This document shows, one piece after another, positions 1 to 64,000 of a stretch of 64,000 nucleotides of DNA (position 1 is its first letter; every line of letters begins with the position of its first letter). Source of the stretch: Stieleria varia (GTDB lineage Bacteria > Planctomycetota > Planctomycetia > Pirellulales > Pirellulaceae); contig NZ_CP151726.1 in NCBI RefSeq assembly GCF_038443385.1, forward strand, positions 2,666,001-2,730,000. Reading direction: 5' to 3'. The position numbers and the translations under genes are program-made. The notes beneath the pieces are model-generated. The model worked only from the letters and a program-made list of their open reading frames with translations, had not been told where the DNA came from and did not search any database.

Positions 1-121
1 CGAACGCTGACATGCCTCCACCGACAATTACCAATCGTTGCTTGACCACGACGCTCTCGTTCTGGGGACTTGCAGAGCAGTCTTTGATTTGCGATTGGCG
101 AGCTTGAAGCACAGTGGACAT
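1..121 (-). CDS. FAD/NAD(P)-binding oxidoreductase, N-terminus only (runs off the window)
   Basis: Minus-strand frame open to the window edge. It begins with ATG at 121, preceded by AAAGG about six bases upstream, a good ribosome binding site. The 40 visible residues end in RLVIVGGGMSAF, a dinucleotide-binding GxGxxx-type loop after a hydrophobic strand. This is usual at the start of FAD- or NAD(P)-dependent oxidoreductases such as nitrite reductase large subunits. The cofactor fold is inferred from this loop alone; the substrate cannot be told from so short a piece. Confidence 0.55.
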   Translation of the reverse strand, partial: MSTVLQARQSQIKDCSASPQNESVVVKQRLVIVGGGMSAF

Positions 122-972
122 CGCAGCCTTTGAAAACCATTCCACGGGCATCCACGCATTGAGCAATTCAGCGTGAAGCGTACGTAGGAAAACAATCAGC
201 ATTCATTGCTGGGTATCAACAGATCCATCGATACCCATGGCTTGGCAATTGATATACCAATTGGTGTAGAAAAAGGGCGTGATGTGCGGGTGTGACGCGA
301 TGGTCCATTACGCAGACCAAATGGCTGTATCGCAACCGTTAGGTGTGCGGATACGTTCCAGGCAACGCAGTTGGGATGAAGCAATGCAACGGCGAATGCC
401 TCTTTTCGTGGCATAGACCGATCGAGACTGCTAAGCGAAGCAGCGATCCTGGTCGAGAAGACGGTTGCGAGAAAGTGGCCAAGGCCCGAACTTCCCCAAG
501 TTCCTTGGGGGAGGTGCCGGTCACGCGGCACGGCTCATGGCGTTTGGTTGTTGTTTGGCGTATGAAGGTGTTCGTTTTCGACTCGGAGAGTCGAACGACA
601 GTCGCTCGACGTTCCACGGCGATAGCGCGCCCCGGAAAACGTCTTGCCAATTCCGAACGTTTACTTGCGCAGACAGGCCCCCTCCCTCGCATTCGCCTGT
701 AAGGCTCTGCTCGACCTCCCCCAAGTTCCGAGACTGCTGATTGAATCGTGTTGCGTTGTGTCTGTGAGCCGATAGCGCTAGCCACGGGCCTCGAAGGGTT
801 TCGTCAACACCATTAGGCCCGCGGCTAGCGCCTTGCGGCTCACTAAATCAGCAGTCTCGTTCCTTGGGGGAGGTGACAGTGGAACAGGAATGGTTTCGAA
901 GAAATGCCTAAATTGAGCCAACCGCAACTATAGAGCAGCCCAGCGTAAGCATTTGCTGGGCTACTTGGCCGG
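122..972. other. Intergenic region rich in palindromic repeats
   Basis: No convincing gene. From about 480 it holds several copies of a palindromic motif built on CCTCCCCCAAG and its complement (about 491-515 and 714-728 with 860-874), also seen intact near 48825-48851. Another shared motif, GTCGCTCGACGTTCCACG near 601-618, recurs near 50678-50695. A 131-bp MITE (729-859) interrupts one palindrome. The open frames here are short and have no domain signal. Confidence 0.6.
729..859. mobile_element. 131-bp MITE-like palindromic element with 3-bp target duplication
   Basis: Perfect 14-bp terminal inverted repeats CGAGACTGCTGATT (729-742) and AATCAGCAGTCTCG (846-859), flanked by TTC at 726-728 and 860-862. 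Deleting the element and one TTC restores CCAAGTTCCTTGGGG, the palindrome found uninterrupted at about 496. Inside is a second imperfect hairpin (about 766-793 against 815-842) built on GCGCTAGCC and its complement. It has no coding capacity, so a transposase must act in trans. The terminal repeats and duplication are read directly; calling it a MITE is inference. Confidence 0.75.
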
Positions 973-2088
973 CTACTTGTCGGTCGCCAGTTTGCGGAAG
1001 TAGGCTTCGATGGCGTCGCGGTAGTGGGTGGGTAGATCGCGACTGATTTGCTGTAACGCTTCTTTGCGTTCTGCGGGTGGCAAATTACCCCAGGCTTCTT
1101 CGTCGAACTTCTTTTTGTCAACGTTGCCATTGCCCGAACCTCCAGCGATCTGGCTGTCTTGCATCGGCTGAGCTTGGCCGGGTTCCTGCTTGCCGCTTCC
1201 TTGACCGGATTGACTTTGTTGCTGCTGCTGTTGTTGTTGCTGTTGCTCCTCCAGTTTCTCGATCAGCTTCGTCAACTTGTCGATGATCTTTTGCTCTTGG
1301 TCTTCGACTTGCTCATTACTGCGTCCCAAGTCCAGGCGACGGGTGACGTCACTCATCAATCGCGAAATCTCGTCCAGTGAGTCTTCTTTGAGCGGTTTGA
1401 TGTCAGCGATCATCAACTTGGCCGTGCGTGTGAAACGAACCGGTGAGTCGGCTTCGTTTTCCAATAGACGTCGCAAATCGGTCAGAGCGTCCTTTTTCAT
1501 CAGCAACGCGTGATAGCATGCGCCGCGGTAGAACAAGGCCGAAGCCGGATCGAGCGACTCCACCACGTCGACTTCGGCGATCACCGGCAGGGCTTCATCG
1601 AACAATCGTTGACGGACCAACAAGCGTCCCAACCAAGTTCGAACGCTCATCCGCATTTGTTTTGGCAAAGATTCAATTTCGGCATAGACACTTTGAGAGG
1701 GGTCCATGCTCTTGGCCGCAGCGATGGGGTCATCGGTGGCAGACTGAATCAAGTCTCGGACGCTGGGGACGAGTGGTTGGATGACGGAGACGAACGCGTC
1801 GAGCGGGTCGGCGTCTTGCTGCTCAATGGCGGACAAGAATCGCTGAGACGTCTCATCCATCGCGACGGGGGCGGCACCGAGTTGATCGAGTGACTGACGC
1901 AGCAAACCGGACATGGATTCGGCGTCGCGTGCGTGCCAACTGGCTTGATTCTCGAGCGATTCGTCATCAGCGGTTGCAGAGGCGACTTGGAGGCTCAGTG
2001 TCATGACCCCGATGGACGTGATCAAAATGAGAGGCCAGATCGACAGGGCCGGTAGCCGTGTCACGCGAGCAGTCAGTCGGTTCGCCAT
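973..2088 (-). CDS. Secreted or membrane-anchored TPR-like protein with polyglutamine tract
   Basis: 371 residues. The N-terminal hydrophobic stretch (about residues 15-38, ending near ASATADD) looks like a signal peptide or anchor. The middle (about 140-230) is helical with a TPR-like pattern (FYRGACYHALLMKKDAL). About residues 275-310 form a charged coiled coil leading into ten consecutive Gln and a Gly/Ser/Gln linker. The last 40 residues (WGNLPPAERKEAL..., THYRDAIEAYFRKLA) look like a conserved C-terminal motif of planctomycete and verrucomicrobial proteins encoded with MoxR/BatA operons; this comes from memory. It is the last gene of the operon, 14 bp after its upstream neighbour. The specific role is unknown. 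Confidence 0.75.
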   Translation of the reverse strand: MANRLTARVTRLPALSIWPLILITSIGVMTLSLQVASATADDESLENQASWHARDAESMSGLLRQSLDQLGAAPVAMDETSQRFLSAIEQQDADPLDAFVSVIQPLVPSVRDLIQSATDDPIAAAKSMDPSQSVYAEIESLPKQMRMSVRTWLGRLLVRQRLFDEALPVIAEVDVVESLDPASALFYRGACYHALLMKKDALTDLRRLLENEADSPVRFTRTAKLMIADIKPLKEDSLDEISRLMSDVTRRLDLGRSNEQVEDQEQKIIDKLTKLIEKLEEQQQQQQQQQQSQSGQGSGKQEPGQAQPMQDSQIAGGSGNGNVDKKKFDEEAWGNLPPAERKEALQQISRDLPTHYRDAIEAYFRKLATDK

Positions 2089-2102
2089 GTGTTTGCCTGG
2101 TT

Positions 2103-3968
2103 CTACTGGTTACGCTTCATCACCAAATCGCGTGTGATTTGGTACAACCGTTGTTGCCTGTCCGACAAGCTCTTCAAAAGCGGCAGCAAATCCTGCGCCG
2201 ATGTCTCCCCAGATTCTAGTGTCTGGGCATACCGCTGGGTGGTCGATTTGATTCGGGTTTCCATCGTCCGGATCAATTTTAGCTCCGCAATACTGTCCAC
2301 GAGGGGCTGTTCTTGCTCTCCGCCTTGCTGTTGTTGGGGTTGTTGTTGGTTTTGCTGCTGCTGTTTCTCCAAGTCCCGTTGGGCCTGTTGGAGCGACAAA
2401 ATCATTTCTTCCAGGGCCGCCAAAATATCTTGCTGGATTCCTTGGGTGATCACATCGATTTTGGACTCGCCCAATCGTTGGGCAACTCGGTCGGTATCGT
2501 CGCGAATTTGTGCAACCACCTCAGGAAACGCCACGCTGGAGCCTTCCTCTCGCAATAGCAGCATTGCTCGATCCGCCTCCATGGTGATCTTTTTCTCCTC
2601 GAAGGAGAGATTTCCCGCCTTGAGGTCCGTCTGACGATTTCGCTGTTCTTGGGGGACCGCCGACAAAGCCACCGTGTCCTCATACACTTTTGTCTGCATC
2701 GCCGCCATGCGTTTTAGACGCCCCTCCAATCGGGCGAGTTCCCGCATCATTTCTTCTTCGCGAAGCTGACGAAGGATTTTTTCGAGCCGATCGATGGCCT
2801 TTCGCAACTGGGCTTCGGCCTCCCGCTGCCGCTCGGTCGCCTGATCTCGCTTGGCATCGTCGAGTTCCTTTTGCGCCTGCTCCATCTTCTCAATCGCCTC
2901 CTGCAACTCCTGTTCGGCCTGTTGCTGAGGAGTTTGAGGTTGCTGTTGAGCGGAATCCTGCTCAGAAGAGTCTTGCTGTGGCTGGCCGGAGGACTCGGAA
3001 GGCTTGCCGTCTTGTGACGGTGATGGTTTGGACTGCGATGGTTTGGATTCACTCGACTCCGACGGTTTGCCGTCTGACGGTTGACTATCAGAAGGCTTAC
3101 TTTCTGATGGTTTTGCTTCTGATGGTTTTGCTTCTGATGGTTTGCCGTCGGTTGGCTTTTCCTCGGAAGGTTTACCGTCTGAATCGCTGGGCTTGTCGGA
3201 CTTGCTCGGGTCGTCTTTGGAGTCGCCCATCGGCTTGGAATCTGACTCCTGGTTTTCCTCGGATTTCGAAGCGTCACCAGATTTGGAATCGCTTTCTTGG
3301 GCGGCATCCGATTGAGCAGCGTCTGATTCTGCTGACTCTGATTCGGCAGACTCCGAGTCTTTGGATTCAGCTTCGGGCTGGTCAAACTCGTTGTCTTCGC
3401 TGATCTGATCCTTCAGTTCTTCGCTGCGTTTGGCGATGTCTTTCTGCTCGCCTTTGACCTCATCCAGATCCGCGCCATTCTCGGTGCGGGCGCGTGTGCT
3501 GCGTTGAGATCGTTCGATTCGTTTGAGGTCGGAAATCAGCTTCGCGACGCGTTCTTTTTCGTCGCGAATCCGCTTCGAGCGATCTTCGCTCATCAACAAC
3601 GTCAGGATCGACTTGAGGCCTTCACTTGCTGCTTCTTGATTGTCGATCGCATCCTGAAACTTTTGGTTCTCGATCGACTTCGAGGCATCCCGCAACTTCT
3701 CCAGGACGAATTGATCTCTGGATTGTTTCGCTGCACGTCGAAGCAACGCCGCACGTTCGGGGTTCTCGGCGGCCTCGACATCGGCCATCCGCAACAGCAG
3801 TTCTTCCAATCGCTCATAGCGTTTCGCGACGCCGTCTTGTTTGAGCAACAGTTGCGATTCATCCGCGGCCGCAGGAACCGTCAACAGTGTGACCCATGCG
3901 GCGAGAACGCAAAAACAGGTTCCCACGAAGTTTCGTCGGAGTCGTTGAGGTTTCATCGTAAGGGTCAT
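2103..3968 (-). CDS. Secreted low-complexity coiled-coil protein of the bat-type operon
   Basis: From the chosen ATG at 3968 the product has 621 residues. An upstream start at 4025 would begin inside the tandem repeat array and is less likely; ATG 3956 is a close alternative that starts directly with the signal peptide MKPQRLRR. The signal peptide ends near VPAAADE. Coiled coils follow, then a long Ser/Lys/Pro/Asp/Glu-rich segment with degenerate KPSE/KPSD repeats (about residues 190-340), then more coiled coil rich in Glu and Gln with two polyglutamine clusters. No enzymatic motif is visible. The composition suggests an envelope scaffold or spacer; this is inference. It sits between the DUF4175-like gene and the 371-residue protein gene, presumably co-transcribed. 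Confidence 0.75.
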   Translation of the reverse strand: MTLTMKPQRLRRNFVGTCFCVLAAWVTLLTVPAAADESQLLLKQDGVAKRYERLEELLLRMADVEAAENPERAALLRRAAKQSRDQFVLEKLRDASKSIENQKFQDAIDNQEAASEGLKSILTLLMSEDRSKRIRDEKERVAKLISDLKRIERSQRSTRARTENGADLDEVKGEQKDIAKRSEELKDQISEDNEFDQPEAESKDSESAESESAESDAAQSDAAQESDSKSGDASKSEENQESDSKPMGDSKDDPSKSDKPSDSDGKPSEEKPTDGKPSEAKPSEAKPSESKPSDSQPSDGKPSESSESKPSQSKPSPSQDGKPSESSGQPQQDSSEQDSAQQQPQTPQQQAEQELQEAIEKMEQAQKELDDAKRDQATERQREAEAQLRKAIDRLEKILRQLREEEMMRELARLEGRLKRMAAMQTKVYEDTVALSAVPQEQRNRQTDLKAGNLSFEEKKITMEADRAMLLLREEGSSVAFPEVVAQIRDDTDRVAQRLGESKIDVITQGIQQDILAALEEMILSLQQAQRDLEKQQQQNQQQPQQQQGGEQEQPLVDSIAELKLIRTMETRIKSTTQRYAQTLESGETSAQDLLPLLKSLSDRQQRLYQITRDLVMKRNQ

Positions 3969-3984
3969 GGAAATGCTCGTGTGG

Positions 3985-4187
3985 TCATGTACGTCAGGCT
4001 TTCTAGCCTGACATACGCTGGGCATGTCAGGCTGGAAAGCCTGACGTACTTGGGGGCATGTCAGGCTGGAAAGCCTGACGTACTTGGGGGCATGTCAGGC
4101 TGGAAAGCCTGACGTACTTGGGGGCATGTCAGGCTGGAAAGCCTGACGTACTTGGGGGCATGTCAGGCTGGAAAGCCTGACGTACTT
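3985..4187. repeat. Tandem array of 34-bp hairpin units
   Basis: Five direct units of 34 bp start at 4022, 4056, 4090, 4124 and 4158; the first four are identical. Each contains GTCAGGCT-GGAA-AGCCTGAC, a perfect 8-bp stem with a GGAA tetraloop, followed by GTACTTGGGG. A sixth, diverged copy lies in inverted orientation at about 3989-4016. The array fills the gap between two genes of the same operon, so it should be transcribed as a row of hairpins. There is no spacer diversity, so it is not CRISPR. Confidence 0.9.
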
Positions 4188-4190
4188 TTA

Positions 4191-6497
4191 TTACTTGAAC
4201 AGGTCGCGGACACGTTTCTTGCGTTCCTCTTTGGTTTCTTCTTGGAGGGCTTCCTGGTCATTGATTAGACCGCGGACCATGTCCAGAATTTCATTGTAAC
4301 TCTCCAAATCGAGCATTTTGTCCAGCACAGCGTTCAATGCTAACAGGACTTCGTCAGCCGTTTGAACCGCCTGTTCGGTCTTTTCTGCCGCGATTTTCGG
4401 GGTTTCGACGGATCGTTCGACCTGGGCAATCTGGTCGATCAATTTTGCGAGCGGTTTCTCGACAATTTGTTTTAACGGGTCTCGGACACCTTCGCCCAAT
4501 CGTTCCCGACGGTCTGCCGAATCAACCCGGTTGTTGACCATTTCCGCCAGGATGTCTTCCAAGGAAGTCGCGATTCCGGTCAGCTCCTCGGAGGTCTTCT
4601 GCGCCTGCAGTTGGACTTGCTGAACACGCAGTCGGCGGATCTGCAGCTCACGTAACCGCTCGGCTTCTTGGTCAGGATCGTCGCTCAACTCACCGTTGGG
4701 AAAACCGGTGAGCGTCTCTCGTAGTCCCATCATTTCGGTGATCGTCTGCTCCAGCCGAGAACGCAGGCCGAGTTCGCGGCGTTCCAGCAGTGCCAATAGT
4801 GCTTCAGGTGTGACGACTTGCAAGCGGAACAGTTCACTTGCGGCGGTGTGCGTTCCATCGAGATCGTATCCATCGGTGGCTTCGGCAAAGACATTCAGCG
4901 CAGAGCCAGGTTGCAACGCGATCAGCTTTCCGTCTGCGGTCAAATCACGCAGATCGATTACGGCACTGGCGTTTCCCGCGCGGTCCAGTTCCGGGGACAC
5001 TGACGATTCCGTCGGCGCGTTTGCCTCGGCGGGTTTGACTTCGCCGTCATCTCCGGCGGCGGATACGACATTGAAAGTCAGCGACTGAACGCCGTAGTCA
5101 TCGGTCGCGGTCGAACTGAGAGGCAACCGTGCACTGGGGGTAATCGCCGATGTGATCCCGTCGAGTTTCAGTGTGACGTTGGGTGGTTGGTCGAGTACCG
5201 CACCGAGGAAATAGCGATACGGTGCTTGAGAGGAAATCCCCGTTGGGTCACGAGGCACCATTCGAACTGCTGTGGGGCGTTTGAAATCCGGCAAGGTGAT
5301 CGCGAACTGGGATTGTTCGTCGTTCCAAGTCAATTCATTGACGCGGGTTTCCTGGCCGTCGATTTCGTAAACGATGTCGACGTCGCCCAGCGGTGCGCTG
5401 GAGCTGGCCTGCAGGGTGACTTCGCTGCCCTCGCTGATCCGCAAACCGGCTTGGTACTCGGTCTGCAAGTCTGGTCCTTCGCCGCCGACCGTTCTCAGGT
5501 ATTCGGGGTAGCGCACATTGACTTGCATTTTCGAAATGGCTGGCGGTGCGACGGCTTCGATTCGATAATCGGCCAACCTGTCATCGAGTCCTTGAACGGT
5601 AAACGTCATCGACTCGCTCAAGCCCGTCAGTGGTGGACCGTCCAGGACAAACCCTTGGTAACCGTCACGCACGCGACCGACGCGTCGCATGTTGGACTGG
5701 CCTCTCGTACCGTCGTCGGTTTGGTAATAGACGGTGCACACATCGGGGACTTCTGCGTTCTCGGCGTCGGCGCGGATTCGCAGCATCGGATTGCTGCCCA
5801 CCGGCAATCGGACCACGTTGTCAACGAATTCGCGGCTGACGGATTCTTCGGCGGCTTGTTCGGACGCGGAAACGAGCGGTAACTCGACGCCGACCATTTC
5901 CAGTCGAGCGCGTCGCGGCCATGGATCATCCGAAAACAACGTCAGCCGACTTGCCGCGCGGGCAAATGACTGGGGACTAAAAATCGCCAAGCCGATGCAG
6001 CACAACAACAGCGGACCTGCCACCATTGCTTTTCTCGCCAGCGGCTGCCAGCGAAACACGCGATTCGGGTCGACTTGATCGATCACCTGAGCGGCTTCAT
6101 CGTGAACCATTCGCAATAGGTCTTTGGAGTGCGCATCATGTTGCCGCCCCGGCCGATCGAGCTGAACGGCGGTGACCAAACGCCCGCCCAACTGAGGATG
6201 ATGACGCTCGACCAACAACGCCAAGGAGTCATCGGGCAACGATTTGCTGAGGCGACCAATCAACAGCTTGGCAACGATGAACACGATTGCCACTGTCACC
6301 ACCAACAGCAAGAAACCGCGTGCCGAGCGTGGCATCTCGGTGCCGCCCATCAAGACCGGCAAGTAATCGACGGCCAAACCGACCCAAAACGCGACCAGGG
6401 CGACGGCCAAGATAGCCAGCACCGAATCCCAAACGACGTACCGGCGGACACGTTGCCGGAGCGATTGGAGTAGCGATTGAAGTTTGGGATCGAGCAT
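4191..6497 (-). CDS. DUF4175-like membrane protein
   Basis: 768 residues. The N-terminus is cytoplasmic and basic. Transmembrane segments lie at about residues 25-48, 60-82 and 155-176, followed by a large extracytoplasmic region with beta-rich Ig-like stretches (about 200-480) and a C-terminal helical, coiled-coil part (about 545-768) ending in a highly charged KEERKKRVRDLFK tail. The layout matches DUF4175-type proteins that accompany BatA/VWA genes in planctomycetes and alphaproteobacteria, as remembered. It lies 44 bp downstream of the VWA gene and its stop abuts the hairpin array. Function is unknown; a structural partner of the membrane VWA proteins is a reasonable guess from context. 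Confidence 0.7.
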   Translation of the reverse strand: MLDPKLQSLLQSLRQRVRRYVVWDSVLAILAVALVAFWVGLAVDYLPVLMGGTEMPRSARGFLLLVVTVAIVFIVAKLLIGRLSKSLPDDSLALLVERHHPQLGGRLVTAVQLDRPGRQHDAHSKDLLRMVHDEAAQVIDQVDPNRVFRWQPLARKAMVAGPLLLCCIGLAIFSPQSFARAASRLTLFSDDPWPRRARLEMVGVELPLVSASEQAAEESVSREFVDNVVRLPVGSNPMLRIRADAENAEVPDVCTVYYQTDDGTRGQSNMRRVGRVRDGYQGFVLDGPPLTGLSESMTFTVQGLDDRLADYRIEAVAPPAISKMQVNVRYPEYLRTVGGEGPDLQTEYQAGLRISEGSEVTLQASSSAPLGDVDIVYEIDGQETRVNELTWNDEQSQFAITLPDFKRPTAVRMVPRDPTGISSQAPYRYFLGAVLDQPPNVTLKLDGITSAITPSARLPLSSTATDDYGVQSLTFNVVSAAGDDGEVKPAEANAPTESSVSPELDRAGNASAVIDLRDLTADGKLIALQPGSALNVFAEATDGYDLDGTHTAASELFRLQVVTPEALLALLERRELGLRSRLEQTITEMMGLRETLTGFPNGELSDDPDQEAERLRELQIRRLRVQQVQLQAQKTSEELTGIATSLEDILAEMVNNRVDSADRRERLGEGVRDPLKQIVEKPLAKLIDQIAQVERSVETPKIAAEKTEQAVQTADEVLLALNAVLDKMLDLESYNEILDMVRGLINDQEALQEETKEERKKRVRDLFK

Positions 6498-6541
6498 GAG
6501 CGTTCGTGTCGTTCTCTATTGATCGTTGGATCGTTTGTGGG

Positions 6542-9331
6542 TTAGGCCAGCCGGTGCAATCGTCGCGTCACCCATTCCATGGTCAACACACTGGCGATCA
6601 GCCACATCAGGGCCAAATTACGTCGCTGTGCAAAGTCTTGATCTGCGGTTCCGGGCAAAACGGTGGTCTGAGGCTGCGGACGAATCCGTTCCACTAATTC
6701 GGATGCAACCGAATCTGGTCCCGATGGATCGTCAATGGGTAAGAAAACTCCTCCCGTCGTCGAGGCATACTGTTTCAGTTCGTCATCGTTTCTGCGTGGG
6801 CGTTCCAGTTCCACGGTGGGCAAGCTGACTTGCACCGTCTGCCGCAGCACTTCTTCGTTGAGCGCATCTCCGAGTGTCAGTCGTAATTCATAGCTGCCGG
6901 CTTCGCGGACTAAGAATCGACCGCCATAGGTGCCCGGCCGAGGCTCGCCGGCGACCGGCAGCAAACGAACGTCTTCGATGCGTCCACTGGGTGCTAACAA
7001 TTTGGCTTGGACCTCCGGCACCACCAGCGGTTCGAACTGATCGTCGCTCAATACCGCGCGGACCGTGATCGTGTCGCCGATCATGGCTCGTTGGTTCTCC
7101 ACCAGCAAACGCCCGCGATTGCTGTCCCGCAGCAAACGACCTTCGCACACCCAGCGGATGAGCTTGGTGTAGTAGCTGTCAAAGTGGGCATCGCTGGTCC
7201 GTCGCAATCGCCACATCTCACCGCTGCCTTGGAAAAACACTCGCCCGGCCCCGTAAAACTGCGAAGCAAGGTACACGGGCAACGAATCGGAAATCGCCGT
7301 GGTGGGATCCGAAAAATACGCGTAAACCTTGGTGCCCGGCTTGGTGCTGCTGACGCCGACATAGTCGTAGACGCCACTGAATTCGTTCCAAATTTGAAAG
7401 CTTTCGTCGGGACGATCCACCAACCACAGGAACTCCGCGCGTCTGGCTTCCGGCGTGAATTTCAATGGCCAAGCGTTCTCGCCGCCTTGGCGTCCGGTTC
7501 CGATCAACGGTCCACGACTAGGGAAATTGACGGGAAAGAAACCTTTGATGATCGGCACACGCGCATCCGTTCGCAGCTTCAACCAACGCGGATGGTAAAC
7601 CGGGCCACCGACGATGATCAGACCACCGGCTTGTTCGCCCACCCAGCGGTCCAACAGTTCCAGTCCGTCTTGATTGATCGCCGTCCAGTCCGGATCAAAC
7701 ATCGCGATCGCGTCGTACTCGAACAGTTCCTCCGCCGTCTTGGGAAACTCGCTGAGCACCTTGTCCGCATCCTGGCTCATCCCGGGCTGTCCGGTCTGTA
7801 GCCACGTGTCCAGTTCGACCGACTTGTCACGATACAACAAATTGCGGACGAATCGATACTCGCGAGTCGGTCCACCGGCAATCGTCAGGACACGCAATCT
7901 GCGTGCGACGACTTCGTAGCGGGCGTCGCGAATGTCATCGGCTTCGTTTCGATCTTGCTCGGGAGCCACCACACGAACGGCCAAACGTCGACGTCCAACA
8001 GACTGAGGTTCCAGCTCGAAACGCACGCCCTTGAGCGTTCCGTCACCGGTCACGGTGATCTTTTGTGAATCCACCACCTGCGTCGGCATCGCATCGCCGC
8101 CGCCGTCGCTCGCCGATTGGTCCAAACCGTCCAGCAATTGAACTTCGACTTCCATCTTTTCCGCGCCGCTTGCTTGCAGGACCGCATTGATCGCAAACTT
8201 GTCGCTCGGATAAACACGTTGCGGAGCGTTGATGTTGACGACACGCAAGTTGGTCGGTGCGGCGCTGCTGCCCAAGCCCACCGGGAACACGGCAACTTCG
8301 TTTCGTCTGGCGGTGGCCACGGCCGCGCCGGGTTCGCTGCCTCCGTTGCTTTGTCCGTCACTCATCAAAATGATACCGGCCAGCGTGGTCGGGTCGTGGT
8401 CGACCAACACGCCACGGATCGCATCACCGATCCGACTCTGTGCGTCCGTTGCGGCGATCGATTCGTTCCAGTCGGACACCTTTATCGGCGGCGGATTGCC
8501 ATCTCCGTCAGTCACGGGATCCGTCGTCTGAGTGTCCTTGGACTGCGAATCAGACTGCTGCGAATCAGACTGCTGCGAATCAGACTGCTCTGAACTGGAC
8601 GTCTCCGAATTGGGCAAACCGATCAGCTCGGCCAACGAATACTGTGTTCGTATCGAGTAGACGCTGCCGGTCATCACGCAACCGACGATCAAGCAGCCAG
8701 CCGTTGCGAACAGCATCCATCCGATACGATCCGCATTTCCCGACGCGCCGATCATCAGGGAGGAGACCGACAAGATCGCCGTGATGCCCAACAGCACCAT
8801 TCCCAACATCGCGATGGGCGAAAACGCCGCCAAGTCCGTCGATTGTTTTTCGTCTGCGGCTCCAAATTCGCCGCCGCTGGTTTGCAGCAATCTGGGCTCG
8901 GCATTCTCACCGAACGCGTAGACACTGACGCGATGCTCCGCACTGAGTTTATCCAGCATCTCGCTATCTTTGATGATTGCGGCGGCCAGTTCGGCGCGGC
9001 TACCGCTGCCCATGTCTTCATAGGCCGGCAACGACATGCTTTGACTCGTATCCACCAACACGACGACTTCGCTGGGCCGCGTGATCGAACGCTGCGTGCG
9101 GCGTTGAGCGTCGAGAAAGAAAAACACCAACGCCACGATCGCTGTCAGCCTGAGTGTGATCAACGTCCAGCGGACCGGCCGACTCAGCTCGGCTGCATCG
9201 CGGCGGTACAGCCGAACCGCAGCAATCAACAGAATCACTAGCGACAGAACCAACAACGCCCACAACCACCAGCCGGACATCGACTGGGTGCGAGCCAATT
9301 CATAAATCACTTGACGAGACGAATCATTCAT
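6542..9331 (-). CDS. Large membrane VWA-domain protein (BatB/BatA-like)
   Basis: 929 residues. Transmembrane helices lie at about 20-38 and 55-72, followed by a von Willebrand A domain whose MIDAS begins VVLVDTSQSMS (DxSxS intact). The VWA domain is split by an inserted hydrophobic pair of helices (about 190-250) and a Ser/Asp/Gln tract encoded by three 15-bp repeats near 8540-8590. It resumes at DHDPTTLAGIILMSDGQSN. A glutamine-amidotransferase-like middle region follows (about 470-680), then Ig-like C-terminal modules and a last transmembrane helix (about 905-922). It overlaps the stop of the upstream BatA-type gene by 8 bp (ATGAATGA), indicating translational coupling. A role in envelope stress or metal-dependent protein assembly is inferred from bat operons. 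Confidence 0.8.
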   Translation of the reverse strand: MNDSSRQVIYELARTQSMSGWWLWALLVLSLVILLIAAVRLYRRDAAELSRPVRWTLITLRLTAIVALVFFFLDAQRRTQRSITRPSEVVVLVDTSQSMSLPAYEDMGSGSRAELAAAIIKDSEMLDKLSAEHRVSVYAFGENAEPRLLQTSGGEFGAADEKQSTDLAAFSPIAMLGMVLLGITAILSVSSLMIGASGNADRIGWMLFATAGCLIVGCVMTGSVYSIRTQYSLAELIGLPNSETSSSEQSDSQQSDSQQSDSQSKDTQTTDPVTDGDGNPPPIKVSDWNESIAATDAQSRIGDAIRGVLVDHDPTTLAGIILMSDGQSNGGSEPGAAVATARRNEVAVFPVGLGSSAAPTNLRVVNINAPQRVYPSDKFAINAVLQASGAEKMEVEVQLLDGLDQSASDGGGDAMPTQVVDSQKITVTGDGTLKGVRFELEPQSVGRRRLAVRVVAPEQDRNEADDIRDARYEVVARRLRVLTIAGGPTREYRFVRNLLYRDKSVELDTWLQTGQPGMSQDADKVLSEFPKTAEELFEYDAIAMFDPDWTAINQDGLELLDRWVGEQAGGLIIVGGPVYHPRWLKLRTDARVPIIKGFFPVNFPSRGPLIGTGRQGGENAWPLKFTPEARRAEFLWLVDRPDESFQIWNEFSGVYDYVGVSSTKPGTKVYAYFSDPTTAISDSLPVYLASQFYGAGRVFFQGSGEMWRLRRTSDAHFDSYYTKLIRWVCEGRLLRDSNRGRLLVENQRAMIGDTITVRAVLSDDQFEPLVVPEVQAKLLAPSGRIEDVRLLPVAGEPRPGTYGGRFLVREAGSYELRLTLGDALNEEVLRQTVQVSLPTVELERPRRNDDELKQYASTTGGVFLPIDDPSGPDSVASELVERIRPQPQTTVLPGTADQDFAQRRNLALMWLIASVLTMEWVTRRLHRLA

Positions 9332-11774
9332 GGTGCCGTCCTCCGCGTGAATGATCCAACGTCCATGGTCCTGTTTTCAGTGGTGTCGCCGAAGATGAAA
9401 CGTGATAGCTGGCCCAGTATGCCAAGGCCTGCTCGGCAGCCAAGATCAGCGCCAGCAACGCCAACATGACCAACGTGATCGTTGAGCTGCCCGCCGTACT
9501 GACTTGCTCTGTGTAGTCCGCGCTGCTGGTGAATTTGATCTGCATCGGCAACAGGGACTGGACCAGCTCGGCTTGATCGGCACGCCTTAAGTCACCTTCG
9601 CCGACTCGGATGACCGAAGCCACCGGGATGACTTGGCCGTTCCCGTTGCTTTGAATCAAACCCCATTCAAAGACGCCCGGACGGAGCAAGTCGTCCACAT
9701 CGATGGCTTCGCTGATCAAACTATCGTCGGGTTGATAGGTCACCGCGACTTTGTCATCGCCGGCCTTCTCGCTCGCGGTCGCTTCGATGGGAACACGCGG
9801 TGGTGCGGTGCTGGGCGGAGCCAACTTTGTTTCAGGAAAATAATTGTTGGTTGCTAAGACCTTCTGCAGTGGCGCATCCACTAAACGTTGCGTCGCCGGT
9901 GCTGCCCCGCTCCACAGCGAAGCGTTCGTCAACAACAGAAACGGTACAAACGTCGGGTCGCCCGTCCAGTTGCTCCAGCCGCCATCGAGTCCGGTCAAGA
10001 TCGTCACCACCCGACCTTGACCGACCGTATGCTGGGTGACCAAAGGCAAGGTGTCGCGACGCGCCAGCACGGTACGAACACGACCGGCCTCGATCTCCGC
10101 TGGTGAATCCTCCTCGGCGGACGCCGTCTCCATCGCTGTCGTTTCATCCTCGGTTGGTTCGGCCGCCGGGACCAACGTCCATGACTGTGAAAGTCCGATC
10201 AGTGAGAGTGACGCGTCGCCGATGCTGCGTAGCGGATCAATCAAAGTGTCGGTGTCGCCAAAAACAATGTCTCCGCTCTTGCTCGAGTCCCCATCTGGCA
10301 ACTCAACCGTTTGCTCCAATGCGCGGGGCAGCAGTTGTCGATCGGTTCCAAGCAATACTCGGTTGTACGATTCGGCTTGGACATTGCCGCCCAAGAACCA
10401 TGCGATCCCACCGCCACGTTCGACATACGTTTGCAACGCCGCGGCTGCCGAATCCGTGACTTCAGGCAAATCCACCAGATAGATCGCGCGGTATTGGGCC
10501 AAATCGTCAAAGGTTGCCGATCGCAAGAACGCGGGTGCTTGGATGTCCGGGATCGCACCGATGCGGACTTGGCTCCCCGGATTCAGAACCGAACTGATGT
10601 GGTAGGCGCCGATGGCGTCGGGGTCCGAATCGATCACCAAAACTTTTGCGTCGCTGGACAGAGGCAGGGTGCACATCCGCGAATTGTCGATCGCCAACGC
10701 ATCGTCCGGCAGTGTGACTTCGATCGCATGCGTGCCGACTTCGTTGACAAATACCTGAAACGACTTGGTGACTTCAGCGCCGGGCGCCAGTGTCTCGATC
10801 ATCAACGCGGGCAACGACTCGACTTTACCGCTGACGGACTCGGCCACATTGATCGTCTGGACGTCTTCTCCGTATCGAATCACGCGGCAGCCCACCGCGA
10901 CGTTACTGACTTCCGACTGGCCATAATTCTTGATCGTCGCTCGTACCACAACGGGCACGCCGGCGACCCAAACATCCTGAACGGGGGTGACGTTTGTGAT
11001 CGCCAGATTACCGTCGGGTGTCGCCGCACAATCGATCATGCGGATTTCTGTCCCCTTGCCCTCGATCCCACGCATCGATTCGGCGATCCGCTCGGGAGTC
11101 GCCCAGTCGCGTGCGCGAAAATCGCTGGCGATGTACAAGTAACTCGTGTCGGCGGGGGTGGCGTTCATCAATTGAGCAGCCAAATCGATGGCGGCGATCA
11201 AATCGGTTCGCATCGGTGAGGCGGTGGTCGACATCACTCGTGAAATCAAGCGACCATCCGGGGTGATGGTCTGAGCGGACAAGTCCGCCGCGACGTCGCC
11301 CGATTCGTTTCCGCCGCGAACCGCTAACGCGGCACGACTGGCTCGCATCACCGTCAGCTGATGATTGCCGTCGTCGCCCGCCAACTGTTGCGTCAAAGCT
11401 TGCAGGGACTGCAGGGCTCGGCCGTATGCGGTGGCCGCTTCTCCGCCTCCGGCACTGCTGGAATCGCCCATCGAATAGCTGTCGTCCAAAATCACCACAT
11501 GATGCGTGGTCTGTCCGCCCAAGACACTCAACAACTGACGTCCTCCGGTCCATCCACACAACAGCGCGATCAACAACGCCGCGACCGCCAACCGTGCCAG
11601 CAGTAACAACAGTTGCCGCATCCGGATCCATTTTTTCTGCTTGCGATAACTGGCGAGCAAGAAATCCATCGCCGCCCAACGCTGCTTGCGATGGCGCAGC
11701 ATGTTGATCAGGTGGACCAACAAGGGCACCGCGACAAAGAAAAAGCCGGCGAGGAGGGCAGGATAAAGGAACAC
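9324..11774 (-). CDS. BatA-type aerotolerance regulator with VWA domain
   Basis: 816 residues starting at GTG 11774. Residues 1-75 carry the signature of the aerotolerance-regulator N-terminal domain: helix FLYPALLAGFFFVAVPLLVHL, basic loop HRKQRWAAMDFLL, then a second helix. A VWA domain follows with MIDAS DDSYSMGDSS at about residue 97. The middle portion is a beta-sandwich region, then a ThuA/amidotransferase-like segment, and a last transmembrane helix (about 770-790). It lies 24 bp after the DUF58 gene and overlaps the next VWA gene by 8 bp. The family partners MoxR ATPases; the client here is unknown. Confidence 0.85.
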   Translation of the reverse strand: MFLYPALLAGFFFVAVPLLVHLINMLRHRKQRWAAMDFLLASYRKQKKWIRMRQLLLLLARLAVAALLIALLCGWTGGRQLLSVLGGQTTHHVVILDDSYSMGDSSSAGGGEAATAYGRALQSLQALTQQLAGDDGNHQLTVMRASRAALAVRGGNESGDVAADLSAQTITPDGRLISRVMSTTASPMRTDLIAAIDLAAQLMNATPADTSYLYIASDFRARDWATPERIAESMRGIEGKGTEIRMIDCAATPDGNLAITNVTPVQDVWVAGVPVVVRATIKNYGQSEVSNVAVGCRVIRYGEDVQTINVAESVSGKVESLPALMIETLAPGAEVTKSFQVFVNEVGTHAIEVTLPDDALAIDNSRMCTLPLSSDAKVLVIDSDPDAIGAYHISSVLNPGSQVRIGAIPDIQAPAFLRSATFDDLAQYRAIYLVDLPEVTDSAAAALQTYVERGGGIAWFLGGNVQAESYNRVLLGTDRQLLPRALEQTVELPDGDSSKSGDIVFGDTDTLIDPLRSIGDASLSLIGLSQSWTLVPAAEPTEDETTAMETASAEEDSPAEIEAGRVRTVLARRDTLPLVTQHTVGQGRVVTILTGLDGGWSNWTGDPTFVPFLLLTNASLWSGAAPATQRLVDAPLQKVLATNNYFPETKLAPPSTAPPRVPIEATASEKAGDDKVAVTYQPDDSLISEAIDVDDLLRPGVFEWGLIQSNGNGQVIPVASVIRVGEGDLRRADQAELVQSLLPMQIKFTSSADYTEQVSTAGSSTITLVMLALLALILAAEQALAYWASYHVSSSATPLKTGPWTLDHSRGGRHHE

Positions 11775-11798
11775 TGGATGACCGTTTGAGACAGAAGC

Positions 11799-12716
11799 CT
11801 AATGCTTGAGCTTGGGTAATTTTTGGCGAGAGGAAAGGAACGACGCCAATACCGCGTCGAGTGATTGACTGGTGCGAACTTGCCAATAGTCGATGGACAA
11901 CCGACCACAGACCTTGCGAGTCTGCTGCAAGAATTCTTCTAACGCTTGGACGTATCCCTCACGCAGTGCACGAGGATTGCAGTTCAGGAAATCGTCGCTC
12001 TCCAGACCTTCGAATCGCGTCGCTCCGTCAAACGGAAAATCCAACTCGTGATCGTGCAGCACATGAAACAGCGAGACGTCGTGCCCTCGTGAGCGTAACA
12101 GCCGCAGGCCTTCCACCAACGAGTCGACTCCCAATAGATCAGACACCAGCACCACCAACCCGCGCCGCGGCAACGACTGAGCGACTTCCTTGCACACACG
12201 CACCAGATCCGTCCGTCCATCGGCTCCCACCGCATCGAGCTGCGCCAGGATTCGATTGAGCTGATGCTGATTGCTTTTGGCCGGTACGTTTCCACGGACT
12301 TTGGTGTCAAACGTGATCAAACCGCAAGCATCCTTTTGACGCAATGCGAGATATGCCAGCGAAGCAGCCAAGGAAGCCGAATAGTCAAACTTGTTCGACT
12401 CACCGTCGCCGTAGGCCATGCTGGCGCTCCGATCGACGATCAACGTCAAACGCAGATTGGTTTCTTCCTCATACTGTTTGATGTGCAACCGATCCTGACG
12501 CGCGTAGACTTTCCAGTCGATGTGACGGATCTCATCTCCACGCGCATACTGACGGTGTTGCAGGAACTCGATCGATTGCCCGAAGTAAGGACTTCGGTGC
12601 ATACCGGTCAAAAACCCTTCGACCACACGTCGCGCCGTCAGCTCCAGCCGACGGATGCGATCGGTGACATCAGGACGCAAATATTTTTTGGAACCGGGCA
12701 TCGCGTGATAGCTCAT
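11799..12716 (-). CDS. DUF58 domain protein
   Basis: 305 residues from ATG 12716; a second ATG at 12701 is equally possible. Either start overlaps the end of the moxR gene (by 47 or 32 bp), so the two are tightly coupled. The DUF58 core is clear: [20 protein letters not shown], then [17 protein letters not shown] with the invariant DxRxIDW-like motif, followed by a degenerate VWA fold with VDRSASM (DxSxS) at about residue 97. No transmembrane segment is visible, so it is probably cytoplasmic. DUF58 proteins are standard partners of MoxR ATPases in bat-type operons. Confidence 0.88.
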
Positions 12717-13734
12717 CTTCGGTGGTCGGAGTCGATGCAACGATGCGATCGATCACTTCGTCGCTCGTCACGCCGTCGCTTTCGGCGGCGAAGTTCACGA
12801 CCATGCGGTGACGCAACACTGGTTTGGCCAATTTCTGGATGTCTTCTACCGAAACATGAAAACGTCCCTCCAAGAGCGCGCGTGCTTTGCCGCCCAAGAT
12901 CAAGAACTGGACCGCACGTGGACCGGCTCCCCAGCCCACCAACTCGTCGACAAAGTCCGGCACGCCCTCACTGCCAACACGTGTCTGACGGACCAACGAC
13001 AACGCATAACGGACGACGTGATCACTGACGGGGACTTGGCGCACCAAATCCTGCAACCGCATGATTTCTTCCGCGGTCAGCACCGGCTGCACTTCAGCGA
13101 CTTTGACGCCCGTGGTCCGTCGCGCCACTTCGAATTCGTCGTCGAACGACGGGTACTCGACATAGACCTTGAACATGAAACGGTCCTGCTGCGCTTCGGG
13201 CAGCGGATACGTGCCTTCTTGTTCGATCGGGTTCTGGGTTGCCAAGACGAAAAACGGCGCAGGCAACGGGTGACGTGTGCGTCCGACCGTGACCTGACGC
13301 TCCTGCATGCCTTCCAGCAACGAAGCCTGCGTTTTGGGCGGCGTTCGATTGATTTCGTCTGCCAAAACGATGTTGGCGAATAGTGGACCCTGCATGAAAC
13401 GAAAGTCCCGATGCCCCGTGGCTCGGTCTTCTTCCATGATCTCGGTGCCGGTGACGTCGGCGGGCATCAAGTCCGGCGTGAACTGGATCCGGCTGAACGA
13501 AAGGTCGAGCGTTTTGGCCAGCGTGCTGATCATCAGCGTCTTGGCGAGCCCCGGCACGCCTTCGAGCAAAACGTGACCCTGGCTAAAGAGCCCGATCAGG
13601 ATCTCCTCGATCACATCTTGCTGTCCGACAATGATTTTCCCCAGCTCCTGGGCGATCTTTTCTTTGGCCTCGTTCAATCGTCCGGCGTCGGCCGGGCTGA
13701 TTCCCTGAGTGTCGGCCGCGTCGTCTGCGGACAT
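12670..13734 (-). CDS. moxR: MoxR-family AAA+ ATPase
   Basis: 354 residues. Start ATG 13734 is preceded by AGGA seven bases upstream. Walker A is GVPGLAKT (residues 59-66), Walker B is IVLADEIN (about 122-129) and sensor 1 is [21 protein letters not shown] (the usual MoxR signature). The lid domain ends in [16 protein letters not shown]. MoxR ATPases act as chaperone-like remodelling enzymes for VWA-domain proteins or metal-cofactor insertion. Here it is first in the operon followed by DUF58, BatA, VWA and DUF4175-like genes, the classic arrangement. The promoter should lie in the 240-bp gap upstream, where no clear consensus was found. Confidence 0.93.
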
Positions 13735-13972
13735 TCAATATCCTAAATTTTGGCAACAGGTCGATTCAAAACACATGATGATTTGCCCGCTGAGGGGCGC
13801 CACGGAAGTCCCCAGGATACCACGGCGGCACGTTTTTGGCGTGGTCAACCCTGCCGCAAGGCAGCCATCCGGTACGAATCGGCCCTGAAAATGGTTTCCG
13901 CAGCGGTTTTTGTACCCCAAAAGAGCGTCCAGCGGATTGTAACCGCGGGGCCAGACATGTCCTCTGATGGGC

Positions 13973-14629
13973 CTACCGTTTGCCACCAAATGCAGCCAAG
14001 GCGGCAGCTGCGTCCTGACGTTGCAACAAGTGAATCGAGCGTGAATCCGGATCCAGGCACGTTTCGTGCAGCGTCTCATCGTTCATGCTGGCCAACCCCC
14101 GGTAGCGGCGTTTGGAGTACGCAATCCCCTTGGCATCCAACGCGTCGCGAAGTTTGTGGTAGTGCTCGTCCGTGTAAGCGTGCAGCGTGTCACTGTACCC
14201 ACGCGCCGAAATCTCAAACAGCGGTGGCTGAACCACCGCCAAACGGTTGGCATCGATCAGGGGACGCAGCATCCGGTCAAAGAAAATCAGCATCAACGCA
14301 CCGCAATGAATCCCGTCGGCGTCCGGGTCGAACAACAAGATCACGCGTTGATAACGCATCGCGGTCAAATCAAACGCGTCGCCCCAGCCTGTCCCCAACG
14401 CTTCGACCAGCTTGGTAAAAAGCTGGTTCTTTTCGATCGATTTCACGCTCGCCTTGGCCGCATTCATCGGCTTTCCCTGCATCGGCAGGACGGCTTGAAA
14501 GCGGCTGTCACGAACCCGCGCCACGGTCTTGGACGCCGAGTCACCCTCCACCAGAAACAACTCCGCACCGCTGTCGCCGCCGTGCAGTTCACAGTCCACG
14601 AGTTTCGTCGGTCGAACAATGAAGGTCAT
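13973..14629 (-). CDS. TOPRIM-only GyrB/ParE-like protein (lacks ATPase half)
   Basis: 218 residues from ATG 14629. It aligns by eye with the C-terminal half of type IIA topoisomerase B subunits: KLVDC, then ELFLVEGDSASKT (catalytic Glu in EGDSA) and RFQAVLPMQGKPMN. Next is RVILLFDPDADGIHCGAL, where the DxD metal site is retained in a variant DPDADG. It ends with PPLFEIS and YRGLASMNDETLHETCLDP, matching the usual KGLGEMN...LDP ending. The GHKL ATPase and transducer domains are absent. Upstream there are only palindromic repeats, no N-terminal half. It could be a functional standalone TOPRIM protein or a truncated remnant; intact motifs favour function. No partner A-subunit gene is visible nearby. 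Confidence 0.75.
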   Translation of the reverse strand: MTFIVRPTKLVDCELHGGDSGAELFLVEGDSASKTVARVRDSRFQAVLPMQGKPMNAAKASVKSIEKNQLFTKLVEALGTGWGDAFDLTAMRYQRVILLFDPDADGIHCGALMLIFFDRMLRPLIDANRLAVVQPPLFEISARGYSDTLHAYTDEHYHKLRDALDAKGIAYSKRRYRGLASMNDETLHETCLDPDSRSIHLLQRQDAAAALAAFGGKR

Positions 14630-15006
14630 AAGGCCGAGTGGTGGGGCGAGTGGCGAAATCAAATGCGATGCACAAAGATTAAACCATCCCGTTTGACAAA
14701 TCAGGTCACCACACTACCGTTTCTCATTGTCGCTCGACTTTTCAAGTCGATGACGCTGATTATTGTCGCTCGACTTTCCAAGTCGATGGCGGGCGGAACC
14801 GTTTCACTCGCCAACGCCATACGCGTCCGCAGCGGAATCCGTCGGTAGTGCTTTTCACGTCACCCATGTCGATGACGTTCAGTGATGACTCTGAGCGTTG
14901 ACGCTATCGACTTGGAAAGCCGAGCGACGATGAGTCGTGTGACGGAAACCTGTTGTTTTCAGACAGAATCGATTCTCCGTCTCTCCCACCCAACCAAGAT
15001 CCAACC
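14630..15006. repeat. Intergenic gap with three copies of a short hairpin repeat
   Basis: Two direct copies of a 27-bp repeat at 14726-14752 and 14762-14788 contain CGACTTtTCAAGTCG-type hairpins (CGACTT pairing with AAGTCG). A third, inverted copy lies at about 14906-14930. No gene was found in the gap. It separates the TOPRIM-only gene and the DUF1289 gene, which are divergently oriented. Confidence 0.7.
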
Positions 15007-15213
15007 GTGCCACTCATCGAATCACCTTGTACCGGCGTTTGCACGTTGAACACCGTCGGCGTTTGCCAAGGTTGCGGGCGCACCCGCGGAGAAATCGGAG
15101 CGTGGTCCGTTTGCAGCTCCAAAGAGCAACGCGAGATCGTCCATGCTGCTCGACAGCGTTTGAACGGCATCAAACAGGAGCCACAAACCACTCTCGATCA
15201 ACGAGACACTTGA
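15007..15213 (+). CDS. DUF1289 small cysteine-rich protein
   Basis: About 68 residues from GTG 15007; a TTG start at 14953 would add 18 poorly conserved residues. The core SPCTGVCTLN...GVCQGCGRTRGEIGAW carries four cysteines in the CxxxC...CxxC pattern typical of DUF1289, probably a metal site, followed by the EIxxW element. DUF1289 proteins are small, cytoplasmic and of unknown role, sometimes encoded with redox genes. No operon partner is evident. The start codon is uncertain because no strong ribosome binding site is visible. Confidence 0.75.
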   Translation: MPLIESPCTGVCTLNTVGVCQGCGRTRGEIGAWSVCSSKEQREIVHAARQRLNGIKQEPQTTLDQRDT

Positions 15214-15838
15214 CCCCGCACGTCAGCCTTTCAAGGCCTGGGCTTTTAGCGTCTTTGTACTGAGCGTTAAACCATGAAGCACACTGGCGTTTACCCGTTG
15301 CAAAGGAGTTGCAGACATGTCATGGATCGCTACGTAGACATCACGCTCCGCCGTGATGCGGTGCGATCAAGCGGGTTGCCATCCAGAAAACGTCGTCGGC
15401 CGTTGGGTGTCAAACGAAGCTACTACCGGCAACTCCAACTCTCCAATCAACTGTTCGACATGAAAAGAATTGTTGCTGCCTATGACCGTGAAGCGGTCTC
15501 AGACGGTAGCCGGCGATAGAGCGCAGCGATCATCGCCGGTTGAGTCGGCCTGACGCGAACCGACCCCGCAGGGTGTCGCAGCCATGATTCCGAGAAGTCT
15601 GCGACACCCTTCGGGGTCGATTCAACATGGTTGTCGCATACCACGGGTGCGCCTTCGGCGACCCGTGGCTACCTTCTGCGATCCCTCGCGGGATCAATTC
15701 GCACTCACGAATCAGTACCCATACAGATGGGTAAACAAAGACGTCAGCAATACATTTCACGTTCCGAGCAGGATGGCTACGTAGATGTTAAAAAGCCCTG
15801 GCCCTTCCAGGCTGACATCCTCCCCATCAACCCCGCCC
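15214..15838. other. Intergenic region with three clustered hairpins
   Basis: No credible gene. The open frame at 15274-15519 has no domain signal. Three palindromes lie close together: a 21-bp imperfect stem (15561-15581 against 15599-15619) built on GGGTGTCGCAG; a hairpin at 15641-15668 (CCACGGGT against ACCCGTGG); and GATCCCTCGCGGGATC at 15680-15695, which also occurs near 25631. They resemble REP-type repeats and could terminate or stabilise transcripts of the convergent flanking genes. Confidence 0.6.
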
Positions 15839-17770
15839 TCAATAAACCCAACGCACACCGGCCAGGAACGAATTCACGGCCGAGTTGCTGTTGAATTGGC
15901 CTTGGTATGCGGTCGTCAATTGTCCGCCCAGCAAGAACCCCAGGTCGGCTTGCACTCGGACAATCGCCCAGTCGGTCCCCGCCGTGACGCCGCGATCCAC
16001 CAAAGGGCCGACCGTTCCTGGATCGGAAGCGATTTGGCTGAACATGGTTTCCGATTCGTCGAGATACTCGTGCAGCCACCCCAGTCGAATCCGAGTGCTT
16101 GCCGGTCCTAACGCCGTCGCACCATCCTGACTGATGCCCAACCCTAGCACGCTACGCAACGAGTCGCCTGCGCCTCCGCCGCCGGAGAGAGCAAAGTTCA
16201 TATCGCCCGTTTCCGCATAGGGGTCGATTTCCACACGTGTGCCGTGAAGCCCCAAGTAGGGATTCCATGCGACACCTTTGCCCACCATCACGGTTCCGGT
16301 TTCGAAATAGCCAAACTGCGTGGAACCATCAAACGAGCTTTCAGCGAACGTAGACCCGGTAAAAGCGTCCAAGGAACGACGGACGTCATAATTCTGCATG
16401 CCCGCCCCACCGGCCGCCAACGCATAGAGGTTCTGTCCGATGTATTCTACCGAGCCGCCCATTCGATAGGACTCGATGTCCGCCGTTTGATCGACGCCAC
16501 GTGCGTCCAAGTTGCCGCCCGACAGGTGGGCAAACGTGTGGGCAGAAAATCCTCCACCACTGCTGACTCCACAGCCCAATTCCAAACCACCGACCTCATG
16601 TCGATATCCCAGCGTCTGACAATCGTCGCGATCGACATGGGCGACCAAGCCGTAACCTCGGACCCATGGCATCAACATCGGCTCGCCAGCTTGTCCGTCT
16701 GCTTGCAGCAACACCCGGTCACGCACCGATTCCAGGTTGGTTTGGATGTGATTGATCTCGGCGCTGAGCAACGAAGCATAGATCGATCCCGAAAGCTGAT
16801 CGACCGCCAGCGTTACTTGCGCAGCCGAACCGTTGCGCAGATCCGCGATGACAACGTCGGGACCGACAACCGTTCTTAGATCATCCAACGCAATCGCCGC
16901 TGCGGTCTGATTGCATCCGTCAACGAAACCGGCAAAGCTCAATCCGTTGTCCCGGATCATCAGTCCGAATTGTGTCGCCGGCATTGTTGCATCGGTAGCG
17001 GCCTCCAAGAACGGATTGTTGGGCAGTTGATACACGTCCGCTGCATTGGCAAACGTGCCGACGATCGGATTGGTCGACTCCACCAGAACAAACTGTTGCG
17101 TGACCTCAAATTGATCGCCAACAAAATTCGGTGTCAGCGTCGCGCCGGTCACATCCACCGTGCCGTCGACGTCGACCAAATCGCGGGTCGGCATGCTGCT
17201 GGTTGCGGAGATGTCCGACTGCAATTCGCCACCAGACAGATCCAAATCCCCGGTGACATTCATTGTCCCTACGGTCCCAGCAGCGGCGCTTGCCCCGGGA
17301 GCCAAGATCCCTGCGATGTCCATGTTCGCATCGACCTGCCCCTCGCCAAAAATCGTCGTGCCGGCACTGGCGATGATGTCCGCATCGGGCGACGGTGCTC
17401 CGGTGGTCACGATGTTCAAACCGCTCGGGTCAACGGTTCCCCCATTGAAGGTCAGCGGTGCCGCGACGCCGTCTCGATCAATGATCACGGCGGCGACGTT
17501 GGAATTGAAAAACGAGATGTCGCCGGTCAAGGTCGGCAAATCGCTCAACAGCGTGATCGTCGACGAGGGTCCTGCGATGTCAAACACGATTCGGTCGCCG
17601 GATGCCGCCGTCGACAGCGCTTCCCGTAACGAACCCGCCCCCGAGTCTGCATTGGTCGTGACCGTGATGTCCGCCGCCGATACCGCGGAGGCGACAAACG
17701 CCAATCCGAGGAAAGCAAGCAAGCCGCGGCGTTTTCGCAGTGGATTGTTACGAGGACGTGTCGTATGCAT
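15839..17770 (-). CDS. Autotransporter beta-domain surface protein
   Basis: 643 residues from ATG 17770, chosen because it starts a clean signal peptide (basic RKRRG, hydrophobic core, cleavage near VSAAD) and has AGGG upstream. An upstream in-frame ATG at 18004 is unlikely. The first 100 mature residues resemble CSLREA-type repeats (TNADSGAGSLREAL). A glycine- and aspartate-rich beta-helix-like passenger follows (to about residue 330). A C-terminal region of about 270 residues has alternating hydrophobic strands, ending in the aromatic VRWVY typical of outer-membrane beta barrels. This fits a type V autotransporter. It is divergent from the beta-propeller gene at 17958. Confidence 0.8.
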   Translation of the reverse strand: MHTTRPRNNPLRKRRGLLAFLGLAFVASAVSAADITVTTNADSGAGSLREALSTAASGDRIVFDIAGPSSTITLLSDLPTLTGDISFFNSNVAAVIIDRDGVAAPLTFNGGTVDPSGLNIVTTGAPSPDADIIASAGTTIFGEGQVDANMDIAGILAPGASAAAGTVGTMNVTGDLDLSGGELQSDISATSSMPTRDLVDVDGTVDVTGATLTPNFVGDQFEVTQQFVLVESTNPIVGTFANAADVYQLPNNPFLEAATDATMPATQFGLMIRDNGLSFAGFVDGCNQTAAAIALDDLRTVVGPDVVIADLRNGSAAQVTLAVDQLSGSIYASLLSAEINHIQTNLESVRDRVLLQADGQAGEPMLMPWVRGYGLVAHVDRDDCQTLGYRHEVGGLELGCGVSSGGGFSAHTFAHLSGGNLDARGVDQTADIESYRMGGSVEYIGQNLYALAAGGAGMQNYDVRRSLDAFTGSTFAESSFDGSTQFGYFETGTVMVGKGVAWNPYLGLHGTRVEIDPYAETGDMNFALSGGGGAGDSLRSVLGLGISQDGATALGPASTRIRLGWLHEYLDESETMFSQIASDPGTVGPLVDRGVTAGTDWAIVRVQADLGFLLGGQLTTAYQGQFNSNSAVNSFLAGVRWVY

Positions 17771-17957
17771 GTTAGGCCCTGTAGGAGTGGTGACGATCAT
17801 TACATCGGCGCACTGGCGTGCCGTCCCCCCTATAATCGCGACCACACACACCGCCCCACCCACGACGAGGCGCGTATTCGGTATGAACGTTACAGATTCA
17901 CAACGTCCAAGCGATTGATCAGCTCGCCACGCCCAATCGCTTCCTTTTTTCGCACCC

Positions 17958-19247
17958 ATGTACGCACAGAGAAATCCTTCCATGCGATGTTTTCCGTCGA
18001 TCATTCTCTTGGCTCTGGCTTGTTTCCTGGAAATCCATTCCCCCGTCGCAGCCGAAGATTGGCTGCGGTTTCGCGGGACCGGCGGTCAAGGCATCGCCCA
18101 GGGTGAAGCACCGATCAAGTGGAATGCCAGCGACAATGTTGTGTGGAAATGCCCGTTGCCAGGAGCCGGTTCGTCTTCACCAATCGTCGTCGGTGATCGC
18201 GTGATCGTGACGTGCTATTCCGGTGCGACCGGCGAAAACGCATCACGACAAGTGGTATGCGTGGACGCAAAGACAGGTCAGCAGCTTTGGGCACACAGTG
18301 TTTCTGCCCCCAACGTCGAAGACGACTACAACGGATTCTTGACCGAACACGGCTACGCCAGCGGCTCACCGGTCTCCGATGGCACAAACGTGTACGCCTT
18401 CTTTGGCAAAGCCGGCGTGATCGCTTTGACGCTCGACGGGGAAAAGCTTTGGCAACGTAACGTGGGCACGATGTCCAGCAACCGTCGCTGGGGTTCAGGT
18501 TCCAGCGTCGTGCTGGCGGACGACATCTTGATCGTCAACGCGGCGGAGGAAGCCCGAGCGATCTTGGGACTCAACAAGCTCGATGGCAGCACAGTATGGA
18601 AGGCGGAGTCCGATTTGCTGGAGCTTTGTTTTGCCACACCCGTGATCGTCAACGGCGCCGAGGACGTGAGCGAAGCCGTGATCGCGATGCCCGGCGAAGC
18701 ATGGGGGATCAACACGCAGACAGGCAAGTTGCGTTGGTACTACGAAACAGGCACCGGCGGAAATGTCAGCCCCAGTGTGGTCGTCGGCGACGACGCGTTT
18801 TACACCTTCGGCGGATACCCCCAGCAGCAGTCCATCGCCATCCGACGCGGCGGACGCAAGGACATCACGCAGTCGCATCGCTTGTGGGAAAGCCGCGACA
18901 GCAGCTATGTCGCCACGCCGCTATACCACGACGGACATTTGTACTGGGTCAGCGATCGCGGGCAAGCCTTTGTGATGGACGCCAAGACCGGAGAGGTCGT
19001 CACGCGAAATCGGTTGTCGGGACTGCGTGACGGCGGTCGCCCCGTGTACGCTTCACCGGTTCTTGCCGGCGAGCACTTGTACGTCGTCACGCGACGTAGT
19101 GGGACGTTGGTGTTCACTGCCACACCGGAAATGAAACAAGTCGCACTCAACGAGCCCTTGGACGAGTCGCAATTCAACGCCACCCCGGCGATCGTCAACG
19201 GAAAGATTTATCTACGCAGCGACACGGCGTTGTACTGCGTCCAGTAA
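17958..19247 (+). CDS. Secreted PQQ-like beta-propeller repeat protein
   Basis: 429 residues from ATG 17958, or 421 from ATG 17982, which opens the signal peptide directly (MRCFPSIILLALACFLEIHS, cleavage near VAAED). The mature protein begins WLRFRGTGGQGIAQGE, the usual opening of planctomycete PQQ-like beta-propellers. Repeated blades of the form DAKTGQQLWAH, LDGEKLWQRNVG, TQTGKLRWYYETG and DAKTGEVVTR follow. The fold resembles BamB and quinoprotein dehydrogenases, but no catalytic or PQQ-ligand set is recognisable, so an enzymatic role is not claimed. Expected location is periplasmic. A strong palindrome follows at 19273 and may serve as terminator. Confidence 0.85.
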   Translation: MYAQRNPSMRCFPSIILLALACFLEIHSPVAAEDWLRFRGTGGQGIAQGEAPIKWNASDNVVWKCPLPGAGSSSPIVVGDRVIVTCYSGATGENASRQVVCVDAKTGQQLWAHSVSAPNVEDDYNGFLTEHGYASGSPVSDGTNVYAFFGKAGVIALTLDGEKLWQRNVGTMSSNRRWGSGSSVVLADDILIVNAAEEARAILGLNKLDGSTVWKAESDLLELCFATPVIVNGAEDVSEAVIAMPGEAWGINTQTGKLRWYYETGTGGNVSPSVVVGDDAFYTFGGYPQQQSIAIRRGGRKDITQSHRLWESRDSSYVATPLYHDGHLYWVSDRGQAFVMDAKTGEVVTRNRLSGLRDGGRPVYASPVLAGEHLYVVTRRSGTLVFTATPEMKQVALNEPLDESQFNATPAIVNGKIYLRSDTALYCVQ

Positions 19248-19272
19248 ACAGAACACGTAGTTGCGTCTCTCA

Positions 19273-19369
19273 GGACGTGCGGAAAATAACCTATGTGGCT
19301 TGGGCACTCTTGCCCGAGAGATCGCGGACGGGCAAGAGTGCCCATCCTACTATTGTTTACCGCACGTCC
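19273..19369. repeat. 97-bp palindromic repeat, possible bidirectional terminator
   Basis: Ends GGACGTGCGG and CCGCACGTCC are perfect 10-bp inverted repeats. Inside, GGGCACTCTTGCCCG pairs perfectly with CGGGCAAGAGTGCCC across a 12-base loop. It lies between the convergent propeller gene (plus) and opgG (minus). The nested structure resembles a REP/MITE family. Terminator use is inference from its position. Confidence 0.8.
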
Positions 19370-19386
19370 CCCGAAACGCGAAACAT

Positions 19387-21015
19387 CTACTCCTTGCGAG
19401 TATACACCTGTGGGTACATGAACTCAGGCTGTTCGTTGGGACACAGGTACTGCAGACGCTCTGTCACGCAATCCGGGCCGGACATCAATCGCATGCTCAC
19501 CTCAACCGGTGCTTCTTCGGTGGGACGAAACTCGATCGACGCCAGCCAGTCCCCGGTATCGGTTCGCTCGATCGATTTTGAAACCAACTCACCGCGGATC
19601 AAAGACACGTCGATTGTCATCGAGTGAAAAGATAAATCCCGAATCGTTTCTCCGGAAAAACGAGCGGTGACGCCGATCCGATCTTTTTTTCGATCGACAT
19701 CCAAATGCGTCACCCTCGCGATCTTGCTTTGATCCGCGCAATCACCAGGGAAAAACTTGACTACGTAGTTCAAGTCTAGCGGATCACCTACTTTGGGAGT
19801 TTGTTGGGGAACCCAATAGGCGGCGATGTTGTCGATTCCCTCGTGAGCGCCGGGCAACTCCAGTAACTCAACGCGTCCGTTTTCCCAAACCCCGTCACTG
19901 GATCCGTCACGGTTTGGTTCGATCCAGATACTGGGACGCTTGTGATACTGTGCGTTGTGATCGTCGTAATGAAAAAACGCGCGATTGCGTTGCAGAACAC
20001 CGAACCCCAACAGTTTCTCAGTGGGAACCGTCGAAACGGAAGGATAACTTTGTCGAGCAAACGCTCTCCAAGTCCAGTCGTCTTCGTCGCTGCGAATCAG
20101 CAGCCCGTCGGAGTCATGCACGCCTGGTCGCTTGTCCAACGACGGACCATCCAGACCATCGCCCCACATCCACATGCTGGTCAACGGTGCCAATCCGATT
20201 TTTTCGGGGATGCTGCGAAAGTGCAACCGAGACTTCACCGCAACCGTTGTTTCTACCCCACCGGGTTGGAGGACGAACTCATACGCACCACACATCGACG
20301 GGCTATCCATCAACGCCAGTACCGTCAACGTGTCGCAATCGGGCTCGACCGCCCGAACCCAGAAAGCGCGAAAGAACGGAAACTCCTCGTCGCAGGGTAA
20401 GCCGACATTCACCGCCAACCCCCGCGCCGATGCGCCGTATACCGTGTCGCAACTGCGAGCGCGAAAGTAACTTGATCCGAGGAAAGTTAAGAACTCCTGC
20501 GGGTCGCCTAGACCAGGAATCCTGCCGACCACTTTTACCCCCGCGTGCCCTGAGTCGAGCAACTCCGCCGAATCTTCGATCGGGATTCCGTAGACAAAGT
20601 GCTTGGGCGAAAAGAGGACCTCGTGTACGCCGTCATCGTCGATTGTGAACAAGTCGACGCGATCCTTTTGAACAAATCCTCGGTGAAATGTTTCCAAGCA
20701 AAACGGCGATCCACTTTTCCACCAGACGCCTTGTTCGGGACGAAAAGAGATCTCACGATACTGCTCATAGTCCAACTTCGCCAATGGCTCGGGCAAGGGA
20801 CGTCGAGGGACAAACGGCAGCGTTGCAAGCGACTGCGTCAACAAATCGAGTCGCTCAAACGAGTCGATTTCACGCCAGGTCTGTCTTGAGAGCGCATTCT
20901 CAGCCGGCGATTCCGCAGCAACAGGATCGCTGAGCAGTCCAACATGGATCATGACGACATGGACCAACGTGTTCAAACATACGGTTGGGAGGAGATACGC
21001 AATGGAGCGATGCAT
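19387..21015 (-). CDS. opgG: Periplasmic glucan biosynthesis protein OpgG (MdoG)
   Basis: About 542 residues from ATG 21015, chosen because it begins a plausible signal peptide (HRSIAYLLPTVCLNTLVHVV..., cleavage near PVAAES); upstream ATGs at 21048 and 21057 are alternatives. The MdoG fold is recognisable from LDYEQYREISFRPEQGVWW, SYFRARS, GLAVNVG, a central TSMWMWGDGLD and the C-terminal NIAAYWVP and DLNYVVKFF. OpgG acts in the periplasm on osmoregulated beta-glucans made by OpgH. The two genes here are divergent rather than in the usual opgGH operon, separated by about 740 bp. The glucan-specific role in this organism is inferred from the family. Confidence 0.9.
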   Translation of the reverse strand: MHRSIAYLLPTVCLNTLVHVVMIHVGLLSDPVAAESPAENALSRQTWREIDSFERLDLLTQSLATLPFVPRRPLPEPLAKLDYEQYREISFRPEQGVWWKSGSPFCLETFHRGFVQKDRVDLFTIDDDGVHEVLFSPKHFVYGIPIEDSAELLDSGHAGVKVVGRIPGLGDPQEFLTFLGSSYFRARSCDTVYGASARGLAVNVGLPCDEEFPFFRAFWVRAVEPDCDTLTVLALMDSPSMCGAYEFVLQPGGVETTVAVKSRLHFRSIPEKIGLAPLTSMWMWGDGLDGPSLDKRPGVHDSDGLLIRSDEDDWTWRAFARQSYPSVSTVPTEKLLGFGVLQRNRAFFHYDDHNAQYHKRPSIWIEPNRDGSSDGVWENGRVELLELPGAHEGIDNIAAYWVPQQTPKVGDPLDLNYVVKFFPGDCADQSKIARVTHLDVDRKKDRIGVTARFSGETIRDLSFHSMTIDVSLIRGELVSKSIERTDTGDWLASIEFRPTEEAPVEVSMRLMSGPDCVTERLQYLCPNEQPEFMYPQVYTRKE

Positions 21016-21755
21016 GGGCGAACGGTTCCTGGACGAGATCGGTTTCATTCTACGCATGGCAACGTCCACGCACTGAAACTTGGCTGCAGCATAGAGCACC
21101 TTGTGTACCGGCATTCTGAAATGGATCAATGCTCGAAAAACGTTCAACCACCAATGGAGGCTGGAAAGATCCGCTGCGGCGTGAATCCCGCCAGCGGCAA
21201 CGCTTAGTGGCTGGCGGACGTGACATGGATTTCAAGCAATCTCCGTGATGGACGAGCTTCAACGCCATCAACAAGCAGATGCCTGTACCAATTGCGATCA
21301 CGCAGGCCCCGATTCATCCAGTTGCCCGGTTACCGGCATCGACTGTAGGCATCGACGAACCCATCGCTTTCGTCGCCACCGGCGGCTTATTCGACAGCCG
21401 CAGTCGCGTAATTCCGTGACTTTGGATGAACCATCGTCGCCAACTTGACCAAGGTGCTCTCAATTGAAGCAGGGGGTGACTCATGTTGGACATGAAACTC
21501 CCGTGAAACTCCAAGGAATCGAATCGCGAAATCATTTCGCAACGCGACGACGCTTTACGATCAGCGTGAAGAGGTCCGCAAAACGCTTCGCAATGTCGTC
21601 GGCTATCCCCTTGATCATGAACTGTTCATTGGCTCGATCGTAACGTCTTTCTTTTGGTTATTGAAAGCATAGGATTGGCACAAGAATTGTTCTGGTGAGT
21701 GTCCTTGTCAGAAACAACTGCGACTCTTCAACTCTTCCGTTCAGGATTCAAATCC
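21016..21755. other. Divergent intergenic region between opgG and the opgH operon
   Basis: About 740 bp with no supported gene. It must hold promoters for both divergent transcription units. No clear sigma-70 boxes or operator palindromes stood out. A short reading frame at 21699 leads in frame into the small gene at 21756, but it lacks conservation signals. Confidence 0.4.
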
Positions 21756-22148
21756 ATGTCAATGGTCCAAACAAGAAACGACGCGATGGTGAGTGACCTC
21801 ACAGAGCAAATCGCAAAATCTCATGTCGTCGATTACTTGGTCAGATGCGGTACCACCGTCGACTCAGCGATGGAAACGGCACGCAAGATCGTTTCCAAAC
21901 TGCTTGCGGGACCGCCGGTCGCTCGAAACAGTGAGCTGTTGCGTTCTGCGTTAACGATGGCGATCGATGAGGTGGCGACGCAAGGAATCGCGGTGAAGGG
22001 TGTCTTTGTTTCAACGCCCACGGAAGTCTACCGAGCGATGGAGCCGGCAAAACAATATCGCTTGATCGGCACCTCCAAACTGCGTCGGGGTCGCCTGACC
22101 CTTCAGTTGGCAGGATCACAGGCATCCGATGCAAACGGTGCACGATGA
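21756..22148 (+). CDS. Small unknown protein coupled to opgH
   Basis: 130 residues from ATG 21756, preceded by AGGA; GTG 21699 would extend it by 19 residues and ATG 21762 shorten it by two. Its stop overlaps the opgH start (ATGA at 22145-22148), so translation is almost certainly coupled and the gene is real. The sequence is helical (LTEQIAKSHVVDYLVRCGTTVDSAMETARKIV) with a basic C-terminus. There is no signal peptide or membrane segment, so it is probably cytoplasmic. No family recognised. Position suggests regulation or assembly of the glucosyltransferase; this is inference. Confidence 0.75.
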   Translation: MSMVQTRNDAMVSDLTEQIAKSHVVDYLVRCGTTVDSAMETARKIVSKLLAGPPVARNSELLRSALTMAIDEVATQGIAVKGVFVSTPTEVYRAMEPAKQYRLIGTSKLRRGRLTLQLAGSQASDANGAR

Positions 22149-24217
22149 GCGCTACCGTTGTTAGCGACCTTCGGACAAAGGTGATTCGCAGAGTGGTCGC
22201 CTTGGCGACTCTGCTGTTGACTGCTGCCGCGACGGGTAGCTTTGTCGCCATCGCCTTAGGCAACGGCGATTGGAATCTGTTCGAAGTGCTCAGTGCGCCC
22301 CTGTTCGCCATCCTGTTTGCATGGATCGCGTTTTCGTTTTGCTTGGCAACGGTCGGTTTTCTATCGTTGGCTCGACAGAATTGGAGAGCTTGGCGACAAA
22401 CGAATGATTCAGAATACCTGGGCGATCATCCTGATCAAACCGTCCAGCGTACCGCCGTTTTGATGCCTGTCTACAACGAGTCACCGACTCGAGTTTTTGC
22501 GGGCATCAAAGCGATGATCCAAGAGCTACGTGCACGCGGAATCGGGGATGCGTTTGCCTTTTATGTGCTCAGCGACACCACCGATCACGAAACATGGATT
22601 GCGGAGGAAATGGCGTGGGCGGATTTGGTGGAAACGTTGGATGCCGGCGACTGTTTGTTCTACCGACACCGGCCGCACAACAAGTCTCGCAAAGCGGGAA
22701 ACATCGCTGACTTTGTCGAACGCTGGGGAGCGCATCACGAATTCATGATCGTGTTGGACGCCGATAGTTTGGTGTCAGCGTCGACCATGAACGCCATGGT
22801 TCAGAGAATGCGCGCAGATACAAAGCTTGGTATCTTACAAGTTCCCCCAGTCCCGATCGGCAGAAACTCTCTCTTTGCCCGAATGCAGCAATTCGCCGCC
22901 AGTGTCTACGGCCCCATCTTTGTTCAAGGGTTCGCTGTCTGGGCTGGCAATGAAGGAAACTACTGGGGCCACAACGCGATCATTCGAGTCGAGGCCTTTC
23001 GTCGCCATTGCGATCTGCCGGTGCTGCCAGGCAGCGCGCCGCTGGGGGGCGAAATCCTGAGTCACGACTTTGTGGAGGCCGCTTTGATGCTGCGTGCGGG
23101 ATGGAAAGTTCAAGTCGCGACCGACCTCGCCGGCAGCTTCGAAGAATGCCCGACCACGATTGCGGACTATGCTCAGCGTGACCAACGCTGGTGTCAAGGC
23201 AATCTGCAGCACTCCAAACTCTTGGTCGCAGAAGATTTTCGTCCGCTCAGCAGGATGCACTTCAGTTGTGGACTGATGTCCTATCTCGCGTCGCCGTTAT
23301 GGATTCTGTTCACGTTGATGTGCATTGCCGCCATGGCGTTGGATGCCTGGACACATAAGCAGACTGTTCCGTCGGACGCCGCCTTGGGTGCACTCATCAT
23401 CTTCTCCGTGTCGATGGCTTTGCTGCTACTTCCAAAGCTCTGGAGTGTTCTCCTGATTTTCTTCAGCCGCGAACACGTCAACCAACACGGCGGCTATTTT
23501 CGACTTGCTGCCAGTGCACTGTTTGAAACGGTGATGTCGGTCTTGCTGTCCCCGATCATGGCTATCTATCACACGAGGTTCGTTCTCGCCGTGCTACGTG
23601 GGACCAACGTCAAGTGGAACTCGCAGCAGCGAGATGAACGCGGTGTTTCATGGCGGGAGGCCGTCATGCAAATGTCGGCGCTGACACTCGGCGGCATTCT
23701 GGCCTCGTTGGTGATCTACTCGACCGCTCCCGAGTTATTCCTCTGGTTTTCACCATTGATCGCCGGTGTCATTCTGTCGATTCCAATCGTGGTTGCGATG
23801 GGAAGTCAACGGATCGGATTGTGGCTGCACCGGCATGGACTATTGTTGGTGCCGTCGGAAACAAATCCTCCACCCGTGTGCGTTTACCACAAACTGGCCC
23901 TCCAAGAAAAACCATCGGACCATCGAGTTTGCGAGACCGCGAACTGGTTCACCGAAACCATTTTGAACCCACGAGTATTCGCATTGCACACGGCGATCTT
24001 GCGATCAACCTCATCCGACAACGCGATGCCGCAGCATGAATCCAAAGCGATCGAAGCAACCGCCGCCGCCAAAGGTATCGCTGCGATTCCTGTCAGTGCA
24101 CGCAAAGCAATCTTGTCCGACAGCGCGACGCTCACCCGATTGCATCGAGAAGCCCAATTGGCATTGATCGACCGCCGTCAAGACAACACCCAACGAGACC
24201 GCGTCACTCTGGACTAG
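22145..24217 (+). CDS. opgH: Glucan glucosyltransferase OpgH (MdoH)
   Basis: 690 residues. Two N-terminal transmembrane helices (about 17-40 and 48-75) lead into a GT2 catalytic domain: VLMPVYNES (about 105-113), FYVLSDTTD (about 139-147), NKSRKAGNIADFVERWG and IVLDADS with the DxD at about 205-207. TED-like and QRDQRWCQGN (QxxRW at about 345) complete the processive-GT motif set. Several C-terminal membrane helices follow (about 380-580), then a soluble tail. OpgH polymerises glucose from UDP-glucose into the linear beta-glucan backbone and exports it. It overlaps the preceding small gene by 4 bp. Ends with a TAG at 24215-24217. Confidence 0.93.
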   Translation: MSATVVSDLRTKVIRRVVALATLLLTAAATGSFVAIALGNGDWNLFEVLSAPLFAILFAWIAFSFCLATVGFLSLARQNWRAWRQTNDSEYLGDHPDQTVQRTAVLMPVYNESPTRVFAGIKAMIQELRARGIGDAFAFYVLSDTTDHETWIAEEMAWADLVETLDAGDCLFYRHRPHNKSRKAGNIADFVERWGAHHEFMIVLDADSLVSASTMNAMVQRMRADTKLGILQVPPVPIGRNSLFARMQQFAASVYGPIFVQGFAVWAGNEGNYWGHNAIIRVEAFRRHCDLPVLPGSAPLGGEILSHDFVEAALMLRAGWKVQVATDLAGSFEECPTTIADYAQRDQRWCQGNLQHSKLLVAEDFRPLSRMHFSCGLMSYLASPLWILFTLMCIAAMALDAWTHKQTVPSDAALGALIIFSVSMALLLLPKLWSVLLIFFSREHVNQHGGYFRLAASALFETVMSVLLSPIMAIYHTRFVLAVLRGTNVKWNSQQRDERGVSWREAVMQMSALTLGGILASLVIYSTAPELFLWFSPLIAGVILSIPIVVAMGSQRIGLWLHRHGLLLVPSETNPPPVCVYHKLALQEKPSDHRVCETANWFTETILNPRVFALHTAILRSTSSDNAMPQHESKAIEATAAAKGIAAIPVSARKAILSDSATLTRLHREAQLALIDRRQDNTQRDRVTLD

Positions 24218-24250
24218 CGATATGAGCTAATCCCGTAGGTCAGGAGATTA

Positions 24251-25626
24251 TGGGGACAGAGCACTTTGCTGGGGTGGTTGAACGCTCCACTTTGGATAAC
24301 TCGGCGTTTGAGGCAGCGAAGAGTCCAACTTGGCTGGCCTTGATCGACGTGCTGGGACGCTTTCGCCAGTGGTTTTGAACGGTTGAGGCAACTGATGCCC
24401 AGAACGCTAGCGGCGTCGCTGTAGAGAGCGACTCAGAAAGGGGGCTGATCGTGGGAAGCTTCCTGTTTTAGCTTAGCCCGTTGGGATCAGATCGCGAATG
24501 CGGCGGGGCAGACGGAAGCGACGTTGGGTTTGGCAACTGCGATGCTCGTCCACCGCACAAGGATTGCCGGCGACCGTTTTGAAGAGTTTGCCAAAGTCCG
24601 CTACCAACTCACACCAGACAGAAGACTCCAAACCGAGTCGCTGAAGGATGGGGGCGAGATGTTCCGGTGTCTGGCCACGCTTGCCTTCTGCGATCTCACG
24701 AGCCGTCCAGTCCAGCAGTTCAAGGTATCGCTCCAGCGAGAACCATAGGAATCCCTTGTCGCTGCAGCGTTTGCTGGATTGACTTGGCACCGGACCGGTC
24801 TCGCCGTCCGCTTCGTCGTTCTCCACAGGTGAGAGAAACGAATCGTCATGCCGCAGTCCGTCGCTGTGGCTTTCGGCAGGTAGTTGCGTGTGTGTTTCGA
24901 TGCGACGTTGAGCCGATGTATGATCGCTTTGCTCGATCGTCTCGGCCATCGCGGCGCGGATCGGATTGAGGTCCACGTAAGCCGCACAGGCCAGCACCGC
25001 AGATTCATCGATCAGTCGAACGGCTTTGTATCGATCCTGGAAAAACCGGCCCATTTCCTCTTCTTCGGCATTGGCCCGTTGAGCGACCCGTTGGTTCAGC
25101 AAACGCATCCACCACGAGATATTGCTCAATCGGGAGCGGATATCAGCCAGTTTGACTGGGCAGTTGCGAATGGCGTCGAGCTCAGGCTTGGAAGGTTCAC
25201 AAGGATTACCGTCGGCATCTTTGCGATGGGGGCAAAGCATCAACCATCGCCGGGCGACTTCCGTGTCATCCCAATTTTCAACCACGTCCGGGCGCGATCT
25301 GAGGATGAGATGGTAATGATTCGAAAGAATCGCAAAGCAGATCAGGTCGATCCCAAAGCATGCAGCAAAATGCTGGAGGTATTGTTCGATCCAGATCTTG
25401 CGATGGTCGAAGTTTTTCCCCGAGGCGGGATCGTCTCCGAACAAAAAGCACCGTCTGACGGTGCGAGCGATCACGTGTGCGAAGGCGACTTCGTTGGGAT
25501 CGAAGACCTCCGCGCGAGCGAGTCGTGCCATGGTGTGAGCCCCCAAAGCGATGAGTATCAGATGAGGCATTTCGTTCTATCATCTCAAATGGCACCGTCA
25601 ACCCTCAATAAAGTGCTGTGTCCCTA
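24251..25626. mobile_element. REP-associated tyrosine transposase element with inverted ends
   Basis: The transposase gene is bounded by imperfect inverted repeats: GGGGACAGAGCACTTT at 24252-24267 and AAAGTGCTGTGTCCC at 25610-25624, one mismatch within 16 positions. The left end, including the preceding ATTATG, occurs again as an orphan at 48714-48732, which supports it being a mobile end. Exact tips and any target duplication could not be fixed. Confidence 0.65.
24473..25531 (-). CDS. REP-associated tyrosine transposase (RAYT, Y1/HUH family)
   Basis: 352 residues from ATG 25531 (MARLARAEVFDPNEVAFAHV), the usual opening of planctomycete Y1 transposases; an upstream ATG at 25570 is less likely. 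Motifs: HVIARTVRRCFLFGDD, the HUH histidines in ILSNHYHLILR (about residue 85), then WWMRLLNQRVAQRAN and GRFFQDRYKA, with the catalytic Tyr probably in this latter stretch, and AYVDLNPIRAAM. The C-terminal 140 residues are a family-specific extension. RAYTs process REP palindromes as single-stranded DNA; the many palindromic repeats in this genome segment fit. It lies alone inside the inverted-end element. Confidence 0.85.
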   Translation of the reverse strand: MARLARAEVFDPNEVAFAHVIARTVRRCFLFGDDPASGKNFDHRKIWIEQYLQHFAACFGIDLICFAILSNHYHLILRSRPDVVENWDDTEVARRWLMLCPHRKDADGNPCEPSKPELDAIRNCPVKLADIRSRLSNISWWMRLLNQRVAQRANAEEEEMGRFFQDRYKAVRLIDESAVLACAAYVDLNPIRAAMAETIEQSDHTSAQRRIETHTQLPAESHSDGLRHDDSFLSPVENDEADGETGPVPSQSSKRCSDKGFLWFSLERYLELLDWTAREIAEGKRGQTPEHLAPILQRLGLESSVWCELVADFGKLFKTVAGNPCAVDEHRSCQTQRRFRLPRRIRDLIPTG

Positions 25627-26302
25627 AAAGATCCTCTCGCGGGATCCAATTTAATCGCGTCAGAAACCCCGTTCCCCTTTTCGAAGAAGTGCTCCGATTA
25701 GTGTTCGATCAGTGAAGATTAGTGGTCTTGCTTCTCTTGAAGCACGATCCGTTTTCACGTTTGCGATGCGTCGCTATTGATCAGCAAGCCGACCTGTATC
25801 TCACTGGTTTGAGTGTGGTTTGTTTTTGGGAACACTAATTGGCACTAATCGAACACCAATCAGCAGAACTGCAAGCAGGCTGGATGAAGGCGGCTGGCCA
25901 GCAGATACCGGCAAGGCAGGATTTGGTTCGGTATTTGGGGGAGACAAGCCTCGCGAACATTCAGATCAGCGGAAGAAGCTAGCCCCCCCCCTTCCCCTTT
26001 TCGAAGAACTCAGTTGGCGAAGTGCGATTTGGTAGAAGATTACTGGTAGAAGATTACTGGTAGAAGATTACTGGTAGAAGATTACTGGTAGAAGATTACT
26101 GGTAGAAGATTACTGGTAGCGACTGCACGGGCGAGCCGTTTTCTGTGACATTTTCTGCCAGTAATCTTCTACCATCTCCGGTCTGAACCATTGAGCGCCG
26201 CGCAAGATATTCGAGAGTGGACTCTGACTCTGTTGCGGAAGAATCGCAGAAGTGTGCGTCTGTCACGAAACTCTAAAAAATTCCCTTCCCCTTTCCAAGT
26301 AC
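25627..26302. other. Gene-free repeat region
   Basis: No credible CDS. It holds GATCCTCTCGCGGGATCC (about 25629), an imperfect 30-bp inverted pair built on GATTAGTGTTCGAT (25694-25727 against 25832-25865), three CCCTTCCCCTTT-type pyrimidine motifs (about 25674, 25989, 26284) and the 14-bp tandem array. The right border is the truncated IS91 copy. Confidence 0.6.
26031..26173. repeat. Six 14-bp tandem repeats plus inverted partner
   Basis: GGTAGAAGATTACT is repeated head-to-tail at 26031, 26045, 26059, 26073, 26087 and 26101, followed by a partial copy. The reverse complement CCAGTAATCTTCTACC follows at about 26159-26174 after a 40-bp segment. The last direct copy and the inverted copy thus bracket a small REP-like unit whose left end has been amplified. 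No spacers, so not CRISPR. Confidence 0.9.
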
Positions 26303-26730
26303 GCCGCACGCTGTGGAAGCAATCGCATCCCGAATCCGAAGACCTTTTGGAAGCGGAGTCGCACTCGCCTTTGGAAGAATCAACAACCAAAGAACCTCAC
26401 GACTATCGCTGCAAGAAGTGCAACGGCTTGGTCGACCCGGCCGGCCAGTTGGAAGGATCGCTGACGGTCTCGCTGTTGGCGGTCGCGCACTGGGTGGTGA
26501 CGTGGCAGCAGACGCAAGCCGCATCGACTCAGGTCGTTCCCCATTGGCGACGGGCACTGGCTGCGGTGATCGGGCAGCGGATATCGATGCCAAGCAAGAA
26601 CGCATTCATCAATGGCATGCGATCTGGACTGATTCAGCCTGACGATCATTGGATGAGCTTGTTCGAGCAGGCGATCGAATTGGTGAGCGAAGAAGTAGAG
26701 TGGCCCGAAGCAACCGCGAGACCACCGTGA
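26303..26730 (+). pseudogene. IS91 transposase, C-terminal remnant (copy A)
   Basis: About 142 codons matching the end of the full-length transposase at 42375-44015 nearly residue for residue (TLWKQSHPES..., KCNGLVDPAGQLEGSL, MPSKNAFINGMRSGL). The zinc-finger and HUH/Tyr catalytic parts are missing, so it is inactive. An open frame extends 5' to 26191 in unrelated sequence. The stop TGA overlaps the start of the accessory ORF. Confidence 0.9.
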
Positions 26731-26978
26731 CATCGAGTTCGAATCATCAATCTCGTCGTCCCGCACCCATTGGTTTTCAATCACAAACCGACCAAGCTCC
26801 TCAATCGTCTATGCAATCGCATCACGATGACTTTGGCACCAAACAGCAAATTCAACCGCCAAGGCGTGACCGTATCGAGTCGCTCAGAGTGATCGCATCG
26901 CCTGCAATCGAACCAACCAAGAACGAGAAACCGCGTTGCTCACCCAAGTCACACTGGGCAATCTCGGCAACCAGCTAA
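26727..26978 (+). CDS. Small IS91 accessory ORF (copy A)
   Basis: 83 codons from GTG 26727, overlapping the transposase TGA as GTGA. Equivalent frames of exactly the same length follow the transposase in copies B, C and E, and the tail-only copy D keeps the frame open. The product is hydrophilic, Ser/Gln/His-rich near the N-terminus, with conserved IPAP-like and KSHWA ends. No family is recognised. Many differences between copies A and C are synonymous, suggesting real coding. Function is unknown. Confidence 0.55.
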   Translation: MTSSSNHQSRRPAPIGFQSQTDQAPQSSMQSHHDDFGTKQQIQPPRRDRIESLRVIASPAIEPTKNEKPRCSPKSHWAISATS

Positions 26979-27067
26979 ACCAGCAAAATCTAGCTGGCAG
27001 CGTCCCAAAGAAGAAAACCCTCAATCAACGTCTGCACGCTTGCAGGAAGGTTCGGGATTTAAGAAGT

Positions 27068-27333
27068 GAACGTCGACAGCATCGCTTGACGAATTTATCT
27101 AAGAGGCCTGACCCTTTTGATTCGACTCAATTCAGGACGATCCTGCCGTGCTTTTAAGGTATTTATTGGTACTCAAAATGCAGACGAGAATTGCTAGTAC
27201 TACAGGCAGTGCAAGCAAACACATAAATCAACTACATGTCGTTCGACTCGCTTAAGTCCGTGCCATTCACCCCCGTCCCGTTTTCTTCCCCGGCTTTTAA
27301 GACCCCCTTCCCCTTATTGCGGTTTCCTTCCCC
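27068..27333. other. Junction region with pyrimidine-rich repeats
   Basis: No gene. Holds ACCCCCGTCCCGTTTTCTT (27269-27287), identical to 46447-46465 beyond partner gene 3, and the start of three copies of TTCCCCTTATTGCGG (27309-27361) that overlap the 3' end of partner gene 1. A shared segment GGCTTTTAA followed by CCCCCTTCCCCTTA recurs at 44589. Confidence 0.55.
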
Positions 27334-27948
27334 TTATTGCGGTTTCTTCCCCTTATTGCGGTTTTCGCCCTTTTTCTCGTCAACCTCCTTCCCCATTTCT
27401 CGTTCTTCCGCATTTCTCGTTTGGCCGTAGGTCCATCCGGTCGCGTTATGGGAGAACGGGAAGGCACTCATCAGATACTTATGAATGTAGAATCCCTTCA
27501 TTCCGACAGACTGTAATACATCGGCGAAAATCGGCTTTGCAGCCGTGCTACTTGGCGGAATTTCGTTGTCGACAATGAAGGAGTCGCCCACAGAAAAAAA
27601 CACCGGTTCCTCTCCGTCGCGAATTATTGTGAATAAGAATCTTGTTTCCAAATGCTTGCGTGGTTCTTTTATAGAGCTCAATTCCATTACTAAACGATTA
27701 AGATATTGCCTAAACTGATCTCGAGATAAATTTAGTTCTCCGGAAAATCGAGAACTGCACTGAAGTTTCCAAGCAACTATTCCGGATTCATCGCATTGAA
27801 TCATTAACGATTCTAAGGTGGTTGCATTGTTCGGCTCGTTTGCAATTGACGACAACAGGAGGATATCTAGACTCCCTGTCGGCTCTACTGCCGAACTGAC
27901 GGAACACAACATGACACACCAGAAGAACGATAAAGCAGCGACTCTCAT
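27334..27948 (-). CDS. Secreted partner protein 1 of displaced RHS tip 1 (3' end altered)
   Basis: 204 residues from ATG 27948, four bases after the stop of RHS tip 1. A signal peptide is clear (MRVAALSFFWCVMLCSVSSAVE). The mature part has alternating helices and strands, with no recognised domain. The last 30 residues (from about TRNAEERE) are highly charged and encoded by three direct TTCCCCTTATTGCGG repeats, so the native C-terminus has probably been replaced by repeat DNA. By position it may be the immunity or accessory partner of the tip; this is inference only. The gene is clearly richer in A+T than the housekeeping genes around the island. Confidence 0.6.
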   Translation of the reverse strand: MRVAALSFFWCVMLCSVSSAVEPTGSLDILLLSSIANEPNNATTLESLMIQCDESGIVAWKLQCSSRFSGELNLSRDQFRQYLNRLVMELSSIKEPRKHLETRFLFTIIRDGEEPVFFSVGDSFIVDNEIPPSSTAAKPIFADVLQSVGMKGFYIHKYLMSAFPFSHNATGWTYGQTRNAEEREMGKEVDEKKGENRNKGKKPQ

Positions 27949-28416
27949 ATGCTTACCATACAGGAAAAGGCACAACATGTTCCCACTCAATACCGTCATA
28001 ATACGCTTCTTCCTGTCCATCTTTCGGTGGCTTGTACGGTCCAATGCCACCAGCTGGCAAATTGCCCATGTGGACGAAGTCATTGTTAAGAAAGCCATCA
28101 TCCAGCGTAACGCTACATTTCCCTTCACCCTCTTCATCACCGACAGTTATGACAAGGTAAGCGTGAATTTTTACTTCCTTCATTTTCTTCTTTTCCCAGG
28201 GAAATGAATACCCACCCTCTTGTATGACGCCCACTCGCGCTGAAAAGCAACTTGAGTCGACACGATCAAATGCAGACTTAAATAGATCGGCCCAGTTGTA
28301 GCAGTACCACCCTCCAACGGCTTGAGGATGATCAGGATCTCTAGTAAATGGCCCGTATCCGAAATTTGCTTGCCACGCGGATAATGCGGCAAGCGTAATC
28401 CGATTTGCGTCCGCTA

Positions 28417-29665
28417 CAGGGCGATTGCGCCACACTGGGTAATTTGCGAAGATGAGCGAAGATTCGTGTTTGGGTCGCTGAGATGCAGTGGCTGGGCGAA
28501 TCGACTCGCTCAGGATTGGCTTGATGGAACGCTCTGCTTCACTGATTGAAAAACTTAATACCGTTTCCGATCCACGACCGGGCGAGCCGATTTATCCGCT
28601 TGTCAATATTCTCTTTATGACGATCTGTGCGGTGATCGCTGGTGCGGATGATTTCGTTGCGATCGCTAAGTTTGCCAACACAAAGAAAGAATGGTTCTCC
28701 AAGTTCCTGGATATGACCGCAGGAGTTCCATCGCACGATCGTTTCAACGCCATCCTCAATGCGGTCAAACCTGAAGAGTTTGAACCGATGCTGCTCGAAT
28801 GGATCACTCAGCTTCACAAGATCACCGATGGCCAAGTCATTGCGATCGACGGCAAGACTCTTCGCAGAAGCTACGACACTGCGACCGGCAAAGCTGCCAT
28901 CCACATGGTCAGTGCATGGGCGACGGCTAACCACATCAGCCTTGGACAAACGGTGGTCGATGCGAAGAGCAACGAGATCACAGCGATTCCTAAATTGCTG
29001 GAAATCATCGACGTTTCCGGAGGTTTGGTAACGATTGATGCAATGGGCTGCCAAACAGAGATCGCTGCAAAGATCGTTGACGAAGGTGCGGACTATTGCT
29101 TGGCAGTGAAAGGGAACCAACCGACACTTCACGAGGGAATCAAGGCCTTCTTCTTGGATCATCTTGAGGATGACTTTGCCCGAATCGAGGTGTTTGAACA
29201 TCACACGAAGGAGACCGATCACGGACGTGTGGATGAGCGTAGCTACTACTTGTGCAAGGTTCCCAGCGATCTTCCAGACGCCAGTCGTTGGAAAAATCTC
29301 AGTGCCATCGGTATGTCGATCAACAACACGGAACGTCGAAAGGGCGACGAGATCGCAGTGCGTTATTACATACTCAGCAAAACACTTGAAGGAGAATCGT
29401 TTGCCTGTGCTGTGCGTAACCACTGGGGCATCGAGAACAGCTGTCATTGGCAGTTGGACGTGACGTTTGGCGAAGACCAATGTCGCATTCGCAAAGGTCA
29501 TGGTGACGAGAACTTCAGCACGCTTAGACGGACGGCCTTAAGCTTGCTCAAGCAAGAGAAAACTGCGAAGTGTGGAGTCAAGAACAGGCGGCTCACCGCC
29601 GGGTGGGACGATGACTACATGGAAAAGGTCGTTTTCAGTCGGTAAATCGCCGTGCAATCGCCCTG
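28417..29665. mobile_element. ISAs1-family insertion sequence (complete, 1249 bp)
   Basis: Terminal inverted repeats CAGGGCGATTGC (from 28417) and GCAATCGCCCTG (to 29665). The direct repeat GCGTCCGCTA flanks it at 28407-28416 and 29666-29675, a 10-bp target duplication within the range known for ISAs1. One intact transposase gene. It interrupts RHS tip 1. Confidence 0.93.
28524..29645 (+). CDS. ISAs1-family DDE transposase
   Basis: 373 residues from ATG 28524 with AGGA nine bases upstream; ATG-less extension to 28488 is possible but lies close to the IS end. The N-terminal DDE_Tnp_1-associated domain contains NILFMTICAVIAGADDF. Catalytic segments: VIAIDGKTLRRS (first Asp), GLVTIDAMGCQ (second Asp), and the region HWQLDVTFGEDQCRIRKGHGDEN that carries the last acidic residue. 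All motifs are intact and the gene is full length, so the element may be active. Confidence 0.93.
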   Translation: MERSASLIEKLNTVSDPRPGEPIYPLVNILFMTICAVIAGADDFVAIAKFANTKKEWFSKFLDMTAGVPSHDRFNAILNAVKPEEFEPMLLEWITQLHKITDGQVIAIDGKTLRRSYDTATGKAAIHMVSAWATANHISLGQTVVDAKSNEITAIPKLLEIIDVSGGLVTIDAMGCQTEIAAKIVDEGADYCLAVKGNQPTLHEGIKAFFLDHLEDDFARIEVFEHHTKETDHGRVDERSYYLCKVPSDLPDASRWKNLSAIGMSINNTERRKGDEIAVRYYILSKTLEGESFACAVRNHWGIENSCHWQLDVTFGEDQCRIRKGHGDENFSTLRRTALSLLKQEKTAKCGVKNRRLTAGWDDDYMEKVVFSR

Positions 29666-30072
29666 GCGTCCGCTACACAATCCGCAGCCTTGCATTCACA
29701 CTCATCTCGACATTTCTGGCATCGCGCTGCCAGAAAGGCCGACAACTCACGAATGCCGCTTAGTCCTGCAAGATATTTTGGATCGTATGGTGTATTCGGA
29801 CAAGGCACTGCCTTAGGACCGTTAGGACTATCGATTTGGCAGTCTCCAGTATCCAACTTGTTGATGATGTTCCCGTTGGAATCTATACCGACAATCGTGT
29901 TCCCAAAGGGATCCGTTGATTTTAAACCGAAGTAACTGCTCAAGAGTGAGGTTCCATCGACGTACCCAATTGGATCTCTGGAGCAAGACTCCACTTGAGT
30001 GACTGCGTTGAAGATGCAGCGGCGTTTGAGGCGGTGGGGCGTTGGTAAGACGTGATTTCGCACGGGCTGATG

Positions 30073-30144
30073 GCAACGACGACTTCCCCCGCGCGCGTGG
30101 ACGCGGGTGACGGGTTGGCGGCGGGGGATTTTTGTCGTCGTTGC
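30073..30144. repeat. Long hairpin between recombinase gene and RHS tip 1
   Basis: Outer arms GCAACGACGAC (30073-30083) and GTCGTCGTTGC (30134-30144), inner arms TCCCCCGC (30085-30092) and GCGGGGGA (30121-30128). The same structure occurs at 36754-36826. It lies just downstream of the recombinase stop. It could be a rho-independent terminator or a recombination or replication-end structure; both are inference. Confidence 0.8.
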
Positions 30145-30180
30145 ATGACGCTCATCGTATGGCATCCAACTGCGATGCGG

Positions 30181-31126
30181 TTAGTCTTCTTTTAGCTCGG
30201 CCGGGTGCGTTTTGTCGTGGATTTCCTGCAACCTGCGGATCGACGTTCTGGCGTAGATCTGCGTCGTGTCGCTCTTGGCGTGTCCCAGGATCTGCTGGAT
30301 CAACGTCAAGTCCGCGCCGTTCTCGTGCATCAGTGTCGCCATGGTGTGACGGTAGATGTGACACGCTCCCGGCTTGTCGATGCCAGCGGCTTGGATGTAG
30401 CGGCGACCGTACTCCGTGATCGTGTCCGGCTCGAACTCCGTTCCGTGGATCGTTAGGAATAGCGTGTTGTCGCTCTCGGGGGTTGAGAACTGGTCGCGGA
30501 CGCCTTCGACATAGCGGGCGATCCAGAGCAACGCTCTGGTGCCGATCGGGATGTAGCGGTCCTTTTGGCCTTTGCCCCGATCGATGAACAACGCCCGACG
30601 CTCCACATGGATCTCGTCCAGACGCAACGCACAGAGTTCAGAGCGACGGATGCCGGTCGAGTAGAACGTCTCCAAGATCGCTCGATCTCGCAGACCGATC
30701 GGTGTCCGCGTGTCTGGTCCGGCGAGTACCTGCTCGACTTCGTCAGCCGTCAGGATCGCTTTGGGAAGCGTCTTGGGTTGCCGGGGGAGTTCCAAGTCGG
30801 CGGCGGGACTGAACGCGATGTGGTTCATCTTGGCGAGCCAGGCGAAGTACGTTCGTATTTCTTTGAGCGCAAGATGCTGACTGCCCCAGCTCAACGGCTG
30901 GCCGTTGGATTTGCGGTACCGGTACAGGTGACGTTGGTAGCTTTCCAAGATCGGCTTGGTGATGTGGATCGCGCACGTCAGGTTGCGGTCTTGGCACCAG
31001 ATCGCGAAGCCGCGAACGTAGGTGATTCGCTTCTTGATCGTCGCTTCGCTGTAGTTGCGAATGCGAAGCCGATCGGTGTGCTCGACCAACAGGCGATAGA
31101 AGCCGCGTGGATCGTTGGTGTCACCG
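30181..31126 (-). pseudogene. Tyrosine recombinase, 5'-truncated copy
   Basis: Identical in almost every residue to the complete recombinase at 36863-37843 but lacks the first 12-13 codons and the upstream region; the break at 31126 abuts CCCCCTTCCCC. The catalytic set is still present: Arg in TGIRRSELCAL, Lys in RGKGQKDRYIP, HIYRH (HxxR), LGH and the nucleophile Tyr in TQIYAR. A TTG at 31089 could restart translation, so it might still be made, but the normal start is lost. It directly precedes RHS tip 1. Confidence 0.85.
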
Positions 31127-31163
31127 GGACACTAAGAACCCCCTTCCCCTCTCCGGAGACTTA

Positions 31164-32042
31164 TCAAGAGTCCCTGTCGCGCAGTCGCTTCTGAAGGTCT
31201 GACATTCGCTTCGTAAGTGCATCGATGCCTTGCGGAAGCAGGTCCCCATCACCAGTGGGGGCCTCTCCCAAGAGTTGCTCGAGAAGCTGGATTTGGCCTG
31301 CTAATTTGCCTTCCTCACGCCCTTCCTCACGGGCACCTGAAATGGCCCACTCATAGTCTCTTTGAGCCTTTTCGCGTTGATCGTACATTTGCTTGTCTTC
31401 CGTTTTAGCGGAGATGGTTTCTATCGTGGAAATTGCTGGCTCAAACTCGATCCCGGGGAGCAATCGGCGGAGAGCTTCCCCGTCGTAATCCTGGGCGTGT
31501 AGCAACAGGAATACCCATTGATTCAGTTTACTCGCCCTGGAGATCGTCTGCTCTGCCAAGGCATACTTCGTCAATTCTACCGTGTGTACTTCGATCCCGT
31601 TGGAAATTGAACGACCGCTCCGTTGGTCCAGGAACTGAAAACGGTGGTAAGCTTGGGTGGTTTGGGAGAAAAGAACGCGGCTGAGCAGACAAATTGAGAT
31701 CGAGGGCGCGGCCAGGGCGTAGTTTCCGCCTTTGGACAGTTGGTCGACGTACATGCTACAGGCATAGTAAACCAGTCGCTCGATCAGGCCTGCATAGACC
31801 GATACTTGCATCTCCACATTGAGCATGCGACCGGCCGAATCGCGGCATCGAACATCGAGCACGATCAGTTTGCTTTCGGCAAACTCTTGGTAGCTGAAAG
31901 GATTTAGAATCTCGACGGAAACGATCGGTCGGTCGAGATCGAGGATGGCATTGAGCAACCCGATCAACGCAGCAGAGTTTTGTGGAGAACCAAAGATTTT
32001 TTTGAAGGCAAAATCAACGGTCGGTCGAATTCCGAGCGGCAT
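31164..32042 (-). CDS. Rpn-family PD-(D/E)XK nuclease/transposase-like protein
   Basis: 292 residues from ATG 32042, with GGAAG eight bases upstream. The N-terminus IRPTVDFAFKKIFGSPQNS is the usual Rpn opening. The nuclease core has K-LIVLDVRCRDSAGRMLNVEMQV, giving the Asp and the ExQ-type acidic residue of the PD-(D/E)XK fold. It ends in a charged coiled coil (AREEGREEGKLAGQ) typical of the family. Rpn proteins promote RecA-independent recombination in E. coli. It lies between the truncated recombinase and IS91 copy B in the same orientation as the RHS tips. Cytoplasmic. All core motifs look intact. Confidence 0.85.
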   Translation of the reverse strand: MPLGIRPTVDFAFKKIFGSPQNSAALIGLLNAILDLDRPIVSVEILNPFSYQEFAESKLIVLDVRCRDSAGRMLNVEMQVSVYAGLIERLVYYACSMYVDQLSKGGNYALAAPSISICLLSRVLFSQTTQAYHRFQFLDQRSGRSISNGIEVHTVELTKYALAEQTISRASKLNQWVFLLLHAQDYDGEALRRLLPGIEFEPAISTIETISAKTEDKQMYDQREKAQRDYEWAISGAREEGREEGKLAGQIQLLEQLLGEAPTGDGDLLPQGIDALTKRMSDLQKRLRDRDS

Positions 32043-32369
32043 AGATGGCTTCCAAGCATAGGCACAACGGACGAACACAAACTTCATGTTACACAAATCA
32101 GAGCCATGGAGAGGGAGACATCGCGGCCACTAGGCCGGTTCACTGCCGGCACCTTGGGACGCGGCCAAGTCCTGGTTTGCCTGCGGCGTGTTTCCCGCTA
32201 CCGGTGTTGCTTTTGGAATCCTCGGTCGGCTAACACGCAACCGTGGCGACGTCGCACCAGTCGGCTTAGACAACTGATGACCTGTCATCAGCCGAAAAAG
32301 ACGTGGGGCAGGTTTTTAACCTGCCGAGCTGAAGGGAAACCTAGCAGGTTAAAAACCTGCCCCACGGAG
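32043..32369. other. Short gap with a perfect 21-bp inverted repeat
   Basis: No gene. Two perfect 21-bp arms (32304-32324 and 32344-32364) built on GGGGCAGGTTTTTAACCTGC surround a 19-base loop. It resembles a REP element and could act as a terminator. The right edge abuts the truncated left end of IS91 copy B. Confidence 0.75.
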
Positions 32370-33193
32370 CAAGGGAATAAGGAGAGTTGCGATTGCCGAT
32401 AAGCCTGACGGACGAGTCGGCTTTGCAGTCCGTTTTGGCAACGGTTCAAAACAAAGACTGGATCGCCGACATCCAAGGCACACCGCCTGAGTATCGTGGG
32501 CAGAGTGAGAATCAACACGTCTTCGGCTACTTGGCCAAGTACGTGGCGGGGGTGGCGATCGGTGACGGGCGATTGATCCGTGTCAACGATGATGAGGTGG
32601 TGTTCGACGCGAAGGACTATCGCGACCAGTCGCATGTGGAAGTGTCGATGCCGCCAAAAGAGTTCTGCTACGCGTTCTCCAGACACATTCTGCCACATGG
32701 AATGCCACGCACCCGCTACGCAGGCTGCTTCGCCCCCAACGTACGTAAAAAGTACTTGGAGTTGTGCCGCACACTGTGGAAGCAATCGCATCCCGAATCG
32801 GACGACCCGACGGAGTTGGATTCGCACTCGCCTTTGGAAGAATCAACAATCAAGGAACCTCACGACTATCGCTGCAAGAAGTGCAACGGCTTGGTCGATC
32901 CGGCCGGCCAGTTGGAAGGATCACTAACGGTCTCGCTGTTGGCGGTCGCGCACTGGGGCGTGACATGGCAGCAGACGCAAGCCGCATCGACTCAGGTTGT
33001 TCCGCATTGGCGACGGGCACTGGCTGCGGTGATCGGGCAGCGGATATCGATGCCAAGCAAGAACGCATTCATCAATGGCATGCGATCTGGACTGATTCAG
33101 CCTGATGCTCATTGGTTGAGTCTGATCGAACAGGCGATCGAATTGGTGAGCGAAGAAGTGGAGTGGCCCGAAGCAACCGCGAGACCACCGTGA
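32370..33193 (+). pseudogene. IS91 transposase remnant (copy B)
   Basis: Matches the C-terminal half of the full-length transposase (SALQSVLATVQNKDW onwards), including YLAKYVAGVAIGDGRL with the conserved Tyr residues. An in-frame TAA follows the breakpoint, and the longest frame starts at TTG 32387. The N-terminal zinc finger and HUH motif are absent, so it should be inactive. Confidence 0.88.
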
Positions 33194-33441
33194 CATCGAG
33201 TTCAAGCATTCCATCGCGTTGTTCCGCACCCATTGGTTTTCAAACACAAACCGACCAGGCTCATCAATCGTCTATGCAATCGCATCACGATGAATTTGGC
33301 ACGAAACATCATGTTCAACCGCCAAGGCGCGACCGTTTCGAGTCACTCAAAGTGATTGCATCGCCTGCAATCGAACCAACCAAGAGCAAGACACCGCGTT
33401 GCTTACCCAAGTCACACTGGGCAATCTCGGCAATCAGCTAA
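33190..33441 (+). CDS. Small IS91 accessory ORF (copy B)
   Basis: 83 codons from GTG 33190, overlapping the transposase TGA. Nearly the same as copy A, with a few substitutions (SIPSRCSAPIG in place of NHQSRRPAPIG). Unknown function. Confidence 0.5.
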   Translation: MTSSSSIPSRCSAPIGFQTQTDQAHQSSMQSHHDEFGTKHHVQPPRRDRFESLKVIASPAIEPTKSKTPRCLPKSHWAISAIS

Positions 33442-33635
33442 ACCAGCAAAATCTAGCTGGCAGCCAACCAAAGAAAGTAACCCTCACTCAACGTCTGCGC
33501 GCTGGTCGGAGGGTTCGGGATTTAAGAAGTCAAGTTGGATGGCATCAATTGGCTATTGGTCGAAGGATGGTACTGCAGAATCGAGTCGTAATTGCGTAAA
33601 AAACGCCATGACTTACGCTTATGATATGTAACGAG

Positions 33636-34166
33636 CTACTCCTCTTCTCCATTCTGGTTGGAAGAATCCAATCCAAGGACTCTCGAGTTGATGGATCGAC
33701 TGAACACGAGTGATATCTGCGAATTCTCTAATTGCTCTAACTTCAAACGCTCGGGGACACGCCGATCTACTCGCCATGGCCCGAGCGCACGACGAAGCGG
33801 AAGGAGTAAAGGAAACGCCTCCACCCCGCGTTCAAGTATTACATCATGTGAATCTAAAATTACGCCCTTGATCTGGGGCTTTACTCGGACCACTACATTC
33901 TCCGTTAACTTGAAATTCTTGGGAAAATGCACGACACATAAAATCCACGGATCGTCCGAAATTCCAAGGCCTTGCGGAAAATCAACCAAGCTTGCGTTGA
34001 CTTTCGAGTGCTTGATTACATCCTCAAGAACAGTCGGAAGATCAATAGAACTAACTGACACTGCTACCTGTTTACTAGGTGTTGCGAACTGCTTTGTCTC
34101 AGCAAGGCTAGTGAAGCAGTTTAAGCTCAGGCAGATACCAATCAAAACGAAAGTTTTCTTACACAT
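33636..34166 (-). CDS. Secreted partner protein 2 of displaced RHS tip 2
   Basis: 176 residues. Start ATG 34166 overlaps the TAA of RHS tip 2 by one base (TAATG), so translation is coupled to the tip. Clear signal peptide (MCKKTFVLIGICLSLNCFTSLAE). Mature region: short beta-rich segments (VVVRVKPQIKGVILDSHDVIL) and a charged C-terminus ending GEEE. No family recognised. Position immediately after a polymorphic tip suggests an immunity or accessory role, but an exported immunity protein would protect an extracytoplasmic target; unproven. Low G+C compared with flanking housekeeping genes. Confidence 0.7.
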   Translation of the reverse strand: MCKKTFVLIGICLSLNCFTSLAETKQFATPSKQVAVSVSSIDLPTVLEDVIKHSKVNASLVDFPQGLGISDDPWILCVVHFPKNFKLTENVVVRVKPQIKGVILDSHDVILERGVEAFPLLLPLRRALGPWRVDRRVPERLKLEQLENSQISLVFSRSINSRVLGLDSSNQNGEEE

Positions 34167-34501
34167 TAAAGCGATATTTCTGCTAAAGACCCATCGAGGT
34201 TCAACGTTAAAGTTGTCGTTCCATTGAAGCTAAAAAAGTTCTCCCACACTCGATGACCAATGTCCGGATCGCATTTGCTAACAACCGCCTGTTGAAATCG
34301 CATTTCCATATCTACACGAATAACCACGGGACCTTGCATTCCTCCCGCAACGGCTCGTGCCAGATCAGATAGATTTACTCCTGGCTTATCCAACATAGAA
34401 TATCTGCAGCCATCGGTTGAGAATTTACTTTTGGTATGTTTATCCGGATCGTCCCATTGCAAATCTTTCTTTCCGTAGCAGACAGTTCTTCCATTTCTTT
34501 C

Positions 34502-36225
34502 GAGTGTGACCGGCAACCCGCCGGTTAACATGCCATGGTAAGCGGAGTGTAGTGGCAGACCATGTTACGGTTTGGATGGGTGCTCTCGCTCAACTCCGTG
34601 ACTCGCTGTTTGCAGAATTTATCCCAGTAGTCACTCTGAAATACCGCCCGCACGTTGAGCATGCTCCGTGCAGCTTCCAGCGTCCAACGCATCCCGCTTC
34701 GTTCCATGCGGTCCTTTACCAAGTGCCCGCACGCGCCTTCGATCACACCCGAGGCAATCGGGTAGCCTGCAGCAAGATATTCGTCGTAACGCATCCGATC
34801 CTTGTGTTTCTCGAAGTAACCACAGATGCGTCGAAGGTCTTTGAGTTTATCGCCCTTGAGTTTCCCAAGCGAACCCATTCGACGTAGCCCTCGGATCACC
34901 CCGTTGACCTCACCACGCAGGATTTTCAGCAATCGCTCCCGCGTAAACGCTGCTCGCTTTTCGCTGGATTTCTCGAACAATGACGAAGCCTCCCACACGT
35001 AAGTCGCTACGTGAATGATGTCCAAGATTGGCACCACTAATGGATCGTCGCCTAAGTGTAACTGCGCGACTTCCCAGAGGCTCTGCTGACCGTCCATTAA
35101 CAGAATGATCACTTGGAGTTTCTTTCGGCGGACACTGACTTGATCTGCGAGCCATGCGATCCCCTCGTGGATACCGCTGATGGGAACCTCCGTATCGTCG
35201 TCCACGAAGGTCGCGGGAAAGTGAGCCGATGTATGCTTGTGCTTTGGCCGCGGTCGTTTCTTTTTGCTCTTGCGTGATTGCGTGCCGGGTTCTTTGTCAT
35301 CACGGAACAAGGCAGCGACAATTTGCTCGGCTGTGCGAACATAGGGATCGACGGTGTAAGCACTCGTGACCGTTGCCATGCGACGGTTTCCGGGCCGTTT
35401 CTTTGCTGTCTCAAAAGCAGCCACTTTGGCGGCATCGTCTTTGATCAAGGGAACGCCCTTGCAGTCGGCCGAAGCGACGAGAAGCTCGGCTTCATCCTTC
35501 TTTTTGGGCGTCGGCAAGTCGTCCAGAAAGGCATCGGCCTGGACCCCCATTCTCTGGCTGGTCTGTTCGAGCGTGTCGATCGAGAATTTCGCTCCGAAAA
35601 CGAGTTCGAGATTATCAGCGGCCTGGTTGAATGCGGATTCGACGCAGAACATTTGGGAGAACTCTTGGAGCAGGTACGACCAGCGGTGCTCCGGCAGTTG
35701 CATGCGGGCGCTGATCGGATGCAGTTCGATTCTCTTGTTCTTTCCCGGGCTGTAGGTGTACTGTTGAAAGGCGTGTTCACCGAAAATCGACCGAACCACC
35801 GTGTCGGTCGGTTTCTCGCTGCGTCGCAGTGTTTTGCCTGATTCGCTGACCGCTTGATCACCAAGGTCCCCCTTGCCTTGGAGTTTGGTGAAGAGCTCCA
35901 TCGCCAGAAAGCCGGTTTTCAAGACAAGATTCCACACGGCACGCTCGGTTTCATCGAAAGACTGGCCGCATTTAGAAGCATTGACGACGTGTTCTCGGAT
36001 GGTGTCGCCGCACTGCTGCAGTTTCTCGGCGATTTGCTCGGGCGACTGCGGAAAAGAAGACGAAGTGGGGTTGTCAATATCGCTTGAATGTTCGACGCTC
36101 ATTTCAGCGGCCTCCTGCCTTTGATACCTGGAAGTTAGAACCCAAATCATGGCAGGTTGGCCGCTTTTTGTTTACCCAGATTCCGCAATGCTCCGCAGAA
36201 GCCCCGCGGGTTGCCGGTCACACTC
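34502..36225. mobile_element. ISKra4-family insertion sequence (complete, 1724 bp)
   Basis: Terminal inverted repeats GAGTGTGACCGGCAACCCGC at 34502-34521 and its complement at 36206-36225, 20 of 20 matching. Flanked by the 9-bp direct repeat ATTTCTTTC (34493-34501 and 36226-36234). One full-length transposase gene. It interrupts RHS tip 2. Confidence 0.93.
34525..36102 (-). CDS. ISKra4-family transposase
   Basis: 525 residues from ATG 36102, preceded by a perfect AGGAGG nine bases upstream; an upstream ATG at 36150 would add 16 residues. The first 120 residues are helical. An acidic residue in LLVASADCKG (about 232), IILLMDGQQSLW (about 356) and the C-terminal signature GYPIASGVIEGACGHLVKDRMERSGMRW identify the ISKra4 family and supply DDE candidates. 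Full length, no frameshift, so possibly active. Confidence 0.9.
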   Translation of the reverse strand: MSVEHSSDIDNPTSSSFPQSPEQIAEKLQQCGDTIREHVVNASKCGQSFDETERAVWNLVLKTGFLAMELFTKLQGKGDLGDQAVSESGKTLRRSEKPTDTVVRSIFGEHAFQQYTYSPGKNKRIELHPISARMQLPEHRWSYLLQEFSQMFCVESAFNQAADNLELVFGAKFSIDTLEQTSQRMGVQADAFLDDLPTPKKKDEAELLVASADCKGVPLIKDDAAKVAAFETAKKRPGNRRMATVTSAYTVDPYVRTAEQIVAALFRDDKEPGTQSRKSKKKRPRPKHKHTSAHFPATFVDDDTEVPISGIHEGIAWLADQVSVRRKKLQVIILLMDGQQSLWEVAQLHLGDDPLVVPILDIIHVATYVWEASSLFEKSSEKRAAFTRERLLKILRGEVNGVIRGLRRMGSLGKLKGDKLKDLRRICGYFEKHKDRMRYDEYLAAGYPIASGVIEGACGHLVKDRMERSGMRWTLEAARSMLNVRAVFQSDYWDKFCKQRVTELSESTHPNRNMVCHYTPLTMAC

Positions 36226-36652
36226 ATTTCTTTCAGTACAGTCTTCTACGTAAATTGGCATCCCGCGATCATTGTTCCCCTCTCCAAGATACTCGATGTG
36301 TTCTCGACCTGTCGCGTCAGTATAGGTAACCCGAGTTTTCTCAGAAACCCATTGAACGAACTGACAACAACGGCAACTATGTCCTCCTTCGTCGACGAAC
36401 TTTAAATCCAAGCCAAATTCACTCGTAAACCACCAATCACTTTTTGGCTGTAGAGGCGGTGCACCAGGAAGCGCAAACGGATTATCTGGTGGCGGGGTAA
36501 TTTCTCTTTCAAGAATTGGCGTGCCGGGTGGATTGAAGGAAATGTCAGCGATCAAACAAACGCTTGGGCACAGTCCGAGTTGATCAACTTTGGTGAGAGG
36601 GCTGCCATCCGTATAGTGATAATACTTGGAACTTAATAACGCATTGGCAATC

Positions 36653-37808
36653 GGATCTCTGGAGCAAGACTCCACTTGAGTGACTGCGTTGAAGGTGCAG
36701 CGGCGTTTGAGGCGGTGGGGCGTTGGTAAGACGTGATTTCGCACGGGCTGATGGCAACGACGACTTCCCCCGCGCGTGTGGACGCGGGTGACGGGTTGGC
36801 GGCGGGGGATTTTTTGTCGTCGTTGCATGACGCTCATTGTATGGCATCCAACTGCGATGCGGTTAGTCTTCTTTTAGCTCGGCCGGGTGCGTTTTGTCGT
36901 GGATTTCCTGCAACCTGCGGATCGACGTGCGGGCGTAGATCTGCGTCGTGTCGCTCTTGGCGTGTCCCAGGATCTGCTGGATCAGCGTCAAGTCCGCGCC
37001 GTTCTCGTGCATCAGTGTCGCCATGGTGTGACGGTAGATGTGACACGCTCCCGGCTTGTCGATGCCAGCGGCTTGGATGTAGCGGCGACCGTACTCCGTG
37101 ATCGTGTCCGGCTCGAACTCCGTGCCGTGGATCGTCAGGAATAGCGTGTTGTCGCTCTCGGGGGTTGAGAACTTGTCGCGGACGCCGTCGACATAGCGGG
37201 CGATCCAGAGCAACGCTCTGGTTCCGATCGGGATGTAGCGGTCCTTTTGGCCTTTGCCCCGATCGATGAACAACGCCCGACGCTCCACATGGATCTCGTC
37301 CAAACGTAACGCACAGAGTTCTGAGCGACGGATGCCGGTCGAGTAAAACGTTTCCAAGATTGCTCGATCTCGCAGACCGATCGGTGTCCGCGTGTCTGGT
37401 CCGGCGAGCACCTGCTCGACTTCGTCGGCCGTCAGGATCGCTTTGGGGAGCGTCTTGGGTTGCCGGGGGAGTTCCAAGTCGGCGGCGGGACTGAACGCGA
37501 TGTGGTTCAGCTTGGCGAGCCAGGCGAAGTACGTTCGTATTTCTTTGAGCGCAAGATGCTGACTGCCCCAACTCAACGGCTGGCCGTTGGATTTACGGTA
37601 CCGGTACAGGTGACGTTGGTAGCTTTCCAAGATCGGCTTGGTGATGTGGATCGCGCACGTCAGGTCGCGGTCGTGGCACCAGATCGCAAAGCCGCGAACG
37701 TAGGTGATTCGCTTCTTGATCGTCGCTTCGCTGTAGTTGCGAATGCGAAGCCGATCGGTGTGCTCGACCAACAGGCGATAGAAGCCACGTGGATCGTTGG
37801 TGTCACCG
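36653..37808. repeat. Direct repeat copy 2: recombinase module
   Basis: Partner of 29972-31126, about 1156 bp, nearly identical. It begins at GGATCTCTGGAGCA (36653-36666). It contains the hairpin (36754-36826) and the recombinase gene, and ends at TCACCG (37808), beyond which only this copy keeps the native gene start. Confidence 0.9.
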
Positions 37809-37843
37809 AACGCTTTGACGGCAGTGGGTTTGGACTTGGACAT
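36863..37843 (-). CDS. Tyrosine recombinase/integrase (complete copy)
   Basis: 326 residues from ATG 37843, with GGAG seven bases upstream. An N-terminal SAM-like DNA-binding domain (RNYSEATIKKRITYVRGFAIWC..., to about 115) precedes the catalytic domain. Conserved residues: Arg in YSTGIRRSELCAL, Lys in RGKGQKDRYIP, HxxR in CHIYRHTMATLM, His in ILGHAKSDTT and nucleophile Tyr in QIYARTS. It looks closer to XerC/D and integron-type recombinases than to phage integrases. It follows the primase-helicase gene by 258 bp in the same orientation and precedes RHS tip 2. A role in moving or inverting the adjoining module is inferred. Confidence 0.9.
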   Translation of the reverse strand: MSKSKPTAVKAFGDTNDPRGFYRLLVEHTDRLRIRNYSEATIKKRITYVRGFAIWCHDRDLTCAIHITKPILESYQRHLYRYRKSNGQPLSWGSQHLALKEIRTYFAWLAKLNHIAFSPAADLELPRQPKTLPKAILTADEVEQVLAGPDTRTPIGLRDRAILETFYSTGIRRSELCALRLDEIHVERRALFIDRGKGQKDRYIPIGTRALLWIARYVDGVRDKFSTPESDNTLFLTIHGTEFEPDTITEYGRRYIQAAGIDKPGACHIYRHTMATLMHENGADLTLIQQILGHAKSDTTQIYARTSIRRLQEIHDKTHPAELKED

Positions 37844-38101
37844 GAGAGTCTCCAGGGTTGTGTCCGCGCGCACCGTGAGCCCGGACGATTTTCAAAGAGA
37901 GAGTTCGCTTGAGCCAGAGGGGATCAAGCGAGAGTGGCAGGACTGCCACTACGTACGACGATGCTCGTACGTTTTTTTGCGGTGGGGGTGGGACACTCTC
38001 GGTGATTCCGAGAGGTTGCGCAGCAAGCTGTAACCAGACAACAACTTACGGTTGCTCACGCGGCCCGAAAGCTGGCCGAAAGCGATCCGAAAGGTTGCGA
38101 A
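37844..38101. other. Gap with phased CCGAAAG repeats and a short hairpin
   Basis: CCGAAAG occurs at 38065, 38076 and 38087 (11 bp apart) and again at 38107 inside the end of the primase gene. Helical phasing suggests a protein-binding or iteron-like site; inference. A GTACGACGATGCTCGTAC hairpin lies at about 37953-37970 next to a T-run and may terminate the upstream transcript. Confidence 0.5.
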
Positions 38102-40435
38102 TTAACCCGAAAGGTCGGTCGTCGTAGGTGCGGTCCTGGTTGGTTCTTGCAGGGACGCGGCATCGACCAAGCCGATCAACGCTGCCTGCCCCTCGCGACC
38201 CCGGCCATCGTAAAGAACGCTGTAACGACACAGCTTGCCGTTGTCGCCTCCTTGACGGACCACGTATTCGTCCCGGCACAGACGTTCCAGATGATAGTTC
38301 AATTGCGTGGCACTCCAGCCCAATGCCTCGCGTGCTTCTCGACGATTGAACACAATCTCGGTCGGTTCTAGCTCGCAGGTTTTCGATCGGTCGTAGAGCC
38401 AATCGTAAAGCTCGATGAGCAGCCGACGCGTTGGACCGGAAAGCTCGTCGATGCTTCGCCCTAACGCCCAGTCGGCGATCGTGTTGGCTTTGGCGATGTC
38501 TTCCCGGGTCACTTCAATGTACTGGATCGATTCGCCCTCGATCTCGATTGTTTTCGTCTCGTGTTGGAACTGATACAGCAACGCGACCGCTTTGATCAGC
38601 GAAAGATATTTTCTATGGTCACGTCGATGACGGGCTTGGGTGCCGATGAAGCCGAGTTGTTCTGCGTATGGATTGTAGACCGGAAGGCGACGAAGAAGAC
38701 GCTGTGCGTTTTGATGATTCTTGACGATCTCTTTGCCTTGCATCTCTTGAATGAAACCGTCGACCGTTTCGGCAAAACGCTGTTGCTGAAGAATCGCAGC
38801 GGTTTGTGCAACGCTTTCATCGATCGCGATCACCAGACAACGATTCAACAGTTCGGGATCAACGTTCATTGACGTCGTCGTCATGATCAGAGCCACCGGG
38901 CCTTCGACTTCGTAACGCTCTGTCGCCGTTCTGCCGCTACCGGCCTCTTTGCTCGTTGAAATCAGTGACAATCGGCCTTCACTTTGCAACAGCTTGAGCT
39001 GGTAACTGGCATCTCGGACGCCTTCTTCTTCGGCGACGGAGAGAATCTTGTGCTTGAGACTCTCTTTGCCGAAATAGTACAGGCTTTGACTGGTCATCGC
39101 CGAACAGGTGAAGCGGGATTCGGGGGGCATAAACCGCAGGATCGAATCAGACAAGGCACTCTTGCCGGCTGCTGACGACGATTGAATGATGAGTCCAAGC
39201 GGCTTGTCGAGAAGCCGACTGGTTGCCGCAAGGTAGCCGGCAAGTTTTCCAGCATGCTCACCGACGATGCCGCAGGTTTCAAAGTCGTCCAAGATGCGAT
39301 CGAGCAACTTGGGCGACTGCAGCAAGTCCATCGCCTCGCTTCGCTCTGTGTCGGTCATTTCGTACGGCGGAGGCTCGTTGGACTTCGTTCCGGCGTCGGC
39401 CTGGAGCTGATCAAGCTTCAGCAGGATGCGGCCTATGTCACCGCGCAGCGTGTTCTCGTCGATCGCGATCTCTTCGCCGCATTCTTTCAAGAACACGCGA
39501 CGGGAACGCGCGTGGCACAAGTCCAGCGTGTCGACGTGGAACTGATCGTTGCGGTCATTGAACACCATCAAGTTGATCTTCATCGTGCCGGGCGTTGTGT
39601 TGCGCTGCAAGCCGCGGACACGGTAACGCCGGTGCTCGATGCGGATGGTGATCTCGTTGTCACTTTGAGCGATGTCCAGATCGTCGACCGGATTTGGTGT
39701 TGGTGATGCGACGGGTTGCTGGACCACAGCGTGCTGCGTTGGCTTGCCGCTGACCCAGGTGGCTGCACGGATGCGTGATGCCAGTGGATCGGTTTCGTTG
39801 AGGTGGGCTTTGGCGTACGCGTTGACACTGTCGTGACCGGGGAAGGCGATTTGTAGGATTTCCAGATCGGTGAAGTGTTCCAGGTTGATCTCGGGCGACG
39901 CGATCAGGAGTCGCTTGATCCCTTTGAAATACTCGTCGTTGAGCTGCTCCGCAACGACAGCGTTGCGGTGACCGGCGGCACAGAACGTCCAGGCGTCGAG
40001 GATGCAGCCGCACACGATCAGTTCATCGAACGTTGTCAGCGCCGCCGCGTTGAAGATTCCCGTGCCGATGGTGTTTTCCATCTCGTCTCCTTGGCTACGA
40101 TCGACGCGACGACCGTGGATACCGGTGATCTTGCCAGCAGTGTCGGTCAGTGGCACCGTGACGAACCCGCGAAAGGTTTCATGGCCGGTGGATTTAAGGA
40201 CGCCGACGCTTTGCAGCATCTCGCGAAGATCGCGTCCCGCTTTGGAGCGATGGGGCGGCAGGAGCTTGCCGAACGTGCGATCGCTGAAGCCGATGTGGAG
40301 ATCGTCGCAGTGCAACGCGTTGGCTTGCAGGTGCTCAAGGACTTTCGGGTTGTCCGATAATCGTGACGCGTAGTAGTCGGCGATGAATGCGATCGGGTCG
40401 TCGTGGATCGCGGCGTGGAGTTCGTGATCGTTCAT
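38102..40435 (-). CDS. Primase-helicase-like protein (degenerate TOPRIM plus P-loop ATPase)
   Basis: 777 residues from ATG 40435; an in-frame ATG at 40510 is possible. The N-terminal part resembles DnaG-type primases (LHIGFSDRTFGKLLP, FRGFVTVPLTDTAGKITGIHGRR). Its TOPRIM-like segment reads ELIVCGCILDAWTF, in which the usual catalytic Glu of EGxxDA is replaced. No CHC2 zinc finger is obvious. A P-loop ATPase follows (about residue 420): IIQSSSAAGKS (Walker A), ILSVAEEEG (Walker B), LIMTTTS (sensor) and LLNRCL (Arg finger). The last 90 residues form a winged helix (REALGWSATQLNYHLERL). The gene precedes the recombinase in the same direction; together they look like the core of an integrating, self-replicating element. 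Confidence 0.7.
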   Translation of the reverse strand: MNDHELHAAIHDDPIAFIADYYASRLSDNPKVLEHLQANALHCDDLHIGFSDRTFGKLLPPHRSKAGRDLREMLQSVGVLKSTGHETFRGFVTVPLTDTAGKITGIHGRRVDRSQGDEMENTIGTGIFNAAALTTFDELIVCGCILDAWTFCAAGHRNAVVAEQLNDEYFKGIKRLLIASPEINLEHFTDLEILQIAFPGHDSVNAYAKAHLNETDPLASRIRAATWVSGKPTQHAVVQQPVASPTPNPVDDLDIAQSDNEITIRIEHRRYRVRGLQRNTTPGTMKINLMVFNDRNDQFHVDTLDLCHARSRRVFLKECGEEIAIDENTLRGDIGRILLKLDQLQADAGTKSNEPPPYEMTDTERSEAMDLLQSPKLLDRILDDFETCGIVGEHAGKLAGYLAATSRLLDKPLGLIIQSSSAAGKSALSDSILRFMPPESRFTCSAMTSQSLYYFGKESLKHKILSVAEEEGVRDASYQLKLLQSEGRLSLISTSKEAGSGRTATERYEVEGPVALIMTTTSMNVDPELLNRCLVIAIDESVAQTAAILQQQRFAETVDGFIQEMQGKEIVKNHQNAQRLLRRLPVYNPYAEQLGFIGTQARHRRDHRKYLSLIKAVALLYQFQHETKTIEIEGESIQYIEVTREDIAKANTIADWALGRSIDELSGPTRRLLIELYDWLYDRSKTCELEPTEIVFNRREAREALGWSATQLNYHLERLCRDEYVVRQGGDNGKLCRYSVLYDGRGREGQAALIGLVDAASLQEPTRTAPTTTDLSG

Positions 40436-40789
40436 GGCAAGTGAGACTCCGTTGGGTGCGCGCATAGCGGGAGCGCGGTTGGTGTTGGATGACTTTTTGG
40501 CGCTCCACATTCGGCAGCGTTTCGAAGATGGTCAGCGTTTGCGGGCGTCGAGCGATGAGGTGATGGAAGCGTCCACTGACCGATCAGCCGAATATGGATC
40601 GCCAAGCGGTGCTGATGATAGAGGGGCGTTGGCGATTTCTGTAAAAAGTTTTCGATTGGGTGTTAAGCTGTGCGGGCAAGCGTTCGTCGTAGGTACGTGT
40701 GATGTAGGTACGATGATGCGAATGGGAACGTATAACGATCGTTGTTGGAGTCTAGCGTTCACGCGATTGAGTGTTGGTGTACCGGCTTC
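40436..40789. other. Upstream region of the primase gene
   Basis: About 350 bp without a supported gene. Contains a near-direct repeat GTAGGTACG at about 40688 and 40703 and the sequence GTTGGAGTCTAG (40744-40755), related in inverted form to GACTCCAAC at 42331. It probably holds the promoter of the primase gene; no clear boxes assigned. Confidence 0.4.
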
Positions 40790-42260
40790 AGCCCAATACC
40801 GCTAAGTTAGTATTCAAAAAAAGCAGCATCCCTGCGAGGATTGTGGTGTTCAAATACATCACCTCAGCAAGGAAGCTGCCATGTCAAAGCGTGACAAAAA
40901 TACGGTCGCAACGCAAGAGAAGCGATTCTGCCGCGAACGCATTGCTTGCTTGAAGAGAATCGTCGGCAGTCGGTTTGTAAAGTCGGAGGTTCGGCAACGC
41001 AACCTGCAGAAGCGATCGAGCCGAAAGTGCCCTGCCGACGTGATGGCTTGGTTCGTCATCGCGATGTGGCTCTTTGGTGATTCGGCTTACCCCAAAGTCT
41101 TTCGGTGGCTGCATCGGTTCGTCAAAGATCGCATGCCCTCCTCGAGTGCCTTGACCCAAGCCCGTGCTCGACTGGGCATACCCATCATGGCATCGATCTA
41201 CCAGAAAACGGTCTGCTGTCTTTGCCAAACCAGCACATCCGGTGCTTTCTACGCCGGGATGCTACTCGTCGCCGTCGATGGATTTGTCCTCAATTTGCCC
41301 GACAGCAAAGCCAACCGGCGAGCCTTCGGAAGGCCCAAAAACGGAACCTCGATGGGAGCTTTCCCTCAAGCCAGAATCGTGGCTCTGTGCGAGATCGGTT
41401 CGCATGTCTTCTTCGGCTTCCTCCTCAAGCCGATTCGCTGCGGCGAAGTCACGTTGGCGAAGCTCGTTTACCGCTATTTGCCGCCCCAAAGCTTACTTCT
41501 ATTTGACATCGGCTTCTGTACGACAGACTTGATGCGGCAGGTGATCGACGGGAAATCCGACTTCCTGGGACGCTGCAAAACCAACCGTTGTTTTCGCAAA
41601 GACAAGGTGCTTCGTGACGGTTCATATCTGTCGAAGATTTACGCCACTGACTACGACCGCCTCAAAGACCGCGACGGAACCGTCGTGCGTGTGATCGAGT
41701 ACACGCTGGATGATCCTCAGCGTGCTGGCCATGGGGAAACGCATCGACTCATTACGACGCTGCTGGACGAGGCACAGCATCCTGCCGAGACGCTGATCGT
41801 TCTTTACCACGAGCGTTGGGAAGAAGAGATCGCGATTGACGAAGCGAAGACTCACCTACGTCATCAACCGAAACTCCGTAGCCACAGCCCGGCCGGTGTG
41901 ATGCAAGAGGTCTATGGCCTGCTGATCGCTCACTTCGTGATCCGCAAACTGGCTTTCGAAGCGGCCAAGAAGGCTGACGTGCCTCCCAATCGGATTTCAT
42001 TCACCGGCACAGTCGAAGTACTGCGTGTCAACTTGGCCGAGGCACCGCGTAGCCCACGAAATTTTTCGCATTGGTACGAATCGCTGATCCTGGAACTCAG
42101 CCGCGAGGTGCTCCAACCACGTCGCAACCGAGTCAATCCGCGAGTGATCAAACGACCACAAAGTAAGTGGCCAAAGAAACGCGACAAACACCGGCATTTG
42201 CCGCCTCTGAAGCACCACTTCGACGAAACCATACAAATCTTAACTTAGCGGTATTGGGCT
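40790..42260. mobile_element. IS4-family insertion sequence (1471 bp)
   Basis: Perfect 20-bp terminal inverted repeats AGCCCAATACCGCTAAGTTA (40790-40809) and its complement at 42241-42260. One transposase gene, whose stop lies within the right repeat. No target duplication found: the flanks (ACCGGCTTC left, TCAGCCGGA right) are themselves inverted, so the insertion may sit in a palindromic repeat. Confidence 0.88.
40881..42248 (+). CDS. IS4-family DDE transposase
   Basis: 455 residues from ATG 40881, with AAGGAAG upstream. N-terminal IS4 domain (CPADVMAWFVIAMWLFGDSAYPKVFRWL, then SSSALTQARARLG). Catalytic Asp in LLVAVDGFVLNLPD, second Asp in LLLFDIGFCTTDL, and the Y-(2)-R-(3)-E-(6)-K motif in YHERWEEEIAIDEAKTHL. 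All motifs are intact. The C-terminus is basic. Probably active or recently so. Confidence 0.92.
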   Translation: MSKRDKNTVATQEKRFCRERIACLKRIVGSRFVKSEVRQRNLQKRSSRKCPADVMAWFVIAMWLFGDSAYPKVFRWLHRFVKDRMPSSSALTQARARLGIPIMASIYQKTVCCLCQTSTSGAFYAGMLLVAVDGFVLNLPDSKANRRAFGRPKNGTSMGAFPQARIVALCEIGSHVFFGFLLKPIRCGEVTLAKLVYRYLPPQSLLLFDIGFCTTDLMRQVIDGKSDFLGRCKTNRCFRKDKVLRDGSYLSKIYATDYDRLKDRDGTVVRVIEYTLDDPQRAGHGETHRLITTLLDEAQHPAETLIVLYHERWEEEIAIDEAKTHLRHQPKLRSHSPAGVMQEVYGLLIAHFVIRKLAFEAAKKADVPPNRISFTGTVEVLRVNLAEAPRSPRNFSHWYESLILELSREVLQPRRNRVNPRVIKRPQSKWPKKRDKHRHLPPLKHHFDETIQILT

Positions 42261-42374
42261 TCAGCCGGAATACGGCAGGGAGTGCATGGTAGATGGAAGT
42301 TGCGCTTGAGCGGCTGAAGCCTGGACTCCAACGCGCCTTCGACGATCGTTGGTGGTTTTGTTGACCGTCAACGG

Positions 42375-44015
42375 TTGTTGTCATCCAACGGGCATCACTG
42401 GTTCTCGCCGGCCGTCAGCAAACGATCTGACTCTTCGGCGTGTTCCACTGGCTGTGTCGCGACGAGCGAAGACCTTTTAAGGAAAAAGGATCGAGATGGA
42501 CAATTGATCGTGCTTGATCGAAAGGCAGCGAATCGACAACGTGAGACTGCCGCAAGACGGCTGTCCATCGCGAAAGTCATCGCTGAATACGGTGGCGACG
42601 TTGATTACCGCGATGGTCTGCCGAGGCGTGCCGGTGACCGCACCGCCAAAGTGATGAGCCTGATCCCCAAGTGCCGCACCGGTGCCCTGGGTGGATGCAC
42701 TTGGCAATGCCGTGATTGTGACTCAAGCCAATTGGTCCTCAAATCCTGTGGCGACCGGCACTGCCCGACCTGCTCGGCGTCCAGTCGCTATCGCTGGCAC
42801 GAGCAGCTGCTCTCCTGGGCGATCGGATGTGACTACTTGCACCAAGTCGTCACCGTGCCGCATGAACTCAACGATCTGATCGCCGCCAACCCGGATCAAC
42901 TGTTGCGGTTACTGGCAAGCGCGTCCCGCGAAGCCAATTTGAAACTGTTTTGTGATCGCTACCGATGCATGCCCGGTCTGGTCCAAGTCATCCATACGTG
43001 GGGACAACGACTGAATCATCACTTTCATGTCCACACCGTGTTGACCGGCGGCGGCCTGTCCGTCAATGAAAAAGGCAAGGTCGATGCATCCTCCGCCCAG
43101 TGGGTCGATGTCGACTTGGACGACGCGGAGACTCGCACCGAAGAGCTGGCAGCGGGTTTCAAAACGCTGTTCTTGAAAGGGCTTCGAGGGCAATGGGAAA
43201 AAGGAGAATTGCGATTGCCGATAAACCTGGCGGACGAGTCGGCTTTGCAGTCCGTTTTGACAACGGTGCAAAACAAAGACTGGATCGCTGACATCCAGGG
43301 GACACCGCCCGAGTATCGTGGGCAGAGTGAGAATCAACACGTCTTCGGCTACTTGGCCAAGTACGTGGCGGGGGTGGCGATCGGTGATAGGCGATTGATC
43401 CGCGTCAACGATGATGAGGTGGTGTTCGACGCGAAGGACTATCGCGACCAGTCGCGTGTGGAAGTATCGATGCCGCCAAAAGAGTTCTGCTACGCGTTCT
43501 CCAGACACATTCTGCCGCATGGAATGCCACGCACCCGCTACGCAGGCTGCTTCGCCCCCAACGTACGTAAAAAGTACCTGGAGTTGTGCCGCACGCTGTG
43601 GAAGCAATCGCATCCCGAGTCGGACGACCCTTTGGAAGCGGAATCGCAATCGCCTTTGGAAGAATCAACAACCAAAGAACCTCACGACTATCGCTGCAAG
43701 AAGTGCAACGGCTTGGTCGACCCGGCCGGCCAGTTGGAAGGATCACTAACGGTCTCGCTGTTGGCGGTCGCCCACTGGGTGGTGAAATGGCAGCAGACGC
43801 AAGCCGCATCGACTCAGGTTGTTCCCCATTGGCGACGGGCACTGGCTGCGGTGATCGGACAGCGGATATCGATGCCAAGCAAGAACGCATTCATCAATGG
43901 CATGCGATCTGGACTGATTCGTCCTGATGCTCATTGGTTGAGCTTGATCGAACAGGCGATCGAATTGGTGAGCGAAGAAGTAGAGTGGCCCGATGGCACC
44001 GTGAGACCTCCATGA
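42375..44015 (+). CDS. IS91-family transposase (full length, HUH Y2)
   Basis: 546 residues if TTG 42375 is used; an internal GTG at 42510 would give a product about 45 residues shorter. N-terminal zinc finger: CRTGALGGCTWQCRDC and SCGDRHCPTC (about 97-130). HUH motif HHFHVHTVLTGGG at about 214-219. Paired tyrosines in YLAKYVAGVAI (about 325-330). A second Cys pair, YRCKKC, lies near residue 440. The family moves by rolling-circle transposition, nicking at the right end and inserting next to GAAC or CAAG. The stop overlaps the accessory ORF start (ATGA). Confidence 0.93.
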   Translation: MLSSNGHHWFSPAVSKRSDSSACSTGCVATSEDLLRKKDRDGQLIVLDRKAANRQRETAARRLSIAKVIAEYGGDVDYRDGLPRRAGDRTAKVMSLIPKCRTGALGGCTWQCRDCDSSQLVLKSCGDRHCPTCSASSRYRWHEQLLSWAIGCDYLHQVVTVPHELNDLIAANPDQLLRLLASASREANLKLFCDRYRCMPGLVQVIHTWGQRLNHHFHVHTVLTGGGLSVNEKGKVDASSAQWVDVDLDDAETRTEELAAGFKTLFLKGLRGQWEKGELRLPINLADESALQSVLTTVQNKDWIADIQGTPPEYRGQSENQHVFGYLAKYVAGVAIGDRRLIRVNDDEVVFDAKDYRDQSRVEVSMPPKEFCYAFSRHILPHGMPRTRYAGCFAPNVRKKYLELCRTLWKQSHPESDDPLEAESQSPLEESTTKEPHDYRCKKCNGLVDPAGQLEGSLTVSLLAVAHWVVKWQQTQAASTQVVPHWRRALAAVIGQRISMPSKNAFINGMRSGLIRPDAHWLSLIEQAIELVSEEVEWPDGTVRPP

Positions 44016-44263
44016 CATCGATAACGCACACTCAATCCTGCTCTATCGCACCCATTGGTTTACACTCGCAAACCGATCAGGCTCGCCAATTGTCAGTGCA
44101 GTCACATAACAATGATTTTGGCGTCAACTGGAATGTGAAACTGGCATATCGCGACTACTTCGTGTCGCCAAGATTGATCGTTTCGTCTTCCATCGAAGCG
44201 ATCAAGAGAATGAAAACGCTTTGGTTACCCAAGTCACACTGGGCAGTCTCGGCAACCAGGTAA
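44012..44263 (+). CDS. Small IS91 accessory ORF (copy C)
   Basis: 83 codons from ATG 44012, overlapping the transposase TGA as ATGA, where the other copies use GTG. The amino-acid sequence differs from A/B/E at about half its positions, yet the length is identical and no stop has arisen. Several changes are synonymous (GAC/GAT, CAA/CAG, TCG/TCA). It ends in KSHWAVSATR. Confidence 0.6.
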   Translation: MTSITHTQSCSIAPIGLHSQTDQARQLSVQSHNNDFGVNWNVKLAYRDYFVSPRLIVSSSIEAIKRMKTLWLPKSHWAVSATR

Positions 44264-44352
44264 ACCAGCAATCTCTCGCTGGTAACGCCCCAAAGAAAGA
44301 AGCCCTCACTCAACGTCTGCGCGCTGGTCGGAGGGTTCGGGATTTAAGAAGT

Positions 44353-44624
44353 GAACGCACAGACAATAGAAAGCCGCGGAGGCGGCGGAAGCGTAAAGCC
44401 TGGGACGTAAGTCCCAGGTCTCGTTCCGCAACGATCCCGATTGAGCCCCGAAGGTGGCGACAGATTGCGGGCGATATCGTGCCCTATCTGTCGCCGCTCC
44501 GCGGCTTTCGCAATCGGCAATGTGGCACCCCATGGGGCTAACGCCCCATGCTTTACGCTGCCGTCGCATCCGCGACTATCCACGACTCGGCTTTTAAACC
44601 CCCCTTCCCCTTAGTGCGATTCGC
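44353..44624. repeat. Interleaved palindromes between IS91 copies C and D
   Basis: AAAGCCGCGGA (about 44373) pairs with TCCGCGGCTTT (about 44500), while GCGTAAAGC (about 44392) pairs with GCTTTACGC (about 44552), giving interleaved rather than nested inverted repeats. Small hairpins CCTGGGAC/GTCCCAGG and CATGGGGC/GCCCCATG lie inside. The right edge is CCCCCTTCCCC followed by the IS91 tail. No gene. Confidence 0.6.
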
Positions 44625-44927
44625 ACCCATCGGTTTTCAAACACAAACCGACCAAGCTCCTCAATCGTCTATGCAATCGCATCACGATGACTTTGGCACC
44701 AAACAGCATGCTCAACAGCCTTGGCGAGACCATTTCGTGTCGCTCAGAGTGATCGCATCGACTGCAATCGAGCCAACCAAGAGCAAGAAACCGCGTTGCT
44801 TACCCAAGTCACACTGGGCAGTCTCGGCAACCAGGTAAACCAGCAAGCTCTACCTGGTACCACTCCAAAGAAAGAAACCCTCAATCAACGTCTGCGCGCT
44901 CGGAAGAGGGTTCGGGATTTAAGAAGT
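44625..44927 (+). mobile_element. IS91-family copy D (tail only)
   Basis: Only the post-transposase tail survives, from CACCCATCGGTTTTCAAACA to the right end GGGATTTAAGAAGT, followed by CAAG (44928-44931). The accessory ORF frame is still open to 44838 but has lost its start. Left break abuts CCCCCTTCCCCTTA. Confidence 0.82.
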
Positions 44928-44982
44928 CAAGTTCGGTTGAATCCCGAATCCCGAGTCTGACCCCGGCGAAGCCTTTCCGGCA

Positions 44983-46076
44983 CGTCCCGCGAAGCCAATT
45001 TGAAACTGTTTTGTGATCGCTACCGATGCATGCCCGGTCTGGTGCAAGTCATCCATACGTGGGGACAACGACTGAATCATCACTTTCATGTCCACACCGT
45101 GTTGACCGGCGGCGGCCTGTCCGTCAATGAAAAAGGCAAGGTCGATGCATCCTCCACCCAGTGGGTCGATGTCGACTTGGACGACGCGGAGACCCGCACC
45201 GAAGAGTTAGCAGCGGATTTCAAAACGCTGTTCTTAAAAGGGCTGCGAGGGCAATGGGAAAAAGGAGAATTGCGATTGCCGATAAACCTGGCGGACGAGT
45301 CGGCTTTGCAGTCCGTTTTGGCAATCGTGCAAAACAAAGACTGGATCGCCGACATCCAAGGCACACCGCCTGAGTATCGTGGGCAGAGTGAGAATCAACA
45401 CGTCTTCGGCTACCTGGCCAAGTACGTGGCGGGGGTGGCGATTGGTGACGGGCGATTGATCCGTGTCAACGATGATGAGGTGGTGTTCGACGCGAAGGAC
45501 TACCGCGACCAGTCGCGTGTGGAAGTATCGATGCCGCCAAAAGAGTTCTGCTACGCGTTCTCCAGACACATACTGCCGCATGGAATGCCACGCACCCGCT
45601 ACGCGGGCTGCTTCGCCCCCAACGTGCGTAAAAAATACTTGGAGTTGTGCCGCACGCTGTGGAAGCAATCGCATCCCGAATTCGAAGACCCTTTGGAAGC
45701 GGATTCGCAATCGCCTTTGGAAGAATCAACAACCAAGGAACCTCACGACTATCGCTGTAAGAAGTGCAACGGCTTGGTCGACCCGTCCGGCCAGTTGGAA
45801 GGATCACTAACGGTCTCGCTGTTGGCGGTCGCCTACTGGGTAGTGACATGGCAGCAAACGCAAGCCGCATCGACTCAGGTTGTTCCGCATTGGCGACGGG
45901 CACTGGCTGCGGTGATCGGGCAGCGGATATCGATGCCAAGCAAGAACGCATTCATCAATGGCATGCGATCTGGACTGATTCAGCCTGATGCTCATTGGTT
46001 GAGCTTGATCGAACAGGCGATCGAATTGGTGAGCGAAGAAGTAGAGTGGCCCGAAGCAAGCGCGAGACCACCGTGA
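44983..46076 (+). pseudogene. IS91 transposase, N-terminally truncated (copy E)
   Basis: About 363 codons, including the HUH motif HHFHVHTVLTGGG and the paired-Tyr motif YLAKYVAGVAI, but without the zinc-finger N-terminus. A TTG at 45000 could start a 358-residue product retaining the catalytic motifs. Loss of the finger probably impairs DNA binding. Very similar to copies A and B. Confidence 0.85.
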
Positions 46077-46324
46077 CATCGAGTTCAAATTATCAATCTC
46101 GTCGTCCCGCACCCATTGGTTTTCAAACACAAACCGACCAAGTTCATCAATCGTCTGTGCAATCGCATCACGATGAATTTGGCACAAAACATCAAGTTCA
46201 ACCGCCAAGGCGCGACCGTTTCGAGTCACTCAAAGTGATTGCATCGCCTGCAATCGAACCAACCAAGAGCAAGACACCGCGTTGCTTACCCAAGTCACAC
46301 CGGGCAACCTCGGCAATCAGCTAA
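46073..46324 (+). CDS. Small IS91 accessory ORF (copy E)
   Basis: 83 codons from GTG 46073, overlapping the transposase TGA. Closest to copy B in sequence (HHDEFGTKH). Unknown function. Confidence 0.5.
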   Translation: MTSSSNYQSRRPAPIGFQTQTDQVHQSSVQSHHDEFGTKHQVQPPRRDRFESLKVIASPAIEPTKSKTPRCLPKSHRATSAIS

Positions 46325-46528
46325 ACCAGCAAAATCTAGCTGGCAGCGTCCCAAAGAAAGAAACCCTCACTCAACGTCTGCGCGCTCGCAGGAGGGTTCG
46401 GGATTTAAGAAGTGAACGTTTTGTAGCCTGCTACTGACTCGATTCAACCCCCGTCCCGTTTTCTTTCCTCGGGAACTGCTGCCGTTTTCTTTCCCTTCTT
46501 CCGAGAACGCGAATCGCGCAAATCATTA

Positions 46529-46921
46529 TCAGCGTTGGGTGGCATCAATCGAGCTTTCAGCAGGCTCCAAATGTGCTACAAGATCCTCAAAGCTATCCAT
46601 GATGCAATAATCTCCGGCTGTGTCATCGTAGAGAATACGCAAGCCATAAACCTCGATTTTTCTTGCCAGCGAATCTCCTGCGTGAAAATCAATATAGTAG
46701 TCTGGAATGCTAGGTGGCACACCGCTGCCTTTCTTCCAGACACTATTAGTCAAATGCGTGACAATCAGCTGTTCTTCCTTGGTCGACAATGCCAGTTCAA
46801 TTCCAAGTGAATCGAAAACCTTAACGTGAGCTGGTTTCGTGAAAGCTATCGGATGCCGTTGGTCAGCACATCCAGAAGACATGACTACCAGCAACCACGG
46901 CCCCACAATGAAATAAGTCAT
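46529..46921 (-). CDS. Small lipoprotein, partner 3 of the RHS core gene
   Basis: 130 residues from ATG 46921, 19 bp after the RHS stop. Hydrophobic signal with lipobox VVMSSGC (Cys at about residue 18). The mature part is mixed helix and strand (VFDSLGIELALSTKEEQLIVTHL, YYIDFHAGDSLARKIEVYGLRI). No family recognised. It occupies the same position as the exported partner proteins after tips 1 and 2, so it is a candidate immunity or accessory protein. Low G+C. ACCCCCGTCCCGTTTTCTT (46447-46465) follows its 3' end. Confidence 0.7.
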   Translation of the reverse strand: MTYFIVGPWLLVVMSSGCADQRHPIAFTKPAHVKVFDSLGIELALSTKEEQLIVTHLTNSVWKKGSGVPPSIPDYYIDFHAGDSLARKIEVYGLRILYDDTAGDYCIMDSFEDLVAHLEPAESSIDATQR

Positions 46922-46940
46922 TATCTTGCAATACGTCGTA

Positions 46941-48698
46941 TTAGTTTTTGGGAAAAAATTCCGTCCAGCAATCATCACCTGTCGCATCTATAGAACCTTC
47001 GTATGGTGTAAAATCGTGTCCATCATAGGCCAACTTTCGAGTGCATTTTTCACCGCCAACAGCATGAGGATTTCGCATATAGCCCAGGGCTCCCATTACG
47101 CGGCAACCTGTGATATTCGCAACTTCCTGAGCAATCTGCGGCCCCCCTTCTTTACGCGGGCACGCACCACTATTGCATCCATTGATGTAAATCACGCAAT
47201 CGTCGCAAAAACGAATCCGCCTCAACCATCGAACGTCTGTTGGGGGTGCGGGTAAACGAGGGTTTCCAGCTGGGAAGATCCCGAATGGTTCTCCATTATT
47301 CACGGACCCTTGCTGACTAGGGTTACTGTGTCCGTACGTTTCCAGCGTTTTCACGCAATCACATTCTTGTCCAAGATGAGCATTGACTGTTTGTGCAAGA
47401 TCGTCCGCCGTATCAAAATATATGGGAATCAATCCAGTGCTGTCAGCATGCTGCTCAAAAAAGTCGTGGATATCTGTATCATTGTATTGGACTGCAAAGA
47501 CATCGATATGATTGGGTACGCATTCTTCGCAATCATAACCTGAGTACTCCGAGTTGTAATATTCTTCGTATGTAGTCTGCAAACCGTATGCATCCTGTTC
47601 ACTTAAAGCAAAGTACGCTCTGTATACGTTCCATCCATCCACATACCCAATTGGATCTCTGGAGCAAAAGCGACCGACGACCGGGTCGTACATGCGGGCG
47701 CGGTAGTGGTAGATGTCCATCACCTCGTCGTACTCGCGGCCGGTGAAGGTGTAGCGGTTGCCTTCGGCGGTGGACGTGCGTGCCGTGCCGCTTCCGTCAA
47801 AGATCGAGAGCATTCCGTAGGCTGAGTAGGCGTAGCGTTCCTGGATGGTTCCGCTTGCGTCGGTCAGCGCGGTGATGCTGTACTGCTGATTTCGATGGAA
47901 GTAGCGATTACCTGAGCCGCCCGTTCGCATCACCGGCTCGTCGATGTAGCTGGCGTAGAGGTAAGTGTAAGTCGGTGAGGTCGCGGCAGTACCGGAGGTG
48001 TAGTCCGCAATCGTTTGCTGACCGGACTGCACAAAAACCATCGCCGTCGTGCCGTCGTCGCGACCGACTCGGCGACCAAGGGCATCGAACTGGTAAGTGA
48101 TGTCGTCCGTGCTGTCGTTGTCGATGTCGGCTCCGATCAGCTTGTTCTCGAAGTCCCATTTCATCTTCAATGGATCGCTGCCGGGACGAAGCACTGCCGG
48201 GATCTCCGTTTGGTTGCCTTTGGCGTCGTGCTGGACGGCTTGGCTGGCCACGGTCAGGATCTCGTGGGTAGGACCGTGGGTTCGCGACTGTGAACTGCCA
48301 TTCTCTGTGATGCTGTTCCAATCGCCCACCAGAGAGAGATTCCATGACTGATCCAGGTTGGTGTCATCTCTCTCCCAGTTCACCAAGCGATCTTCGTCAT
48401 CATAGCCGCTGGTGCCTACACTGAACCCGTAGCCACTCATCGTGCCGGTGATCGACTCAGACGTCTTGTTCTTGTTGTCGTCCCAGCCATAGGTGTAGTT
48501 CCCTATCGCGGCACCAGAATACGAGATGCTGGCCAAGGTGTTGTCGACGTTGTAGGATCGGGTTTCGCTCACCCCGTTATTGTACACACTGGTGAGCAAC
48601 CTGCCCCCATCATCGTAAGTTCGCGTGTCAATTGTCGTGCTGCCCAAGGCAATCGTGGCCAATTGGCCGCGATCAGTGTAGGTCCGGAAGACATGGTG
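46941..48698 (-). pseudogene. RHS/YD-repeat protein, 5'-truncated, with intact core and tip 3
   Basis: The frame enters at about 48698 next to an orphan transposon end, so the shell-forming N-terminus is lost; a TTG at 48662 would give 573 residues. YD repeats (TRTYDDGGRLLTS, SYSGAAIGNYTYGWDDNKNK) lead to the RHS core: RYTFTGREYDEVMDIYHYRARMYDPVVGRFCSRDPIGYVDG. The tip (about the last 200 residues) has a probable His/Cys dyad: LETYGHSNPSQ and CVIYINGCNSGACP, an arrangement like clan CD (caspase-like) peptidases; inference. Intact RHS proteins are usually far longer (well over 1000 residues) and encapsulate a toxin tip. The lipoprotein gene follows. Confidence 0.8.
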
Positions 48699-49222
48699 GG
48701 ATTTTGGGGAGGATTATGGGGACAGAGCACTAAGCTGGGGCGGTTGGGCTAGGCCTGAACTGCTCAAAGTTTGTTGTTGACACGTCTATTCGAAGCCACC
48801 GTTCTATTCCTTTGTCACCTCCCCCAAGGAACTTGGGGGAGGTCGAGCAGAGCTGTTTAGGCGAATGCGAGGAAGGGGGTATGGGTGAAGGAATATGTTC
48901 ACCAACGCGGTTTGCAATGCGTAGGCCCCCTCCCGGATCTTGCTTCGCTCGATCCGACCTCCCCCGGCTGCGCCGGTGGAGGTGACAGAAAACTTGCGCA
49001 AACCAAAAAAGACACAACACCAAACTTTGAGCAGTCAAGGGTGGCAGGCCTCTACTCTGACGCTTTGTACATCAAAGAGGGCCTGGCGAGTTTGTTTTCC
49101 TGGCTCGTTTCTTTCCTTGGTGCGGACCGTGCCGGACGTCACCAAGAGCTTTCCGAATCCAGGCCGTTAGCCGTTTCGCCGAGCGTATCGTATTTCGTCA
49201 AGCGGAGCATGACCTACGGAAG
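48699..49222. repeat. Orphan RAYT element end and REP palindromes
   Basis: ATTATGGGGACAGAGCACT at 48714-48732 copies the left end of the RAYT element at 24251. At about 48825-48851 lies an intact palindrome of CCTCCCCCAAG with its complement, and near 48927-48985 related CCCCCTCCC and CCTCCCCC motifs. No gene is supported. This marks the right border of the mobile island. Confidence 0.7.
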
Positions 49223-50491
49223 TTACCGGCTGGCGCGAAGCTGACCGGTCATCTTCTCGAATTCTTTGCGGATGGTCTCGTTGTCGAACTCTCGCAGCGA
49301 AGGCACTTGCAAACGCATCAGTGTTTCAAAATCTCGGCGACCGGTTTTCATCAAGGTGGCCACGTCGCTGGATAATTTGACTGTGTCGTACGTGTTCATC
49401 GCCGTGGCAAGATTCTTTTGAGCCAGCTTGTTCTCCTTCGCAATCTGCTCCGCGTTTTCTTTCAAATATTTCGCGTACAACTGTGCCGTCTCACGGGTGA
49501 TTCGATTCGACGCAATGTTGGCTTGCAGTAATTCGGAATCTCCGCCGTTGACTTTGATCAACGCCTCGGCTTGCGCAATGTTCTGCTGCGCCTTTTCCTC
49601 GTATTCCTTCAGCCTGGGGATATGGTTGTCCAGTACGTCACGGACAAAGGTTTTTTGGATCCGATCCATCACATGGATCATGACCACGTACATCCCGTAG
49701 TAGCGTTTGGAGACATCGAGTGCCTCACCGCTGCTTTCGGTCAATTCCTGCAGTTGCGTGGTCACGAGCTTGATGTTGTCGAAGACGACAGCCATCGTCA
49801 CGATGTCGTCGCCGGAGACCGATGAGAGCAGTGAGTCCAATCCAGCCTCGTCGACCTTGACACCGATCTTGGACAACTCACTGGCAAAAGTCTTCTTGAG
49901 CTGAACGAGCAGTTCTTCCTGACTCTCGATCTCGGCTTTTTCGTTCTTGATCGCCTCATCGATGGCTTCCTTGGACATTTCAAACGGATTGATTCGCTGA
50001 ATCCGGCCGAGGTCTTTCTCGTAGGAAGCCGACACGCGTTCGCGTTGATAGTCGGCAATCTTTTCATGCGACGCAGCGATCGCGGCATTTGCGTCTCGGA
50101 TCCGCTGGCGGTAGTCGCTGACCTCCGAAACCCCTAGCACTTCGATCGCTTGGTCCAACAATTCGTTGAGTGCTGCCGCATTGGACACCTTGTCTTCTTT
50201 GAAGGGAATGCTGGAATCGTCCGGCAGCGTTTCATGACGGTCGACCAGCAGTCGGGCTTCATCCAACGTCGGCAGTACATTGCCAAACAGTTCGCCGAAC
50301 CGTTTTCGCATCCGCTCTGCTTCCTGGCTGACGGCGTTCGCTGCCGAGGCAACCCCACCATCAACCGCAGCCACATCGGAAACATTTGCCGTCGGATCCA
50401 CTTCGACGGATTCGTCCGTTAGCTTGGTCTCACACCCGCAGCAGCAAGCGAGCAGTGGAATCATCAGGATGGAAAAGTAGCATTTTGGCAT
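49223..50491 (-). CDS. Coiled-coil lipoprotein of unknown function
   Basis: 422 residues from ATG 50491, chosen because it opens a lipoprotein signal (MPKCYFSILMIPLLACCCGC, lipid-bearing Cys in the CCCGC cluster); an upstream start at 50554 adds 21 unlikely residues. Almost the whole mature protein is predicted helical and charged, with heptad-like stretches at about 140-200 (KNEKAEIESQEELLVQLKK) and 290-400 (YLKENAEQIAKENKLAQKNLA). No family recognised. It lies beyond the tad genes in the same orientation, separated by 556 bp, so co-transcription is doubtful. Confidence 0.75.
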   Translation of the reverse strand: MPKCYFSILMIPLLACCCGCETKLTDESVEVDPTANVSDVAAVDGGVASAANAVSQEAERMRKRFGELFGNVLPTLDEARLLVDRHETLPDDSSIPFKEDKVSNAAALNELLDQAIEVLGVSEVSDYRQRIRDANAAIAASHEKIADYQRERVSASYEKDLGRIQRINPFEMSKEAIDEAIKNEKAEIESQEELLVQLKKTFASELSKIGVKVDEAGLDSLLSSVSGDDIVTMAVVFDNIKLVTTQLQELTESSGEALDVSKRYYGMYVVMIHVMDRIQKTFVRDVLDNHIPRLKEYEEKAQQNIAQAEALIKVNGGDSELLQANIASNRITRETAQLYAKYLKENAEQIAKENKLAQKNLATAMNTYDTVKLSSDVATLMKTGRRDFETLMRLQVPSLREFDNETIRKEFEKMTGQLRASR

Positions 50492-51047
50492 CAAATCATC
50501 TCGTTCCGGTGGGTGGCAGGTTCTATTGTCTACCATCAGCCACGCGATTGGCAACTGGCAAAGCTGGCAACTGGCAAAGCATGTCGGCTCGTCTAAGGCA
50601 CCTTTTGGAATCGCCTGGGGCGCAGTCTTTTCGCGGTGTCAAAGAGTTTTTAGGATTATTTGGGCTTGAGCGAGTGTCGCTCGACGTTCCACGTCGACAG
50701 CGTGACCCGCCGAGCGTTTTACGATCGCCAATCCGCATCCGCTGCCCAGGCGGTCGTCCAACGCATCACCTCGATCGTCCAAAGAGTTAGATCAAACGCT
50801 TCGATTACGCTAACGACTCGGGGGCGTGGTGAAACAAGGTGATTGTGCGTCGTTCCCTCAAGCCCCGAAGTGGGCGACACAATCTTTTTTCGACACGAGA
50901 TTGAGTTTGACGAACGGTGCGTTTGGGATTGAGAACGGTGTTTTGCCCTTTCAGGGCGAGGTGGTAGTAGCGGGTGTTCGATTACCCAGGGCGGCGCTGC
51001 GCTCTGCCCTGGGCTTTCTTGTTCGGCCCCTTCGGGACGAGCGATGG
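50492..51047. other. Intergenic region with hairpins downstream of tadC
   Basis: No gene. CCCAGGGC (50985-50992) pairs with GCCCTGGG (51006-51013), followed by CTTTCTTG, a possible terminator of the tad cluster. GCCCTTTCAGGGC forms a smaller hairpin at about 50945. AACTGGCAAAGCTGGCAACT is a short tandem repeat near 50555. GTCGCTCGACGTTCCACG recurs here (50678-50695). Confidence 0.55.
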
Positions 51048-51974
51048 TTAGGGCCGGACGTCTTGGACACCCTCAAACGCTGCTTGCGTTGCTCCTTTCT
51101 CTCGATTGATAAAATCTCGCAACTCGATCACCGCCGGTCCGATCAACAGGATGGCAATCGGTGGCGCTAGAAACAGCACCACAGGCAACAGCAGTTTGAG
51201 CGAAGCCGTGTTCCCAGAGCGTTCGGCTCGGTTCTGACGATCCGCCCGTATGCGACTTGCATAGTCACGCAACGAGTCCGCCAGTCTCCCGCCCAGTTTT
51301 TGGCTTTGACGCATCATCGCGCACCAAGCAACGATCTCCGGGATTCCGATTCGCTTTGCAAATCCATCAAACGCTTGCTCGACGGCCCCCGACTCTGCTT
51401 GCCGACAGACGATCGCCAGTTCTTTCGCCAAGGCCGGGTAGATTTCTCCCAATCGCCGGGATACTTGGCCAATAGCGGTCGCCAGCGGCAATCCTCCTTG
51501 AACGGACATGGCGATCATGTCCATGGCATCAGGAATCGCTTTCTCGATCTCCATCGCTCGCCGCGACGCTCGACCACTCAACAAAATCCGCGGCAACGTG
51601 TACGCGAGCAGGCACACAAGTCCCGTCCCGATCGCCAACATCAGTTCGTATCCGTCAGCGATTCCAGCTACCAGAATGAAGGAGCCGGCCAACAGAGAAA
51701 TCAGCACGCCGGCGTTGCGTTTAGCGAGAAAGTCTTCGACGGCGACTGGACGATGGTCTCCCGCCGTCAACAGATCCTTGGACAATTGCGTGCGTTTCGG
51801 CTGTGTTGTCGGCAGTACCTGTGATAAAGGCATGGTCAAATCGCCGAAGAAGACGGCCGGCGATAGAGTGATCGCTTCACCGCCAACTTCTTTCGACACA
51901 AGTAATCGACGTCCGATCAGATAAGTGACCATCGCAAAGGACGCGAAAATCAGTGCTGGCGCGAGTGTCGACAT
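51048..51974 (-). CDS. tadC: Tad pilus inner-membrane platform protein TadC
   Basis: 308 residues, type II secretion F-domain family. Transmembrane segments at about 5-24, 95-130 and 268-290. The cytoplasmic GspF-type core contains AMDMIAMSVQGGLPLATAIGQVSRRLGEIYPALAKEL and QSQKLGGRLADSLRDYA, diagnostic of TadC. It pairs with TadB to form the platform driven by TadA. Last gene of the cluster, 34 bp after tadB. Confidence 0.9.
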   Translation of the reverse strand: MSTLAPALIFASFAMVTYLIGRRLLVSKEVGGEAITLSPAVFFGDLTMPLSQVLPTTQPKRTQLSKDLLTAGDHRPVAVEDFLAKRNAGVLISLLAGSFILVAGIADGYELMLAIGTGLVCLLAYTLPRILLSGRASRRAMEIEKAIPDAMDMIAMSVQGGLPLATAIGQVSRRLGEIYPALAKELAIVCRQAESGAVEQAFDGFAKRIGIPEIVAWCAMMRQSQKLGGRLADSLRDYASRIRADRQNRAERSGNTASLKLLLPVVLFLAPPIAILLIGPAVIELRDFINREKGATQAAFEGVQDVRP

Positions 51975-52008
51975 GGCATCTCTCTTCGAATCAGAAAGTC
52001 GATGGTGT

Positions 52009-52932
52009 TCAAAAGTCGGACTTCAGGGTGAATCCGACCCATATCAAGCCGATCAATTCTGACACTGCCGCATAGACCAACAGCTTGGTTCCCAGCGGCG
52101 AGGTGAAAAGGTTGTCGATGTACTCGGGTTGTGCAGACAGCATGTATCCCAAGACAAAGAGTCCCATCACGACAATGGCGAGGACCGAGTAGCGACCGAT
52201 GCTGGTCATTGATTTGATCTTTTCTTCGCACTGCGATCGATCTCGAATGGAGGTCGACAGCCTGGAAAGCGAGTCGGCGAGTTTTCCCCCAAGCCGCTGA
52301 TGAATCGCCAAGTTATGCGCCAGCAGATGAACGTCCACCGAATCGATTCGTGATGCCAAATCCTCCGCAACACGTTGGGCATCAAGCCCCATCTGCATTT
52401 GCTTGACACATTGCAAGAATTCTCCCTTGACCGGTTCCTCGCTCGACTCGCCGGCAAGTCGAAACGCGTTCTCCAGGTTCTCTCCCGCTCGCGTGGCTCG
52501 TTCCAAAAGCTCCAGTGAAGTCGGAAGGTTTTTTGCAAACTTGCTGATCCGGACTGCCATGATCACGTAAATCGCAATCATTCCGACAGTAATCACTCCA
52601 CCAAACACTAAGACCACCAGAGTGAGATGCAATTCGGCGACGAACGCGACGCCGGCGATCAAGAATGCGAAGCAGCCCAATAGCAATGTGTACGTCGTAC
52701 TGTCTAGTGAAACGCCGCCGCGAATCAATGCCCGCTGCAGGGAACGATCGAACCGCACAATAAACGATCTTTCTCTGGCGTCGTTGTTCATCAACGTGTC
52801 ACGACGAACACGCAGTAGTGGCATCGGCGGGATTTCCTTGGCGTCCGACTGGGATCGTTTGAACACCACCGCCACCACGCAAACCGTCATGGCGATTGCG
52901 CAGAACACAAACACATCGATCGCTCCAATCAT
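52009..52932 (-). CDS. tadB: Tad pilus inner-membrane platform protein TadB
   Basis: 307 residues. N-terminal helix (about 5-23), pair at about 88-125, and C-terminal helices (about 245-300). F-domain core: LPTSLELLERATRAGENLENAFRLAGESSEEPVKGEFLQ and HQRLGGKLADSLSRLSTSIRDR. The start ATG overlaps the tadA stop (ATGA), so it is coupled. Forms the membrane platform with TadC. Confidence 0.9.
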   Translation of the reverse strand: MIGAIDVFVFCAIAMTVCVVAVVFKRSQSDAKEIPPMPLLRVRRDTLMNNDARERSFIVRFDRSLQRALIRGGVSLDSTTYTLLLGCFAFLIAGVAFVAELHLTLVVLVFGGVITVGMIAIYVIMAVRISKFAKNLPTSLELLERATRAGENLENAFRLAGESSEEPVKGEFLQCVKQMQMGLDAQRVAEDLASRIDSVDVHLLAHNLAIHQRLGGKLADSLSRLSTSIRDRSQCEEKIKSMTSIGRYSVLAIVVMGLFVLGYMLSAQPEYIDNLFTSPLGTKLLVYAAVSELIGLIWVGFTLKSDF

Positions 52933-54263
52933 TGGTCATCCTCACTCAGCGACGCGGGCTCGAATACCGACGGATCATAATCGACTCCGAATTCACTGAA
53001 GCTGTCGATGCAGCAGGGACGTTGACCGATCACGAATTCCACCTGCGATCGACCAGCGGAATCGACGCCCGTGCGCTTGAGGGAAAACGCATGACGAAAT
53101 TCGAGGCCGTCCGGCGTACGATTGAGTTCGGAAATACGCTTCACACGACGAGCTCCGCCTTGTTCACGCACCAGGTGAACCACGAGCGAGATCCCGCTGC
53201 AGATATAGGAACGAACCACGGACAGCGGCAATTCCAATCCGGTCATCGCGACCATCAACTCCAGCCTGGATATCGCGTCAACGGTATCGTTGGCATGGAT
53301 GGTCGTCAGCGATCCTTCGTGACCGGTGTTCATGGCTTGCAACATGTCCAGGGCCTCGGCACCACGGACTTCGCCGACAATGATTCGATCCGGTCGCATC
53401 CGCAAACTGTTCTTGACCAAGTCTCTCTGACTGTATTCGCCCAGGCCTTCGCTGTTGGACGGACGAGTTTCCAGCCTGGCGACATGTGGATGTTGCAGAA
53501 TCAACTCTGCGGAATCCTCGATCGTAATGATCCGTTGATTGTGAGGAATGCATGAGGACAGTGCGTTCAACATCGTCGTTTTGCCCGAGCCAGTTCCTCC
53601 AGAAATCAGAATGCTCTGACGCGCGGCCACGGCGGCACGCAAAAAATCCGCCATCGGTTGACTCAGTGTTTCGTTGGCAACGAGATGTTCCAGGCTTGTG
53701 TGCCGTTTGCCAAATCGTCGAATGGATAACTTGGAGCCATCCAATGCCAGTGGTGCGATGATCGCATTGATCCGCGACCCGTCCTCCAGCCGAGCATCGA
53801 CCAACGGACAAGACTCGTCGATTCGCCGCCCCACTCGTGTCGCCATCCGCTGAATCACACGCATCAAATGCGCATCGTCCGCGAAAACCACATCCGACGG
53901 CTCCATCACCCCGTTGCGTTCCACAAAGACTTCATGGGCACGGTTGACCAAAATGTCGCTGACCTCCGGATCTGCTAACAATGGCTCCAGGGGGCCGTTG
54001 CCAAACATTTCCCAGGGCAGTTCCGTCAGCATCCGATCGATTTCATCTGCCGTCAGCTCGACTTCGTCGTCGAATAGTTCGACGAAACCTCGCAGCTCCT
54101 GTTGAAATTCAGGTGTCTGCATTTCGTCGGTCGATGTGATGTCCAGGCTGCCGACGATCCGTTGGTGGATGGTTTGCTTCTTACGCTGAAAATCGATTTC
54201 GCTTTCGCGGTCCCGGTTTCCAATCGGCGAATTCTTTTCCAGCAGCGGTTCCGTCGCCATCAT
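52929..54263 (-). CDS. tadA: Tad pilus assembly ATPase TadA/CpaF
   Basis: 444 residues. An N-terminal helical region (about 25-120) precedes the secretion ATPase core. Walker A GGTGSGKT (222-229), Asp box ITIEDSAEL, the arginine-rich [18 protein letters not shown] (Walker B region) and [13 protein letters not shown] with the His box. Powers pilin polymerisation at the inner membrane. It overlaps both neighbours by 4 bp (cpaB stop and tadB start). In many Tad loci a CpaE/TadZ gene lies just upstream; here cpaB is directly upstream instead. Confidence 0.95.
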
Positions 54264-55372
54264 TGGATCGGCTCCACATTTCCGCTGGACTGTTTTCCTA
54301 CGGGTGTCGATCGAGTCGATTCACCTTCCGCCTGGTTTGTTTTCTCAGCGACCGCCTCGGGCTCGTCAAACACCCGTGTTCGAATCGAGTGGTCGCTGCC
54401 GAACTGAACTTTGGAAAGCCGTTGACCTCGATAGATTTCCATCACATGCACCGTATTGTCGACGGCCAGGATGTGATCCAAGGTAACCGGATCAACCAAC
54501 GCAAGCTTTTCCTCGTCCTCGGGCGAACGCATGGTGAGCGACAGGGTTCCGTGTCCCGATGCAACTCTCAGCATTTCTGCTTGGCGCGGCGTGACCGCCA
54601 GAGTCACCCGAACTTGCTCTTCGCCCTCGATCGGACTGGCAAGATCCGTTGGCGTGCTTTGATGCCCCAACGCCAGGATCTCAGCGTCTTGAATCAACGT
54701 CGATGTCGCGTTCTGAAATTCGGATGAGCCGAGCCCACCGGCACCGCCTCCGATCGTATTTCCGTGGTAATCACGTCGACGCGGAGCATTAAAATCATGA
54801 TGCCCTGGACGAAATCCTAGATCGCTGACATCAGTGCCGGCCGCAGCGCCAACCGACTCATCACCCGCGCCGTAGTGAAACAACACATCGACACGTTGAC
54901 CCGGACCGGCGAATCCTAGCAACGCATTGTCCGGTGTCATCGCAACGGTGACCGCTCGCAGCCCGGGCGTCAAACGCCCGGCAACACCAGGGACCTTTCC
55001 GGCCGGCAGTAAGTGACGTGTATCGAAGGGATCGTTGCGCTTCAGGTCCGAGGAGAGCACTTTTCCGATGATCTGGTCTGGATTCGTCATGAAGGACTTC
55101 ACTTTGATCGATTCCTTGATCTCGTCTTGGGTCAGCCGATACAGCGCGATGTCATCCAGCGTGATCGTTGTTCCCGCCGCGATGTCGCGGCTGGCCAATG
55201 GGACGGTGGTTCGCGCCGGTGGCTTGGGCGGCGGTGGAGGCTCCTGCTGCACAACCGGTGGAGCGGCCAATGCCAGACGCACCGTATAGGTCCCGATCAG
55301 ACCGACCAGGATGGCAAAGAATCCCAGCAAGATCGTACCTGAGTTGATCTTGCTCGTGCTTGTGCTCTTCAT
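54260..55372 (-). CDS. cpaB: Flp pilus assembly protein CpaB/RcpC
   Basis: 370 residues. Single N-terminal transmembrane helix (about 10-32), a proline-rich linker (QQEPPPPPKPPARTT), then an SAF domain (VPLASRDIAAGTTITLDDIALYRL...) and the RcpC/CpaB region (GLRAVTVAMTPDNALLGFAGPGQRVDVLF, then VTLAVTPRQAEMLRVASGHGTLSLTMR). A glycine/asparagine-rich insertion sits at about 175-215. CpaB sits in the periplasm and probably supports the secretin. The last 40 residues are polar and low-complexity. Confidence 0.9.
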   Translation of the reverse strand: MKSTSTSKINSGTILLGFFAILVGLIGTYTVRLALAAPPVVQQEPPPPPKPPARTTVPLASRDIAAGTTITLDDIALYRLTQDEIKESIKVKSFMTNPDQIIGKVLSSDLKRNDPFDTRHLLPAGKVPGVAGRLTPGLRAVTVAMTPDNALLGFAGPGQRVDVLFHYGAGDESVGAAAGTDVSDLGFRPGHHDFNAPRRRDYHGNTIGGGAGGLGSSEFQNATSTLIQDAEILALGHQSTPTDLASPIEGEEQVRVTLAVTPRQAEMLRVASGHGTLSLTMRSPEDEEKLALVDPVTLDHILAVDNTVHVMEIYRGQRLSKVQFGSDHSIRTRVFDEPEAVAEKTNQAEGESTRSTPVGKQSSGNVEPIQ

Positions 55373-55384
55373 CGATCAAGATTC

Positions 55385-55900
55385 CTAGATGACGTGGAAA
55401 GCGAGCAACGTCCAAACCGACATTGCGACAGGCAATGCGTAGGGCACTGTCAGCCTCAGCACAGATTCTGGGTTTCCCCGATCATCGCTGGTTGCCGAAG
55501 CATCTACCGAAGCAGCGACCGACGCCAACGCGGGCTTTCTGAACCGTCGCCACGCGATCATGGCGATCGCGCACAGGATCACAAAACCGGAGCTGGCAAT
55601 GAAAACCACCAGCGTCGGCATGGCACCCAACCAAGCTCCGACGGCTCCCATCAGCTTGACGTCGCCGCCACCGCCGCCGCCGATCAGCCAGAGTACCAAC
55701 AGAACTCCAAACCCGGTGGCAAACCCACCCAAGGAAGCCGCCACTCCGGCTAGACCATTTTCATAGGCATGCCAGCTCAAGCCGGTGATTGCTGCGGCCA
55801 CTGTCAGCCAGTTGGGGATTCGCCGATTCTTGAGATCGGTCATCAAAGCGATCGCGGTGAACAAGATCACCGCCAAAATGGATGTCGTTTGAAGTTCCAT
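55385..55900 (-). CDS. tadV: Prepilin peptidase TadV/CpaA
   Basis: 171 residues, mostly membrane helices. The two catalytic aspartates are in MTDLKNRRIPNWLT (about residue 22) and GGGGGGDVKLMGAVGAWLG (GxGD-type, about residue 80), as in type IV prepilin peptidases. It lacks the N-methylase domain, as usual for TadV. It should process the Flp pilins encoded upstream in the cluster. Start follows the previous stop by two bases. Confidence 0.92.
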   Translation of the reverse strand: MELQTTSILAVILFTAIALMTDLKNRRIPNWLTVAAAITGLSWHAYENGLAGVAASLGGFATGFGVLLVLWLIGGGGGGDVKLMGAVGAWLGAMPTLVVFIASSGFVILCAIAMIAWRRFRKPALASVAASVDASATSDDRGNPESVLRLTVPYALPVAMSVWTLLAFHVI

Positions 55901-55902
55901 GA

Positions 55903-57216
55903 TCAGTGTTCCTTGATTGCTGTTGGGAGTGGTGCTGAATTGTTTCTGTCTGTTGTCATCTGTTTCATCGCAGCGCTAGCGGTCGTATCACCGATGCGAT
56001 ATCGACGTTCAAACTCGGCGGGAAAGCAGCCTCGCCACAAAGCGAGCGCGCGACCGGCGTGTGTCAGAAAGGTGAAATTCTTTTCCACCTTGTGCTCGTC
56101 CATCTCGATGATCTCATTGGCCAGCCATTGCGCGGCGCGAACGATCGTCGCTCGGGGTGGATGCAATTCCTCTGGAGCCATGGACCACCACTCCAAGACA
56201 TGCCCGGTCGCCAAAATGCGTCGGCTCAAAGGGTCGGTTTCCGGATCTGGAATGGACGATTGAACATCAGGCCAATTGCCGTCCCAGTATCCGGCCGTTG
56301 ACTGTGAGTGAAAAAGACGCCCCGTCATGCCAAGCAGGTAATCCATGACTTCGGCACGCGTTTCAGCATCAAGCAACCCCTGGGCATCTCTGTTCTTCGA
56401 AACGTCCGAACGCTCCTCTCGCATCTGGTCATCAATTCGCAACAAAATCGTCAGCGTGTACAGCCGGTGTTGGCCGTAGCACACGCCCTGTGGTTGCGAC
56501 TGTCGCATGATGCGTTTGGCCAACACGTTGAAATCTACTCGCTGGCCTTCGGTGGTGAACCAGTGCCGACCGTTCGTCGCATAGAACGCTGTTGCCAACG
56601 TCGTCCATTCGTACTCACGCTGGTTCAATCGAAAACCGAGCAACGCGTTCTCCAACAGTCCTCGCACGTCGGCGACTCCGTTGGCGGTCATAACTCCGGC
56701 CGAAAGCGGAACGCCGATCTCGGCCAATGTTCCCATCAAGTGATCCACGTGACTGACCGACGGACGACCTTGTTGTGTACTGACGGCGACCCCATGCGGC
56801 GAACGCTGCAACAAAGGCGTTGCGCTGCCCCAGACTTTGACAAACTCGTCATGATGCAGCAGCATTCGTAGCATCTCTGTACCGCTGACCGCTTCGTCGG
56901 CAAACACTGCATCGTCGTCCCACATTCGCAAGGCATGGTCGATGAAGTTGACTTTGGTGGGCTGCTCGATGAATCGGGGATGAAGCTTCGCCAAGACCGC
57001 AGACAACTGTTGGTCAGAAACCACGGTCGGATAGTCGTACAGTGGTCCGACCTGTCGCGGGCGATCATTCAATGTAGGCAAAGCCGATCGGTCGTTCACA
57101 GACCGAGCAGTCTGCACGCCCGCCAGTAGGACGGCCGACAGCAGCACCGTTTGAACACAAACAAACCCGACACCACCGGCGCAGAATCGACGGATTGTTG
57201 GAATGAAATGCTTCAT
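55903..57216 (-). CDS. Exported protein of unknown function in the tad cluster
   Basis: 437 residues from ATG 57216, which overlaps the previous gene's TGA (ATGA) and has AAGGA upstream; an earlier start at 57267 is unlikely. N-terminal signal or anchor (about residues 13-32). The body is helical with conserved-looking segments GTEMLRMLLHHDEFVKVWG, TANGVADVRGLLENALLGF and QGVCYGQHRLYTLTILLRI, and ends in HAGRALALWRGC. It resembles an alpha/alpha-toroid-like planctomycete protein known to me only as hypothetical. Tight packing with tadV suggests a role in pilus biogenesis. Confidence 0.7.
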   Translation of the reverse strand: MKHFIPTIRRFCAGGVGFVCVQTVLLSAVLLAGVQTARSVNDRSALPTLNDRPRQVGPLYDYPTVVSDQQLSAVLAKLHPRFIEQPTKVNFIDHALRMWDDDAVFADEAVSGTEMLRMLLHHDEFVKVWGSATPLLQRSPHGVAVSTQQGRPSVSHVDHLMGTLAEIGVPLSAGVMTANGVADVRGLLENALLGFRLNQREYEWTTLATAFYATNGRHWFTTEGQRVDFNVLAKRIMRQSQPQGVCYGQHRLYTLTILLRIDDQMREERSDVSKNRDAQGLLDAETRAEVMDYLLGMTGRLFHSQSTAGYWDGNWPDVQSSIPDPETDPLSRRILATGHVLEWWSMAPEELHPPRATIVRAAQWLANEIIEMDEHKVEKNFTFLTHAGRALALWRGCFPAEFERRYRIGDTTASAAMKQMTTDRNNSAPLPTAIKEH

Positions 57217-58799
57217 GATTCCTTGCTCAGATGGATCACTTGAGAGTCTTCGTAAACAATCGTCCATGACCCACTGCCCTGACGGATGCGTCGGACCAGC
57301 TGACGTTGCGAATGCTTGTCAATCAGCAACTCCTGCAACGCGTATTTCTCTGCGATCCGCCCCCAGCCGCTTTCTCCTTGAATGATCTGTTCGTAGTCGG
57401 AAAGAACACTCGCGGGGATGCGACCCGCGTCACTGTTGACAAAGACCGGAACACCAAGTTGCACCTCGAGCCAATCGCTCCACGGCGACGGGCACAACAA
57501 GACACCTTTCATCGTGTGTCCACGCAAGTGGTTCAACGCGGACAGTGGCAGCTGCGATCCGACAAGCTGAGTCTGTGTTCGCATCGGACCACCCAGCAGC
57601 GTCGAACCCCATGGTGAGAAACTGAAACCAATCCAAACAAATAGGCACGCCACGAGAGTGGCTGCAAACCGCAGCTGGGAGGGTTCTGGATTCTGCTTCG
57701 TCTGGTCGACACCGCCAGCGATACGCTTGACAAGGTCGTCTTGTTGTCCTTGGTTCCCCAGTGTCGAGAGAATCGCGGTCAACATCAGCGGTGCAAAGAA
57801 AACGATCAGAGGACTGCAAACCGCGACCGCGATCGTCATGGCGATCGGGTAGAGTAGCCAAGTCATTGGAATGACGCGTCGTCGTGAAACGACCATGAAC
57901 GTACCCCACAAGATCATCACGCACGCACCGACCCAACCTGACATCGCCGTCGCTTGCAAACCACCGATGCTGTATAAGAACGGATTGTCGGGCCACCAAA
58001 ACATCGATGCCCAGAGATGTGTTCCAACTGGGTTCACCAAAGTTGCGATCGCAGCAATCTCCAGCAGCCATACGCGTGCCCGAAGCTCGCTGTCCGACAT
58101 CACGTGCGTCAATCCTTGACGATTGAGGACGACAATCGATCGAGCGACAACGATGGACGCGAGCCAGCCAAGACCGATCACAAATGACGCATCCAGGTTG
58201 GACCACAGGCAGAACAATCCACACACGCCTGACCATGACCATCGTGATGCGCCGATCCATTGGATCTCTAGCATGCCGCCTGAGCTTCGCTGGCCGCGAA
58301 CTCTGGAGGTGAAGATCAACGCCAACAGGGCAAGCATCAACTGGCCGAAAAGTCCTGAGCTCAAACCACAGAGATAGGGAAAGCAAGTCAGCGCAACCAA
58401 TATGGCAGCGAGCGCGGCCCACCATCGCCCGGTCAGGCGAACAAACACGATGGACCAGCAGGCGAGAACCGCAATCTGAAGCACCGCGGACGCGAACGAG
58501 AGCGATTCGACGCCGCCCATCGCATAGAGCATCGAAATCATCCGGTCACCCATCCACGAGACATCGACTTGCCTCATTCCATCTGATAGCGGCAACGACA
58601 CCGTCGCCTGCCACTCGGCCGCGCCGATCGACACGGCATTCCATGTCGCTGGATGTGCCACTGGCAAGTAGGCAAAAAATAGGAACAGAGACACATAGAT
58701 CCCACAAATCAATGTGTGATGCCAACGAATGATACAAACGGCAGGCAATGCAGCCGACAACTCACGCTTTTCACTTGTATCTGCTTGAATGGTGGACAT
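57213..58799 (-). CDS. Polytopic membrane protein in the tad cluster
   Basis: 528 residues with about ten transmembrane helices from residue 30 to 390, then a soluble C-terminal domain of about 130 residues (HTMKGVLLCPSPWSDWLEVQLGVPVFVNSDAGRIP). The layout resembles GT-C-type glycosyltransferases and related planctomycete proteins; the C-terminal phrase VFVNSDAG is common to them in memory. No catalytic motif is assigned. It is coupled to the next gene by ATGA. It might glycosylate surface pili; this is speculative. Confidence 0.65.
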   Translation of the reverse strand: MSTIQADTSEKRELSAALPAVCIIRWHHTLICGIYVSLFLFFAYLPVAHPATWNAVSIGAAEWQATVSLPLSDGMRQVDVSWMGDRMISMLYAMGGVESLSFASAVLQIAVLACWSIVFVRLTGRWWAALAAILVALTCFPYLCGLSSGLFGQLMLALLALIFTSRVRGQRSSGGMLEIQWIGASRWSWSGVCGLFCLWSNLDASFVIGLGWLASIVVARSIVVLNRQGLTHVMSDSELRARVWLLEIAAIATLVNPVGTHLWASMFWWPDNPFLYSIGGLQATAMSGWVGACVMILWGTFMVVSRRRVIPMTWLLYPIAMTIAVAVCSPLIVFFAPLMLTAILSTLGNQGQQDDLVKRIAGGVDQTKQNPEPSQLRFAATLVACLFVWIGFSFSPWGSTLLGGPMRTQTQLVGSQLPLSALNHLRGHTMKGVLLCPSPWSDWLEVQLGVPVFVNSDAGRIPASVLSDYEQIIQGESGWGRIAEKYALQELLIDKHSQRQLVRRIRQGSGSWTIVYEDSQVIHLSKES

Positions 58800-59124
58800 G
58801 GATTGCTGTGATATTTAAGTGATTTTTCTGCTCGATTGCGCCGTAGTGGATTTACTACAGAACATGATTGATGTTGGGAATTCTGGCGAATCCCATTGCA
58901 AAGAGACCTTGAAAGATACGGTGATTCCAAATGGTGGAATACGAATATTGAAATAATGATACTTGTCCGTTACACGACAAATATCGTCCTGCCACTTAAG
59001 ACATTGCTACCGAATGTGAAACCGTCTTAACTTCAACGTCTATAGTGGCGGCAACGTCCCGTTTCGATCAAACCTTGATAAAATTCGACGGTCCAGGAAA
59101 TTCACTGCGCACTTTCCAGTGATT
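58800..59124. other. Intergenic region upstream of the membrane-protein operon
   Basis: 325 bp, A+T-rich, between the third pilin gene and the membrane-protein gene, both on the minus strand. It probably holds a promoter for the downstream tad genes. No clear terminator hairpin or consensus boxes were identified. Confidence 0.4.
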
Positions 59125-59463
59125 TCACTCGCCAATGGGTCCGAACATTACAATGCAATGGTCGGCTCCTGGATCATCGTGGTCGCTATAACCAGAACCG
59201 GCGGTTGATGCCGAGGTTCCGGCGACACCACTGGTTTGATAGGATTGGTTCATTTCTTGGACACTTCGAGCGACGTCTGTCAATTCCGACACCACCGCAT
59301 CTCTCAGTGCTGTTAAGCCTGCGATCAGACCAATGACCAATATGGTCGCGATCAGAACCAGCTCCATTGTCACAACGAAGCCTTGTTCATCACGCCAGAG
59401 CCTGATGAACACATCGACGCAGCACCGCGTCGATGAAAACCGTTCATCAGGCTTGTTGGTCAT
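59125..59463 (-). CDS. Flp-type pilin 3
   Basis: 112 residues from ATG 59463, with AAGG upstream; ATG 59493 is an alternative. Prepilin-like leader ending DEQG, then FVVTMELVLIATILVIGLIAGLTALRDAVV, the hydrophobic helix with the conserved Glu. Helix continues (ELTDVARSVQEMNQSY), then a Gly/Ser-rich tail ending DHCIVMFGPIGE. Longer than typical Flp pilins (about 50-70 residues). Likely cleaved after the Gly by TadV. Confidence 0.8.
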   Translation of the reverse strand: MTNKPDERFSSTRCCVDVFIRLWRDEQGFVVTMELVLIATILVIGLIAGLTALRDAVVSELTDVARSVQEMNQSYQTSGVAGTSASTAGSGYSDHDDPGADHCIVMFGPIGE

Positions 59464-59502
59464 GTACGTTGCCTTGCAGGCCGTGAGGTTCAAGAAACAG
59501 AA

Positions 59503-59832
59503 CTACCGCTCGTTCGTCGGGGCGATTCCGATGTGGATGCAGTTGTCGGCCTGGCCTCGTGAGTCCTCTGGTGAGTCACAGAAGTCGGTGCGGTCGCGGT
59601 AGTCGCTGCCTTCGGACTGCGACGCATGTCCACAGATTCCATTCAGGATGTAGGACTGATTCAAATCCTGAACGCTGCCTGCGGTGTCCGAAAGTTCGCA
59701 GACGACCCCGTCGCGAACGGCTGCTAAGCCCGTGACCAAGCCGATGACGGCGATGGTTCCGACCAACACAAGTTCGGTCGAAATGACGAATCCAGATTCG
59801 TCGTTATAGATGCATTTGATTGCGTTTTTCAC
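59503..59832 (-). CDS. Flp-type pilin 2
   Basis: 109 residues from GTG 59832. Short leader (KNAIKCIYNDESG), then FVISTELVLVGTIAVIGLVTGLAAVRDGVV, then the helical SDTAGSVQDLNQSY, and an acidic tail with five cysteines overall (for example ICGHAS, DFCDSPED and DNCIHIG). Paralogue of the other two pilins. The cysteine-bearing tails may form disulfides outside the cell; inference. Confidence 0.82.
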   Translation of the reverse strand: MKNAIKCIYNDESGFVISTELVLVGTIAVIGLVTGLAAVRDGVVCELSDTAGSVQDLNQSYILNGICGHASQSEGSDYRDRTDFCDSPEDSRGQADNCIHIGIAPTNER

Positions 59833-59988
59833 TGTATTTCCCGTGCGATTTGAGTGTTAGTGCTTTTCAACGTCTGCGCCCCCACGCAGCCGCTATGCCC
59901 TGTCAGAACAACTGGGCAATTCCAAAACACCCAACCAGAGTCGGCACACATTGCGTGCCGACTCACGGTCGGGCCAGTCTGATGAAGA

Positions 59989-60318
59989 CTAGTTTTCGTT
60001 CGCGGGAGCGCCGTCGAACGTGATGCAGTTGTCAGCTTGACCTGATTGGTCATCGCTGCTGTCACAGAAGTCCAACGCATCGTTGAAGTCTGAGCCGGCG
60101 GTCGAGCCAGAGTGGCCGACCACGCCGTTGTAAGAATACGACTGGTTCAAGTCTTGAACGCTGCCGGCGGTGTCGGACAGTTCCGAAACAACACCGTCAC
60201 GTACAGCCGTCAGTCCGGTGATCAGGCCGATAACGGCGATCGTCGAGATCAAGACGAGCTCAACAGACACGACGAAACCAGCTTCGTCGTTCCAAAGTTT
60301 CTTTGCAGTGATCTTCAC
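59989..60318 (-). CDS. Flp-type pilin 1
   Basis: 109 residues from GTG 60318, with GGAG eight bases upstream; a longer start at 60399 is unlikely. Leader KITAKKLWNDEAG, mature start FVVSVELVLISTIAVIGLITGLTAVRDGVV, helix SDTAGSVQDLNQSY, tail DFCDSSDDQSGQADNC. The same length as pilin 2 and most similar to it. The upstream A+T-rich region probably carries a strong promoter, as is usual for major pilins. Confidence 0.85.
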   Translation of the reverse strand: MKITAKKLWNDEAGFVVSVELVLISTIAVIGLITGLTAVRDGVVSELSDTAGSVQDLNQSYSYNGVVGHSGSTAGSDFNDALDFCDSSDDQSGQADNCITFDGAPANEN

Positions 60319-60791
60319 TGTTACATCTCCAAAGCAAATAGTTAAATCGAACAGCACGGCACGTTGCCGTGGTTGCTTCACGAGCGAAGCAACGTTCACG
60401 TATTAACAATTTGGAACACGCTTTGTATGATGTCCCTTTTTTGTGACTATTTTCCCTCAATTGCCGTAACTACGTAGACGGTTCCAACGGCACGAGCATA
60501 GTATTTTTACATGATTGTTTTCGGTGTGTTGTTGCTGTGCTATAGAGTAGTTGTTGCTGTGCGCGCGTTGAAATGTTTTGTATGAGAGTTGTATTTTGGT
60601 GTAGCGTGGAATTCTGGTGAATTCCATTACGGGTGACGTAGGATTTGGTGAGAGTCACCGAGAGACGCATTTTTTGTATTTGACGTATAGGGGACGTCAG
60701 AAATACGATGCTTAGAATGTTCTTGCGAATCGCGATTCTAGGTGCGAAACGGAATGTATGATGATATCGGTAGAATGGTTGCTTGCGCAAC
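60319..60791. other. A+T-rich promoter region of the pilin genes
   Basis: About 470 bp, strongly A+T-rich compared with its surroundings. An open frame at 60470-60790 has no domain signal, is rich in Thr/Gln/His and is rejected. The region separates the TPR lipoprotein gene from pilin 1 and probably holds the pilin promoter and a long leader. Confidence 0.45.
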
Positions 60792-61508
60792 TCACTGCGT
60801 CATTGCAATGACCGGGGCCTGAGATTTGCGGGTTGGTCCATCAGGCGGTTGATAGAACTCAGCGAGCCCTTTCGCGGCCTGTTTTAGTTCTGGATCTCGC
60901 TGCAGCGCCATGTGGAATCGATTCTTTGCCGCATCATATTTCCCCAGGCCGGAAAGCACGAATGCCATATTGGATTGTGATTCTGATTCGGTGCCGACAC
61001 GCCGAAACAAAGCGAGGCTTTCTTCTTCGTTGCCTTGATAGCCGACGACGATTGCAAGGTTGTTGACAAGTCGTTCGTTGTCCGGTGCAGCGGCGACCGC
61101 CTCGCGAAGCGTTTTTTCGGAGGTGTCGTAATCACCTGCCAAGAAATAGGCGTAACCGAGATCACCCAGCAAGTCGGCGGATGCGTCAACGTGCGCCGCG
61201 GCAGCGGAAAGATACTCAATCGCTTGATCGAGCTGTTCCAACTGGATCGAGACCACACCCAATCGATGCAGGCAATCGGTATGGTCGGGGTTCGATTTGA
61301 GGATTTCATTGTACAGTGTCTTCGCATCGGAAAGCGATCCGTTGCGTTCGATCATTCTCGCCATTCCGAATCGCAAATCGGTGGATTCGGCGGCCGAGGC
61401 TTGAACCGTTGCTTTGCTCCAATCCGTCATCGAAACGCACCCCATCTGAAGCCCCATCAGTGGGATCCAAAGGCAATAGGCGGCGGTACGTAAACGCGAC
61501 GATTTCAT
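60792..61508 (-). CDS. TadD-like TPR lipoprotein
   Basis: 238 residues. Lipoprotein signal with lipobox GLQMGC (Cys at about 24). Four or five tetratricopeptide repeats follow (ARMIERNGSLSDAKTLYNEILKSNPDHTDCLHRLG, LDQAIEYLSAAAAHVDASADLLGDLGYAYFLAGDYDTSEKTLREAV, LGKYDAAKNRFHMALQRDPE). TadD-type lipoproteins help secretin assembly in Tad systems, which fits the position 17 bp after the small lipoprotein gene and near cpaC. Confidence 0.8.
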   Translation of the reverse strand: MKSSRLRTAAYCLWIPLMGLQMGCVSMTDWSKATVQASAAESTDLRFGMARMIERNGSLSDAKTLYNEILKSNPDHTDCLHRLGVVSIQLEQLDQAIEYLSAAAAHVDASADLLGDLGYAYFLAGDYDTSEKTLREAVAAAPDNERLVNNLAIVVGYQGNEEESLALFRRVGTESESQSNMAFVLSGLGKYDAAKNRFHMALQRDPELKQAAKGLAEFYQPPDGPTRKSQAPVIAMTQ

Positions 61509-61525
61509 GGATGACGGTTAGCTGC

Positions 61526-62197
61526 TCAGTAGTTCGTGTTGCCGCGAGTGGTGACCGTTGCGTTTCGGTAAGCCGCTGCGGCTTCTGGGGCATCAAGCCC
61601 GGTCGGGAATGCGGGGGCAACAATGACCAGTTCGTCTGCATCGATGACGCCCAGCGATTCCAGGGCACGCACCACCACGGCTCGACGCATCGCATCGAGT
61701 TCGCTATTGCGATGGACGGGGTATTGGTGTTCGGTATCCCAACGCTTGCTGGTTTGACTGCGTTCTATAACCGCATGAGTTAGTGCGCCGTTTTGCTGAC
61801 CGTTGCGCAGGACTTCCGCAATTTTTTTTACGTGGTCTTCTCCGGCGGGCGTGAGCCGCAGACCTCTTGGTCGCACCTCGCCGTAATAGCTGAAGGTGCT
61901 GTCGGATTTTTCGCTGGCAGCGCGTCGCGCGGGATCTTCCTGCAGATTCATCTCAAACTCGTGAGCGTAGATGATCAGCTTTGCCAGCTCAGCATTCTGT
62001 TCCTGCTGACGGTGGATCTCGTCGACCTTACTGCCTAAGACTTCAGGCACCATCACTCCGCCGCCGGGCATGGGTACGCTGCATCCGATCGAGATCAACG
62101 TGGCGATTGAAAGGATCAACGCGATGGATTGCTTCGTGCAGGTGGCGATGGGCTCCGAATCAGATCCGTTGTCACTGCAAAGGATGAGTTTCTTCAC
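61526..62197 (-). CDS. Lipoprotein of unknown function, coupled to cpaC
   Basis: 223 residues from GTG 62197, which overlaps the cpaC stop (GTGA); upstream ATGs would run into cpaC. Lipobox LISIGC after a hydrophobic stretch (Cys at about 39). A Gly/Pro spacer, a helix (VDEIHRQQEQNAELAKLIIYAHEFEMNLQED), and a C-terminal domain with HRNSELDAMRRAVVVRALESLGV, faintly like OmpA C-terminal peptidoglycan-binding motifs. Assignment to OmpA-like is tentative. Probably part of the outer-membrane Tad complex. Confidence 0.7.
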   Translation of the reverse strand: MKKLILCSDNGSDSEPIATCTKQSIALILSIATLISIGCSVPMPGGGVMVPEVLGSKVDEIHRQQEQNAELAKLIIYAHEFEMNLQEDPARRAASEKSDSTFSYYGEVRPRGLRLTPAGEDHVKKIAEVLRNGQQNGALTHAVIERSQTSKRWDTEHQYPVHRNSELDAMRRAVVVRALESLGVIDADELVIVAPAFPTGLDAPEAAAAYRNATVTTRGNTNY

Positions 62198-63834
62198 TTG
62201 GACAGCCCACATTCGCCTGAGAAATAGGTTTCTTGCAGTGCCAAGGTGCTCTTTGCTCCTCGCAGGACACCATGAGAAAGCCCTGGTGCATGGAGGCCTT
62301 TGTGCTGCGCCGTGATGACCGGCCAAACGGTGCTGCGATGGTGGAACCCGTCGTAGCCTTCGATGAGATGACGAACAAAGAAATCAGTGTTGGTCGGATC
62401 GGTCACTTCCATGCCGGGCAGGAACAGGGGAACTTGCTCCGCCTCCAATGGGTGCACCAACTGTGGACTGACCAACACCACGAGTTCCGTTTCGAAACGA
62501 GACGTGGTGCGTTTTGAAAAGAGTTGTCCTGCCAGGGGAATGTCGCCCAGGATTGGAATCTTGCTTCGCTGGCCGCCTTGCTCCTCCTGGATCAGTCCCG
62601 CGATCGCCAACCACTGACCTTCGCGTAGATCAACCGTTGTGGTCACGCTGCGGCGGTTCAGTCCCGGAATTCCGCCAACCGTCGCATCCGAATTGAGAGT
62701 GCTGAAGGATGGTGACACCTCCAATCGGACGAGGTCTTTGTCGAGCACCGTGGGCGTGAAGTCGAGTTCGGTGCCGAATCCTCGAAACGTGGTCGACGCG
62801 GCACCGACACCGCCAATGCCGACCGTGGTGGGAACTGCAAACTCACCACCGGCGAGGAATTGAGCCGGTTTTCCGCTCAAGGTCACGAGGGTCGGCTCGG
62901 CAAGGATCTTGCCGTAGCCGTGCGTTTGAACGGCGCCCAGAAAGAACTCGACGTCGCCGTCATTCATGATGACCGAAAGGATACCGCCGCTGGTCAATGA
63001 ACTGCTCATTTCCAGCGAGTCAAAGATCGTCGAGAGCTTTGCACCTGCGCCGCGACTGGAGCTGCGAACCAATTCGGCCACACGGACTTTCAGCATCACC
63101 TGCTGTTCACCAGCGACGTGCAACAGGTTGATGAAACTATCCGAATCCACGTCATCGAATTCGTAGTCACCATTGGCGTTGTCGATCCCGGCATCCCAAT
63201 CGCGTCCGCGATCGAAGTCTCTGCGGGGCAGGTTGTTGTCGTCACCCAGCAGACGCATGATCTCAGCGGCTTCCTTGGCATCGCGGGCTTGTCCACGCAC
63301 GATGACCTTGTCGTCAACGGGAAACAGAAAGATTTGACTGTCGGGAAACAGTTCGTTGATCCTGGATTGCAAGGATTTGTAACGAGCCTCTCGTCGTCGA
63401 TGCTCCTGCTGAGCATTGTCGACTTCGACGTAATACCGCAACACCTTGGGGCCTTCGCCGGGAACATCAAACCAGAACGTGATGGTGGTCTCACCAACGG
63501 TCTTTCCGATGATCTCGATCTCATCATTGTCGAAGAGATGCAAGTCAACGATCTCGGGGTTTGCGATCGCGGTTCGGTTCACGGGCACCTTGGTTCGAAT
63601 GATCTTAGACTGCGAGGGTTCGACTCTCAGCAGCAACTCAGGCTCGTAGATCTGATCGATCAGTGAGCGTTCCTTTTCGATCGATCGCGTCGACGGATTT
63701 TCCAGCGGTCCGGTTTTGTCTGCGGCCGGCCGATCCCCCAAAATTTGCGCATCGACCGGGCAAGCCATGAACGTGATGAACACGATCAAGACCGCACAAA
63801 GAGCTGCGGGACAGGGGGTGGCAGTAGGCAGCAT
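62194..63834 (-). CDS. cpaC: Tad pilus secretin CpaC/RcpA
   Basis: 546 residues from ATG 63834 (TTG 63846 would add four). Signal peptide with cleavage near VDAQ. An N-terminal pilus-assembly domain (LLLRVEPSQSKIIRTKVPVNRTAIANPEIVDLHLF...GKTVGETTITFW), a BON-like domain (INELFPDSQIFLFPVDDKVIVRGQARDAKEAAEI) and a secretin core (LAEPTLVTLSGKPAQFLAGGEFAVP, DLREGQWLAIAGLIQ, IPILGDIPLAGQLF, ETELVVLVSPQLVHP). Forms the outer-membrane channel. An unusual 60-residue C-terminal tail follows the secretin domain. Confidence 0.93.
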   Translation of the reverse strand: MLPTATPCPAALCAVLIVFITFMACPVDAQILGDRPAADKTGPLENPSTRSIEKERSLIDQIYEPELLLRVEPSQSKIIRTKVPVNRTAIANPEIVDLHLFDNDEIEIIGKTVGETTITFWFDVPGEGPKVLRYYVEVDNAQQEHRRREARYKSLQSRINELFPDSQIFLFPVDDKVIVRGQARDAKEAAEIMRLLGDDNNLPRRDFDRGRDWDAGIDNANGDYEFDDVDSDSFINLLHVAGEQQVMLKVRVAELVRSSSRGAGAKLSTIFDSLEMSSSLTSGGILSVIMNDGDVEFFLGAVQTHGYGKILAEPTLVTLSGKPAQFLAGGEFAVPTTVGIGGVGAASTTFRGFGTELDFTPTVLDKDLVRLEVSPSFSTLNSDATVGGIPGLNRRSVTTTVDLREGQWLAIAGLIQEEQGGQRSKIPILGDIPLAGQLFSKRTTSRFETELVVLVSPQLVHPLEAEQVPLFLPGMEVTDPTNTDFFVRHLIEGYDGFHHRSTVWPVITAQHKGLHAPGLSHGVLRGAKSTLALQETYFSGECGLSK

Positions 63835-64000
63835 GTTGAATTGCAAGGGTTGTCTTTTCCGCAGTTCACCGATTCAGGCGTATGCGTCCATTAAGCAATT
63901 CGGCTGCCGGGAGGAAACCCCAAAACCGGTCAGGCAAGCTGTGTCGAGCGTAGCGACGCCCTGCGGGTTGTCGGCCGCTGGATGCCGACAACAAAATAAA
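63835..64000. other. Upstream flank of cpaC with a short hairpin
   Basis: GTTGTCGGC (63967-63975) and GCCGACAAC (63984-63992) form a perfect 9-bp stem around an 8-base loop. It could be a terminator of the next gene or a REP. No gene visible. Confidence 0.5.

Follow-up and report, generated by a model that had tools for sequence, protein, structure and literature searches.

Integrative elements and satellites combine a tyrosine recombinase, a Cro/CI-type regulator, a primase and direct-repeat ends, and the 3' end of the host gene is replaced on integration. A CDI mobile element of Burkholderia thailandensis (PMC6350997) is presented in its title as a transposon of a new class with CDI genes inside it. 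Polymorphic toxins swap tips often, and the documented route, as far as we found, is recombination between homologous cores. Homologous recombination was described by Koskiniemi 2014 (PMC3967940). For cdiA, Ruhe 2016 (PMC4927057) proposed that incoming modules integrate into the gene and push the resident one downstream; the same paper reported integrases among the orphan modules. Our literature search found no paper that names the element described here.

We analysed a 64,000-nucleotide stretch of Stieleria varia NZ_CP151726.1 (the window, whose positions are used throughout). On its minus strand, an RHS core with tip 1 and an immunity gene comes first and two orphan tips lie downstream, tip 2 behind recombinase A and tip 3 behind recombinase B (Table 1), which bears out the array of displaced tips and recombinases recognized in the initial annotation. 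The small protein gene behind each tip, which had been described as exported, begins with a signal-peptide-like stretch as judged by eye. Pfam assigned no family to tips 2 and 3 or to the small genes, that of tip 1 included, and an Rfam search of the window gave no match. Tip 2 is broken up by a 541-aa ORF, which had no match in a Pfam search and recurs in locus L118, and tip 3 by a transposase-like ORF, probably of ISAs1. Because these later insertions broke both tips, the array is partly decayed, as are both element copies in the window.

Table 1 Features of the tip array in the Stieleria varia window.
Feature	Position	Strand	Basis
RHS core, 5'-truncated, fused to tip 1	46941..48662	-	ORF; TIGR03696 E 2.1e-13
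Core/tip 1 junction TGCTCCAGAGATCC, CSRDP codons, attL-like	47653..47666	-	Sequence comparison
Putative immunity gene of tip 1	46529..46987	-	ORF directly behind tip 1; position alone
Primase/toprim-like protein, 802 aa, element A	38102..40510	-	pri.hmm 1350 bits; weak DnaG matches
Tyrosine recombinase A	36863..37873	-	PF00589 E 2e-36; catalytic motifs present
Leader A with hairpin, ends at crossover	36667..36862	-	Sequence comparison, folding
attR-like junction leader A/tip 2 (TGCTCCAGAGATCC)	36653..36666	-	Sequence comparison
Displaced tip 2, first part	36172..36652	-	ORF; RHS HMM positions 42-72 only
541-aa ORF breaking up tip 2, taken as insertion sequence	34525..36150	-	Repeat in L118; IS nature inferred
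Probable remainder of tip 2	34166..34531	-	ORF position; inferred
Putative immunity gene of tip 2	33636..34166	-	ORF; signal-peptide-like start, by eye
PDDEXK_2 (Rpn-like) gene adjoining recombinase B	31164..32096	-	PF12784 E 2e-44; in block common to copies B, C, D
Tyrosine recombinase B	30181..31089	-	PF00589; 98% identical to A
Leader B with hairpin	29986..30180	-	Sequence comparison
attR-like junction leader B/tip 3	29972..29985	-	Sequence comparison
Displaced tip 3, first part	29635..29971	-	RHS HMM positions 42-72
Transposase-like ORF breaking up tip 3	28488..29645	+	Identical ORF in L033
Probable remainder of tip 3	27953..28435	-	ORF position; inferred
Putative immunity gene of tip 3	27334..28140	-	ORF, position; signal-like start by eye

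Between each recombinase and its orphan tip lies a leader of ~195 bp with a hairpin. Copies A and B of recombinase plus leader are 97.5% identical over 1161 bp, and the likeness stops at the tip. The same recombinase-plus-hairpin module had rightly been placed before both displaced tips, but the primase-like gene preceding copy A, a further part of this module that showed no CHC2 zinc finger match, had been missed. The recombinases belong to the phage integrase family of tyrosine recombinases, as they have the PF00589 domain and the R, K, HxxR, H and Y motifs; recombinase B is without ~21 N-terminal residues and is preceded by the PDDEXK_2 gene. The leader hairpin folds modestly better than shuffled sequences (z -2.31; 5 of 200 shuffles were equally good), and two Stieleria leaders have it in the same place with different bases. 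PADLOC gave no match for the window primase and recombinase; a Granulicella primase matched two of its DRT models via the DnaG part.

The three junctions of the window (core with tip 1, leader A with tip 2, leader B with tip 3) share the 14-bp TGCTCCAGAGATCC, which includes the codons for CSRDP, and to its left the core and the leaders are unrelated. In other parts of the genome, copies C, D and E show this junction as well, there joined to other tips; copies B, C and D have 3.6 kb in common that end at it. All five full copies of recombinase plus leader reach a tip at CSRDP within ~200 bp; with 12 places matching TIGR03696 (E 0.01) in 9.72 Mb, this association is above chance. The initial annotation's expectation that the hairpin segment is followed by an RHS tip starting at SRDP held for six of the eight DNA matches in the genome (A-E and H, the last keeping the final 33 bp of the segment alone); of the other two, F is degraded and lacks a tip, and G is a 102-bp fragment. 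No RHS core was found upstream of copies C and D, which fits decay. In a search for an empty site in the order to which the window belongs, displaced tip C as the query matched its own genome alone among 196.

The window-type recombinases form a clade (100/96) of 41 rows and 40 units; L039 and L040 are identical. A DnaG/toprim primase lies upstream in 30 of the 40 units. Eight units could not be tested since the contig end was too close, and in 30 of the 32 testable ones an RHS tip follows no more than 3 kb downstream, the exceptions being L127 and unit 4 of genome G764. A separate clade of seven related recombinases, used as a control, had no RHS tip downstream (0/7; L113 has no more than 738 bp of downstream sequence). 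The rhs.hmm profile, built from nine seeds of which some came from surveyed loci, detected 24 of the 30 tips within 3 kb (15 within 600 bp and nine at 1.1-2.9 kb); the other six were recognized by the CSRDP motif (copy D), by BLAST (L066), by visual inspection where the contig ends (L063) and by identity (three in G764). Five partial recombinases were excluded from the tree and the count; a tip lies behind two of them (L068, L140) and none behind L035, L105 and L109. In a separate two-recombinase group, four of six loci gave an RHS hit (L106, L107, L141, L142; not L108 and L111). The clade is tied to RHS tips in two phyla, and in a third, Pseudomonadota, its relatives are located at RHS or CdiA-type genes.

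Eleven within-locus comparisons were made in 10 loci, and a sharp left cut was seen in four (L066, L133, L138, L140). No cut is visible in L121 and L130, because the downstream RHS homology runs on leftwards into the core, and the remaining five resolved neither pattern. A single-protein search of genome contigs returned 13 loci, six of them close relatives at 48-61%. With one primase as the query, two weak Listeria records were found among phages and one locus (L160) among viral contigs. At a Leptospira locus, the neighbouring protein matched no Pfam family.

Escherichia coli provided an occupied and an empty site. In strain C10, a 7,782-bp insert at the VENN codons of cdiA has the 12-bp repeat GTTGAGAATAAC at both ends and contains a new CdiA-CT, an immunity gene, a regulator, a primase, a recombinase and a leader, as expected of a site-specific integrative element. 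The old tip resumes behind the leader, and the tip and its downstream sequence are 99.7% collinear with OkiPb01697 and Bongo, in which cdiA is uninterrupted. Strain C11 has the same VENN spacing, and cdiA is annotated as frameshifted in both C10 and C11. Without the leader, the displaced tip and immunity gene occur at 99.4-99.7% in at least 33 genomes among the matches listed, 26 of them annotated as cdiA; this match starts at query base 305, 14 bp ahead of the VENN repeat. Strains A20 and R12 have backbones 96.8% alike and differ in the tip and immunity gene beside the core. The element occurs in 59 E. coli genomes; the nine E. coli loci are the top of the match listings rather than a random sample. 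Conjugation genes, which a self-transmissible ICE would carry, are absent from the annotation of the units in E. coli and Enterobacter (the plasmid gene table is incomplete), and the units were not classed as an ICE.

Short direct repeats at unit ends also occur in G764, which has four units. Units 1 and 2 repeat over 6905 bp at 99.96%, with GTCCCAAGGGG marking their limits where core and toxin meet (VPRG); their backbones are 86% alike with those of units 3 and 4, whereas the tips have no BLAST match. A circular Lonsdalea record of 11,289 bp carries the genes of two such units. The tandem units and this circular record fit integrating circles, although the record could be an assembly product. 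With the spacer placed after inspection of the sequence, inverted arms match at 8/8 around 6 bp at one Lonsdalea leader/tip site (reached at 1 of 11,249 positions) and at 8/8 at the G764 leader/tipA site (3 of 38,960 positions); at the window and Stieleria sites the symmetry is 4/8 and 2/8, no better than background.

A short sequence common to both ends, exact tandem units, an empty and an occupied site, and different tips on one backbone lead us to read the window, from sequence comparison and with considerable confidence, as what is left of site-specific integrative elements that would attach where the core of a polymorphic toxin gene meets its tip. Counting against this reading are the lack of a match to an empty site in the order of the window, the weak arm symmetry at the window and Stieleria sites, the two testable units with no tip downstream, the low number of sharp left cuts, the missing upstream cores of copies C and D, the frameshift annotations of cdiA in C10 and C11, and the chance that the Lonsdalea circle is an assembly product. 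A unit would consist of a toxin tip with its immunity gene, an Xre regulator (on the opposite strand, where seen), a DnaG/toprim primase, a tyrosine recombinase and a leader. The recombinase would join the site of the circle, where the leader end meets the element's own tip start, to the short conserved core/tip sequence of an RHS or CdiA gene. Integration would fuse the core with the tip of the element at attL, leaving the old tip and its immunity gene behind the leader at attR. Serial rounds would yield the order in the window: core, tip 1, immunity gene 1, element, tip 2, immunity gene 2, element, tip 3, immunity gene 3. We infer the catalysis of tip exchange by the recombinase, the replication of the circle by the primase and a route of the element between cells. 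The initial annotation had described orphan tips each carried with a recombinase; the tip behind the recombinase is most likely a displaced former tip rather than cargo, and the tip brought by the element would be the one joined to the core, at the opposite end.

The initial annotation had also preferred dedicated tip switching to passive homologous recombination, in which the orphan tips would be RHS ends displaced in the same way as those of Salmonella, with recombinases nearby by accident. For Salmonella rhs, orphan tips have been described along with recombination over a 522-bp homology (PMC3967940); homologous recombination could amplify tandem identical units, and in L121 and L130 homology crosses the usual cut. 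However, the best-defined junctions have ~11-14 bp in common with unrelated left flanks. The inference of dedicated switching holds on this short, fixed crossover together with the RHS-linked clade, in which a tip follows nearly every testable recombinase, the exact tandem units, and the E. coli site pair with its repeat-bounded insert; passive recombination is thus unlikely.

Even less probable are two other known routes of gene capture. In an integron-like scheme, the leader hairpin would be an attC-like folded site and the integrase would move single tip-plus-immunity cassettes, which suits the conserved hairpin and locus L042, where a tyrosine recombinase is followed by tip arrays. However, the crossover, judged by position, lies roughly 100 bp from the hairpin and not at a folded site, by which we rejected an integron, and the units repeated in G764 and inserted in E. 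coli themselves include the primase and recombinase; we consider such cassettes very improbable. Scarcely credible is IS91-driven capture, in which the recombinase would be an IS91-type accessory gene brought to RHS tips by one-ended transposition. IS91-type transposase pieces do lie near copies A-E (Y2_Tnp at 42375-44015, others by tblastn), and the block common to copies B, C and D starts near an IS91 end. However, tblastn with the window IS91 transposase gave matches in two of 64 loci of other genomes, both weak (L037 and L060, 28-36% identity), and the primase and recombinase are present in other-genome units with or without such a match. The Y2 transposase is accordingly not part of the unit, and membership in the IS91 family was rejected.

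An integrative element with its attachment site at the core/tip boundary would be a direct mechanism of tip exchange and would account for orphan arrays. E. coli offers the means to test exchange: a recombinase, the two sites, and strains with and without the insert. More broadly, we lean towards an unnamed, widespread class of mobile elements that exchanges RHS and CdiA tips, for which VENN, SxDP/DPIG and VPRG would be recombinase attachment sites at the DNA level and many orphan tip arrays fossils of serial integrations. If these boundary motifs are indeed attachment sites, their conservation needs rethinking.

Compared by title alone, the B. thailandensis element likewise has CDI genes on a mobile element. 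The displaced cdiA-CT/cdiI and rhs-CT modules (PMC4927057, PMC3967940) resemble the present array in their tandem tip and immunity pairs behind a core; the accessible parts of these papers do not name a mobile agent, attachment sites or an extension to RHS and other phyla. In rAID of Bacteroidales (PMC12247911), a tyrosine recombinase heads a same-strand array in a toxin/immunity setting, as here, and the available text defines these arrays by orphan immunity genes and names no primase. The window was not assigned to rAID, whose orphan immunity genes stand without toxins behind the recombinase, whereas toxin tips follow it here; each present unit has a tip with its own immunity gene and is inserted inside a toxin gene. 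The units share the regulator, primase, recombinase and direct-repeat ends of integrative elements and satellites, but differ from them in integrating at a toxin core/tip boundary, where one toxin tip takes the place of another.

A comparison of occupied and uninterrupted cdiA genes in Escherichia coli gave a view of what we propose to be an integrative element in RHS and CdiA toxin genes, consisting of a tip with its immunity gene, a regulator, a primase, a tyrosine recombinase, and a leader. The cdiA core of strain C10 aligned with that of OkiPb01697 (96.5%) as far as the VENN motif, after which C10 carried 7,782 bp absent from OkiPb01697, with GTTGAGAATAAC at either end. The insert comprised a new toxin end, an immunity gene, a regulator, a primase, a recombinase, a DinJ/RelE pair, and a leader. 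Past it, the old toxin end resumed and, together with the next 10 kb, matched OkiPb01697 at 99.7%; strain Bongo gave the same result. Among the matches listed, the displaced part occurred without the leader in 33 genomes, annotated as cdiA in 26 and as VENN pre-toxin in seven. In strains A20 and R12 the backbones were 96.8% alike, whereas the tips beside the core differed. Both an empty and an occupied site, and one backbone with different tips, were thus observed. The displaced immunity genes may still be protective.

The element was found in 59 of 5426 complete E. coli genomes, always on the chromosome, with a median of four places per genome. The nine loci inspected, which were not a random sample, lay at RHS genes (L167, L169, L170, L175, L177, L178) or at cdiA (L168, L173, L176). 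Some E. coli orphan tips retained the last bases of the leader without a recombinase (e.g., L171, at 11911 and 14272), as expected from earlier rounds. At locus L138, two stacked displaced tips had near-identical leader-coded starting peptides, and the second, which lacks a preceding recombinase, is likely the trace of an earlier round.

The window locus had the same kind of junction. An identical 14-bp sequence, TGCTCCAGAGATCC, encoding CSRDP, was found at the core/tip 1 boundary and at both leader/tip boundaries, with the RHS core on its left in one case and the leader in the other two. Tips 2 and 3 matched the RHS-associated core domain at HMM positions 42-72 only, its last part, indicating that the domain is cut at the junction. 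The two recombinase-leader copies (A and B) were 97.5% identical, and three further full copies in this genome (C, D, and E) each carried a different tip. A CSRDP tip directly followed all five full copies and six of all eight DNA matches to the leader segment in the genome. Copies B, C, and D had 3.6 kb in common, with divergence starting at the junction. An RHS core was present upstream of copy E, and none was found in the 14 and 16 kb searched further upstream of copies C and D. Insertion-sequence debris lies between the tip 1 small gene and the primase-like gene, and later insertions interrupt tips 2 and 3, leaving the record at this locus partly decayed. A PDDEXK_2 gene stood at the recombinase 5' end in copies B, C, and D (the window gene, L032, L033).

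Features of the window and of two further loci (window coordinates unless a locus is named)
Feature	Position	Strand	Context
RHS core, 5'-truncated, fused to tip 1	46941-48662	-	
Small gene behind tip 1	46529-46987	-	
Primase-like gene	38102-40510	-	downstream of tip 1 small gene
Tyrosine recombinase, first copy	36863-37873	-	then 196-bp leader and tip 2
PDDEXK_2 gene	31164-32096	-	after tip 2
Tyrosine recombinase, second copy	30181-31089	-	then leader and tip 3
14-bp tandem repeats (TGGTAGAAGATTAC)	26030-26119		
Tandem repeats, period ~34 bp	3993-4187		
Stacked displaced tips	L138, 10195-11184 and 11945-12382	- (orientation of locus)	
ORF related to PDDEXK_2	L144, 2022-2111		directly before RHS tip, without recombinase

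Tandem units delimited the element ends. Genome G764 carried four units behind an RHS gene: units 1 and 2 formed a 6905-bp repeat of 99.96% identity, and units 3 and 4 had another tip and a backbone 86% alike. The unit ends had GTCCCAAGGGG in common (VPRG, between core and toxin), and the leader/tip A site read CTGTTCCCCT-GTCCCA-AGGGGAACAG, with perfect inverted arms flanking 6 bp; across the stretch, 3 of 38,960 positions had 8/8 arms. On an Enterobacter plasmid, two copies spaced 7,685 bp apart started at the VENN of a CdiA-type gene and were identical across the visible 4,840 bp. A short sequence common to both ends and exact tandem units were therefore both present, and the exchange is presumably catalysed by the recombinase of the element. 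Among 11 within-locus comparisons, four (L066, L133, L138, L140) had a left edge that broke off sharply, at other RHS motifs, two (L121, L130) had no such cut because homology runs on into the core, and five pointed neither way.

A circular record of 11,289 bp from Lonsdalea populi was made up of a pair of such units. Their tips were nucleases (Colicin-DNase/WHH and Endonuclea_NS_2), and the record also carried SymE genes, regulators, one recombinase, and one toxin-antitoxin pair. It had 8/8 arms at one leader/tip site, the only one of 11,249 positions to reach this value. One primase was annotated and one was shorter and unannotated, with no further replication gene in the annotation. The circle may be an assembly error. 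In the proposed mechanism, the primase would replicate the element, which would also undergo horizontal transfer.

The leader hairpin, ~100 bp from the crossover, was kept in place across seven sequences with paired changes in 15 of 40 pairs, the covariation term for these seven being only -0.31. The leader frame was continuous into the displaced tip in several cases, some of which, judged by eye, began like a signal peptide (L138, L164); it contained stops in E. coli C10 and R12.

The window recombinase had matches in 8 of 392 genomes of its phylum, its own included, and a Granulicella relative in 30 of 396 genomes of the Granulicella phylum (both E 1e-50). A 69-row tree placed 41 rows, representing 40 units, in one clade (100/96). 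A primase lay within 1 kb upstream of the recombinase in 30 of the 40. Of the 32 testable units, 30 had an RHS tip no more than 3 kb downstream; the remaining eight of the 40 ran to contig ends. A separate clade of seven related recombinases had no RHS match in the fetched stretches (0/7). The primase-like protein contained CHC2 zinc finger and toprim domains in all three full-length cases tested, and both regulators tested were of the Cro/CI type. Of six primase-bearing plasmid regions, five (Janthinobacterium, Paraburkholderia, Caballeronia, Enterobacter, Lonsdalea) also contained toxin genes or tips of the RHS or FHA/CdiA type. In the sixth (L165, Leptospira noguchii), a related regulator-primase-recombinase set adjoined ParA/ParB genes and a large protein without a Pfam family.

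The units varied in composition. Two adjacent recombinase genes occurred in L106, L107, L142, and L066, as a single fused ORF in L066. In L062, L063, and L065 (genome G265), the recombinase preceded an RHS tip and an ECF sigma factor-like ORF (by eye) replaced the primase. A similar ORF of 180-196 aa, with no function assigned, lay between recombinase and displaced tip in L130 and L131. SymE or DinJ/RelE genes adjoined the regulator or recombinase in enterobacterial units (L164, L166, L167-L178) and perhaps stabilise the element.

We consider the element family real and its mechanism well supported. Full-text searches of an open-access library, which leaves out most subscription papers, listed no paper with a description of it in the title or the opening of the abstract. 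As far as the excerpts of these papers go, Ruhe et al. 2016 (PMC4927057) proposed that new modules integrate into cdiA and push the old one downstream, Zhang et al. 2012 (PMC3482391) found XerC/D-type recombinases adjoining polyimmunity loci, Koskiniemi et al. 2014 (PMC3967940) described homologous recombination in Salmonella rhs, and the rAID study (PMC12247911) described orphan immunity genes accompanied by a tyrosine recombinase. The idea of displacement is therefore already known; what appears to be new is the agent, its sites, and a scope that takes in both RHS and CDI across phyla.
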